The notes under the pieces were generated by a model. It saw only the letters and a program-made list of their open reading frames with translations. It ran no database searches and had not been told where the DNA came from. Below, piece after piece: positions 1 through 64,000 of a stretch of 64,000 nt of DNA. Every line of letters starts with the position of its first letter. Position 1 is the first letter of the stretch. The DNA comes from Xestospongia bergquistia (taxonomy: Eukaryota > Porifera > Demospongiae > Haplosclerida > Petrosiidae): the NCBI GenBank assembly GCA_963965975.1, contig OZ014413.1, forward strand, positions 4,908,001 to 4,972,000, written 5' to 3'. Made by a program: the position numbers and the translations under genes.

Positions 1-2008
1 GGCAACGAACGCTGGCAGCGTCGTCTACTCGGTGAGGAAGATCTCACGTACAAGAGTGCTATGAAAATTGTTCTAGCACTAGAATCAGCAGACAGCCAAG
101 TGAAAAAACTTCAAGGTGCTACAAAGATACACCATGTCCCGAAGCCTTGGCAATCCCAGAGACCCAAGAGACAAGACACACTTCCACAGATTGTACCGTG
201 TTTTCGTTGTGGCGGAAAGCACGAGCCCAAGGAGTGCCGATTTAAGGACTCGGAGTGTCACTTTTGTCACAAGAAAGGACACATATCCAAAGTTTGCCGT
301 AAGAAGACATGGAGTCAACAAGGTAAACGTACGGCGACTCCACATGGTACAAACACTGTTGCTGAACCCGATGAAGTGGAGTATCCCTTGCATGCTCTCA
401 CTACAGGCAAAAACCACCCACTTACAGTGAAAGTGAAGATAAATAACGCCGACTTACAGATGGAAGTCGACACAGGAGCTACTCTATCTATAATAAGCAA
501 AAAGACATACGAGAGGCTATGGCCCACACAAAAGCTGGCTCCGTTGTTAAAGTTCTCTCACGCTACGTTAAAAACGTATACTGGTGAACAGATTAAGGTA
601 TTAGGGTCTATTGATGTCAATGTGACCTACCAGACTCAAAAGAGACGATTACCGCTGTTAGTAGTACCAGGAGATGGTCCATCACTGTTAGGCCGAGACT
701 GGCTACGGCAGATAAAAGTAGAATGGTCAGATCTCCATGCTCTTAGTACTACAGATCCTCTCGACTCGTGGAAATGGCCAGAACGTCCATGGTCACGGTT
801 ACACGCAGACTATGCAGGTCCATTTTTAGGTAAGATGTTTCTCATCGTCGTAGATGCTTACTCGAAATGGCTAGAAGTTATACCTGTGAGTTCTGCTACA
901 TCTCTCTCAACAATTGAACAGTTCAGATCTATATTCTCCATACACGGTTTACCTGAAGTGCTAGTTACTGACAATGGCACTGCATTTACAAGTACTGAAT
1001 TTGCGGAATTCATGAAGAGAAATGGAGTACGTCACGTTAAGTCTGCTCCATATCACCCAGCATCTAATGGGCTGGCAGAGAGAGCTGTTCAGACATTTAA
1101 AGAAAGCATGAGGAAACAGTCAAAAGACTCTCTCAATACTCGTATAGCTCGTTTTCTCTTTAGCTACCGTATTACTCCTCATACAACAACTGGCACTAGC
1201 CCAGCTGAACTCTTATTCAGTAGACTTCCACGTTCACATTTGGACTTACTGAAGCCAACTTTAGCGGGAAGAGTGCTTAGAAAGCAAGAAAAGCAGAAAG
1301 AAAACCATGATGTTCGTTCTAAAGAGAGAACATTTCAGGTTGGTGATTTTGTATTTATTTGTGATTTTCCAGATCGTAAACATTGGCTCTCTGGAAAAAT
1401 TATATCTACTAAAGGTCCATGTTCCTATTTAGTGGAACTTGAGGATGGACGAATTGTTCGACGACATGTTGACCATATTCGAGCATGTACATCTAATTCA
1501 TGTTCACCTCCTACTGATGTACCAGCTCCGTTAAATGGTTCTGATGATGACTTAGCTGATATCTCTATCCCGACACCTCCTTTACATGAAGATTCATCAC
1601 CTGTTTCAGTTGAAGCACCCCAACCTACATTACGTCGTTCAACAAGAATTTCTCGACCTCCTGATCGATATTTTTAATAACTCAATTAGTTCAATTTAAA
1701 AAGGGAGGAATGTAATATATTGTAATTGTATATTACTTAGCACTTACTTATTGTGTATAATTGTATCTTTTGTTATGTTTGATTTACTGTGTATTTGTTA
1801 ATAGGTGCTTACTATGTTTCTTTTGTTATAGGTGACAATGTTAGTTGTGTTAATACTCTTTCTTTTATGCTATGTGTTACTTTTTAGTTACACCTTTCTT
1901 TGTTGAGTTTTCTATATAAACTTGCTTGATGTTGTTATTGAATATAGCGAGATAGAAAGATTTATTTCTAAATCATATTTTGTGAATTCAGTGGTTTAAG
2001 TTACCACA
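1..2008 (+). mobile_element. Ty3/gypsy-like LTR retrotransposon, 3' part, broken
   Basis: Fossil LTR element whose left end lies outside the window. The frame is already open at base 1 with Gag-like sequence and runs to about 1,677. Parts seen, in order: the end of a Gag region, two CCHC-type zinc knuckles (about 215-305), an aspartic protease core with DTGA (about 470-485), an integrase catalytic core with D..D..E-type spacing (about 800-1,090), and a basic C-terminal part that resembles the integrase tail. A purine-rich tract (1,699-1,710) precedes the 3' LTR. Not every part usual for the family is present, so the copy is broken, with about one major break. The otherwise clean frame suggests a fairly young insertion. 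It sits in 28-bp minisatellite DNA: the sequence after 2,008 matches unbroken array sequence at 21,033 and 42,876. Confidence 0.85.
1711..2008 (+). repeat. 3' LTR of the gypsy-like element
   Basis: A 298-bp segment that starts with TG immediately after a purine tract (aaaagggaggaa) and ends in CA (ttaccaca), where the flanking DNA becomes the minisatellite seen uninterrupted elsewhere. It carries a TATA-like tatataaa near 1,912. The matching 5' LTR is outside the window, so LTR divergence and the target-site duplication cannot be read here. Confidence 0.75.
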
Positions 2009-2757
2009 AAGACATAGTAGATGGGACATTTACTTTAGGACATATTAGATGGGACAATTATACTAGGACACAGTAGGTTGCATAGTTACATTATACAGAA
2101 TAGAAAGGACAATTACATTAGGACAGAGTAAAAGAAACTGGTACATTAAGACACAGTTGATGGGACTGTTACATTAGGACAGACAAGTTACATCAGCAAT
2201 TACATTAGGACAAAGTGGAAGGGAATTTTATATTAAGAACACGCAAGATGAGATAATTTCATTAGGACACAGTAGATGGGACAGTTACCTTAGGACACAG
2301 TAGATAGGACAGTTAAATTAAAAGACAGTAACAGATGGTTAGATAAAGACACAATAGTTACTAAAATTATGTTAGGAGATAGTAAATGGGATAATTATAC
2401 TAGGACACAGTAGACAGGGGTGTTACATTAGGACAAGGTAAATTGTCAATTACGTTAAAACACATTGGAATGGAATGTTTACAATAGGACAGAGCAGATT
2501 AGACAACTACATTAGGACACAGTACACAGGACAATTATACTAGGATACAGTAGCCCTGATGATTACAATAGGATATAATAGACAGGACAGTTACATTAGA
2601 ACACAGTAGATTGGACAGCTATATTGGGTCTGAGCTGATAGGACAATTATATTAGTATGCATTAGACAGGACAATTATACTAGGACACTGTTTAGACAGG
2701 ATGTTTATGTTAGACACTGTAGATGAGACAGTTACATTCAGAAACAGTAGACAGATA
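2009..2757. repeat. 28-bp minisatellite block, copy 1 left
   Basis: Degenerate tandem repeat with consensus close to attaggacacagtagatggg plus acagttac, period about 28 bp with variant lengths. It continues the array cut by the LTR element. The same block is found at 21,033-21,781 and, shortened, at 42,876-43,345. Confidence 0.85.
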
Positions 2758-3596
2758 ATAGGCTATCAATAATATAGAAGTCTTATATGCTGTAATGCAC
2801 TACACAACAAGTGCAAGAGAAGAGGAATTGTCTGACCATTACAAGCTGATACTGATACAAAAGTAGACACAATAGGGGAAAATAGGCTTGTACAAAATAA
2901 GACATTTGACTAATTTTATTCAGACTTGCTACATTGTAATTAATATACTGGTTACTAAAGTCTATATATTACAGAGAAAAGGACTAGTGATATATTATGT
3001 TTAAAAATGACTGATGACAGGCTTAGTTCTGATAACAGATCCACTAAAACTAAGGGCTAAAGCTCACTAAATTTAAAAGTTAAGTTGGGCAAGCTAGATA
3101 TACTAACACACATGGAGTACTGCTACTCTGTCCGTATTTGTTACTACTGTCTTTCTCTTTTGTTGTAGCCAGGGGCATCATCTCAGATTTACTACAGAAA
3201 ACATTGTCAAATGGCCTGGCTGCATGGAATCCAGTTTCCTCTTGTCTTCCTAAAGAGCCCTGCATAAGTAAAGTCCCGACAGACTGGTTGCTAAAATGAA
3301 GTAATGGAATCCAGTTCTTTCATCTGGTCTTGCTAAACAGCCCTGCAGAAGTAAAGTCCTGACACTCTTGTTGCTAAAGTGAAGTAATGGCGTCTAAGTT
3401 TATTATTTTCTAGTACAAATTTGGCGCCACAAAAGCGACTAATCGAACTGAGCATGCTCAGTTGATCATGGATATTGCACCATGATAGTAACAACAATAT
3501 AACTGCCTATATCTTATCTAGTATACAATGAACGTTGTCTGTCTGAATATAGGTTTATTAATCACACGTATATGAAGCCCTGACATTATGTTGCAG
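2758..3596. other. Low-copy spacer with local duplication and palindrome
   Basis: No convincing gene. A segment of about 80 bp beginning tggaatccagtt is tandemly repeated (about 3,226-3,305 and 3,306-3,388). A perfect 18-bp palindrome, AACTGAGCATGCTCAGTT, lies at 3,446-3,463. Small open frames here are unconvincing. The whole stretch recurs in copies 2 and 3. Confidence 0.5.
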
Positions 3597-4735
3597 TATG
3601 TCAAAGTGTAGATTAGAAGAAGATATGCTCATGCCTTGTTTTCAGCTGCTAGTAAAAAAGCATCATTAGAGAAAGTTGAAAAGGAACTAAAAGAGTTTCA
3701 GGTAATAGATAGATATTAATATCACTAGCATTTGTAGTATTCTGTGGTATTTTGATCTATCATGTCTGGGATCGATTTTAAAGTCCTATTTACAAAAGAG
3801 AATTAAAAAGTTTTTTAAAGCACAATCCAATATTCCAGTTAATGATGATAATGAAATAGAACTAAACATGTCTTCTGTTGATAATATCAAATATTCTGTT
3901 ATGAAAGAGTTACGTGAACCTCTGCTTGATGAAAATCTTATTATAACTGCTAATGTATAATTTATAATGAAGTACATGTAGAGTGTATATGTACATGTAA
4001 CGGGTTATACAATTTTTTAAAAATTAATGGATTTCTTAATTTTATAGAAACTGACGCAAGATTCACCAGCTCTCTCTGCTTTTATTAATAACCCTACCAT
4101 CAGAACAGAAACAAAGTAAATAATTAAGATAAGTGCTATTTTAATACTTACTCGTCTTTAGCTGCTGTTAATGATGTTTTAAAAGAGAAGAAGTATTCTG
4201 ATCTCACTGTGAACCTCTTTGGTTAGTTGTCCTTAATCCACAGTGACATACTATGTGTTGTCATAATAGTTTTTAAAGGTGCATTAGCTGAAAATATGTA
4301 TTTAACCAAAGTGTCTGGAGTGATGAAAGGTTTTGATACAATTATGAGTGCTTATAGAGGAGAGGTCAACAGTGCTGTCGCTACTGCTGAGGTATAATAA
4401 TATTAATTAAAAGTGCATGTTGTCACATTTGAATGCAGCTTAACAAGAAATTATACTATTATGAAATCGCGAATGCCAGAGAACAAGGTTTAAAGAATAC
4501 TTAATAGAGCAGTGTGCAACACATAATTTTCTAATCAGCCATAGTCCCTTTCTAGTAAAGAACAGCACAACTTCTGTGATGGTGGCTTTTAAAATGCCAT
4601 TTAGTAGAGCAGAGCAGGAGTAACGCAAGAATTAATTATGCTGCAATCACAGTTAACATTGAGGGTGTCCGTTGTTTTCTGTACAGGAAAGAAATTAAAA
4701 GAGCTAAAACAAATTTTAATTTCTCTGATATAAAG
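3597..4735 (+). pseudogene. ATP5PO: ATP synthase OSCP subunit relic, copy 1
   Basis: OSCP links the F1 head and the peripheral stalk of mitochondrial ATP synthase. Exon-like blocks with GT..AG borders encode OSCP-type sequence. 3,597-3,701 reads IRRRYAHALFSAASKK.. then EKVEKELKEFQ. 4,048-4,115 reads KLTQDSPALSAFINNPTIR. 4,162-4,221 reads AVNDVLKEKKYSDLTVNLF. 4,279-4,391 reads GALAEN.. then MSAYRGEV... A possible further block at 4,707-4,735 gives KKLKELKQIL. This matches the family's RYA-ALY-AASK, NP-IKR, LAENGRL and MM-AHRGEV landmarks. It is broken: a TAG interrupts the first block upstream of IRRRYA, the frame does not carry across the second junction, and the family's C-terminal third is missing. 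Relative to copy 2 about 150 bp is deleted after 4,490. The identification is strong; loss of function is inferred. Confidence 0.8.
3712..3959 (+). other. Open frame inside the OSCP relic's first intron
   Basis: A frame of about 80 codons without an early ATG runs to a TAA at 3,957-3,959. It contains KSYLQKRIKKFFKAQ, then an acidic stretch, then VMKELREPLLDEN near the end. It has mixed, protein-like composition and is unchanged by eye in copies 2 (about 22,736-22,983) and 3. I do not recognise it. It may be an exon of something else or a chance frame preserved because the duplications are young. Confidence 0.25.
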
Positions 4736-4786
4736 TAGATTATATACATTATCTAATATAAAGTGCTGATGATGAGTGATTTGGTA

Positions 4787-4852
4787 TGGTAGTCCTCCTC
4801 CCAGTAGGTCAATGCTTTACTATTGTTTGGGTACTTGCTCTTCCTGGCATAG
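4787..4852 (-). pseudogene. POT/SLC15-like gene fragment, copy 1
   Basis: The reverse strand reads a stretch matching residues about 231-251 of the intact transporter at 52,835 (an ARK.KYP then ALTYWEEDY motif). Only about 66 bp remain. The sequence to its right (from 4,853) is the AT-rich 5' flank of the POT genes, so most of the N-terminal half was removed by a deletion that is not present in copy 3. Confidence 0.8.
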
Positions 4853-5982
4853 TAAGATATTATATACGACTGTATAATTATCATTTGTTATATATACTGG
4901 TTGCAATTGCGAATTTCTTTTTATTGAAAATAAGCATAAACTGTTGCTATTACTAATGTACTCCTATTTGTGTGGCTACATTACCTTCACTTTCGTAATA
5001 CATTAATAATTAATAATATCATGTTGATATTTTTCATAACTATGCAACCTGTATACACTGTAGTTAAAATTAAATCAATTTGCAATCAATCAACTTTTAC
5101 AGTTTTGGTACATAATTTATATGTATAGTATATAATAATATGTCATATATGACTGTTTTATAATAATGAACCATTTCTGTCATTTCTGTCCACACTTAGA
5201 CTAGATATGTACTGACACTGGTAGTCTACAATTGTAGGCTATACAGAGAAGATTCTCAATATTTCAAATATAATGTGAAAGTTTATGTCACAAAGAGTGT
5301 GACATAATTTTTATACAACTTACTAAACTGTGTTGTATTGATTGTCACAAAAGATAGGCTTATTTAACTAATCCTTTATAATTTTTAATGCACATGATAC
5401 ATAATATAGTAGTTAACATCACATACTTTTATAATTCAAGTGCAAATAGAATATAGACTATATTGTGTATATATAGTAAGTGGATAGTTCCTATCTTATG
5501 AGATATTAGAAGGATTCTTAAAGCTCTGACAATCAACTACATGTCTTATTATTAGTAGCTACCTCACTGACCTATAGATGTGCCAAGTAAAATTAATGAG
5601 ATGTTAAAAGTAATCACAGTATATCAAATTTCCTGTCATCATAGAAGCCTGCATGTGATCATCATATGACTTGTACACAGCTAATTATTAACAAATGTGA
5701 TTCAAATACAGCATTCAGCATTTACAAGTCGTATGAATCAATGCAGATCATAGGATTTATGATACATACAAGGAATACAATAGATTTTCAAACTGTGAAT
5801 TGATCTATTTTATTGGAGGTGATGTTACATAGAATATTCTGTTTCTTGAGAAGTACATTGTATATTTTTAGATGAAATTCAGACTCCTGCAATCTGACAT
5901 CTAGCATGGCAAAGAAGATGATATGTTAGGACTTTAAGGCTAAAACATTAAGGCTATAGATGTTTCTTTGTCAACTACTATG

Positions 5983-6032
<50 letters not shown>

Positions 6033-6600
6033 TATATATTAATTACTTACATTATGAATTGTATATGTTATTTTTTATAGAGTTGTGCCAATAAGTTGAG
6101 TTAATTTTTAAAAAGGAGGACAAGACAAGTTTAGTGTTCTGTCACAAGATTATTTTCGGGTTTGTGATTATACAAAGACACTGGTAGTAAAAGCAGATGA
6201 ATATCAATAGATTTGTCAGTATTATAAACATTCAAAATTAGAGTATATAAACTGAGTATTCAAAGAGATCTAAAGTACATCTGATTGTGCACTTAGTTGA
6301 CATCATGAGACAATATGGACCAATAAATTGATTCAAGACTGAAGGGTTAGATATTTTGGTAATCCCACATTTATTGGTTTTGTTTATTCTCAGATATTGA
6401 CAGATATAAAGCCTTAAATTCCATAAATAAGAAGACAGTGTATGTATGAAAATCAACAAGCTCCAACGTAGGATGTTAATACCAGCTTTGCTTTGCAATT
6501 GCTGGAGTATCCACTTTTTATAATAAGTTAAGGGGATCTGTGGGTCTTTGTCATCCAAGTTCTCAAAATGTATTAAAAACTTTTTCAATGTTTATTTACA
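4853..6600. repeat. AT-rich POT-gene 5' flank, shared block
   Basis: No gene is supported here. Parts recur next to POT pseudogenes. 4,853-5,130 resembles 46,680-47,000 in the same orientation, and 51,760-52,160 more distantly. About 5,395-6,600 resembles 47,320-48,330 in inverted orientation. The block therefore looks like upstream DNA carried along with a POT gene. A 116-codon minus frame at 6,238-6,588 lies in it, but the inverted relative does not keep it open. Confidence 0.6.
5986..6029. repeat. (TA)n microsatellite, copy 1
   Basis: An uninterrupted AT dinucleotide run of about 44 bp. The equivalent in copy 2 is about 84 bp. Confidence 0.95.
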
Positions 6601-7060
6601 AGGTTCTACATCTGTTAGATTTGTAACTACCTTCGTTGTTTAGGAAACAAAATAATGACCTGGTTCATAAATATAGTTTGTGTTGTAAGACAATAACTGT
6701 TCACAGAATTGAATGTCATTACTGTCATATTTATTTAATGCCTAGTGTGACACAAGATGTGGTTGATCAACTGAATGGAGGTTTAAAGAAAGCAAATATT
6801 TTTATATACAGTTATTAAAATGATTTAAGAAAGAAAGTCCTTTTTCAATCAAAACAATTATTATCAAAGGTTGATCTTTCTTTACTCATTTTACATTTCA
6901 ATAATTCATAGGTTGTGAATATTATTATATAAATGAATGAAAATGAAAGAGATAATATTTGCATCTCTTATTTTTTATTGTTTGTATCTTTCTGTGTGTC
7001 ATCTAACCATTTACATGTCTGTTAATCTATTCTTTTAATCTACACTATATATATCTATCT
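6601..7060. other. AT-rich low-copy DNA
   Basis: Nothing recognised. Repeated almost exactly at 25,818-26,277. A 60-codon plus frame is too short and unsupported. Confidence 0.4.
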
Positions 7061-8313
7061 AGTTATTAAAAGTTATAACCTGTCTCAGTAATACTCCTTT
7101 GTCCTCTATGAGTTGCAGTTCCATTACTTCTTACAGTTGTATTAGTAGCTCCTAATGTTACAGTTATATATACAATATTAGTATCTAGTTATTAAAAGTT
7201 ATAACCTGTCTCAGTAATACTCCTTTGTCCTGTACGAGTTCCAATTCCATTACTTCTTACAGTTGTATTAGTAGCTCCTAATGTTACAGTTATATATACA
7301 ATATTAGTATCTAGTTATTAAAAGTTATAACCTATCTCAGTAATACTCCTTTGTCCTCTATGAGTTGGAGTTCCATTACTTCTTACAGTAGTATCAGTAG
7401 TTCCTAATGTTACAGTTATATATACAATATTAGTATCTAGTTATTAAAAGTTATACCCTGTCTCAGTAATACTCCTTTGTCCTCTATGAGTTGGAGTTCC
7501 ATTACTTCTTACAGTAGTATCAGTAGCTCCTAATGTTACAGTTATATATACAATATTAGCATCTAGTTATTAAAAGTTATACCCTGTCTCAGTAATACTC
7601 CTTTGTCCTCTACGAGTTCCAGTTCCATTACTTCTTACAATAGTATCAGTAGCACCTAATGTTACAGTTATATATACAATATTAGTATCTAGTTATTAAA
7701 AGTTATAACCTATCTCAGTAATACTCCTTTGTCCTCTATGAGTTGGAGTTCCATTACTTCTTACAGTAGTATCAGTAACTCCTAATGTTACAGTTATATA
7801 TACAATATTAGCATCTAGTTATTAAAAGTTATAACCTGTCTCAGTATGACACCTTTGTCCTCTATGAGTTTCAGTTCCATCACTTCTTACAGGAGTATTA
7901 GTAGCACCTAATGTTACAGTTATATATACAATATTAGCATCTAGTTATTAAAAGTTATAACCTGTCTCAGTATTACACCTTTGTCCTCTATGAGTTGCAG
8001 TTCCATTACTTCTTACAGTAGTATCAGTAGCAGCGCCTAATGTTACAGTTATATATACAATATTATCATCTAGTTATTAAAAGTTATAACCTGTCTCAGT
8101 ATTACACCTTTGTCCTCTACGAGTTGCAGTTCCATTACTTCTTACTGTAGTATTAGTAGCTCCTAATGTTACAGTTATATATACAATATTAGTATCTAGT
8201 TATTAAAAGTTATAACCTATCTCAGTATTACACCTTTGTCCTCTACGAGTTCCAGTTCCATTACTTCTTACAATAGTATCAGTAGCACCTAATGTTACAG
8301 TTATATATACAAT
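7061..8313. repeat. 126-bp satellite, about 10 monomers (copy 1)
   Basis: Tandem monomers start agttattaaaagttataacc, with exact 126-bp spacing (7,061, 7,187, 7,313 and on). Each monomer also holds tactcctttgtcctct, ccattacttcttacag and tgttacagttatatataca. Monomers differ at a limited set of positions, including a CpG/TpG alternation (ctacgagtt or ctatgagtt). Confidence 0.95.
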
Positions 8314-9050
8314 ATTAAGTCCGACTAGTTTAGAGAATTTTACTATTAAATGAGTTTGCTCTCCAAATTTGCCACGGTTAGGGTATCAGATTTTTATTCT
8401 GAACAGTTCACTAGCACTGGTTTGTTTAGCTTTCAATATGTGGCTAACAAAACACACTACCACCAAACACCTATAACAATAATATTTTAAACAATACATA
8501 ATATAATTTGCTTTTGTCTTATAGCTATTTTGTACCAATGGCAGAGTATAATATGAGACAATTTAATTTGCTCTCTCTCTCTCAAGAATTCCTCAAACAG
8601 AGGAAACATTTACCCATCAAACCTCAGCCTGCTTTTATCCTTTATATTTACGTGTTGAAATCATGTGACTGGGTGTTAGCAAAATGGGATCATCACACAG
8701 GGGTAACACTTCACTATTGAGTAGTCAAAATTTTGACTAAAATTTGAGGTAAAGAATGCGTCGATCACATGGGAAAATGACTAAATAGTTTAGGTTTTGT
8801 ACAAGTGAGTCAGATAATACATATGGCACATATAGCTCAACCTGTTTTTGGAGCCACACACCAGTTTATAATTGTCATTGAAATGATCATATTCAGAATA
8901 ACCACCTATATATCCCTCATTGTGGGCACAGTCTTCTTTCCGTTCCAATGGACTTGCTGGTGTAGACTATCAATATATCCTTGGAATTGTAAGGATTCTT
9001 GAAGTTTTGAAATTTCTGTCTCTTTTTCCTAATCTGTTATAACTGTATAC
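8314..9050. other. Low-copy DNA after the 126-bp satellite
   Basis: Recurs at 33,684-34,396. No gene assigned. The minus strand at about 8,850-8,985 has a short stretch of mixed composition (PLERKEDCAHNEGYIGGYS..) that could be an exon relic, but I do not recognise it and it lacks clear borders. Confidence 0.3.
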
Positions 9051-11065
9051 ACTGGAGCACTACTATACTGCAGATTTTATCTTAAAATGATCCATTTTTA
9101 GGACAATTTAATAGGATTCTGCATATCCATTATGTTCCTTTGTCTTATTTCTGTAAGCAATTATTGTTTGTTTTAAAAGACTTCTAACAACAGAAACTAA
9201 AATACAGACTCAGTTTTGTCTTGGCAAATTTTATGTGGAGAATGTAACAAAAATAACACATTATCAAATAAATTGAATAAATCATAAGGTGGTCATGATG
9301 GGCAGTTTACCAGTTCTTGTAGTATGTACTTGATGGTACATCCTACTATCTTGACAGCACAAACAGTAACATAATGATTGCCACTGAACTGAAAATAGAA
9401 ATGCAAGCACTATACCATATAGTTTATAATAGACACCACATGTAATATGTCCTTTTTCTGAGAAGTCGTTTGTTAAATTACACACACTGCAGCAAAGTTC
9501 CAGAGTAATTAACAGTCTTTGGTAAAATGTCAACAGTCATATAACCTTCTGTACCATATACATCACTACAGGGCTATAGGGAAGTAAAATGGATGGTAAA
9601 ATTTCTTTAAATCCTAACAACGAAAGATATATATTAACACACGAACTTATAAATTATTGTACCTTTTATGTAGCAAAGCATGCTGATATACTGCACTACT
9701 GTAATAGCTAACTTCCACCAGCTTTTAGACATAATCTAATTTGGTAAGATTCTATAGAAAATGTGAGCACTTACATTTATATATATATAACAAATATACC
9801 CCATTCAAGTCGAATTTGATCTGATTCTATATATTTTTTGCTAAACATGTATGTTAGTGAGAAATGGCTTTGATTATTTAACAGCCTTTGAAATAGTGTT
9901 TAAAATACACAAAGTGCGGGTAATATGTAAAAGATACTGTTTGCATTCCAGTGTTAACAAGCATTTCGACATGCATTCTCCAACTATAACAGAAACTGTA
10001 CAAATTGTTATAAAAGTGGAAAAAAGGACAAAGAATAAAGCAAACCAATTAAATGTGAATCACTGGAGCACTACTATACTGCAGATTTTATCTTAAAATG
10101 ATCCATTTTTTAGGACAATTTAATAGGATTCTGCATATCCATTATGTTCCTTTGTCTTATTTCTGTAAGCAATTATCGTTTGTTTTAAAAGACTTCTAAC
10201 AACAGAAACTAAAATACAGACTCAGTTTTGTCTTGGGAAATTTTATGTAGAGAATGTAACACAAATAACACATTATCAAATAAATTGAATAAATCATAAG
10301 GTGGTCATGATGGGCAGTTTACCAGTTCTTGTAGTATGTACTTGATGGTACATCCTACTATCTTGACAGCACAAACAGTAACATAATGATTGCCACTGAA
10401 CTGAAAATAGAAATGCAAGCACTATACCATATAGTTTATAATAGACACCACATGTAATATGTCCTTTTTCTGAGAAGTCGTTTGTTAAATTACACACACT
10501 GCAGCAAAGTTCCAGAGTAATTAACAGTCTTTGGTAAAATGTCAACAGTCATATAACCTTCTGTACCATATACATCACTACAGGGCTATAGGGAAGTAAA
10601 ATGGATGGTAAAATTTCTTTAAATCCTAACAACGAAAGATATATATTAACACACGAACTTATAAATTATTGTACCTTTTATGTAGCAAAGCATGCTGATA
10701 TACTGCACTACTGTAATAGCTAACTTCCACCAGCTTTTAGACATAATCTAATTTGGTAAGATTCTATAGAAAATGTGAGCACTTACATTTATATATATAT
10801 AACAAATATACCCCATTCAAGTCGAATTTGATCTGATTCTATATATTTTTTGCTAAACATGTATGTTAGTGAGAAATGGCTTTGATTATTTAACAGCCTT
10901 TGAAATAGTGTTTAAAATACACAAAGTGCGGGTAATATGTAAAAGATACTGTTTGCATTCCAGTGTTAACAAGCATTTCGACATGCATTCTCCAACTATA
11001 ACAGAAACTGTACAAATTGTTATAAAAGTGGAAAAAAGGACAAAGAATAAAGCAAACCAATTAAA
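9051..11065. repeat. Tandem duplication of a 1.01-kb segment (copy 1 only)
   Basis: 9,051-10,053 and 10,062-11,065 are nearly identical (offset 1,011-1,012 bp) and joined by a few bases (tgtgaatc). Copy 2 has the segment once. Each carries the same 83-codon minus frame, which looks like a chance frame. No gene recognised. Confidence 0.95.
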
Positions 11066-11213
11066 AAGAGGCTTTAGTATAACTGTGAAAAAAACATTAA
11101 AGTTATGAGGCTGGCCACATTTGCTATATTATTGATACAACTTTTTGCCATAACAATTTCAAACTTTACAATCTACTAGCCAAACTACAGAGCTACTATA
11201 TTATATACGCTTC
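11066..11213. other. Short low-copy spacer
   Basis: Single-copy within the unit and repeated at about 35,393-35,540. No feature recognised. Confidence 0.4.
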
Positions 11214-11348
11214 AAAAAAGAATGAGCTGAGGATTGACAGTACTCTCAGTACATCATAGCTAGGATACCTATGATGCTCCAGACGACACCAACGTGGAGG
11301 TGGTACTGTATTGCCGTCCACCCACCCTTCCACCTCTCATTCTTTTTT
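11214..11348. mobile_element. 135-bp foldback (MITE-like) element, copy 1
   Basis: Ends in a perfect 13-bp inverted repeat: AAAAAAGAATGAG on the left and CTCATTCTTTTTT on the right. The interior is more GC-rich than its surroundings, with further short complementary stretches (ggaggtgg and ccacctc). It could be a non-autonomous DNA transposon or a structured transcript. No target duplication was established. Confidence 0.5.
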
Positions 11349-11753
11349 ATTGGCCTAATATGCTCAAAAGACATCTGTTAAGGGCTTAATATGCTCAAAA
11401 TATATCTTTTAATGGCCTACCATGCTCAAAATATATCTTTTAATGGCCTAATATGCTCAAAATACATCGATTAATAGCCTATATGCTCAAAAAACATCTT
11501 TTAAGGACCAAATATGCTCAAAACACATCTGATAATGGCCTAATATGCTCAAACTACAACTTTTAATGGCGTAATATGCTCGAATGCATCTTATGATGGC
11601 CTAATATGTTCGAAATACATCTTTCAATGGCCTAACATGATCATCTTTTAATGGCCATGCTCAAACTACATCTTTTAATGGCCTAACATTGATTGTCTTT
11701 TAATGGCCTAACATTGATCATGATTTAATGGCCTAACATAATCACCTTTTAAT
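11349..11753. repeat. 31-bp minisatellite, about 13 units (copy 1)
   Basis: Tandem units start ggcctaatatgctcaaaata and end catcttttaat, period about 31 bp with shortened variants to the right. It runs directly into the 28-bp array at 11,754. Confidence 0.9.
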
Positions 11754-14700
11754 GGTTACATTAGGACACAGTAGATGGGTCAATTGCATTAGAAAGCAGT
11801 AGATGGGACAATTACATTACAACACAGTTGATGGGACAATTACGTTAGAACACAGTTGATGGGACAATTACGTTAGAACACAGTTGATGGGACAATTACT
11901 TTAGGACACAGTACAAGGACATAGTAGACAGGACAGTCACTTTAGAACAATAGATAGGGCAGTTACATAGGAACACAATAGACAGGACAGTTACGTTAGA
12001 GGACACATTAGATGGGACAGACAATCTAGGACACAGTTGATGGGACAGTCACAATAGGACACAGTTGATAGGATGTTAGGACACAGTTGATGGGATAGTT
12101 ACATAAGAACACAGTTGATGGGACAATTACTTGAGGACAGAGTACATCAGTCAATTACAATAGGACACAGTAGACAGGACAGTTACTTTAGGACACAGTA
12201 GATTGGGCAGTTACATTAGAACACAGTTGATGGGACAATTACGTTAGAACACAGTTGATGGGACAATTACTTTAGGACACAGTACAAGGACATAGTAGAC
12301 ATGACAGTTACTTTAGAACAGTAGATAGGGCAGTTACATTAGAACACAATAGACAGGACAGTTACGTTAGAGGACACATTAAATGGGACAGTCACATTAG
12401 GACATAGTAGATGACACAGTATATGAGACAGTCAAACTAAGACACAGTTGATGGGACTGTCACAATAGGACACAGTTGATAGGACATTAGGACACAGTTG
12501 ATGGGATAGTTACATAAGAACACAGTTGATGGGACAATTACATGAGGACACAATAGATCAGTCAGTTACAATAGGACACAGTAGACAGGACAGTTACTTT
12601 AGGACACAGTAGATTGGGGAGTTACATTAGAACACAGTTGATGGGACAATTACGTTAGAACACAGTTGATGGGACAATTACTTGAGGACACAGTACATCA
12701 GTCAATTACAATAGGACACTGTGGACAGGACAGTTATTTTAGGACACAGTAGATGGGACAGTCACATTAGGACATAGTAGATGACACAGTATATGGGACA
12801 GACAAACTAGGACACAGTTGATGGGACAGTCACAATAGAACACAGTTAATAGGACGTTAGGACACAGTTGATGGGATAGTTACATAAGAACACAGTTGAT
12901 GGGACAATTACATGAGGACACAATAGATCAGTCAGTTACAATAGGACACAGTAGACAGGACAGTTACTTTAGGACACAGTAGATTGGGGAGTTACATTAG
13001 AACACAGTTGATGGGACAATTACGTTAGAACACAGTTGATGGGACAATTACTTTAGGACACAGTACAAGGACATAGTAGACACGACAGTCACTTTAGAAC
13101 AGTAGATAGGGCAGTTACATTAGAACACAATAGACAGGACAGTTACGTTAGAGGACACATTAGATGGGACAGTCACATTAGGACATAGTAGATGACACAG
13201 TATATGGGACAGACAAACTAGGACACAGTTGATGGGACAGTGACAATAGGACACAGTTGATAGGACATTAGGACACAGTTGATGGGATAGTTACATAAGA
13301 ACACAGTTGATGGGACAATTACTTGAGGACACAGTACATCAGTCAGTTACAATAGGACACAGTAGACAGGACAGTCACTTTAGGACACAGTAGATGGGGC
13401 AGTTACATTAGAACACAATAGACATGACAGTTACGTTAGAGGACACATTAGATGGGACAGTCACATTAGGACATAGTAGATGACACAGTATATGGGACAG
13501 ACAAACTAAGACACAGTTGATGGGACAGTCACAATAGGACACAGTTGATAGGACATTAGGACACAGTTGATGGGATAGTTACATAAGAACACAGTTGATG
13601 GGACAATTACTTGAGGACACAGTACATCAGTCAGTTACAATAGGAAACAGTAGACAGGACAGTTACTTTAGGACACAGTAGATGGGGCAATTACATTAGA
13701 ACACAGTAGATGGGACTGTTACATTAGGACACAGTACATGGGACACTTAAATTAGAAGACACTTGATGGGACAATTACACAGTTACTTTAGAACACAGTA
13801 GATTGGAAAGTTATATTAGAACACAGTAGATCGGACAGTTACATTAAGACACTGTAGACAGGAGAGTTACATTAAAAGATACTAGATGGGACATTTTCAT
13901 CAGGACACAGTAGATGGGACATTTTCACTAGAACAAAGTAGATGGGACAGTTACATTAAAAATTAGTTCATTGCACAGTTACATTAGAACACAGTAGATG
14001 GGACAATTACTTTGGAACAGTTTCATTAGGACACAGTAGATGGGTCAGTTTTATTAGAACACAGTAGATGATACAGTTTCATTAGAACATAGTAGATGGG
14101 ACAGTTTCATTAGAACACAGTAGATGAGACAGTTTCATTGGAACACAGTAGATGGGACAATTACTTTTGAACAATTTCATTAGGACACAGTAGATGGGAC
14201 AGTTTCATTATAACACAGTAGATGGGACGGTTACGATAAAAATCACTTTATTGAACAGTAGAGTGGACAATTACTTTAGAACATGGTTGATCAGACAAGT
14301 TACATTAGGACACAGTAGACAAGAGAGTTATATTAAAAGACAGTAGATATGACAGTTACTATAGGACACAGTAGATTGGACGGTTTCGTTAGAACGCAGT
14401 AGATGATACAGTTTCATTAGAACACAGTAGATGGGACAGTTTCATTAGAACACAGTAGATGGGACAGTTAAATTAGACATTAGAAATCAGTTCATTGGAC
14501 AGTTACATTAGAACACTAGAAATGAGCTCATTGGACAGTTACATTAGAACACAGTAGATGGATTTAGGACACAGTAGATCAGACAAGTTACATTAGGACA
14601 CAGTAGACAAGAGAGTTACATTAAAACACAGTAGATGGGACAGTTACTATAGGACACGGTAGATGAGACAGTTTCATTAGAACACAGTAGATGGGACAGT

Positions 14701-15136
14701 TTCATTAGAACACAGTAGATGGTAGAGTTTTATTAGAACACATTAGATGGGACAGATACATTAGAACACAGTAGATGGAACAATTACTTTAGGACGCTTA
14801 CTTTAGGACACAGTAAATGGGACAGTTACGTTATGACACAGTAGATGGGACAGTTATGTTAGAACACAATAGACAGGATGATTACATTCGAACAGAGTAG
14901 ATGCGAGAGTTACATTAAAATGCATTAGATAGGAAAATTATTTTAGAACACACTAGATCGCACAGTTACATTAAGACACAATACAAGTAGATGGGACAGT
15001 TTCATTAGAACACAGTAGATTGGACAGTTACGCTAGAACACGGTAGATGGGACAGATTTAGAACATGGTAGATGGGACTGTTTTAGAACACAATAGATGG
15101 GACAGTTACATAAAAACACAGTAGATTGGACAGTTA
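11754..15136. repeat. 28-bp minisatellite, main block (copy 1)
   Basis: More than 100 degenerate units of the attaggacacagtagatggg / acagttac type. Left-half variants read gttgatgggacaattac; right-half variants read gtagatgggacagtttc. Blocks marked by gatgacacagtatatg recur at about 12,411, 12,781, 13,192 and 13,480, showing irregular higher-order duplication. Confidence 0.9.
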
Positions 15137-15356
15137 TGCTATTAAAGGGAATGCTAAGACATATCATATTATACGTGTACTTTAGGGCTCATTACGCATT
15201 CCAAGCATGCAAAGAAAATTGTTAGTATCGGTGTATGTACCAACTCAAGTAAAATTAATATGCTCTAGAAAAGCTAAGATAAAAGCTTGCCAGTTAAGAC
15301 ATGCATATACAAGTAAAATTAAAATGCTCTAGAAAAGCTAAGATAAAGGCTTGTCA
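15137..15356. repeat. Non-array insert plus two 64-bp units (copy 1, first)
   Basis: Sequence starting about gctattaaagggaatgctaa, then a short spacer, then two 64-bp units of the type found at 17,200-17,896. The same transition occurs at about 17,033, so this block and part of the preceding array were duplicated in copy 1. Confidence 0.8.
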
Positions 15357-17035
15357 CATTGCACAGTTACATTAGAATACAGTAGATGGGACAATTACTT
15401 TGGAACAGTTTCATTAGGACACAGTAGATGGGACAGTTTTATTAGAACACAGTAGATGATACAGTTTCATTAGAACACAGTAGATAGGACAGTTTCATTA
15501 GAACACAGTAGATGGGACAGTTTCATTGTAACACAGTAGATGGGACAATTACTTTGGAACAGTTTCATTAGGACACAGTAGATGGGTCAGTTTTATTAGA
15601 ACACAGTAGATGATACAGTTTCATTAGAACACAGTAGATGGGACAATTTCATTAGAACACAGTAGATGGGACAGTTTCATTGGAACACAGTAGAGGGGAC
15701 AATTACTTTGGAACAGTTTCATTAGGACACTGTAGATGGGACAGTTTCATTATAACACAGTAGATGGGACAGTTATGGTAAAAATCAGTTTATTGGACAG
15801 TTACATTAGAAGACAGTAGAGTGGACAATTACTTTAGGACACAGTAGATCAGACAAGTTACATTAGGACACAGTAGACAAGAGAGTTACATTAAAAGGCA
15901 GTAGATATGACAGTTACTATAGGACAGAGTAGATGGGACAGTTTCATTAGAATGCAGTAGATGATACAGTTTCATTAGAACACAGTAGATGGGACAGTTT
16001 CATTAGAACACAGTAGATGGGACAGTTAAATTAGACATTAGAAATAAGTTCATTGGACAGTTACATTAGAACACTAGAAATGAGCTCATTGGACAGTTAC
16101 ATTAGAACATAGTAGATGGATTTAGGACACGGTACATCAGACAAGTTACATTAGGACACAGTAGACAAGGGAGTTACATTAAAGGACAGTAAATATGACA
16201 GTTACTATAGGACACAGTAGATGAGACAGTTTCATTAGAACACAGTAGATGGGACAGTTTTATTAGAACACACTAGATGGGACAGTTAAATTAGACATTA
16301 GAAATGAGTTCATTGGACAGTTACATTAGAACACTAAAAATGAGCTCATTGGACAGTTACATGAGAACACAATAGATGGATTTTAGGAAACAGTAGATCA
16401 GACAAGTTACATTAGGACACAGTAGACAAGAGAGTTACATTAAAACGCAGTAGATGAAACAGTTACTATAGGACACGGTAGATGAGACAGTTTCATTAGA
16501 ACACAGTAGATGGGACAGTTTCATTAGAACACAGTAGATGGTACAGTTTTATTAGAACACAGTAGATGGGACAGATGCATTAGAAATCAGTTCATTGGAC
16601 AGATTCATTAGAACGCAGTAGATGGAACAATTACTTTAGGACACTTACATTAGGACACAGTACATGGGACAGTTACGTTATGACACAGTAGATGGGACAG
16701 TTATGTTAGAACACAATAGACAGGATGATTACATTCGAACAGAGTAGATGCGAGAGTTACATTAGGACGCATTAGATAGGAAAATCAATTTAGAACACAC
16801 TAGATCGCACAGTTACATTAAGACACAGTAGACAAGACAGTTACATTAGGACACATTAGATGGGACAGTTATCTTAGAACACAGTAGATGGGACAGTTTT
16901 ATTAGAACACAGTAGATGGGACAGTTACGCTAGAACACGGTAGATGGGACAGATTTAGAACATGGTAAATGAGACTGTTTTAGAACACAGTAGATGGGAC
17001 AGTTACATAAAAACACAGTAGATTGGACAGTTATG
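15357..17035. repeat. 28-bp minisatellite, second block (copy 1)
   Basis: Same family as 11,754-15,136. It resembles about 13,965-15,136 unit by unit, so it is a duplicated stretch of the array. Copy 2 has only one equivalent transition, at about 39,360. Confidence 0.85.
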
Positions 17036-17896
17036 CTATTAAAGGGAATGCTAAGACATATCATATTATACATGTACGTTAAGGTTCATTGCACATTCCA
17101 AGCATGCAAAGAAAATTGTTAGTATCGGTGTATGTACCAACTCAAGTAAAATCAATAAGCTCTAGAAAAACTAAGACCAAGTCTTGTCAGTTAAGACATG
17201 CATATACAAATAAAATTAATATACTCTAGAAAAGCCAAGATAAAGGCTTCCCAGTTAAGACATGCATATACAAGTAAAATTAAAATGCTCTAGAAAAGCT
17301 AAGATAAAGGCTTGTCAGTTAAGAGATGCATATACATGTAAAATTAATATACTCTAGAAAAACTAAGACCAAGTCTTGTCAGTTAAGACATGCATATACA
17401 AATAAAATTAATATACTCTAGAAAAGCCAAGATAAAGGCTTCCCAGTTAAGACATGCATATACAAGTAAAATTAAAATGCTCTAGAAAAGCTAAGATAAA
17501 GGCTTGTCAGTTAAGAGATGCATATACATGTAAAATTAATATACTCTAGAAAAGCTAAGATTAAGGCTTCCCAGTTAAGACATGCATATATAAGTAAAAT
17601 TAAAATGCTCTAGAAAAGCTAAGATAAAAGCTTGTCAGTTAAGACATGAATATACAAGTAAAATTAAAATGCTCTAGGAAAGTTAAGATAAAGGCTTGTC
17701 AGTTAAGACATGCATATACAAGTAAATTATTAATATACTCTAGAAAAGCTAAGATAAAAGCTTGTCAGTTAAGACATGAATATACAAGTAAAATTAAAAT
17801 GCTCTAGAAAAGCTAAGATAAAAGCTTGCCAGTTAAGACATGCATATATAAGTAAAATTAAAATGCTCTAGAAAAGCTGAGATAAAGGCTTGTCAC
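17036..17896. repeat. 64-bp minisatellite, about 11 units (copy 1)
   Basis: After a spacer of about 120 bp, tandem units begin acatgcatatacaagtaaaa, followed by the core gctctagaaaagctaagata, period 64 bp. The copy 2 equivalent (39,480-39,710) has only about 3-4 units. Confidence 0.9.
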
Positions 17897-18789
17897 ATAT
17901 AATTTGTGATTACAGTTACTCTTGACTAAATATTGTTACTCCTTAGATCACCATCTTTGTTGTAGAAACAAAATACCAACATCACTGTAGAGGTAGTAAA
18001 AGAATTATTTCACAGCTGTTATCAGAGAATTATATCATAAGTAAATTATTAATAACATCCAATAAGTGGTAGATATAACTTACAAGATGTTGGTGAGACT
18101 GAGAGCCTCCAGGAGATAGATAGTCCGTCATATAGAGCAGCAACCATAGAAAGTCCGTGATATAGAACAGCAACCATAGAAAAGAAACAAATACATTATT
18201 TGTCCTAACTCACCATTAAAAGGAACACCATCTTCAATATATGTTCCTAAATGATTATAAATTTATTATATACTATCTGTTATGAGGTATAACTTACCAG
18301 TAGCCAGGGTTTCCTTATAGATATATAAATTTTCTTTCTATATATATGTATATATGTAAAAAATAACAGTGATTATTTTGTTAAAAATTTATGTATAACT
18401 CAGAATTATATTGTAGTGGCTGTATATATTAAATTATGTAGCTAAGAGACTACCAGTAATATAATTATAAAAAACAATTATTGCATGTAGAATATATCAA
18501 ACTTACAAGGTAACAGTTGAGAGAACATCATCAGATCATCTTAGAAGATAAAAATCTAACTACATAATGAAATATATAGTGTTGGATAACATTGGTTAGA
18601 ATGTTATACACACAACTCACAACCAGTTTAGTTTTACTAGATCTATAACATTAAATGAAAGCACGGTAACAAACAATGATCATCTACTTAACAAGTAAAC
18701 AGTTAATAACATCATGCTTAGAACTCTGAGGGACATTATTACAATTCTAGCTGACAATAAGTAACCAGTAAATTTAGAACAATATAACA
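17897..18789. other. Low-copy DNA between minisatellites (copy 1)
   Basis: AT-rich. The only local structure noted is a short duplication of the phrase agtccgt.atatagancagcaaccatagaaa near 18,121-18,182. No gene seen. Repeated at 39,711-40,604. Confidence 0.4.
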
Positions 18790-21781
18790 AGTTTGAATAG
18801 ACAGGATGGTTACAAAAGGACACAGTAATGACGACAGCTACATTAGAAAACAACATACAGTAGACAATAAAGTTACATTAGGTCACAGTAGATGGGACAA
18901 TTACAGTAGGACACATTAGACAGGACTGATACATTAGTACAAAGTGGATGAGACAATTATTACAACACAGTAAACAAGAAAGACAAATAGCATTATAACA
19001 TAGCAAACGGAATAATTATATAGGGACACAGTAGATATGAAAATTACACAGTAGAAAGGACAAATACAGTAGGACAGAGTAAATGCAAAATTACATTAGG
19101 TCACAGTAGATGAGACAAATACATTAGGAGACAGTAGACGAGCAGTTACATTAGGACACAGCAGAGAGGACAATTATATTAAGACATGAGAGAGTTACAT
19201 TATGACACAATAGAAGAGACAATTACATTTAGACACAGCATACGAGACAAGTACATCAGAACACAGTAGAAGGGACATTTACATTTGAATATAGTAGGAC
19301 ACATTAGAAGGGACATTTACAATTGAATATAGTAGGACACTGTAGAAGAAACATTTACATTTGAATAGAGTAGACAAGACACATTAAGACACAGTACATT
19401 GACAATTATAAAACATTGTAGAAGGGACAGCTACATTAGGACACGATAGAAGAAACGATTACATTTAGACACAGCAGACGAGACAAGTATATTAGAACAC
19501 AGTAGAAGGGACATTTACAATTGAATAGCAGACGAGACAAGTATATTAGAACACAGTAGAAGGGACATTTACAATTGAATATAGTAGGACACTGTAGAAG
19601 AGACATTTACATTTGAATTATAGTAGACAAGACACATTAAGACACAGTACATTGACAATTATAGCACACTGTAGAAGGGACAGTTACATTTGGACACAGT
19701 ATATTGACAATTATAGAACACAGTAGAAGTGACAATTACATTAGGACACAGTATATTGACAATTATAGAACACAGTAGAATGGACAATTACAATAGAGCA
19801 CATTAGACAAGACAAATACATTAGGATACAGTAGACAGGAAAATTACAGTAGGACATAGTCGATGGGACAATTGCATTAGGAGATAGTAGACAAGTAGTT
19901 AGAAGAGGACACAGCAGACAGCACGATTACATTAAGAGCAGACAGCACAATTACATTAAAAGCAGACAGCACAGTTACATTAGGACACAAGACAGTCACA
20001 ATAGGACATAGCAGACAGGACAGTTATACTAAGGACACAGTACATTGGACAGAATAACTGGACAATTACATTATCACAAAGTAGTTGAGACAATTATGCT
20101 AGGACACAGTAGAAGGTAAACTTACACATCAGGATACAGCAGATGGGACAATTATGTTAGGACACAGTAGAGAGGACAATTACACCACAAAGGATGGTTA
20201 GATAAAGACACAGTAAATGGGACAATTACGGAGACAGTAGACAGGACAACTATATAACAACACAGTAGACAGGATGTTACATTAGAACACAGTAAATAGG
20301 ACAGTTATGTTAGGACACAGTAGATAGGACAATTACATCAGAACACAGTAGACATGATGTTACATTAGGACACACAGTTACTTTAGGACACAGTAGATAG
20401 GACAATTAAATCACAATACAGTAGACTGGATATTACATTGGAACACAGTAAATGAAAGAGTTACCACAATAGACGGGGCAATCTTACTAAGGACACAACA
20501 ACACAGTAGACAGGATGTTACATTAGAACACAGTAAATGTGATGGTACAGATACATTAGGACACAACAGTTACTTATATTATGACAAGGTATACACGATA
20601 ATTACGTTAGGACACAGTGGTTAGGACAATTATGTTAAGACATAGTAGATGGACAATTACACTAGGACACAGTTAGTTGCATAGTTATATCAGACAGAAT
20701 TGACAGGGCTATTAAATTAGGAGACAGTAAATGGGACAATTACATTACAACACAGTAGATGGGCACTTATGTTAGGACACAGTAAAAGAAGCAGTTACAT
20801 TAGGACACAGTCAATGCGACATTTAGTGGAATAAAATGTTATAATAGGACACCTGTCTACATTAGGACGCAATCAATTGGACAGTTAGTGGAATAGAATG
20901 TTATAATAGGACACCTGTATACATTAGGACACAGTAGGCAGGACAGATACAAACACAGTAGATAGGATAATTATATAAGACACAGTAGATTAGAATATTA
21001 TGTTACAACACAGTACACAAGTCAGTTACATTAAGACATAGTAGATGGGACATTTACTTTAGGACATATTAGATGGGACAATTATACTAGGACACAGTAG
21101 GTTGCATAGTTACATTATACAGAATAGAAAGGACAATTACATTAGGACAGAGTAAAAGAAACTGGTACATTAAGACACAGTTGATGGGACTGTTACATTA
21201 GGACAGACAAGTTACATCAGCAATTACATTAGGACAAAGTGGAAGGGAATTTTATATTAAGAACACGCAAGATGAGATAATTTCATTAGGACACAGTAGA
21301 TGGGACAGTTACCTTAGGACACAGTAGATAGGACAGTTAAATTAAAAGACAGTAACAGATGGTTAGATAAAGACACAATAGTTACTAAAATTATGTTAGG
21401 AGATAGTAAATGGGATAATTATACTAGGACACAGTAGACAGGGGTGTTACATTAGGACAAGGTAAATTGTCAATTACGTTAAAACACATTGGAATGGAAT
21501 GTTTACAATAGGACAGAGCAGATTAGACAACTACATTAGGACACAGTACACAGGACAATTATACTAGGATACAGTAGCCCTGATGATTACAATAGGATAT
21601 AATAGACAGGACAGTTACATTAGAACACAGTAGATTGGACAGCTATATTGGGTCTGAGCTGATAGGACAATTATATTAGTATGCATTAGACAGGACAATT
21701 ATACTAGGACACTGTTTAGACAGGATGTTTATGTTAGACACTGTAGATGAGACAGTTACATTCAGAAACAGTAGACAGATA
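18790..21781. repeat. 28-bp minisatellite across the copy 1/copy 2 junction
   Basis: A continuous degenerate array of the ggacacagtagacgggacaa type, with local variants such as gaagggacatttacaattg and agcagacagcac. The unit boundary chosen at 21,033 is arbitrary within this array, fixed only by the LTR breakpoint in copy 1. Confidence 0.9.
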
Positions 21782-22620
21782 ATAGGCTATCAATAATATA
21801 GAAGTCTTATATGCTGTAATGCACTACACAACAAGTGCAAGAGAAGAGGAATTGTCTGACCATTACAAGCTGATACTGATACAAAAGTAGACACAATAGG
21901 GGAAAATAGGCTTGTACAAAATAAGACATTTGACTATTTTTATTCAGACTTGCTACATTGTAATTAATATACTGGTTACTAAAGTCTATATATTACAGAG
22001 AAAAAGACTAGTGATATATTATGTTTAAAAATGACTGATGACAGGCTTAGTTCTGATAACAGATCCACTAAAACTAAGGGCTAAAGCTCACTAAATTTAA
22101 AAGTTAAGTTGGGCAAGCTAGATATACTAACACACATGGAGTACTGCTACTCTGACCGTATTTGTTACTACTGTCTTTCTCTTTTGTTGTAGCCAGGGGC
22201 ATCATCTCAGATTTACTACAGAAAACATTGTCAAATGGCCTGGCTGCATGGAATCCAGTTTCCTCTTGTCTTCCTAAAGAGCCCTGCATAAGTAAAGTCC
22301 CGACAGACTGGTTGCTAAAATGAAGTAATGGAATCCAGTTCTTTCATCTGGTCTTGCTAAACAGCCCTGCAGAAGTAAAGTCCTGACACTCTGGTTGCTA
22401 AAATGAAGTAATGGCGTCTAAGTTTATTATTTTCTAGTACAAATTTGGCGCCACAAAAGCGACTAATCGAACTGAGCATGCTCAGTTGATCATGGATATT
22501 GCACCATGATAGTAACAACAATATAACTGCCTATATCTTATCTAGTATAGAATGAACATTGTCTGTCTGAATATAGGTTTATTAATCACACGTATATGAA
22601 GCCCTGACATTATGTTGCAG

Positions 22621-23907
22621 TATGTCAAAGTGTAGATTAGAAGAAGATATGCTCATGCCTTGTTTTCAGCTGCTAGTAAAAAAGCATCATTAGAGAAAGT
22701 TGAAAAGGAACTAAAAGAGTTTCAGGTAATAGATAGATATTAATATCACTAGCATTTGTAGTATTCTGTGGTATTTTGATCTATCATGTCTGGGATCGAT
22801 TTTAAAGTCCTATTTACAAAAGAGAATTAAAAAGTTTTTTAAAGCACAATCCAATATTCCAGTTAATGATGATAATGAAATAGAACTAAACATGTCTTCT
22901 GTTGATAATATCAAATATTCTGTTATGAAAGAGTTACGTGAACCTCTGCTTGATGAAAATCTTATTATAACTGCTAATGTATAATTTATAATGAAGTACA
23001 TGTAGAGTGTATATGTACATGTAACGGGTTATACAATTTTTTAAAAATTAATGGATTTCTTAATTTTATAGAAACTGATACAAGATTCACCAGCTCTCTC
23101 TGGTTTTATTAATAACCCTACCATCAGAACAGAAACAAAGTAAATAATTAAGATAAGTGCTATTTTAATACTTACTCGTCTTTAGCTGCTGTTAATGATG
23201 TTTTAAAAGAGAAGAAGTATTCTGATCTCACTGTGAACCTCTTTGGTTAGTTGTCCTTAATCCACAGTGACATACTATGTGTTGTCATAATAGTTTTTAA
23301 AGGTGCATTAGCTGAAAATATTCATTTAACCAAAGTGTCTGGAGTGATGAAAGGTTTTGATACAATTATGAGTGCTTATAGAGGAGAGGTCAACTGTGCT
23401 GTCACTACTGCTGAGGTATAATAATATTAATTAAAGGTGCATGTTGTCACATTTGAATGCAGCTTAACAAGAAATTATACTATTATGAAATCGCAAATGC
23501 CAGAGAACAAGGTTTAGTTGGAGTCCATAAAAATGGAGACAAAGATTTAACTGACGTATTAGACAAGATGAGAAAAAAAGAGAGTGAGAGTAAGTGCATG
23601 AGAGAGGAGGAAAGAGCTTTAGTATGAAAGATACTGTCTTATAAAGTCTCAGTTTATTGATTTAAAGAATACTTAATAGAGCAGTGTGCAACACATATTT
23701 TCTAATCAGCCACAGTCCCTTTCTAGTAAAGAACAGCACAACTTCTGTGATGGTGGCTTTTAAAATGCCATTTAGTAGAGCAGAGCAGGAGTAACGCAAG
23801 AATTAATTATGCTGCAATCACAGTTAACATTGAGGGTGTCCGTTGTTTTCTGTACAGGAAAGAAATTAAAAGAGCTAAAACAAATTTTAATTTCTCTGAT
23901 ATAAAGT
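22621..23907 (+). pseudogene. ATP5PO: ATP synthase OSCP subunit relic, copy 2
   Basis: Same exon-like blocks as at 3,597-4,735, with a few substitutions (for example KLIQDSPALSGF instead of KLTQDSPALSAF). The TAG in the first block is shared. It retains a stretch missing from copy 1 (about 23,517-23,666) in which the block beginning LNKKLYYYEIANAREQGL continues with VGVHKNGDKDLTDVLDKM. That extension does not look like canonical OSCP, so its exon status is uncertain. Shared lesions show the relic was already broken before the unit was duplicated. Confidence 0.8.
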
Positions 23908-23957
23908 AGATTATATACATTATCTAATATAAAGTGCTGATGATGAGTGATTTGGTA

Positions 23958-24026
23958 TGGTAGTCCTCCTCCCAGTAGGTCAATGCTTTACTATTGTTTG
24001 GGTACTTGCTCTTCCTGGCATAGTAA
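23958..24026 (-). pseudogene. POT/SLC15-like gene fragment, copy 2
   Basis: Same fragment as 4,787-4,852, with the same left and right break points. The truncating deletion is therefore older than the copy 1/copy 2 duplication. Confidence 0.8.
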
Positions 24027-25170
24027 GATATTATATACAACTGTATAATTATCATTTGTTATATATACTGGTTGCAATTGCGAATTTCTTTTTATTGAAA
24101 ATAAGCATAAATTGTTGCTATTACTAATGTACTCCTATTTGTGTGGCTACATTACCTTCACTTTCGTAATACATTAATAATTAATAATATCATGTTGATA
24201 TTTTTCATAACTATGCAACCTGTATACACTGTAGTTAAAATTAAATCAATTTGCAATCAATCAACTTTTACAGTTTTGGTACATAATTTATATGTATAGT
24301 ATATAATAATATGTCATATATGACTGTTTTATAATAATGAACCATTTCTGTCAAACTGTTGACACTTAGACTAGATATGTACTGACACTGGTAGTCTACA
24401 ATTGTAGGCTATACAGAGAAGATTCTCAATATTTCAAATATAATGTGAAAGTTCATGTCACAAAGAGTGTGACATAATTTTTATACAACTTACTAAACTG
24501 TGTTGTATTGATTGTCACAAAAGATAGGCTTATTTAACTAATCCTTTATAATTTTTAATGCACATGATACATAATATAGTAGTTAACATCACATACTTTT
24601 ATAATTCAAGTGCAAATAGAATATAGACTATATTGTGTATATATAGTAAGTGGATAGTTCCTATCTTATGAGATATTAGAAGGATTCTTAAAGCTCTGAC
24701 AATCAACTACATGTCTTATTATTAGTAGCTACCTCACTGACCTATAGATGTGCCAAGTAAAATTAATGAGATGTTAAAAGTAATCACAGTATATCAAATT
24801 TCCTGTCATCATAGAAGCCTGCATGTGATCATCATATGACTTGTACACAGCTAATTATTAACAAATGTGATTCAAATACAGCATTCAGCATTTACAAATC
24901 GTATGAATCAATGCAGATCATAGGATTTATGATACATACAAGGAATACAATAGATTTTCAAACTGTGAATTGATCTATTTTATTGGAGGTGATGTTACAT
25001 AGAATACTCTGTTTCTTGAGAAGTACATTGTATATTTTTAGATAAAATTCAGACTCCTGCAATCTGACATCTAGCATGGCAAAGAAGATGATATGTTAGG
25101 ACTTTAAGGCTAAAACATTAAGGCTATAGATGTTTCTTTGTCAACTATTATGATCTATATATATATATAC

Positions 25171-25242
<72 letters not shown>

Positions 25243-26277
25243 TATATATTAATTACTTACATTATGAATTGTATATGTTATTTTTTATAGAGTTGTGCCA
25301 ATAAGTTTGAGTTAATTTTTAAAAAGGAGGACAAGACAAGTTTAGTCTTCTGTCACAAGATTATTTTCGGGTTTGTGATTATACAAAGACACTGGTAGTA
25401 AAAGCAGATGAATATCAATAGATTTGTCAGTATTATAAACATTCAAAATTAGAGTATATAAACTGAGTATTCAAAGAGATCTAAAGTACATCTGATTGTG
25501 CACTTAGTTGACATCATGAGACAATATGGACCAATAAATTGATTCAAGACTGAAGGGTTAGATATTTTGGTAATCCCACATTTATTGGTTTTGTTTATTC
25601 TCAGATATTGACAGATATAAAGCCTTAAATTCCATAAATAAGAAGACAGTGTATGTATGAAAATCAACAAGCTCCAACGTAGGATGTTAATACCAGCTTT
25701 GCTTTGCAATTGCTGGAGTATCCACTTTTTATAATAAGTTAAGGGGATCTGTGGATCTTTGTCATCCAATTGCAAGTTCTCAAAATGTATTAAAAACTTT
25801 TTCAATGTTTATTTACAAGGTTCTACATCTGTTAGATTTGTAACTACCTTCGTTGTTTAGGAAACAAAATAATGACCTGGTTCATAAATATAGTTTGTGT
25901 TGTAAGACAATAACTGTTCACAGAATTGAATGTCATTACTGTCATATTTATTTAATGCCTAGTGTGACACAAGATGTGGTTGATCAACTGAATGGAGGTT
26001 TAAAGAAAGCAAATATTTTTATATACAGTTATTAAAATGATTTAAGAAAGAAAGTCCTTTTTCAATCAAAACAATTATTATCAAAGGTTGATCTTTCTTT
26101 ACTCATTTTACATTTCAATAATTCATAGGTTGTGAATATTATTATATAAATGAATGAAAATGAAAGAGATAATATTTGCATCTCTTATTTTTTATTGTTT
26201 GTATCTTTCTGTGTGTCATCTAACCATTTACATGTCTGTTAATCTATTCTTTTAATCTACACTATATATATCTATCT
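24027..26277. repeat. AT-rich flank and (TA)n tract, copy 2
   Basis: Equivalent to 4,853-7,060. It contains a long TA microsatellite at about 25,156-25,239 with two ac interruptions. No gene recognised. Confidence 0.6.
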
Positions 26278-29200
26278 AGTTATTAAAAGTTATAACCTGT
26301 CTCAGTAATACTCCTTTGTCCTCTATGAGTTGCAGTTCCATTACTTCTTACAGTAGTATTAGTAGCTCCTAATGTTACAGTGATATATACAATATTAGCA
26401 TCTAGTTATTAAAAGTTATAACCTGTCTCAGTAATACTTCTTTGTCCTCTATGAGTTGGAGTTCCATTACTTCTTACAGTAGTATCAGTAGTTCCTAATG
26501 TTACAGTTATATATACAATATTAGTATCTAGTTATTAAAAGTTATACCCTGTCTCAGTAATACTCCTTTGTCCTCTATGAGTTGGAGTTCCATTACTTCT
26601 TACAGTAGTATCAGTAGCTCCTAATGTTACAGTTATATATACAATATTAGTATCTAGTTATTAAAAGTTATAACCTGTCTCAGTAATACTCCTTTGTCCT
26701 CTACGAGTTGGAGTTCCATTACTTCTTACAGTAGTATCAGTAGTTCCTAATGTTACAGTTATATATACAATATTAGTATCTAGTTATTAAAAGTTATACC
26801 CTGTCTCAGTAATACTCCTTTGTCCTCTATGAGTTGGAGTTCCATTACTTCTTACAGTAGTATCAGTAGCTCCTAATGTTACAGTTATATATACAATATT
26901 AGCATCTAGTTATTAAAAGTTATACCCTGTCTCAGTAATACTCCTTTGTCCTCTACGAGTTCCAGTTCCATTACTTCTTACAGTAGTATCAGTAGCTCCT
27001 AATGTTACAGTTATATATACAATATTAGTATCTAGTTATTAAAAGTTATAACCTGTCTCAGTATTACACCTTTGTCCTCTACGAGTTCCAGTTCCATTAC
27101 TTCTTACAATAGTATCAGTAGCACCTAATGTTACAGTTATATATACAATATTAGTATCTAGTTATTAAAAGTTATAACCTGTCTCAGTAATACTTCTTTG
27201 TCCTCTACGAGTTCCAGTTCCATTACTTCTTACAGTAGTATCAGTAGCTCCTAATGTTACAGTTATATATACAATATTAGTATCTAGTTATTAAAAGTTA
27301 TAACCTATCTCAGTAATACTCCTTTGTCCTCTATGAGTTGGAGTTCCATTACTTCTTACAGTAGTATCAGTAGCTCCTAATGTTACAGTTATATATACTT
27401 TATTAGTATCTAGTTATTAAAAGTTATAACCTATCTCAGTATTACACCTTTGTCCTCTACGAGTTCCAGTTCCATTACTTCTTACAATAGTATCAGTAGC
27501 ACCTAATGTTACAGTTATATATACAATATTAGTATCTAGTTATTAAAAGATATACCCTGTCTCAGTAATACTCCTTTGTCCTCTATGAGTTGGAGTTCCA
27601 TTACTTCTTACAGTAGTATCAATAGCTCCTAATGTTACAGTTATATATACAATATTAGTATCTAGTTATTAAAAGTTATAACCTATCTCAGTAATACTCC
27701 TTTGTCCTCTATGAGTTGGACTTCCATTACTTCTTACAGTAGTATCAGTAGTTCCTAATGTTACAGTTATATATACAATATTAGTATCTAGTTATTAAAA
27801 GATATACCCTGTCTCAGTAATACTCCTTTGTCCTCTATGAGTTTGACTTCCATTACTTCTTACAGTAGTATCAGTAGCTCCTAATGTTACAGTTATATAT
27901 ACAATATTAGTATCTAGTTATTAAAAGTTATAACCTGTCGCAGTAATACTCCTTTGTCCTCTACGAGTTCCAATTCCATTACTTCTTACAGTTGTATTAG
28001 TAGCTCCTAATGTTACAGTTATATATACAATATTAGTATCTAGTTATTAAAAGTTATAACCTGTCTCAGTAATACTCCTTTGTCCTCTACGAGTTCCAGT
28101 TCCATTACTTCTTACAGTAGTATCAGTAGCTCCTAATGTTACAGTTATATATACAATATTAGTATCTAGTTATTAAAAGTTATAACCTGTCTCAGCATTA
28201 CACCTTTGTCCTCTACGAGTTCCAGTTCCATTACTTCTTACAATAGTATCAGTAGCACCTAATGTTACAGTTATATATACAATATTAGTATCTAGTTATT
28301 AAAAGTTATAACCTGTCTCAGTAATACTTCTTTGTCCTCTACGAGTTCCAGTTCCATTACTTCTTACAGTAGTATCAGTAGCTCCTAATGTTACAGTTAT
28401 ATATACAATATTAGTATCTAGTTATTAAAAGTTATAACCTATCTCAGTAATACTCCTTTGTCCTCAATGAGTTGGAGTTCCATTACTTCTTACAGTAGTA
28501 TCAGTAGCTCCTAATGTTACAGTTATATATACTTTATTAGTGTCTAGTTATTAAAAGTTATAGCCTGTCTCAGTAATACTTCTTTGTCCTCTACGAGTTC
28601 CAGTTCCATTACTTCTTACAGTAGTATCAGTAGCTCCTAATGTTACAGTTATATATACAATATTAGTATCTAGTTATTAAAAGTTATAACCTATCTCAGT
28701 AATACTCCTTTGTCCTCAATGAGTTGGAGTTCCATTACTTCTTACAGTAGTATCAGTAGCTCCTAATGTTACAGTTATATATACAATATTAGTATCTAGT
28801 TATTAAAAGTTATAACCTATCTCAGTATTACACCTTTGTCCTCTACGAGTTCCAGTTCCATTACTTCTTACAATAGTATCAGTAGCACCTAATGTTACAG
28901 TTATATATACAATATTAGTATCTAGTTATTAAAAGTTATAACCTGTCTCAGTAATACTTCTTTTTCCTCTACGAGTTCTAGTTCCATTACTTCTTACAAT
29001 AGTATCAGTAGCTCCTAATGTTACAGTTATATATACAATATTAGTATCTAGTTATTAAAAGTTATAACCTATCTCAGTAATACTCCTTTGTCCTCAATGA
29101 GTTGGAGTTCCATTACTTCTTACAGTAGTATCAGTAGCTCCTAATGTTACAGTTATATATACAATATTAGTATCTAGTTATTAAAAGTTATAACCTATCT

Positions 29201-32200
29201 CAGTAATACTCCTTTGTCCTCTATGAGTTGGACTTCCATTACTTCTTACAGTAGTATCAGTAGTTCCTAATGTTACAGTTATACATACAATATTATTAAA
29301 AGATATACCCTGTCTCAGTAATACTCCTTTGTCCTCTATGAGTTGGAGTTCCATTACTTCTTACAGTAGTATCAGTAGCTCCTAATGTTACAGTTATATA
29401 TTAGTATCTAGTTATTAAAAGTTATAACCTGTCTCAGTATTACTTCTCTGTCCTCTACGAGTTGCAGTTCCATTACTTCTTACAGTAGTATTTGTAGCTC
29501 CTAATGTTACAGTTATATATACAATATTAGTATCTAGTTATTAAAATTTATAACCTATCTCAGTAATACGTCTTTGTCCTCAATGAGTTGGAGTTCCATT
29601 ACTTCTTACAGTAGTATCAGTAGCACCTAATGTTACAGTTATATATACAATATTAGTATCTAGTTATTAAAAGTTATAACCTATCTCAGTATTACACCTT
29701 AGTCCTCTACGAGTTCCAGTTCCATTACTTCTTACAATAGTATCAGTAGCACCTAATGTTACAGTTATATATACAATATTAGTATCTAGTTATTAAAAGT
29801 TATAACCTATCTCAGTAATATACTTTGTCCTCTATGAGTTTGACCTCCATTACTTCTTACAGTAGTATTAGTAGCTGCTAATGATACAGTTATATATACA
29901 ATATTAGTATCTAGTTATTAAAAGTTATAAGCTGTCTCAGTATTACACCTTTGTCCTCTACGAGTTCCAGTTCCATTACTGCTTACAACAGTATCAGTAG
30001 CACCTAATGTACAGTTATATATACAATATTAGTATCTAGTTATTAAATGTTATAACCTGTCTCAGTAATACTTCTTTGTCCTCTATGAGTTGCAGTTCCA
30101 TTACTTCTTACAGTAGTATCAGTAGCTCCTAATGTTACAGTTATATATACAATATTAGTATCTAGTTATTAAAAGTTATAACCTGTCTCAGTAATACTTC
30201 TTTGTCCTCTGCGAGTTCTAGTTCCATTACTTCTTACAATAGTATCAGTAGCTCCTAATGTTACAGTTATATATACAATATTAGTATCTAGTTATTAAAA
30301 GTTACAACCTATCTCAGTAATACTCTTTTGTCCTCTATGAGTTGGACTTCCATTACTTCTTACAGTAGTATCAGTAGTTCCTAATGTTACAGTTATATAT
30401 ACAATATTAGTATCTAGTTATTAAAAGATATACCCTGTCTCAGTAATACTCCTTTGTCCTCTACGAGTTGCAGTTCCATTACTTCTTACAGTAGTATTTG
30501 TAGCTCCTAATCTTACAGTTATATATACAATATTAGTATCTAGTTATTAAAATTTATAACCTATCTCAGTAATACTTCTTTGTCCTCAATGAGTTGGAGT
30601 TCCATTACTTCTTACAGTAGTATCAGTAGCTCCTAATGTTACAGTTATATATACTTTATTAGTATCTAGTTATTAAAAGTTATAGCCTGTCTCAGTATTA
30701 CACCTTTTTCCTCTATGAGTTGCAGTTCCATTACTTCTTACAATAGTATCAGTAGCACCTAATGTTACAGTTATATATACAATATTAGTATCTAGTTATT
30801 AAAAGTTATAACCTATCTCAGTATTACACCTTTGTACTCTACGAGTTCCAGTTCCATTACTTCTTACAGTAGTATCAGTAGCTCCTAATGTTACAGTTAT
30901 ATATACAATATTAGTATCTAGTTATTAAAAGTTATAACCTATCTCAGTAATATACTTTGTCCTCTATGAGTTTGACTTCCATTACTTCTTACAGTAGTAT
31001 TACTAGCTGCTAATGTTACAGTTATATATACAATATTAGTATCTAGTTATTAAAAGTTATAAGCTGTCTCAGTATTACACCTTTGTCCTCTACGAGTTCC
31101 AGTTCCATTACTGCTTACAACAGTATCAGTAGCACTTAATGTACAGTTATATATACAATATTAGTATCTAGTTATTAAATGTTATAACCTGTCTCAGTAA
31201 TACTTCTTTGTCCTCTATGAGTTGCAGTTCCATTACTTCTTACAGTAGTATCAGTAGCTCCTAATGTTACAGTTATATATACAATATTAGTATCTAGTTA
31301 TTAAAAGTTATAACCTGTCTGAGTAATACTTCTTTGTCCTCTGCGAGTTCTAGTTCCATTACTTCTTACAATAGTATCAGTAGCTCCTAATGTTACAGTT
31401 ATATATACAATATTAGTATCTAGTTATTAAAAGTTACAACCTATCTCAGTAATACTCTTTTGTCCTCTATGAGTTGGACTTCCATTACTTCTTACAGTAG
31501 TATCAGTAGTTCCTAATGTTACAGTTATATATACAATATTAGTATCTAGTTATTAAAAGATATACCCTGTCTCAGTAATACTCCTTTGTCCTCTACGAGT
31601 TGCAGTTCCATTACTTCTTACAGTAGTATTTTTAGCTCCTAATGTTACAGTTATATATACAATATTAGTATCTAGTTATTAAAATTTATAACCTATCTCA
31701 GTAATACTTCTTTGTCCTCAATGAGTTGGAGTTCCATTACTTCTTACAGTAGTATCAGTAGCTCCTAATGTTACAGTTATATATACTTTATTAGTATCTA
31801 GTTATTAAAAGTTATAGCCTGTCTCAGTATTACACCTTTGTACTCTACGAGTTCCAGTTCCATTACTTCTTACAGTAGTATCAGTAGCTCCTAATGTTAC
31901 AGTTATATATATAATATTAGTATCTAGTTATTAAAAGTTATAACCTATCTCAGTATTACACCTTTGTACTCTACGAGTTCCAGTTCCATTACTTCTTACA
32001 GTAGTATCAGTAGCTCCTAATGTTACAGTTATATATACAATATTAGTATCTAGTTATTAAAAGTTATAACCTATCTCAGTAATATACTTTGTCCTCTATG
32101 AGTTTGACTTCCATTACTTCTTACAGTAGTATTACTAGCTGCTAATGTTACAGTTATATATACAATATTAGTATCTAGTTATTAAAAGTTATAAGCTGTC

Positions 32201-33683
32201 TCAGTATTACACCTTTGTCCTCTACGAGTTCCAGTTCCATTACTTCTTACAGTAGTATCAGTAGCTCCTAATGTTACAGTTATATATACAATATTAGTAT
32301 CTAGTTATTAAAAGTTATAACCTGTCTCAGTAATACTTCTTTGTCCTCTGCGAGTTCTAGTTCCATTACTTCTTACAATAGTATCAGTAGCTCCTAATGT
32401 TACAGTTATATATACAATATTAGTATCTAGTTATTAAAAGTTACAACCTATCTCAGTAATACTCTTTTGTCCTCTATGAGTTGGACTTCCATTACTTCTT
32501 ACAGTAGTATCAGTAGTTCCTAATGTTACAGTTATATATACAATATTAGTATCTAGTTATTAAAAGATATACCCTGTCTCAGTAATACTCCTTTGTCCTC
32601 TACGAGTTGCAGTTCCATTACTTCTTACAGTAGTATCAGTAGCTCCTAATGTTACAGTTATATATACAATATTAGCAGCTAGTTATTAAAAGTTATAACC
32701 TGTCTCAGTATTACACCTTTGTCCTCTACGAGTTCTAGTTCCTTTACTTCTTACAATAGTATCAGTAGTACCTAATGTTACAGTTATATATACAATATTA
32801 GTATCTATTTATTAAAAGTTATAACCTGTCTCAGTATTACTTCTCTGTCCTCTACGAGTTGCAGTTCCATTACTTCTTACAGTAGTATCAGTAGCTCCTA
32901 ACGTTACAGTTGTATATACAATATTAGTATCTAGTTATTAAAAGTTATAACCTCTCTCAGTAATACTTCGTTTTCCTCTACGAGTTCCAGTTCCGTTACT
33001 TCTTACAGTAGTATCAGTATCTCCTAATGTTACAGTTATATATACGATATTAGTATCTAGTTATTAAAAGTTATAACCTATCTCAGTAGTACTCCTTTGT
33101 CCTCTATGAGTTGGACTTCCATTACTTCTTACAGTAGTATCAGTAGTTCCTAATGTTACAGTTATATATACAATATTAGTATCTAGTTATTAAAAGTTAT
33201 ACCCTGTCTCAGTAATACTCCTTTGTCCTCTACGAGTTGCAGTTCCATTACTTCTTACAGTAGTATCAGTAGCTCCTAATGTTACAGTTATTTATACTAT
33301 ATTAGCATCTAGTTATTAAAAGTTATAACCTATCTCAGTATTACACCTTTGTCCTCTATGAGTTGCAGTTCCATTACTTCTTATAGTAGTATCAGTAGTT
33401 CCTAATGTTACAGTTATATATACAATATTAGTATCTAGTTATTAAAAGTTATAACCTGTCTCAGTATTACACCTTTGTCCTCTACGAGTTGCAGTTCCAT
33501 TACTTCTTACAGTAGTATTAGTAGCTCCTAATGTTACAGTGATATATACAATATTATCATCTAGTTATTAAAAGTTATAACCTGTCTCAGTATTACACCT
33601 TTGTCCTCTATGAGTTCCAGTTCCATTACTTCTTACAATAGTATCAGAAGCACCTTATGTTACAGTTATATATACAATATTAA
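26278..33683. repeat. 126-bp satellite, about 59 monomers (copy 2)
   Basis: Same monomer as 7,061-8,313, expanded about sixfold. A higher-order repeat is visible: a diagnostic variant (tatactttgtcctctatga) recurs at 29,819, 30,951 and 32,083, exactly 1,132 bp apart, or nine monomers minus two bases. Two monomers around 29,290-29,400 are shortened. Array ends match copy 1 (entry after actatatatatctatct, exit into taagtccgactagttt). Confidence 0.95.
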
Positions 33684-34396
33684 GTCCGACTAGTTTAGAG
33701 AATCTTACTATTAAATGAGTTTGCTCTCCAAATTGGCCACAGTTAGGTTATCAGATTTTTATTCTGAACAGTTCACTGGCACTGGTTTGTTTAGCTTTTA
33801 GTATGTGGCTAATAAAACACACTACCACCAAACACCTATAACAATAATATTTTAAACATTACATAATATAATTTGCTTTTGTCTTATAGCTATTTTGTAC
33901 CAATGGCAGAGTATAATATGAGACAATTTAAATTGCTCTCTCTCTCAAGAATTCCTCAAACAGAGGAAACATTTACCCATCAAACCTCAGCCTGCTTTTA
34001 TCCTTTATATTTACGTGTTGAAATCATGTGACTGGGTGTTGGCAAAATGGGATCATCAGACAGGGGTAACACTTCACTATTGAGTAGTCAAAATTTTGAC
34101 TAAAATTTGAGGTAAAAAATGCGTCGATCACATGGGAAAATGACTAAATAGTTTAGGTTTTGTACAAGTGAGTCAGATAATACATATGGCACATATAGCT
34201 CAACCTGTTTTTGGAGCCACACACCAGTTTATAATTGTCATTGAAATGATCATATTCAGAATAACCACCTATATATCCCTCATTGTGGGCACGGTCTTCT
34301 TTCCGTTCCAATGGACTTGCTGGTGTAGACTATCAATAATATCCTTGGAATTGTAAGGATTCTTGAAGTTTTGAGATTTCTGTCTCCTTTTCCTAA
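33684..34396. other. Low-copy DNA, copy 2
   Basis: Equivalent to 8,314-9,050 with small indels. No gene recognised. Confidence 0.4.
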
Positions 34397-35540
34397 TCAC
34401 TGGAGCACTACTATACTGCAGATTTTATCTTAAAATGATCCATTTTTTAGGACAATTTAATAGGATTCTGCATATCCATTATGTTCCTTTGTCTTATTTC
34501 TGTAAGCAATTATCGTTTGTTTTAAAAGACTTCTAACAACAGAAACTAAAATACAGACTCAGTTTTGTCTTGGGAAATTTTATGTAGAGAATGTAACACA
34601 AATAACACATTATCAAATAAATTGAATAAATCATAAGGTGGTCATGATGGGCAGTTTACCAGTTCTTGTAGTATGTACTTGATGGTACATCCTACTATCT
34701 TGACAGCACAAACAGTAACATAATGATTGCCACTGAACTGAAAATAGAAATGCAAGCACTATACCATATAGTTTATAATAGACACCACATGTAATATGTC
34801 CTTTTTCTGAGAAGTCGTTTGTTAAATTACACACACTGCAGCAAAGTTCCAGAGTAATTAACAGTCTTTGGTAAAATGTCAACAGTCATATAACCTTCTG
34901 TACCATATACATCACTACAGGGCTATAGGGAAGTAAAATGGATGGTAAAATTTCTTTAAATCCTAACAACGAAAGATATATATTAACACACGAACTTATA
35001 AATTATTGTACCTTTTATGTAGCAAAGCATGCTGATATACTGCACTACTGTAATAGCTAACTTCCACCAGCTTTTAGACATAATCTAATTTGGTAAGATT
35101 CTATAGAAAATGTGAGCACTTACATTTATATATATATAACAAATATACCCCATTCAAGTCGAATTTGATCTGATTCTATATATTTTTTGCTAAACATGTA
35201 TGTTAGTGAGAAATGGCTTTGATTATTTAACAGCCTTTGAAATAGTGTTTAAAATACACAAAGTGCGGGTAATATGTGAAAGATACTGTTTGCATTCCAG
35301 CATTTCGACATGCATTCTCTAACTATAACAGAAACTGTACAAATTGTTAAAAAAGTGGAAAAAAGGACAAAGAATAAAGCAAACCAATTAAAAAGAGGCT
35401 TTAGTATAACTGTGAAAAAAACATTAAAGTTATGAGGCTGGCCACATTTGCTATATTATTGATACAACTTTTTGCCATAACAATTTCAAACTTTACAATC
35501 TACTAGCCAAACTACAGAGCTACTATATTATATACGCTTC
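34397..35540. repeat. 1-kb segment, single in copy 2, with spacer
   Basis: Single counterpart of the doubled segment at 9,051-11,065, followed by the short spacer before the foldback element. It lacks about 10 bp (near 35,300) that both copy 1 versions contain. Confidence 0.85.
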
Positions 35541-35675
35541 AAAAAAGAATGAGCTGAGGATTGACAGTACTCTCAGTACATCATAGCTAGGATACCTATG
35601 ATGCTCCAGACGACACCAACGTGGAGGTGGTACTGTATCGCCGTCCACCCACCCTTCCACCTCTCATTCTTTTTT
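35541..35675. mobile_element. 135-bp foldback (MITE-like) element, copy 2
   Basis: Same 13-bp terminal inverted repeats and interior as 11,214-11,348, with one visible substitution (tgtatcgcc versus tgtattgcc). Confidence 0.5.
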
Positions 35676-36000
35676 ATTGGCCTAATATGCTCAAAAGACA
35701 TCTGTTAAGGGCTTAATATGCTCAAAATACATCTTTTAATGGCCTACTATGCTCAAAATATATCTTTTAATGGCCTAATATGCTCAAAATACATCTTTTA
35801 ATGGCCAAATATGCTCAAAACACATCTGATAATGGCTTAACATGCTCAAACTACAACTTTTAATGGCGTAATATGCTCGAATGCATCTTATGATGGCCTA
35901 ATATGTTCGAAATACATCTTTTAATGGCCTAACATTGATTGTCTTTTAATGGCCTAACATTGATCATGATTTAATGGCCTAACATAATCACCTTTTAATG
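35676..36000. repeat. 31-bp minisatellite, about 10 units (copy 2)
   Basis: Same array as 11,349-11,753 but two to three units shorter, again running straight into the 28-bp array. Confidence 0.9.
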
Positions 36001-39000
36001 GTTACATTAGGACACAGTAGATGGGTCAATTGCATTAGAAAGCAGTAGAAGGGACAATTACATTACAACACAGTTGATGGGACAATTATGTTAGAACACA
36101 GTTGATGGGACAATTACGTTAGAACACAGATGATGGGACAATTACGTTAGAACAGGGTTGATGGGACAATTACTTTAGGACACAGTACAAGGACATAGTA
36201 GACAGGACAGTCACTTTAGAACAGTAGATAGGGCAGTTACATAGGAACGCAATAGACAGGACAGTTATGTTAGAGGACACATTAGATGGGACAGACAATC
36301 TAGGACACAGTTGATGGGACAGTCACAATAGGACACAGTTGATAGGATGTTAGGACACAGTTGATGGGATAGTTACATAAGAACACAGTTGATGGGACAA
36401 TTACTTGAGGACAGAGTACATCAGTCAATTACAATAAGACACAGTAGACAGGACAGTTATTTTAGGACACAGTAGATGGGACAGTCACATTAGGACATAG
36501 TAGATGACACAGTATATGGGACAGACAAACAAGGACACAGTAGATGGGACAGTCACAATAGAACACAATTAATAGGACGTTAGGACACAGTTAATGGGAT
36601 AGTTACATAAGAACACAGTTGATGGGACAATTACATGAGGACACAATAGATCAGTCAGTTACAATAGGACACAGTAGACAGGACAGTTACTTTAGGACAC
36701 AGTAGATTGGGCAGTTACATTAGAACACAGTTGATGGGACAATTACGTTAGAACACAGTTGATGGGACAATTACTTTAGGACACAGTACAAGGACATAGT
36801 AGACATGACAGTCACTTTAGAACAGTAGATAGGGCAGTTACATTACAACACAATAAACAGGACAGTTACGAAAGAGGACACATTAGATGGGACAGTCACA
36901 TTAGGACATAGTAGATGACACAGTATATGAGACAGTCAAACTAAGACACAGTTGATGGGACAGTCACAATAGGACACAGTTGATGGGACATTAGGACACA
37001 GTTGATGGGATACTTACATAAGAACACAGTTGATGGGACAATTACTTGAGGACACAGTACATCAGTCAATTACAATAAGGCACAGTAGACAGGACAGTTA
37101 TTTTAGGACATAGTAGATGGGACAGTCACATTAGGACATAGTAGATGACACAGTATATGGGACAGACAAACTAGGACACAGTTGATGGGACAGTCACAAT
37201 AGGACACAGTTGATAGGACATTAGGACACAGTTGATGGGATAGTTACATAAGAACACAGTTGATGGGACAATTACTTGAGGACACAGTACATCAGTCAGT
37301 TGCAATAGGAAACAGTAGACAGGACAGTTACTTTAGGACACAGTAGATGGGGCAATTACATTAGAACACAGTAGATGGGACTGTTACATTAGGACACAGT
37401 ACATGGGACACTTAAATTAGAAGACACTTGATGGGACAATTAAACAGTTACTTTAGAACACAGTAGATTGGAAAGTTATATTAGAACACAGTAGATCGGA
37501 CAGTTACATTAAGACACTGTAGACAGGAGAGTTACATTAAAAGATACTAGATGGGACATTTTCATCAGGACACAGTAGATGGGACATTTTCACTAGAACA
37601 AAGTAGATGGGACAGTTACATTAAAAATTAGTTCATTGCACAGTTACATTAGAACACAGTAGATGGGACAATTACTTTGGAACAGTTTCATTAGGACACA
37701 GTAGATGGGTCAGTTTTATTAGAACACAGTAGATGATACAGTTTCATTAGAACATAGTAGATGGGACAGTTTCATTAGAACACAGTAGATGAGACAGTTT
37801 CATTGGAACACAGTAGATGGGACAATTACTTTTGAACAATTTCATTAGGACACATTAGATGGGACAGTTTCATTATAACACAGTAGATGGGACAGTTACG
37901 ATAAAAATCAGATTATTGGACAGTTACATTAGAAGACAGTAGAGTGGACAATTACTTTAGGACACAGTGGATCAAACAAGTTACATTAGGACACAGTAGA
38001 CAAGAGAGTTACATTAAAAGGCAGTAGATATGACAGTTACTATAGGACACAGTAGATTGGACAGTTTCGTTAGAACGCAGTAGATGATACAGTTTCATTA
38101 GAACACAGTAGATGGGACAGTTTCATTAGAACACAGTAGATGGGACAGTTTCATTGTAACACAGTAGATGGGACAATTACTTTGGAACAGTTTCATTAGG
38201 ACACAGTAGATGGGTCAGTTTTATTAGAACACAGTAGATGATACAGTTTCATTAGAACACAGTAGATGGGACAAATTCATTAGAACACAGTAGATGGGAC
38301 AGTTTCATTGGAACACAGTAGAGGGGACAATTATTTTGGAACAGTTCCATTAGGACACTGTAGATGGGACAGTTTCATTATAACACAGTAGATGGGACAG
38401 TTATGGTAAAAATCAGTTTATTGGACAGTTACATTAGAAGACAGTAGAGTGGACAATTACTTTAGGACACAGTAGATCAGACAAGTTACATTAGGACACA
38501 GTAGACAAGGGAGTTACATTAAAGGACAGTAAATATGACAGTTACTATAGGACACAGTAGATGAGACAGTTTCATTAGAACACAGTAGATGGGACAGTTT
38601 TATTAGAACACACTAGATGGGACAGTTAAATTAGACATTAGAAATCAGTTCATTGGACAGTTACATTAGAACACTAAAAATGAGCTCATTGGACAGTTAC
38701 ATGAGAACACAATAGATGGATTTTAGGAAACAGTAGATCAGACAAGTTACATTAGGACACAGTAGACAAGAGAGTTACATTAAAACACAGTAGATGAAAC
38801 AGTTACTATAGGACAAGGTAGATGAGACAGTTTCATTAGAACACAGTAGATGGGACAGTTTCATTAGAACACAGTAGATGGTACAGTTTTATTAGAACAC
38901 AGTAGATGGGACAGTTACATTAAAAATCAGTTCATTGGACAGATTCATTAGAACGCAGTAGATGGAACAATTACTTTAGGACACAGTACATGGGACAGTT

Positions 39001-39362
39001 ACGTTATGACACAGTAGATGGGACAGTTATGTTAGAACACAATAGACAGGATGATTACATTCGTACAGAGTAGATGCGAGAGTTACATTAGAACGCATTA
39101 GATAGGAAAATCAATTTAGAACACACTAGATCGCACAGTAACATTAAGACACAGTAGACAAGACAGTTACATTAGGACACATTAGATGGGACAGTTATGT
39201 TAGAACACAGTAGATGGGACAGTTTTATTAGAACACAGTAGATGGGACAGTTACGCTAGAACACGGTAGATGGGACAGATTTAGAACATGGTAAATGAGA
39301 CTGTTTTAGAACACAGTAGATGGGACAGTTACATAAAAACACAGTAGATTGGACAGTTATGC
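36001..39362. repeat. 28-bp minisatellite, main block (copy 2)
   Basis: Equivalent to 11,754-17,035 of copy 1 but about 1.9 kb shorter, because the internal block duplication seen in copy 1 is absent. Confidence 0.9.
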
Positions 39363-39710
39363 TATTAAAGGGAATGCTAAGACATATCATATTATACATG
39401 TACGTTAAGGTTCATTGCACATTCCAAGCATGCAAAGAAAATTGTTAGTATCGGTGTATGTACCAACTCAAGTAAAATTAATATGCTCTAGAAAAAATAA
39501 GACCAAGTCTTGTCAGTTAAGACATGCATATACAAATAAAATTAATATACTCTGGAAAAGCTAAGATAAAGGCTTCCCAGTTAAGACATGCATATACAAG
39601 TAAATTATTAATATACTCTAGAAAAGCTAAGATAAAAGCTTGTCAGTTAAGACATGCATATATAAGTAAAATTAAAATGCTCTAGAAAAGCTAAGATAAA
39701 GGCTTGTCAC
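39363..39710. repeat. Spacer and 64-bp minisatellite, about 3-4 units (copy 2)
   Basis: Starts with the same ggaatgctaagacatatc spacer as 17,036 and holds only a few 64-bp units before cacatataatttgtgatt. Confidence 0.85.
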
Positions 39711-40604
39711 ATATAATTTGTGATTACAGTTACTCTTGACTAAATATTGTTACTCCTTAGATCACCATCTTTGTTGTAGAAACAAAATACCAACATCACT
39801 GTAGAGGTAGTAAAAGAATTATTTCACAGCAGTTATCAGAGAATTATATCATAAGTAAATTATTAATAACATCCAATAAGTGGTAGATATAACTTACAAG
39901 ATGTTGGTGAGACTGAGAGCCTCCAGGAGATAGATAGTCCGTCATATAGAGCAGCAACCATAGAAAGTCCGTGATATAGAACAGCAACCATAGAAAAGAA
40001 ACAAATACATTATTTGTCCTAACTCACCATTAAAAGGAACACCATCTTCAATATATGTTCCTAAATGATTATAAATTTATTATATACTATCTGTTATGAG
40101 GTATAACTTACCAGTAGCCAGGGTTGCCTTATAGATATATAAATTTTCTTTCTATATATATGTATATATGTAAAAAATAACAGTGATTATTTTGTTAAAA
40201 ATTTATGTATAGCTCAGAATTATATTGTAGTGGCTGTATATATTAAATTATGTAGCTAAGAGACTACCAGTAATATAATTATAAAAAACAATTATTGCAT
40301 GTAGAATATATCAAACTTACAAGGTAACAGTTGAGAGAACATCACCAGATCATCTTGGAAGATAAAAATCTAACTACATAATGAAATATATAGTGTTGGA
40401 TAACATTGGTTAGAATGTTATATACACAACTCACAACCAGTTTAGTTTTACTAGATCTATAACATTAAATGAAAGCACAGTAACAAACAATGATCATCTA
40501 CTTAACAAGTAAACAGTTAATAACATCATGCTTAGAACTCTGAGGGACATTATTACAATTCTAGCTGACAATAAGTAACCAGTAAATTTAGAACAATATA
40601 ACAA
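39711..40604. other. Low-copy DNA, copy 2
   Basis: Near-identical to 17,897-18,789. No gene recognised. Confidence 0.4.
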
Positions 40605-43345
40605 GTTTGAATAGACAGGATGGTTACATAAGGACACAGTAATGACGACAGCTACATTAGAAAACAACATACAGTAGACGATAAAGTTACATTAGGTCAC
40701 AGTAGATGGGACAATTACAGTAGGACACATTAGACAGGACTGATACATTAGGACAAAGTGGATGAGACAATTATTACAACACAGTAAACAAGAAAGACAA
40801 ATAGCATTATAACATAGCAAACGGAATAATTATATAGGGACACAGTAGATAGGAATATTACACAGTAGACAGGACAAATACAGTAGGACAGAGTAGATGG
40901 AAAATTACATTAGGTCACAGTAGATGAGACAAATACATTAGGAGACAGTAGACGAGCAGTTACATTAGGACACAGCAGAGAGGACAATTATATTAAGACA
41001 TGAGAGAGTTACATTATGACACAATAGAAGAGACAATTACATTTAAACACAGCATACGAGACAAGTACATTAGAACACAGTAGAAGGGACATTTACATTT
41101 GAATATAGTAGGACACATTAGAAGGGACATTTACAATTGAATATAGTAGGACACTGTAGAAGAAACATTTACATTTGAATAGAGTAGACAAGACACATTA
41201 AGACACAGTACATTGACAATTATAAAACATTGTAGAAGGGACAGTTACATTAGTACACGATAGAAGAAACGATTACATTTAGACACAGCAGACGAGACAA
41301 GTATATTAGAACACAGTAGAAGGGACATTTACAATTGAATAGCAGACGAGACAAGTATATTAGAACACAGTAGAAGGGACATTTACAATTGAATATAGTA
41401 GGACACTGTAGAAGAGACATTTATATTTGAATTATAGTAGACAAGACACATTAAGACACAGTACATTGACAATTATAGCACACTGTAGAAGGGACAGTTA
41501 CATTTGGACACAGTATATTGACAATTATAGAACACAGTAGAAGTGACAATTACATTAGGACACAGTATATTGACAATTATAGAACACAGTAGAATGGACA
41601 ATTACAATAGAGCACATTAGACAAGACAAATACATTAGGATACAGTAGATAGGAAAATTACAGTAGGACATAGTCGATGGGACAATTGCATTAGGAGATA
41701 GTAGACAAGTAGTTAGAATAGGACACAGCAGACAGCACGATTACATTAAGAGCAGACAGCACAATTACATTAAAAGCAGACAGCACAGTTACATTAGGAC
41801 ACAAGACAGTCACAATAGAACATAGTAGACAGGACAGTTATACTAAGGACACAGTACATTGGACAGAATATACTGGACAATTACATTATCACAAAGTAGT
41901 TGAGACAATTATGCTAGGACACAGTAGAAGGTAAACTTACACATCAGGATACAGCAGATGGGACAATTATGTTAGGACACAGTAGATGGGACAGTTATCT
42001 TGGCACACAGTAGAGAGGACAATTACACCACAAAGGATGGTTAGATAAAGACACAGTAAATGGGACAATTACGGAGACAGTAGACAGGACAACTATATAA
42101 CAACACAGTAGACAGGATGTTACATTAGAACACAGTAAATAGGACAGTTACGTTAGGACACAGTAGATAGGACAATTACATCAGAACACAGTAGACATGA
42201 TGTTACATTAGGACACACAGTTACTTTAGGACACAGTAGATAGGACAATTACATCACAATACAGTAGACTGGATATTACATTGGAACACAGTAAATGAAA
42301 GAGTTACCACAATAGACGGGGCAATCTTACTAAGGACACAACAACACAGTAGACAGGATGTTACATTAGAACACAGTAAATGTGATGGTACAGATACATT
42401 AGGACACAACAGTTACTTATATTATGACAAGGTATACACGATAATTACGTTAGGACACAGTGGTTAGGACAATTATGTTAAGACATTGTAGATGGACAAT
42501 TACACTAGGACACAGTTAGTTGCATAGTTATATCAGACAGAATTGACAGGGCTATTAAATTAGGAGACAGTAGATGGGACAATTACATTACAACACAGTA
42601 GATGGGCACTTATGTTAGGACACAGTAAAAGAAGCAGTTACATTAGGACACAGTCAATGCGACATTTAGTGGAATAAAATGTTATAATAGGACACCTGTC
42701 TACATTAGGACGCAATCAATTGGACAGTTAGTGGAATAGAATGTTATAATAGGACACCTGTATACATTAGGACACAGTAGGCAGGACAGATACAAACACA
42801 GTAGATAGGATAATTATATAAGACACAGTAGATTAGAATATTATGTTACAACACAGTACACAAGTCAGTTACATTAAGACATAGTAGATGGGACATTTAC
42901 TTTAGGACATATTAGATGGGACAATTATACTAGGACACAGTAGGTTGCATAGTTACATTATACAGAATAGAAAGGACAATTACATTAGGACAGAGTAAAA
43001 GAAACTGGTACATTAAGACACAGTTGATGGGACTGTTACATTAGGACAGACAAGTTACATCAGCAATTACATTAGGACAAAGTGGAAGGGAATTTTATAT
43101 TAACAACACGCAAGATGAGACAATTTCATTAGGACACAGTAGATGGGACAGTTACCTTAGGACACAGTAGATAGGACAGTTAAATTAAAAGACAGTAACA
43201 GATGGTTAGATAAAGACACAATAGTTACTAAAATTATGTTAGGAGATAGTAAATGGGATAATTATACTAGGACACTGTTTAGACAGGATATTTATGTTAG
43301 ACACTGTAGATGAGACATTTACATTCAGAAACAGTAGACAGATAA
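40605..43345. repeat. 28-bp minisatellite across the copy 2/copy 3 junction
   Basis: Equivalent to 18,790-21,781. In the copy 3 part about 290 bp is missing between two attatactaggacac repeats, consistent with recombination between direct repeats. Confidence 0.9.
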
Positions 43346-44183
43346 TAGGCTATCAATAATATAGAAGTCTTATATGCTGTAATGCACTACACAACAAGTG
43401 CAAGAGAAGAGGAATTGTCTGACCATTACAAGCTGATACTGATACAAAAGTAGACACAATAGGGGAAAATAGGCTTGTACAAAATAAGACATTTGACTAA
43501 TTTTATTCAGACTTGCTACATTGTAATTAATATACTGGTTACTAAAGTCTATATATTACAGAGAAAAGGACTAGTGATATATTATGTTTAAAAATGACTG
43601 ATGACAGGCTTAGTTCAGATAACAGATCCACTAAAACTAAAGGCTAAAGCTCACTAAATTTAAAAGTTAAGTTGGGCAAGCTAGATATACTAACACACAT
43701 GGAGTACTGCTACTCTGACCGTATTTGTTACTACTGTCTTTCTCTTTTGTTGTAGCCAGGGGCATCATCTCAGATTTACTACAGAAAACATTGTCAAATG
43801 GCCTGGCTGCATGGAATCCAGTTTCCTCTTGTCTTCCTAAAGAGCCCTGCATAAGTAAAGTCCCGACAGACTGGTTGCTAAAATGAAGTAATGGAATCCA
43901 GTTCTTTCATCTGGTCTTGCTAAACAGCCCTGCAGAAGTAAAGTCCTGACACTCTGGTTGCTAAAATGAAGTAATGGCGTCTAAGTTTATTATTTTCTAG
44001 TACAAATTTGGCGCCACAAAAGCGGCTAATCGAACTGAGCATGCTCAGTTGATCATGGATATTGCACCATTATAGTAACAACAATATAACTGCCTATATC
44101 TTATCTAGTATACAATGAACATTGTCTGTCTGAATATAGGTTTATTAATCACACGTATATGAAGCCCTGACATTATGTTGCAG
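43346..44183. other. Low-copy spacer, copy 3
   Basis: Equivalent to 2,758-3,596, including the local duplication and the 18-bp palindrome. No gene recognised. Confidence 0.4.
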
Positions 44184-45737
44184 TATATCAAAGTGTAGAT
44201 TAGAAGAAGATATGCTCATGCCTTGTTTTCAGCTGCTAGTAAAAAAGCATCATTAGAGAAAGTTGAAAAGGAACTAAAAGAGTTTCAGGTAATAGATAGA
44301 TATTAATATCACTAGCATTTGTAGTATTCTGTGGTATTTTGATCTATCATGTCTGGGATCGATTTTAAAGTCCTATTTACAAAAGAGAATTAAAAAGTTT
44401 TTTAAAGCACAATCCAATATTCCAGTTAATGATGATAATGAAATAGAACTAAACATGTCTTCTGTTGATAATATCAAATATTCTGTTATGAAAGAGTTAC
44501 GTGAACCTCTGCTTGATGAAAATCTTATTATAACTGCTAATGTATAATTTATAATGAAGTACATGTAGAGTGTATATGTACATGTAACGGGTTATACAAT
44601 TTTTTAAAAATTAATGGATTTCTTAATTTTATAGAAACTGATACAAGATTCACCAGCTCTCTCTGGTTTTATTAATAACCCTACCATCAGAACAGAAACA
44701 AAGTAAATAATTAAGATAAGTGCTATTTTAATACTTACTCGTCTTTAGCTGCTGTTAATGATGTTTTAAAAGAGAAGAAGTATTCTGATCTCACTGTGAA
44801 CCTCTTTGGTTAGTTGTCCTTAATCCACAGTGACATATTATGTGTTGTCATAATAATTTTACAGGTGCATTAGCTGAAAATATTTGTGACCATAAATACG
44901 AAAATGGTACCTAACACGCAAGTGAATTTTGAACAAATGCTTGTGTAGAAACGGTTGCTACGCATCCATCTTGAGCAGGAAGTCAATGTTATTTGGTATT
45001 CATGAAGGTCAATCATTGATCTCGATACATAATGAATTTTAATAGCTTCCTGTTAAAGATGGCTGCATAGCAACAATTTATACGCAAGTGTTCACTCGAA
45101 ATTTGTTTGCGCGTTAGGTACCATTTTCGTATTTATGGTCACATTTATTTAACTAAAGTGTCTGGAGTGATGAAAGGTTTTGATACAATTATGAGTGCTT
45201 ATGGAGGAGAGGTCAACTGTGCTGTCACTACTGCTGAGGTATAATAATATTAATTAAAGGTGCATGTTGTCACATTTGAATGCAGCTTAACAAGAAATTA
45301 TACTATTATGAAATCGCGAATGCCAGAGAACAAGGTTTAGTTGGAGTCCATATAAATGGAGGCTAAGATTTAACTGACATATTAGACAAGATGAGAAAAA
45401 AAGAGAGTGAGTCAGTGAGAGGAAGTGCAGGAGAGAGGAGGAAAGAGCTTTAGTATGAAAGATACTGTCTTATAAAGTCTCAGTATATTGAATTAAAGAA
45501 TACTTAATAGAGCAGTTTGCAACACATATTTTCAAATCAGCCACAGTCCCTTTCTAGTAAACAACAGCACAACCTCTGTAATAGTGGCTTTCAAAATGCC
45601 ATTTAGTAGAGCAGAGCAGAAGTAACACAAGAATTAATTATGCTGCAATCACAGTTAACATTAAGTTTGTCCATTGTTTCCTGTACAGGAAAGACATTAA
45701 AAGAGCTAAAACAAATTTTAATTTCCCCGATATAAGG
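44184..45737 (+). pseudogene. ATP5PO: ATP synthase OSCP subunit relic, copy 3 (MITE-interrupted)
   Basis: Same blocks as copies 1 and 2, including the shared TAG. The LAEN-containing block is split by a foldback MITE at 44,885-45,143, which neither other copy has. The acceptor before that block reads ttttacag here instead of tttaaag, perhaps the ancestral form. The block starting LNKKLYYYEIANAREQGL is extended as in copy 2. The right end (from about 45,480) is noticeably more diverged from the other copies than the left. Confidence 0.8.
44885..45143. mobile_element. Foldback MITE of 259 bp with long terminal inverted repeats
   Basis: Begins tgtgaccataaatacgaaaa and ends with the exact reverse complement of those 20 bases. 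The 37-base terminal arms differ at one site, and complementarity continues with interruptions almost to the middle (cgcaagtgaa and ttcactcg; gccatcttgagcaggaag and cttcctgttaaagatggc). It has no coding capacity. The empty site is visible in copies 1 and 2 (gctgaaaatattcatttaac in copy 2), so boundaries are well defined. The target duplication is only 2-3 T-rich bases and ambiguous. Confidence 0.85.
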
Positions 45738-45789
45738 TACATTATGTACATTTATCTAATATAAAGTGCTGATGATGAGTAATTTGGTA

Positions 45790-46523
45790 TGGTAGTCCTC
45801 CTCCCAGTAGGTCAAGACCTTACTACTCTTTGGGTACTTGTTCTTCCTGGCATAGTTGAGTACTTTAGCAATCAACTTCATAAAATTCATGAGAGGAGTA
45901 ATTTTCTAGCAATGTTTAAAAGGAATGAGTTATTATTACAACAGAGACTGTTACTTCTATCATTACAAAGGATAATAGAAGAAAACGGTGGAAAGAACAC
46001 TCTCTAAGTTCAGATATAGTAAAATATATCTGGCCATTAATACTATGCCAGTATATGATAGCACTTAGTTCGTCTGCTGAAGCTCCTACGAGTTGATCAA
46101 TATTGAACTGAACAATATTATTATGAACGTCAGCCTATCTAATTACAATACAAAGATACATAAGTGCATATATTACAAAAAATTGGATTATTAGGGCAAT
46201 ATGCTGCTATAATAAAACACACACCAGAACGTGTCCAAGCAAAAAAGCAGAAGATGCCAATGACAATGATCTTATAACATCCTGTCCACCTAGTTAGCTA
46301 TCAATCCAAGTAATGAGAACAAAGAAAACCCATTAAATATCCATTATTAAAATAATATTACTGGCACTATTTGATGACTTTGCTGTACATAGTAGCTCCA
46401 AAATATCTTATATATAAATATAATGTAGTTGTACATTAGAGCATCCCAGAAAATTACCAAAATAGTTGATTGTGAAGACAAATGACAGAAGTGACTAAAC
46501 AATCTTGACTAATGACTTGTCAT
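45790..46523 (-). pseudogene. POT/SLC15-like pseudogene 1, N-terminal half
   Basis: The reverse strand starts at ATGACAAGTCA (46,523), the same start as the intact gene at 52,835. It aligns through the first membrane segments, the LDQ..GAS.DELSAIIYW region and the ARK.KYP / ALTYWEEDY linker, then stops; the C-terminal half is absent. Frame breaks and small deletions are scattered along it, so it is not coding. It lies at the right end of megasatellite copy 3, and its last 70 bp are what copies 1 and 2 retain. It forms a head-to-head pair with pseudogene 2 at 48,436. Confidence 0.85.
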
Positions 46524-46679
46524 TTCTCTGATGTCATACTTGAAAAAATAGAACCTAAAAAAATACATAAGGCTATTCATCAACTCTTATAATTTCCCAT
46601 TGTAACAATAATCAGATATGAACTTAACAGACTACACTTAAAATATATGAACTACTTCACACCTATATTGGTGATAAAT

Positions 46680-48435
46680 CAATTGATTAAAATTTTATAT
46701 ACAACTGTATAATTATCATTTGTTATATGTACAGGTTGCAATTGCAAATTTCTTTTTGTTGAAAATAAGTATAAACTGTTGCTATTACTAATGTACTGCT
46801 GTTTGTGTGGCTACATTACCTTTACTTTCGTAATACATTAATAGTTAGTAATATCATGTTGATATTTTTCATAACTATGCAACCTGTATACACTGTATTT
46901 AAAATTAAATCAATTTGCAAACAAACACTTTTACAGTTTTGGTACATAATTTATATTTATAGTATATAGAGTCTAAATCAATTTGCAAACAAACAACTTT
47001 TACAGTTTTGGTACATAATTTATATTTATAGTATATAGAGTCTATAGAAGCATTTAAAAACAATGACACTGGAAGTAAGAATGAAAAATGTATAACTGAT
47101 ATAGCTATGTAATAAGATTTCACATAACATATTGCCTACAATTCTCATCTGAAAATGTGGAGGAACATCAACAGATTTGTCAGCAGTATATACAGCTATG
47201 ATTGTATATATGTCCTTGTTGTAATGTATTTGCTTTGAAGAGATAGAATTAACAAACATCTAAATCCCAATGAATAGTATAATTGTGTAAGGCCTTCTCC
47301 ACATCTAGCAGATATATACAAGATTGTAAATGAACATTGAAAGAGTTTGTCATATGTGGGTTGAGAAGTTAGATGATGAGGATCCACACATTCCCCTAAA
47401 CATATAAAATGTAGAAACTCCTGCAAAGCAAAGTTGGTGGCAATGTCCAGACTGGGAGCTTGTCAGTATTCATAATATATTCTGAGTTCTTATTAGGTAA
47501 TTGAAGACTTTATCTCTGTGAATGTCTGTGGATAAACACAAGAAATAGATGTGGGATCACTAAATAACTAACCCCTAATTCAATGTTGAATCATTTTGTT
47601 GGTCCAAATTGTCTCATGATATCAACTGTATGCAAAATCAGATGCACTTTAGATCTCTTTGAATTCTCAGTCATATACTCTAATGTTGAATGTAGATAAT
47701 ACTGACAAATCTATTAGTATTCATCTGTTTTTACTATCAGTGTTTCTGTTTTTAATAGTTTTAATAAAACTACAATTGTATAGTCACAGTCACATTAATA
47801 CAATTTTGTGACAGAACACTAAACTTGTCCACCTTTGTGCAGGAGTCTGAATTTTATCTAAAATATATAATGTATTTGACATTAAACAGCATTGTCTATG
47901 TAACATTACAAATAAAGGACATCTATTCACAGTGTGAAAATCTATCGTATTCCTTGTATGTGTCATAACCCTCTGATCTGCATTCGCGTCAACATTTGAA
48001 TTGACTTTTAAATGTTGATTGTTGTATGTTAATGACATATATTAATAATTAGCTGTGTATGAGTCATATGATTATCACATGCAGGCTCCTATCATGACAG
48101 AAAATTTGATATACTGTGATTACTTTTAACATCTCACTAATTTTAACTTAGCATATCTATGTCAGTGAGGAAGCTACTAATGACCAGTCATGTAGTTTAT
48201 TGTCAGAGCTTTGTGAGTTTTTGTAATGTATAATTAGTTAGGTAATATATACAACACATAGTCTAGTTTCTATTTTTGGACTTCAATTATAAAAGGTGTG
48301 ATGTTTATTACTATTACTGTATTATGTGTACTAAAATGACCATGGATTAATTTAATCAACCTATTTTTTGTGATATATTAACAACGCTATTTTATATTTC
48401 AAGGTTTCTGTATTTTCAAGTATACTATTTGAGAA
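46680..48435. repeat. Head-to-head intergenic region with inverted unit sequence
   Basis: 46,680-47,035 matches 4,853-5,130 in direct orientation. 47,320-48,330 matches about 6,600-5,395 in inverted orientation. Both are upstream flanks of POT pseudogenes 1 and 2, facing each other. Small open frames here differ from their homologues and look like chance. Confidence 0.7.
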
Positions 48436-49133
48436 ATGACAAGTCATCAGTCAAGGTTCTTTCTTTATTTCTGTCATTTGTCTTCACAATCAATTATTTT
48501 GATACTTGTCTGGGATGTGGTAATGTTCAGCTACATTGTTCTTATGAGTACTTTGGGTGTGCCATATACAGCAATGCTCAGCAAAGATAAAGACCATATA
48601 GTACCACTAATGTTGTCTTTAATAATGGATATTGTATGGTCTTTTTAATCATTTTTTGCTTGGGCTGATAGTTGATTTGTGGTAAAGACGATATAAGATC
48701 ATTGTTTCTGGCATCTTTTTATTTTTTTTTTGCTTAGATACTTTCTTGTGTAGATTTTATTATAGAAACATATTGGCAAATTGATTTATCATTTTATGGA
48801 ATATATGTAATTGGATATCTTTGTGCTGTAGTTGGATATATATACTGGACTTAGAGGAAACATTGTATAGTTCAATATTGATCAACTTGTAGGAAAGAGC
48901 TTTAGCAGAGGAATTAAGTGCTATCATATACTGGCATAGTATTAATTTACCAAATGTATTCACTGTATTTGAACTTGGACGATGTTCTTTTAATTTTTTT
49001 CTTATACTATCATTCATAACATCAGGAGTAACAGTGTCTGTGGTATTAATAACCCATTTAGTTTTCAAGCACTGGCTGGAAACTACCCTTCTCATTAGCA
49101 ATCCATTCACTTACCATCAATCTATTCCTCTCT
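48436..49133 (+). pseudogene. POT/SLC15-like pseudogene 2, N-terminal half
   Basis: Begins MTSHQSRFFLYFCHLSSQS, close to the start of the intact protein. A one-base shift soon after residue 40 leads to an early stop at about 48,648. Degraded matches continue: an ELSAIIYWHSINLPN-like stretch at about 48,916, and GRCSFNFF and LVFKHWLETT near 49,080. It ends after about 230 codon-equivalents, with no C-terminal half. Oriented away from pseudogene 1. Confidence 0.85.
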
Positions 49134-50041
49134 GATCAGTAATTAAGTGGCTAATAATTATTGGAATCAATTTACAAGCAGCTTCTATTCAATCCAAAAT
49201 ACATGAACTGAAGAATGTAGTAGTATTTGATTTTAAAGTTGTAGCCAAAATTGCTTCCTTTATTTGAAAGTTTATCTACTTATGTAGTAATTTTGAACAG
49301 ACTTATATATTGTTTATTTTACTCTTGACGTTGTCATCTTTACATTTTTTCTTATTTTAAAAAAAGTGTTTTTCATTACTAGTCATCTTTTACCTGAGAC
49401 TAAATAAGAACAGTTTCCAATATTCTCTATGTGTATTTATTACTAATAAATACAATATATCCATTGGTAATATAATTTTTATCCATTTGTCTATATATTA
49501 TTTGCAATAATTCCATGATAACAATTATGTGGTATATCTAGACTGTACATTTTATATCAGTTAACATTTAATTGTCAGTCAATTAAGACTCAGATTTATA
49601 AGCTATGAAATGTGAGTAACTATATTAAACGTATGTACACCTTTATGCACATAGAATAACTATATTAATGTGTAATATTAATCACCAATGAAAATTAGTT
49701 ATTTAAATGATATTGATGTTTTCAATCTAACTTTGTCACACCTTTTTAAATCTCTTAAAATCTTACAAAAAATGGAACAACAGTACATTTATAAGATATA
49801 ATGGGACATAAACTAACTTGAACCCTATTTGTTGTTTATGTGTGTGGTCTACTTTAGTCCCACCAATTAAGATTTATTTGTAAAAGGAAAAAGATTTCTG
49901 TTAACTTAAATTTAACAAACTTAATGACTCCATCAATAATTTAAATGTGTCATCAAAATTATATATATAATGTGTTAAAATTAGAACAATCTATTTATCA
50001 CAACAAACTAACACAATTATGATAATTTTAAAAACAATGTA
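49134..50041. other. Intergenic AT-rich DNA
   Basis: No gene, repeat or RNA feature recognised between the tail of pseudogene 2 and the 3' end of pseudogene 3. Confidence 0.4.
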
Positions 50042-51567
50042 TCAGTCAGTAGAAAGTCCTATTTGTCTTTCATATTCTTCTTCCTGGTCTATATATCTTT
50101 CATAGTGTTCATCAACAATTTGAACTGTGTTAATTTCATTCTCTCTCACATTAAACTTGTACCATTTAGCTAGTACTATGAATAATAATAGTATAATAAA
50201 GATAACAACACTCCTTGTAATGTAGTAATAGAAACTTGGACAGATAGAATTGTTATCACAACCAAAAGGATATTTTGTATTAATATTAATGAGATAACCA
50301 ACTCCAAGACAAGCTAACCACATTCCAACCATTATCCCTCTCATTTGTATGGGAGACTGTGCTATTGTGAACTCCAAAGATGCTGAAAAAATCAGTACAA
50401 ATGCAACATCGTACAATATCTGAGGTATTAGTAATAAATCATTGAAATATGACAGGGTATTCTTCCAGTATATGAATATAACCACATAGGATAATGTGGT
50501 TGCCAAAGCAAAGGCTAATCCCAGACCTATTCTCTTTAACATACTAGGAATGAAGTTATTGAAACAAGGATAAATGAAGAACTGATGGAGAAGCAGTAAG
50601 AAGGCTGAAGTTACAAACATCATTGTGTTATTTGAAATGATTCAATATTTAAAAGATGAATTATTAGGATTAGGACCCTTCATTATACTCCAGTATACTT
50701 CATCAGCACAACTGAGTCCAACAATACACATCATCAGAGGAATAATACAAAACCCTGTTTTGACATTTTCTACTTCCTCTTCTGTAAAAGGTCCACCATA
50801 TTTTCTTTGCCTAGGTCTAGTCAGGAAGGATAGTCCTTCTCCCAGTAGGTCAAGGCACTACAATTCCTTGGGTACTTCCTGGCATAGTTGAGTACTTTAG
50901 CAATCAACTTGGTAGGATTGGTAATCACAGGAGTAATTTCTAACCAGTGTTTAAAAATGAATGAGTTATTAATACTACAGACACAATTACTCCTGATGTT
51001 ATGAATGATAGTATAAGAAAAAAATTAAAAGAACATCGTCCAACTTCAAATATAGTGAATGGAAATGGCACATTAACACTATGCCAGTATATGATAGCAC
51101 TTAATTTATCTGCTGAAGCTCCCACAAGTTGATCAATACTGAACTGTACAATGTTTGCTCGAAACCCAGTATATCTAATTGCAGCACAAAGATATCCAAA
51201 TACAGATATTACATAAAATAATGAATTGTTTTGCCAATATGCTGTTATAATAAAGTTCAAACCAAAAAGTATCCAAGTGAAAAAACAAAAATATATGCTA
51301 GTAACAATGATCTTATAATGTCCTGTCCACACATCAGCTACCAATCCAACCAATGAGAACATAAAGAAGAGCATACAATATCCATTATTAAAGACAATAT
51401 TACTGGCACTATTTGGTGTCTCATTTTGCTGAACATTGCTGTACATGGTACCCTCAAGTATCTCATAAAGACAATGTAGCTGTACATTAAAGCATCCCAG
51501 ACAATTACCAAGATTGTGAAGACAAATGACAGATATGAAGAAAGAATCTTGACTGATGACTTGTCAT
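50042..51567 (-). pseudogene. POT/SLC15-like pseudogene 3, near full length
   Basis: Reads from ATG at 51,567 to a TGA at 50,042-50,044 and aligns with the intact protein over its whole length, including LDQ-type, SAIIYWHSVNVP, YWE.DYPS and the acidic C-terminal tail with DEHYERYIDQEEEYERQ. Lesions seen: a 7-bp deletion near codon 19, a second frame change before MYSNVQQ, a one-base deletion in the THSF.KHW region near 50,950, a CGA-to-TGA stop just after the YWE.DYPS segment (about 50,830), and a TGA before ISNN (about 50,640). Long stretches remain in frame (50,042-50,623 encodes 193 residues), so the decay is recent. It forms a head-to-head pair with the intact gene. Confidence 0.9.
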
Positions 51568-52834
51568 TTCTCAAATGTTATACTTGAAAATACAGAAACC
51601 TAAAAAATATAAAATGCTACTCATCAACTCTTATAACTCCCAATTGTAACAATAATCTTATATGAACTTATACATTACGCATAAAATAAATGAACTACTT
51701 CACAGCTATATATATATAAATGAGGGAGACAACTATTCATTATACCGACTAAGATATATTATATACTACTGTATAATCATCATTAATTATATGTACAGAT
51801 TGCAATTGCAAACTTCTTTTTGTTGAAGAATAAGCATAAACTGTTGTTATTATTAATGTATTACTGCTTGTGTAACTACAAAACCTTCAGTTACATAATA
51901 CAATAGTAATTAATAGTATTATGTTTATATTTTAATAATTATCCAACCTGTATACACTGTATTAGTTAAATAAATTTGCAACCAATTAATTTATACTATT
52001 TTGGCATATAATTTATACATAATATATAATGATTCATAATAATTAATTATATGACCTGTTTTAAAATAATAAACCACTTCTGTCAAACTGTTGATGTATG
52101 TAGCTACATATATTTGAGACTAGACATGTAGTGACACTGGTAGTCAACAACTATAAGCTGTGTTTACCAGGTAACATTATATATATATCTATAATTCAGC
52201 AACAGCCTAATCTTAACTTGTAAACACAGCCTATAGTTGTAGCCTACCAGTGTCTAAAATCTCAAATACATGTAACTTTATACAGCAATACTATCAGTAT
52301 GACAATATATAGTATTTTGTATGTGACCTGATTTGTGAAAAGGGACCATTTCTGTTAAAACATCTCAAAAACAGTTTTGTATACATGCAGTGCTGCTATA
52401 TATACATGACCATCCATTTTCGATGGATGTTTGCTATGTTATATTTCAGTTGAAAAACAATTATTATTATTATATTGCTGCCAATGAATAAAAACTTAGT
52501 ATAGTAAACGCTATCATAAAAAATTATGTTAAGTGTTTTTTGATAAACGTTTGATAGAAGTGATTTGTTATTGCAAAACAGATCACATGTATGCATTTTA
52601 TACATTGTATATATATAAATTATATACATAATTGTGTAGATGTATACAATAATGTATATATATATATTCAGTGAAGTGAATTGTTTTGCATTTAGCTTCA
52701 AAGTAGTTTATTTATTTTGTGTGTAATGTGTTAAGTTCATATCAGATTATTTTTACAATTTGGAATATTAAGAGTTGGTAAGTAGTATTTTGAGTTTTTT
52801 TGGTTACTGTGTTTTCAAGTAAAACATTTGAGAA
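51568..52834. promoter_or_regulatory. Bidirectional 5' flank between pseudogene 3 and the intact POT gene
   Basis: A 1.27-kb head-to-head spacer. 51,760-52,160 is a diverged relative of the flank at 4,853-5,240. An inverted repeat (arms about 52,133-52,170 and 52,219-52,254) holds gacactggtag...ctataagctgtgtttac. The last bases before the ATG (acatttgagaa) are shared with pseudogenes 2 and 3. No specific promoter element can be assigned; TA-rich tracts lie at about 52,600-52,670. Confidence 0.45.
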
Positions 52835-54376
52835 ATGACAAGTCATCAGTCAACATTCTCTATTCACTTCTGTCGTTTGTCTTCACACTCAGCTATTTTG
52901 GTACTTCTCTGGGATGCTCTAATGTACAACTTCATTATATTTATGAGGTATTTTGAGGCTACTATCTACAGCAATGCTCAGCAAAGTCAGACACCAAGTA
53001 GTGCCAGTAATATTGTCTTTAATAATGGATATTGTATACTCTTCTTTTTGTTCTCATTACTTGGACTGATAGGTGATGTGTGGACAGGACATTATAAGAT
53101 CATTGTAACTAGCATCTATTTGTGCTTTTTTGCATGGATTCTTTCTGGTGTTGGGTTTATTATAATTACATATTGGTCCAATAATCCATTATTTTATGTA
53201 ATATTTGTACTTGGATGTTTGTGTGCTACCATTGGATATGCAGGGTTTCGAGCAAACATTGTTCAGTTCAATCTTGATCAGGTTGTGGGAGCTTCAGCAG
53301 ATGAACTAAGTGCTATCATATACTGGCATAGTATTAATGTACCAGTTGTATTCACTATATTTCAACTTGGGCGATGCTCTTTCAATTTTATTCTACTACT
53401 ATTGTTTGTAGTGATAGGAATAACAACGTCTGTGGTATTAATAACTCATTCATTTTTCAAACATTGGCTGGAAACTACTCCTCTCATCATCAATCCTATC
53501 AAGTTGATTGGTAAAGTACTCAACTACGCCAGAAAGAACAAGTACCCAAGGAATCGTAGTGCTTTGACCTACTGGGAGGAGGACTACCCTTCACGACTAG
53601 ATCTAGGTAAGGAGAAATATGGTGGACCTTTTACAGAAGAGGAAGTAGAAAATGTGAAGACAGTGTTACGTATGATTCCTCTGATGATTTGTATTGTTGG
53701 ATTTGGCTGTGCTGATGAAGTATACTGGAGTATATTAAAAGATGCTAATCCTATTAATTCAACTTTCAAAACTTGCTTCATTTCAAATAATATAATAAAG
53801 TTTATGACTCCAGTTTTCTTACTGCTTCTCCATCAGTTCTTGATTTATCCTTGTTTCAATAAATACATTCCAAGTATGCTAAAGAGAATAGGCGTGGGAT
53901 TAGTCTTTGCTTTGGCAACCACATTGTCCTATGCAGTTATATTCAAGTACCAGAGAAATATCATGTCATATTTCAATAACCTATTACTAATTCCTCAGGC
54001 ATTGTTTGGTGTTGCTTTTACACTGATTTTTCCAACATATTTGGAATTCACAATAGCACAGTCTCCCATACAAATGAGAGGGATGATGGTTGGAATGTGG
54101 TTTGCCTCTCTTGGAGTTGGTTATCTAATTAATATCAATACAAAATATCCTTTTGGGTGCGATGATAATTCTATCTGTTCAAGTTTTTATTACAACATTA
54201 CTAGGAGTATTGTTATCTTTGTTATATTGTTAATATTCATAGTACTAGCTAAATGGTACAAGTTACGTGTGAGAGAGAATGAAGTCAATATAGTTCAAAT
54301 TGTTGATGAACACTATGAAAGATATATGGACCAGGAAGAAGAATACGAAAGAGAAATGGGACTTTCTACTGACTGA
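52835..54376 (+). CDS. POT/SLC15-like (PTR2 family) membrane transporter
   Basis: Single-exon, 513-residue multi-pass membrane protein of the proton-dependent oligopeptide transporter superfamily (major facilitator fold). About 12 hydrophobic segments. Family landmarks: GDVWTGHYKII at 80-90 corresponds to the AD..LGKYKTI loop; NIVQFNLDQVVGASADE at 141-157 to the GGDQ region; IIYWHSINVP at 161-170 to the FYxxINxG signature, with P for G; a charged central linker with ALTYWEEDYPSRLDLGKEKY at 243-262; TIAQSPIQMRG at 406-416. The E-x-x-E-R motif of TM1 that couples protons in peptide transporters reads D27-x-x-M30-Y31, so substrate and coupling may differ. C442 and C448 may form an external disulfide. 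The tail is acidic. The start is shared with three pseudogenes. Substrate unknown. Confidence 0.85.
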   Translation: MTSHQSTFSIHFCRLSSHSAILVLLWDALMYNFIIFMRYFEATIYSNAQQSQTPSSASNIVFNNGYCILFFLFSLLGLIGDVWTGHYKIIVTSIYLCFFAWILSGVGFIIITYWSNNPLFYVIFVLGCLCATIGYAGFRANIVQFNLDQVVGASADELSAIIYWHSINVPVVFTIFQLGRCSFNFILLLLFVVIGITTSVVLITHSFFKHWLETTPLIINPIKLIGKVLNYARKNKYPRNRSALTYWEEDYPSRLDLGKEKYGGPFTEEEVENVKTVLRMIPLMICIVGFGCADEVYWSILKDANPINSTFKTCFISNNIIKFMTPVFLLLLHQFLIYPCFNKYIPSMLKRIGVGLVFALATTLSYAVIFKYQRNIMSYFNNLLLIPQALFGVAFTLIFPTYLEFTIAQSPIQMRGMMVGMWFASLGVGYLININTKYPFGCDDNSICSSFYYNITRSIVIFVILLIFIVLAKWYKLRVRENEVNIVQIVDEHYERYMDQEEEYEREMGLSTD

Positions 54377-54467
54377 TACATTGTTCTAAGATCCTCAATA
54401 TTCCATTAGTTTTGCTGTGATAAATAGAGTGGTTGTGATTTGAACACATTATATATAGTATATATTA

Positions 54468-54540
<73 letters not shown>

Positions 54541-54660
54541 GTATGTATTTGATGACACATTAAATTATTGATGTCCATCATGCATTAAGTTTATTATATT
54601 TAAGCTGACTGAAATATTTTTCCTTTTACAATAAACCTTATATAATGAAATAAATATATC
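54377..54660. other. Probable 3' UTR with palindromic microsatellite
   Basis: 54,470-54,548 is a run of tacatacatacatacatac, then (TA)n, then tatgtatgtatgtatgtat, which is self-complementary and could form a long hairpin. A canonical AATAAA lies at about 54,631. Use as the transporter's polyadenylation signal is inferred. Confidence 0.5.
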
Positions 54661-54784
54661 TCTCTCTATAAATTATAACAGATAACAGGTTTAAATACAA
54701 GACAGAACAAGGAAAAGTGTAAACTAAAAAATAACACATTAAAGTCTAGTGCAAAGAAATGAGCATTAAAATCTTTTGTTCAAA

Positions 54785-54842
54785 TTTCATGCGTATTCGT
54801 TAATAGTTGCTTATTATATCTTTGTTATAGGTGACATTATTA
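54785..54842 (+). mobile_element. LTR-derived fragment related to the gypsy-like LTR
   Basis: The phrase gttaatagttgcttattatatctttgttataggtgac-type sequence here aligns with 1,796-1,845 in the LTR at the window start (gttaataggtgcttactatg followed by ttgttataggtgac). It is a short, old remnant of a related LTR with no coding part nearby. Confidence 0.55.
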
Positions 54843-54911
54843 AGTAGTTGTATGGTAACTGATATAAAATGTACAGCTGATAACCACATAATCGTTATCA
54901 TGAAATTATAT

Positions 54912-55038
54912 CAAGATATTCTTATTTCTAGTTGGATCATTCAAACAATGGACATGTTTATAAACATAGGTGTGATGTCAAATACATGACAGTGCATGTC
55001 TCTGTAAAATCACGCACCCCATATGTCATGGGATGTTC
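54912..55038. repeat. Dispersed 127-bp repeat, copy A
   Basis: Nearly identical to 62,287-62,413 (cttatttctarttggatcat ... gtcatgggatgttcc). Non-coding. Probably a small non-autonomous mobile element or a fragment of one; no terminal repeats are obvious. Confidence 0.75.
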
Positions 55039-55077
55039 CTCTGCATCAATTTAAAGACAAGGTTATTTTGTATTGAT

Positions 55078-55325
55078 TCATTATCACTACATAACCAGTA
55101 CCACAGATGATCACTAGTATTAATTTGAACAATATGTGAAGAAAGTAGTCCAATAGCAGCAAGTGCTGAAATAACAATAACAATAACAAGCAATACTGGA
55201 CTATATGATATCATTTTCACTTTTATGTACCCTGCAAGGATTAATTTCCTAAATAAATTTATAAAATATAAATATTTGTCGAACAATAACATGTAGCAAT
55301 CAGATACAGTGTCCCTCACTTGCAA
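55078..55325 (-). other. Possible degenerate POT-like remnant
   Basis: The reverse strand encodes a hydrophobic stretch followed by HIVQINTSDHLWYW, which loosely resembles the NIVQFNLDQ region of the transporter. It may be a very decayed family member or coincidence. No other landmark supports it. Confidence 0.2.
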
Positions 55326-55828
55326 ATGTTATTATTGTCAATTAATATCAATTACAACAAAATGTATCATATACTAATTATTCAAAAAATCTTAATTATA
55401 TAGATTATATATGTTATGTGAACATGCACTATGCACGTATGTGCGAGATACTCATAAAACTAATATACTCTACACTTTGTAATTAGATAAAATAATCTCA
55501 TTTGTGTGTTCTACTAATTAATTAATTAATATTCCTCAAAGATTATACTTCCATTTAATTTCAAGTTCTTTAATAACATATCTGCTAGAAAACACTAAAC
55601 ACATGATGGAACATTATAAATACAAGCAGTAGTTTTGTAGTGGAACAAGATAAATTTTTCACATTCAAACTGTTAGTGATATATTATGATATATTCATAT
55701 TTTATATAAAAAAAGATCAGAACAAAACTGATAACTGCATCTTTTCCCAAAGTTTAAGTAACTGAGCATGTTCTATAACATTCAGTCTATGCAAGTGTGC
55801 CTGAAAGCTTTTTTTTGAAGGAAAAAAG

Positions 55829-56215
55829 TGTCTATCGTTATGTCATTTTCTCCTTCAATATACAAATTCTTTTATTGATCCTTTATTCAGACAATGCATC
55901 AGATCATAATCCATGATTAGAAACAACATGATACCCAAGCAAAAGCCTAGAATTTAATAACTACTTACATTTGGTTCTTTTATGGCCACATCTTGTATTT
56001 TTGAACATGAAAGTAAACTGTTGACCATGAACATGAAATATAACTTGAGTACAAGCATGATGTGAATGTTGTCAAGGGCTTCCTTAATAAATCAAGTAAA
56101 TGGGAGGGGTAATGCATATCCCACAAAATAGGTTACATTTAATATCCATAGTTATAAGTGAAATGACTCATAAGAGTTTGTAATAACAGTCATTACATCT
56201 CTCCCCTTAAAACTA
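55829..56215 (-). mobile_element. LTR retrotransposon 3' end remnant
   Basis: On the minus strand a purine tract (aaggggagaga, about 56,198-56,208) is followed at 56,197 by tgtaatgactgttattac, a typical polypurine-tract/LTR junction. Sequence to about 55,829 includes two AATAAA-like signals and ends near gataacgatagaca-type sequence. No recognisable coding part remains, so it is a broken, old copy. The lower boundary is uncertain. Confidence 0.45.
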
Positions 56216-57575
56216 GGGTTTGATGTGTTTGTACAATTTCTTCTTAGATCATTTCTCTAAGTCAGGAACACTGGAACTATAGTTGCTAGTGCTTCATAAT
56301 TAACTTGGTTCCTATTGAACTTTGAGGATGCAACAGTGATGTCATTTTTAATTAAAAAGATGTTTGTAGATTTCAGGTCGTATATATGACCAATAAGTTT
56401 ATAGGTTTCCTTACCTTGCTAAGATAAATTTCAACCACAACATAGGTGGTATGCATCTGCATTAGAGCTTAAGTTTAATTATTTTAGAAATATTTCTGAA
56501 TTTGTTTTTCTATGCTGATTTTCATAAAAATGGTGTTATCATCATAATAGTGCCTTGATATGCTGGCTGGAAGAAAGATTCACTCGTAAATAGAAACAAT
56601 TAGATAATGCTTTAGAGTGACATTGGTTTGGCTTTAATTAAAATAATATGTGATACACATGATGAATTTGTAATGTTAAAAATACAAGCACAAATGATGC
56701 ATAATCTACAATTAATTTTCATATATTTAGAAATTACTAAGGAGAGTTTGTTATGAGGACTTTTAACAAGCAAAATTTGCCAGAGCCTAAAGAGATGAGA
56801 TAGCAATCAAATGAGATATGTTAGAACAAACATCATTAAGCCTAGAACACAAAACATTAGTAAAATACAGGGCATATTTTATTATTACTATTATTATTAT
56901 TATTATGATTGTTATTATTATTATTTCACTTGGTATTGTATAAGATTGGTTCACTCTATAATCTACACTTGTTGTGACATTTTTAATCAAGACTATCAAC
57001 TTCCAAAAATTAATGTTTCATGTAAGTATACAAGAACTAAAGACAGTTGACTTCAAAGAGATAAAAAGTGAAAAGTGTATATGTATTGCTAGTGGCAAAA
57101 TTAATTTTTATCTTCTTATCAGTTATGTGGTAGCTAAACTGAGAAACTATTACATTATTTGTCTATTCAAATTTTGACATGAGTTGACATGAACAATACA
57201 AAAAACAAGTATCATTAGTCCAAGTATCAAAAAGTACCTTATATCAAAAATGAAATATTCACTTTACTGTCAAAATAGCTAGAATCTTGCTGCATCAAAA
57301 ATATATATAAAAATTAAATTAGCATTTGTCAAGCCATTCAACAGAATGATGACTACTATGTAGTGATAGAGAACTGACACATGCACTAGATTCCTTGCTT
57401 GTGTGTATTTACCTAGTTTAAATAAATATACTTTCCCTTATAAATATGAACAAGCACATACAATGTACATGTCAAGTAAGTAGTATTTCCATTTGAATTG
57501 TTTGCAATTTCTTCCTTTCTGAAAACAAAACATTTGAATAAAATGATGTCAACTAAGATATGAACCCTCCAATGA
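56216..57575. other. Intergenic DNA with (ATT)n microsatellite
   Basis: No gene recognised. A trinucleotide tract of the tattattat type spans about 56,878-56,930. Short open frames across it are repeat-derived. Confidence 0.4.
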
Positions 57576-59091
57576 TTACTTAATTTCTCTCCTATGGTCT
57601 TGATCCTGTTCAATATATTTCTCATAGTGTTCCTCAGCTATGATGTGTAAGTTAACTTCATTCTCTCTCACTCGTAATTGGTAACACTTAGCCAGGACTA
57701 AAAGCACATTTATTATGAAGATAATAGTTATGCTTTTAAAGATGAAATAGTAAAGGCTTTGACAGATAATATCATTTTCACATTTAAATAGATATTTGCC
57801 ATTAATGGCAATAATGTACCCAAATTGAATTCTAAATGCTGCATACCACAGACCAACATTAACCTCCTCATTTCATGTGGTGACTGAGCTATTGTGAACT
57901 CTAAAGATGTTGGAAAAAATAAAAAAAAATTTTTCCATACAAAATTTGAGGAACAACAATTGCTTGATATGAACTTGTGTTGAAATAAAAATATTCTTTG
58001 CAAGCAAATTTCATAACATAGTAAAGTGAAGTTGATAAAGCAAACAGACCAACTCTTTTAAGCATACTTGGAATATATTTGTAGAAAAGTGGATACAACA
58101 CCAGTAAATAAAGTATAAAAAGAATTAAAGCAACAAAGAAGTGTATTATGTTATTAAATATAACACAAGGTAAGAATTGTGGTTCTTGGTTAAAATCAGA
58201 CATGCTATTCCATCTTATTTCATCTGCACAACATAAACCAACTACACAAATAAGTAATAGTGCCAGTCGTAGTACTGTTTTAACGTTCTCTATACATGCT
58301 TTTCTGTAAATGGCCCACCATATTTCTCTTTACCTAAGTCAATTCGTGTGGGGTAGTTAGCCTCTCAGTAGGTACTGCGATTCTGGGGAACTTTGTTTTT
58401 TCTGGCATAGTTAAGTACTTTAGTAATTAATTTGACAGGGTTTGTTGTATGAGTTGTAGTATCTAGACATTTTTTAAAGAGTATATTGCTTATTATGACA
58501 GTGGACACAGCCAAGCCTGATACAACATGGCACACTATCATTAATTGTTTTATTAGACATTGTGCAATTTCAATAAGTAGGTAAGTTAATGTTATAGTTA
58601 TTGACTCCCAATATTACACTAAGTTCATTAGCTGAAGCACCGGCACCCACCAATTGATTCATATTATATTGGACAATATTTGAAGTAAACTACTGTATCC
58701 AATTACTTGCAAAATGTAACCAAAACCTAATAGTATCAAATACAGCATGTTTAAATCAGAATATGATTTAATAATGACAGACAAGCCACCAAATATCTAA
58801 GAGATAAAGGAAAAATGAACACCAGTAATGATAACCTTATATCTTCCAGGTTTTACATCAGAAAGCAAACCAAAAGAGAGTAAAAGAAAAATGATAAACA
58901 GTATCCATCATTAAAGAAAATGGAGTGACCTTTTCATGGTCAACATGACTGTCAATGTATACAGTTGCAGCAAAATAGCGCATTAAATTCAAATCTGCAT
59001 ACATTAAAGTATCCCAAACAATGATGAGCAAAACTGATTGAGAATTTACACAAGGTTTTCTTTGTTTGTAATTAAGAAGTAGTTGCTTCAT
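57576..59091 (-). pseudogene. POT/SLC15-like pseudogene 4
   Basis: Starts MKQLLLNYKQRK at 59,091, a different N-terminus from the others, then VLLIIVWDTLMYADLNLMRYF, which aligns with TM1 of the intact protein and likewise lacks E-x-x-E-R. A frame change follows about residue 55. Later pieces: 57,901-58,203 with YKYIPSMLKRVGLFALSTSLYYV, and 57,728-57,900 with SLEFTIAQSPHEMR. The tail ends EEHYEKYIEQDQDHRREIK at 57,576-57,640. Several frame changes make it non-coding as read. It is the most diverged member here. Confidence 0.85.
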
Positions 59092-60138
59092 CTTGGATTG
59101 TATAAATTATTAATTGTCTTCAAACACTTGAAATAGAATATGTAGGAATAGTATTTATAACGTGAGCAACTGTAAAAAGATGCATGAGTTGAATTGTTTG
59201 TGTCTCCACTTTTATGATATCACATACTGTTTATGTGAACCTAAAAATTAACATGAGAGAGTTATATAGATTTATCTTTAATCACAACATGTTGTCAATC
59301 ATTTAAAATATTCTAAACTTAATTGCACACATCAGCATGTTTAAACTATCTTAAACAATGATACGATATAAGACAGATTTATGTATACATGTATTTATAG
59401 TCAGACTCATGTATGCACATGGGTAAGTAAATTCATGTTATATCTTATTGTTATATTCTATTAGTTTGCTATCTGTATTATAGATTATACATAAATATAA
59501 TTAATTATTATGTATAGTCATATAGGAATTCATAGATACACAAGTTTGCTTGAAACAGTAAAAGGTTCACTCAAAGTGATTTAATTACTGCATATATACT
59601 GTATATACCATTTTTACTATGTTTACCGCATGTACTGTATTAAATACTATTTGTATATTAAATACTGAGAGTACTACTACTGTTTACTTAAATTGTGTAC
59701 ATCATGTCAAATAAATTTAAAGAATACTGCAAAGTATTGTTTGAACAATCCATTATTTATTCTTGTGGTAGTGTTCCAGTTGAGTTTGTATGTACATGAG
59801 AGTATGGATACTGTATCTGTCATGTTAACACAATAAACACATATATGATGCTTCTTAATTACTATAATATCACACATTTATAAGTATTAGAATAGTGAAA
59901 TTTGTGCCTAACTATCTCATTACTATTTTTTATTTTTTTTTCTATTAAGATAGGCAGATATATATTACTATTATGACTAGTGTACATTTATTATTACTGT
60001 ATTGGATATTTAGTAGATTTACTCTAGTCTCAAATGTTTTTTTTTAAAATTAACCTATTTTCTTGTATCTTAAACCTCGCCACTCATTTCATATGTGAGG
60101 GTTATAATACTTGCTTTGTGTGTTTGTCTGTCTGTTAG
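59092..60138. other. Intergenic DNA upstream of the UNC-93-like exons
   Basis: AT-rich. I looked for N-terminal exons of the UNC-93-like gene and found none. No repeats of note. Confidence 0.4.
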
Positions 60139-60876
60139 CTCCCAATGCAATGCAATTTGAATTGCTCTAAATCACTAGAGAAAGTGTTTACAGCTACAAA
60201 ACTTTCCAGACAAACTACCACAATCATTTCATTCACTGGAGAGCTAGCTCTCGTTGAGGGTGGAATAATGATGCCTCTAGACAATGTCTGTAACAAAAAC
60301 ACTGTAACTGGCAATATAGATAATTCGTATGTGTACAGTTTGTTAGTAGTCTTTGTGTTACTCAATATACTCTCTGTCGTCATATGTTTATCCTTTATTG
60401 ATCATTTTGGTACTGATACAAGAATCGTAGCTATGAAGCATTATATTAAGAAACCAATTAAATCTATCTTTGAGATTTTCACTCATTGGAAAATATATAT
60501 GCTAATACCAATGATGGTTTTAGATGGTTTTTTAACATCATTTGTTATTGGACATTTTATCAAGGTTAGTTAAAATAGCATTCATATCAACAATGTTTAT
60601 ATTCACAATAGAAATATTTTTCTGATTGTATTAGTGTGCACTGGATCGGATTGGTTGCTATGACTTATGGTATATGTAGTTGTCTCTCAGCTGTGGTTGG
60701 TGGCCGATTAACTAAATGCATTCCCCAATTTATTATAGTTTATACTTTCTCTCTTGTTATGTTGGCTATGGTGCTGTTTTTAATATACTGGGAGAAAGAA
60801 CCAAGCTACGTTATAGCTTTTGTACCAACAGCTATATTTGGTCTATGTGAAGGCATATGGCATTCTGTGCCTCCAA
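60139..60876 (+). pseudogene. UNC-93-like transporter, two internal exons, frame-broken
   Basis: UNC-93 family proteins are major-facilitator-type membrane proteins (UNC93A, UNC93B1, C. elegans unc-93). Exon 60,139-60,564 (142 codons, acceptor tctgttag, donor aag|gttagt) encodes a lumenal region, a membrane segment, a basic loop and YMLIPMMVLDGFLTSFVIGH, the equivalent of the family's PL...G.E..F segment. Exon 60,635-60,876 encodes GLVAMTYGICSCLSAVVGGR and later GLCEGIWHSVPP, the equivalent of the W-Q-T region. The two exons do not join in frame: adding two bases near 60,645 would give a family-like CALGIGLV, so a 2-bp loss is likely. N-terminal exons are absent and no good following exon was found. 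It is probably a pseudogene, less likely a sequencing error in a real gene. Confidence 0.6.
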
Positions 60877-61120
60877 GTAAGTCATCAGATATTTGTACTG
60901 TATTTGGTAAATAGTCATAAGATTATAACTACATTATAATTATATGCATACTTCTTATTGGCAGTGCTAGTACATCCATGTGACAATGTTATCACATTTC
61001 CATGGCCATGTATAGCTATCCGTTATTATTAAGAGTATATGTAAGTCATATCAACTGCTTATTAGTATAAAATTTGAATTACGTATACTGTACAAAATAT
61101 GCAGCAAGAACATATTAAAA

Positions 61121-61459
61121 TTAGTCTTCTTTGTATTTCTTTCCATTGGCCAATTTGTCTTTAGAAGTTACAACAATCTGAGTCATTGCAAACTCATCGA
61201 GTTTTGTGTCACCTTTCCTAATGTCACCATTTTCTTTTGGCTCATCTGATTCTTTTTCTATAAAGCAACAAGGAAGTATTTGCTCTTTAGTTTCAGTTTT
61301 AAAGACCAGTATGGAATATGCTGAATCCTACCCACAAGAGAACCTAGGTCTTGAAAAAGAGAGCTAATAAGAAACCAAGTAAGTAACCACCAGGTAGACC
61401 CATTCGAATAATACTATAAGCTGCTTCCTGATTATCTTGGAAAATGATCCCAACTAAAC
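61121..61459 (-). pseudogene. UNC-93-like C-terminal exon fragment (minus)
   Basis: After an acceptor (ggactttag at 61,460) the minus strand reads GLVGIIFQDNQEAAYSIIRM, then GLPGGYLLGFLLALFFKT and a TAG. The Q-D-N-x-E-A-A segment matches the family's EAAF.N.R.W region. Beyond the stop, shifted frames continue with transmembrane-like sequence and an acidic tail FAMTQIVVTSKDKLANGKKY to TAA at 61,121. Broken by at least one stop and one frame change. Confidence 0.55.
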
Positions 61460-61718
61460 CTAAAGTCCAGAAAGGAGACAAATATTACAAATTTTATACT
61501 AATAAGCACTATTAAAGCAAGTAGGAAAAACAAATGGAATCCCTACAAGTGGTTTTACAAATAATCTAGCTAAGGAAATGACATTATAAGTATGTGTATC
61601 ATATGACATTGTAAGCAATTCTGTTATTATTCTTTGTACATGAACATCACATGACATATTTACAACTTACAGTTGATATGACTTACACATACATACTCTT
61701 AATAATAACTGATAAACC

Positions 61719-61797
61719 CGAGGAGTTTGCAATGACTCAAATTGTTGTAACTTCTGAAGACAAATTGGACTGTGGAAAGGAATACAAAGAAGACTAG
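61719..61797 (+). pseudogene. UNC-93-like C-terminal tail fragment (plus)
   Basis: Encodes EEFAMTQIVVTSEDKLD..KEYKED and TAG. It is the plus-strand counterpart of the tail at 61,121-61,205 and could be the displaced last exon of the gene at 60,139. No acceptor site could be fixed. Confidence 0.5.
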
Positions 61798-61845
61798 TTT
61801 TTGTGTGTTCTTGCTGCATATTTTGTATAGTATACTTAATTCAAC

Positions 61846-62695
61846 CTCATTGACTTTTATACTATTTATTGCCTTAGTATTGCAGTTATTAGTTATAATG
61901 ACTTGTATTTTTAATATGCTCAATGAAACTTTGACATGTTTGTAAATTATTTTATAATTTTATTTTAACTGTTATGTACTTGCTGAGTATTGAGTGAGAA
62001 GTACTAACAAATTGTTAACACATCACATATTACATGATTAATACATTATCAATATATCATTAATACATAACTTAGCATTATTGTATTGTTTGGTAGCATA
62101 ATTCACACCTAGGAGTATGTATATGCAACATTTAAAGTCCTAATAGACTCAAAATCACCATCTGAATATGTTAAGATCAGCATGATAATATGTAAAAGTA
62201 TGGATGATCATAATAAATTGATATTAATTTAAAAGAGTTCATTCAGGCTTAAAGGTAAGGGCTAGATAGTGGTGGGAGTACATTACAAGGTGTTCTTATT
62301 TCTAATTGGATCATTCAAACAATGGACATGTTTATAAACATAAGTGTGATGTCAAATACATGACAGTGCATGTCTCTGTAAAATCACGCACCCCATATGT
62401 CATGGGATGTTCCACTCCTTTCCCTGACCTCATTGTTCTGTATTTATTAAAATTATAAAGATGTTTTTGTTCACAGACTTGGTTTCAGTTCGTCATAAGA
62501 CAACAATAGTTGATGTATACACAATGCCTCAAGACAATAACAACAAGCCAAACAAAAAAAATATATAAAGCTACAATTCTAGACTAGTCAATGCATAGAC
62601 AGTTACCTGCAGTTATACGTTAAGAGTCTTGGATTTGACGGCACGTAATTAACAAAATTAACTATCGTTTATTTGTATCTTTAGTTCGATTTAAA
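61846..62695. other. Intergenic DNA before the beta-helix gene
   Basis: Contains the dispersed repeat at 62,287-62,413 and nothing else recognised. The bases just before the next gene (tttgtatctttag at about 62,671-62,683) resemble a splice acceptor, so a 5' UTR intron is possible. Confidence 0.4.
62287..62413. repeat. Dispersed 127-bp repeat, copy B
   Basis: Same orientation as copy A at 54,912-55,038, with only a few substitutions. The sharp ends in both copies define the element. Confidence 0.75.
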
Positions 62696-64000
62696 ATGTC
62701 TGTTATATTAACAACATTGATTATTTTATTGGCACTACTAAACTATCCTTTCTACTCAGTAGCAGTTTTCGTTAATTCCTCTCAGCAATTGGAATGGTAC
62801 CTTTGCAATAGCAGGCATGGTGATCTTCTCTTAGAACTAAAGAGTGAAAGTAATTATAGCCTCAATCGTACTGGTGCAGCCTGTTTGGTTAGCTCGGGGA
62901 ATAGTATTACTCTAAAAAGTAACAGCAACAGTTCTGCTGTTATTAAATGTGGTGAGGAAGCTATGACTAGCCAGATTCTTGCTTTCTTTAATTCTACAGT
63001 GAGAATTGAACGAATAGTGTTTAAAAATTGTGGTACAAATATAAGTAACACACCAGATAATGTCATTGAGTATATTAATAGTTCATCTCTGTATTACACT
63101 TCTTTTCATGCTGCTGCCTTAGTCTTTGTTCATTGTGAGGTCAGTATGACTCTAGTTGAGATCTACTACTCTAAAGGATTTGGTATTGTTGGTATAAATC
63201 TATACAACTCTGTTCTATTGAATGTGAGTACCTCTAATAGCAGTATAACTGTTGGGAGTGGACTTATGCTACATTTTATGGATAATTATATGATGGATTA
63301 TGACTATATTTCTAATGTTTCTCTTATCAATTGCAGCTTTGAATATAACCTTCATTTAAAGCTTATTGATGAATGCCCTCTCAACAACTACATGTACCCT
63401 CACAATGATTCTCTGCCTATTACAAATTCTGCAGGATTGACTATATTGTATACACAGACAAATTATACTGCTCAAGTACAAATTAACAATGCTACATTCA
63501 AACGTAATATTGGAGATGTCGCTGGAGCTATGTTGATTTTACATTATGTCAAAGAAAGACCTGCTATGAATAATGGAACAACAATCATAGAGAACACTAT
63601 GTTTGAACGTAATACCAATGTTGCACCTTGTCATGGAGCAGGAATAGCATTCTACTGGTTTGTCCCTCATCTAACCCCACTACATAATAAAGTACAACCA
63701 CTACTTGTTAGAGATTCTGTATTTAATAAACATTATCCTCTATTTGAAGACCACAATATAATGAACACAAAGTTTTCAACAGGTACTGTATATATTGGAC
63801 TTGTGACCTCATCCACTATGACAATTCTTTTTGAGAGGTCAAATTTCACAAAGAATGTGGCTCCATATACTGGACATGGAACAGGAGCATGTATATTTGC
63901 AGAGAAATATAAATCGAATAGTCCTGGTGGTAAAGTGTTTATAATATTAGAAGACACAACTGCATCTAATAACAGAGAAGATATCAAATATAAAATCATT
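62696..64000 (+). CDS. Secreted or membrane beta-helix-like protein, 5' part
   Basis: The frame is open from ATG 62,696 to the window edge (435 codons, continues beyond). Residues 1-24 (MSVILTTLIILLALL...) look like a signal peptide. The rest is rich in N-glycosylation sequons, starting with NSS at 27. It shows loose, repeated turns of the pattern I.N.TF..N...G.A, for example VSLINCSFEYN, VQINNATFKRNIGDVAGAML, TIIENTMFERN and ILFERSNFTKN. This pattern is typical of right-handed parallel beta-helix (pectin-lyase-like) folds, and large ectodomains of this kind appear in sponge-type gene sets. No intron is seen so far. Function is unknown; a cell-surface or secreted binding role is a guess. Codon use and openness argue for a real gene. 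Confidence 0.75.
   Translation, partial: MSVILTTLIILLALLNYPFYSVAVFVNSSQQLEWYLCNSRHGDLLLELKSESNYSLNRTGAACLVSSGNSITLKSNSNSSAVIKCGEEAMTSQILAFFNSTVRIERIVFKNCGTNISNTPDNVIEYINSSSLYYTSFHAAALVFVHCEVSMTLVEIYYSKGFGIVGINLYNSVLLNVSTSNSSITVGSGLMLHFMDNYMMDYDYISNVSLINCSFEYNLHLKLIDECPLNNYMYPHNDSLPITNSAGLTILYTQTNYTAQVQINNATFKRNIGDVAGAMLILHYVKERPAMNNGTTIIENTMFERNTNVAPCHGAGIAFYWFVPHLTPLHNKVQPLLVRDSVFNKHYPLFEDHNIMNTKFSTGTVYIGLVTSSTMTILFERSNFTKNVAPYTGHGTGACIFAEKYKSNSPGGKVFIILEDTTASNNREDIKYKII

Follow-up and report, generated by a model that had tools for sequence, protein, structure and literature searches.

A probable macrosatellite-like tandem segmental duplication, apparently non-coding, beside a POT (SLC15A4-like) cluster

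The locus is probably a non-coding, macrosatellite-like tandem segmental duplication that lies beside a cluster of POT (SLC15A4-like) genes and has been spread by recombination. The whole analysis is based on one locus in one sequence, and the window, by which we mean the complete stretch of DNA analysed, is 64 kb long, contains no N and is AT-rich, with a G+C content of 27.5-40.5% in 2-kb steps. Self-BLAST and alignments bore out the proposal of an earlier note that a long unit occurs here in two full copies and one partial copy; the units lie head to tail in one orientation, the third being truncated, and their homologous starts at 2009, 21033 and 42876 give periods of 19,024 and 21,843 bp.

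2009..21032, plus strand: tandem unit 1, 19,024 bp (self-BLAST, alignments)
21033..42875, plus strand: tandem unit 2, 21,843 bp (self-BLAST, alignments)
42876..47037 (right end approximate), plus strand: partial unit 3 (copy 3), a mosaic that switches near 45,320-45,355

The order within a unit is 28-bp array A, an OSCP relic, a POT relic, the 126-bp array and about 2-3 kb of other DNA, followed by the 31/25-bp array, 28-bp arrays B and C and the 64-bp array, and then by about 1 kb of other DNA and 28-bp array D, which passes unbroken into array A of the next unit. The nesting of 28-, 31-, 64- and 126-bp satellites together with gene relics inside the unit, also put forward in that note, was confirmed by TRF, Pfam and BLAST, and TRF reported short 83-, 62-, 30- and 69-bp duplicates as well. 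With array limits that we set from the TRF output, arrays account for 10,387 of the 19,024 bp of unit 1 (55%) and 14,288 of the 21,843 bp of unit 2 (65%).

2009..2751, plus strand: 28-bp array A, unit 1, 743 bp, 0/743 differences from 21033-21775
7056..8317, minus strand: 126-bp array, unit 1, 10 copies
26273..33682, minus strand: 126-bp array, unit 2, 59 copies, weak higher-order period of 9 monomers
9050..11065, plus strand: 1-kb tandem duplication, unit 1 only (self-BLAST)
11345..11755, plus strand: 31/25-bp array, unit 1 (unit 2: 35672-36001; TRF)
11756..17033, plus strand: 28-bp arrays B and C, unit 1, separated by a spacer (15137-15356)
36002-39359, plus strand: 28-bp arrays B/C, unit 2, no split
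17143..17895, plus strand: 64-bp array, unit 1, 11.7 copies (unit 2: 39469-39709, 3.7 copies; TRF)
18873..21032, plus strand: 28-bp array D, unit 1, continuous with the next unit (40671-42875 in unit 2)

Tandem segmental duplications are adjacent copies in one orientation, longer than 1 kb and more than 90% identical, and the present units have these properties: they are head to tail and show 78 differences over 10,106 aligned bases, a count over six segments that leaves out the rearranged arrays, two of the segments taking in 28-bp arrays A and D. Matches between copies on the kilobase scale reach 97-99% identity, far above chance. The kilobase units of a macrosatellite or megasatellite are likewise present head to tail, and of the many copies that go with this class the window holds about 2.2, the left end being open behind a retrotransposon. 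A ribosomal DNA array would have rRNA genes in each unit, and the window gave 0 Rfam matches at the gathering score. In Candida-type megasatellites the repeats lie in frame inside a gene, and here the doubled 126-bp consensus has stops in all six frames; a coding role of this repeat, the length of which divides by three, was rejected on the same evidence. No stop-to-stop frame of at least 100 aa was found in the 28-, 31- and 64-bp arrays. The locus belongs to a known kind, that of large satellite-bearing tandem units, and is ordinary rather than exceptional. The internal duplication confined to unit 1 has halves at 9050-10053 and 10061-11065 that are 99.5% identical.

The gene relics of the units derive from two sources.

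3612..4492, plus strand: exon relics of OSCP (ATP synthase subunit O) with introns, unit 1 (Pfam, frames)
About 22636-23516 and 44199-45339, plus strand: OSCP relic copies, units 2 and 3 (frames in three copies)
About 4780..6623, minus strand: relic of POT-cluster DNA, unit 1 (BLAST; unit-2 copy at about 23951-25840)

In each of the three copies the frames resemble ATP synthase subunit O, and the joined translation of the four unit-1 exons matched Pfam OSCP (PF00213) with E 2.6e-21, covering positions 3-110 of the 172-position profile. This partial match, the last exon that is split by an insert in copy 3, and about 145 bp just downstream of the relic that are missing from unit 1 and present in units 2 and 3, are signs of decay in the OSCP copies; a stop directly ahead of the first exon frame could be intronic. 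Next to the first OSCP exon lies a frame of 83 codons that is open in 3/3 copies (3709-3957, 22733-22981 and 44296-44544), and its unit-1 copy has a weak DUF1368 match below the cut-off. The POT relic of units 1 and 2 has 78% identity to 51756-52159 and 76-79% identity, inverted, to 48373-47838 and 47749-47300, and the POT protein can be aligned by tblastn in units 1 and 2 over 23-24 residues. No stop-to-stop frame between 2009 and 47037 reaches 120 aa. The coding capacity of the tandem units is degraded, and they apparently consist of non-coding DNA.

The POT (SLC15A4-like) cluster itself occupies 45780-59049, with an open frame of 514 aa at 52832-54373 (PTR2, 1e-15); four more copies or fragments, lying in both orientations, are read by tblastn in several frames. 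The POT protein had no confirmed relative in viral_contigs, a viral collection that is uninformative on novelty. Next to the cluster, open frames at 60139-60914 match UNC-93 (4.6e-5, just above the Pfam cut-off); their MFS_1 match is weaker (9.9e-5) and falls below that cut-off. Two pairs of 131-bp repeats, one at 54912-55042 and 62286-62416 (96%) and the other, inverted, at 61074-61204 and 61844-61714 (89%), are perhaps small transposable elements.

Our account of the tandem units rests on four observations: the copies follow one another head to tail, both junctions carry a 28-bp array, the edge copy is a mosaic, and divergence is patchy. Unequal exchange between units is the simplest explanation. 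Both visible unit junctions are spanned by an old 28-bp array, and misaligned exchange between units, by unequal crossing-over or gene conversion, would multiply the units and keep them alike. The 28-bp arrays may have been the first substrate of this exchange, since one is found at both visible junctions, and the units would carry no selected function. Through its 28-bp array, junction 1/2 is homologous to junction 2/3, array D measuring 2176 bp in unit 1 vs 2205 bp in unit 2 with 20 differences in 2176 bp. The similar length of the junction 28-bp arrays in units 1 and 2 could be read as a sign that the arrays are kept for a function, as a source of small RNA or as a chromatin boundary by the POT genes, but their degenerate monomers explain the conserved length without selection. 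Such a role is very improbable and has no direct support; the gene remnants, the tolerated insertions and the absence from the window of any RNA family at the gathering score and of any tRNA (ARAGORN) speak indirectly against it.

For the exchange between units, the arrays are informative in that they have changed to very different degrees. The 126-bp array, with a TRF monomer match of 92-94%, has 10 vs 59 copies in units 1 and 2; the 64-bp array (87-88%) has 11.7 vs 3.7 copies and the 31-bp array (76-82%) 11.5 vs 8.5. In the 28-bp arrays B/C the match is 65-75% in long rows and up to 87% in short rows, and they are rearranged in blocks of 95-99% identity, while arrays A and D, at 60-62% in long rows and 70-78% in short rows, have changed by 29 bp between units 1 and 2. 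Array turnover follows monomer uniformity across the array classes, which is a pattern rather than a test, since there are only five classes and array length differs too. The suggestion that the locus changes at two tempos was upheld insofar as the single-copy parts are near-identical and the 126-bp and 64-bp arrays have changed; it fails for the junction 28-bp arrays A and D, which are as conserved between units 1 and 2 as single-copy DNA. Divergence between these units by segment was 16/2484, 12/1481, 2/1016, 16/711, 4/1277 and 28/3137, the first segment including array A and the last array D, and is uneven, ranging from 0.2% to 2.3% (chi-square p about 2e-5, for segments set by the analyst).

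The 126-bp monomers differ by 6-7% both within and between units, which is more than the units themselves differ, so that the 126-bp array predates the duplication of the unit and later grew or shrank. An identical partner is found for 21 of the 59 monomers in unit 2, which points to some recent growth of that array. Monomer position is only partly kept between units: monomer 1 of unit 1 is closest to monomer 1 of unit 2 and monomers 3-5 match 4-6, no unit-2 counterpart within 1.65% exists for monomers 7-9 of unit 1, whose final monomer is identical not to the final one of unit 2 but to monomers 10 and 21 there. The higher-order repeat is weak, with a mean distance of 0.051 at lag 9 vs about 0.07, and the close runs at this lag in unit 2 extend over no more than 4 and 6 monomers.

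An origin shared by the 28-bp and the 126-bp satellites was also considered, on the basis of a 15-bp core match on opposite strands, and was rejected as not significant (equalled by 25/1000 shuffles, the comparison being one of six). A scan with the 28-bp consensus gave one minus-strand match in each of many 126-bp monomers (10 in unit 1, 50 in unit 2, two stray elsewhere), and these count as one event, the monomers being copies of one another. The 28-bp repeat had 0 matches in genome_contigs and viral_contigs (bacteria, archaea, viruses), and the 126-bp repeat 0 matches in viral_contigs (a viral collection), searches that are uninformative on novelty.

The truncated copy 3 is a mosaic and contains two segments of its own.

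44886..45142, no strand: 257-bp insert, copy 3 only, with inverted ends (40/45 first bases match), flanked by ATTT on each side
45857..46687, minus strand: POT-relic segment of about 830 bp, kept in copy 3, absent from units 1 and 2

We take the insert to be MITE-like. The segment of about 830 bp is continuous with the POT relic. Array A of this copy has 463 bp only (42876-43338), about 280 bp less than in units 1 and 2, and differs at 4/454 positions when aligned in two parts. Left of about 45.34 kb the distance of copy 3 to copies 1 and 2 equals their mutual distance, while right of this point it has diverged from both by 6-8%; over 45143-45856 it is 93.4% identical to unit 2. When sites with a gap are excluded, the 28 variant sites over 2752-4492 are private to unit 1 (11), unit 2 (5) and copy 3 (12), and over 4493-4853 variants private to copy 3 account for 27 of 28 sites and a variant private to unit 1 for the remaining one. 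The change from this star-like pattern (12/28 private to copy 3) to an old one (27/28) has a Fisher p of about 2e-5, which is descriptive, the point having been picked post hoc. The switch is located near 23,496-23,530 in unit 2 and at about 45,320-45,355 in copy 3, and is blurred by the stretch 4296-4492, where variant sites over all three copies (10 in 197 bp) are denser than in the stretch before it. A young left and an old right side of copy 3 are what would be expected of a scar from exchange within the array at its last copy.

Copy 3 also bears on the concern that units 1 and 2 are alleles strung together by the assembly, which would leave one real unit and copy 3. The divergence of about 1% and the differing array lengths between units 1 and 2 are expected of two alleles, and the excerpt of PMC5103432 considered here describes the sea urchin Sp185/333 reference as a hybrid composed of two clusters that are probably allelic. 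Over the OSCP relic, however, three copies rather than two are about equally distant from each other, and unit 2 and copy 3 would be head to tail even if units 1 and 2 were allelic. Together with the gapless window and the resolution of a 7.4-kb array of 59 monomers, which would imply long reads, this makes such an artefact quite unlikely, and we retain the duplication of real units as the preferred reading.

The earlier note had placed unique DNA at the left edge, which is not so; what is found there is the 3' LTR of a retrotransposon, probably of the gypsy type, inside the 28-bp array.

1..2008, plus strand: 3' part of an LTR retrotransposon, probably gypsy-type, interrupting the 28-bp array (Pfam, LTR start, empty-site comparison)

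The frame 1-1674, which is open also at the window edge, matches Pfam RVP (7.5e-9) and rve (2.1e-13), and no reverse transcriptase match was seen in it with Pfam. The 3' LTR at 1711-2008, the one LTR visible within the window, begins with TGTAAT at 1711 and ends in CCACA, and array homology is back at 2009. A purine-rich tract before 1711, a zinc knuckle, the LTR ends and the Ty3/gypsy type were recognised by eye and are presumed from their familiar features. Over 1-1674 the protease runs into the integrase without a stop, and the element looks internally deleted with its frame still open. Such an element, together with OSCP exons that bear introns and SLC15A4-like transporters, would point to a eukaryotic source, probably an animal.

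At the matching site the array is uninterrupted in units 2 and 3, which are identical over 126 compared bases (20960-21085, 42803-42928), so that the true left end should be outside the window. Since the retrotransposon sits inside the 28-bp array, at least array D should continue leftwards, and it is possible, if somewhat doubtful, that the locus is a true macrosatellite with more units left of the element and a variable copy number, although the window holds no copies beyond about 2.2. This is compatible with a tandem segmental duplication spread by recombination. A further step would be to see the locus as the right-hand edge of a large macrosatellite that is still changing: its period would be about 20 kb, the gypsy-type element would interrupt it, and it would contain at least four satellite families of differing uniformity in which recombination falls as monomers diverge. 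We regard this as unlikely; if true, one unit would show recombination declining with monomer divergence.

Large units of this kind have been described elsewhere. According to the excerpted text of PMC2588610, the human 4p11 megasatellite has a unit of roughly 6 kb with 1.6-kb blocks of 147-bp Acro satellite (8 copies listed), and Gor1 is an array of 12-kb units at 8p21.2, about 6 of them assembled, sized at 600 kb to 1.7 Mb; human megasatellites presumably arose by unequal crossing-over. As described there, they resemble the present locus in having head-to-tail units on the kilobase scale that enclose satellite blocks, genes or transposon pieces, but have more copies and units of 6-12 kb, compared with about 2.2 copies of 19-22 kb and several satellite families per unit here. 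In the rDNA of the Daphnia pulex complex, as excerpted from PMC3036644, internal short arrays also vary in number and mostly keep their position; functional genes are present there, whereas no ribosomal RNA match was found here, and terminal repeats are rarely involved, whereas here the 126-bp monomer that closes the array of unit 1 has its matches inside the array of unit 2. The invertebrate Sp185/333 cluster of the sea urchin shares tandem duplications, edges at short-repeat arrays and a partial copy with our locus, but in the portion of PMC5103432 considered its units measure 4.2-4.6 kb and mostly hold intact immune genes, in contrast to 19-22 kb, gene remnants and 28-bp arrays here. The present locus differs in unit size and in the number of satellite families, and is without evident live genes.

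The locus warns against reading the edge of a retrotransposon as the end of an array, and displays what would be a recombination scar at an array edge. As its arrays have had equal time since the copying of the unit, they offer a natural experiment on turnover vs monomer identity, in which, at one locus, a monomer identity of 92-94% goes with 10 vs 59 copies and one of about 60-62% with arrays that are nearly unchanged.
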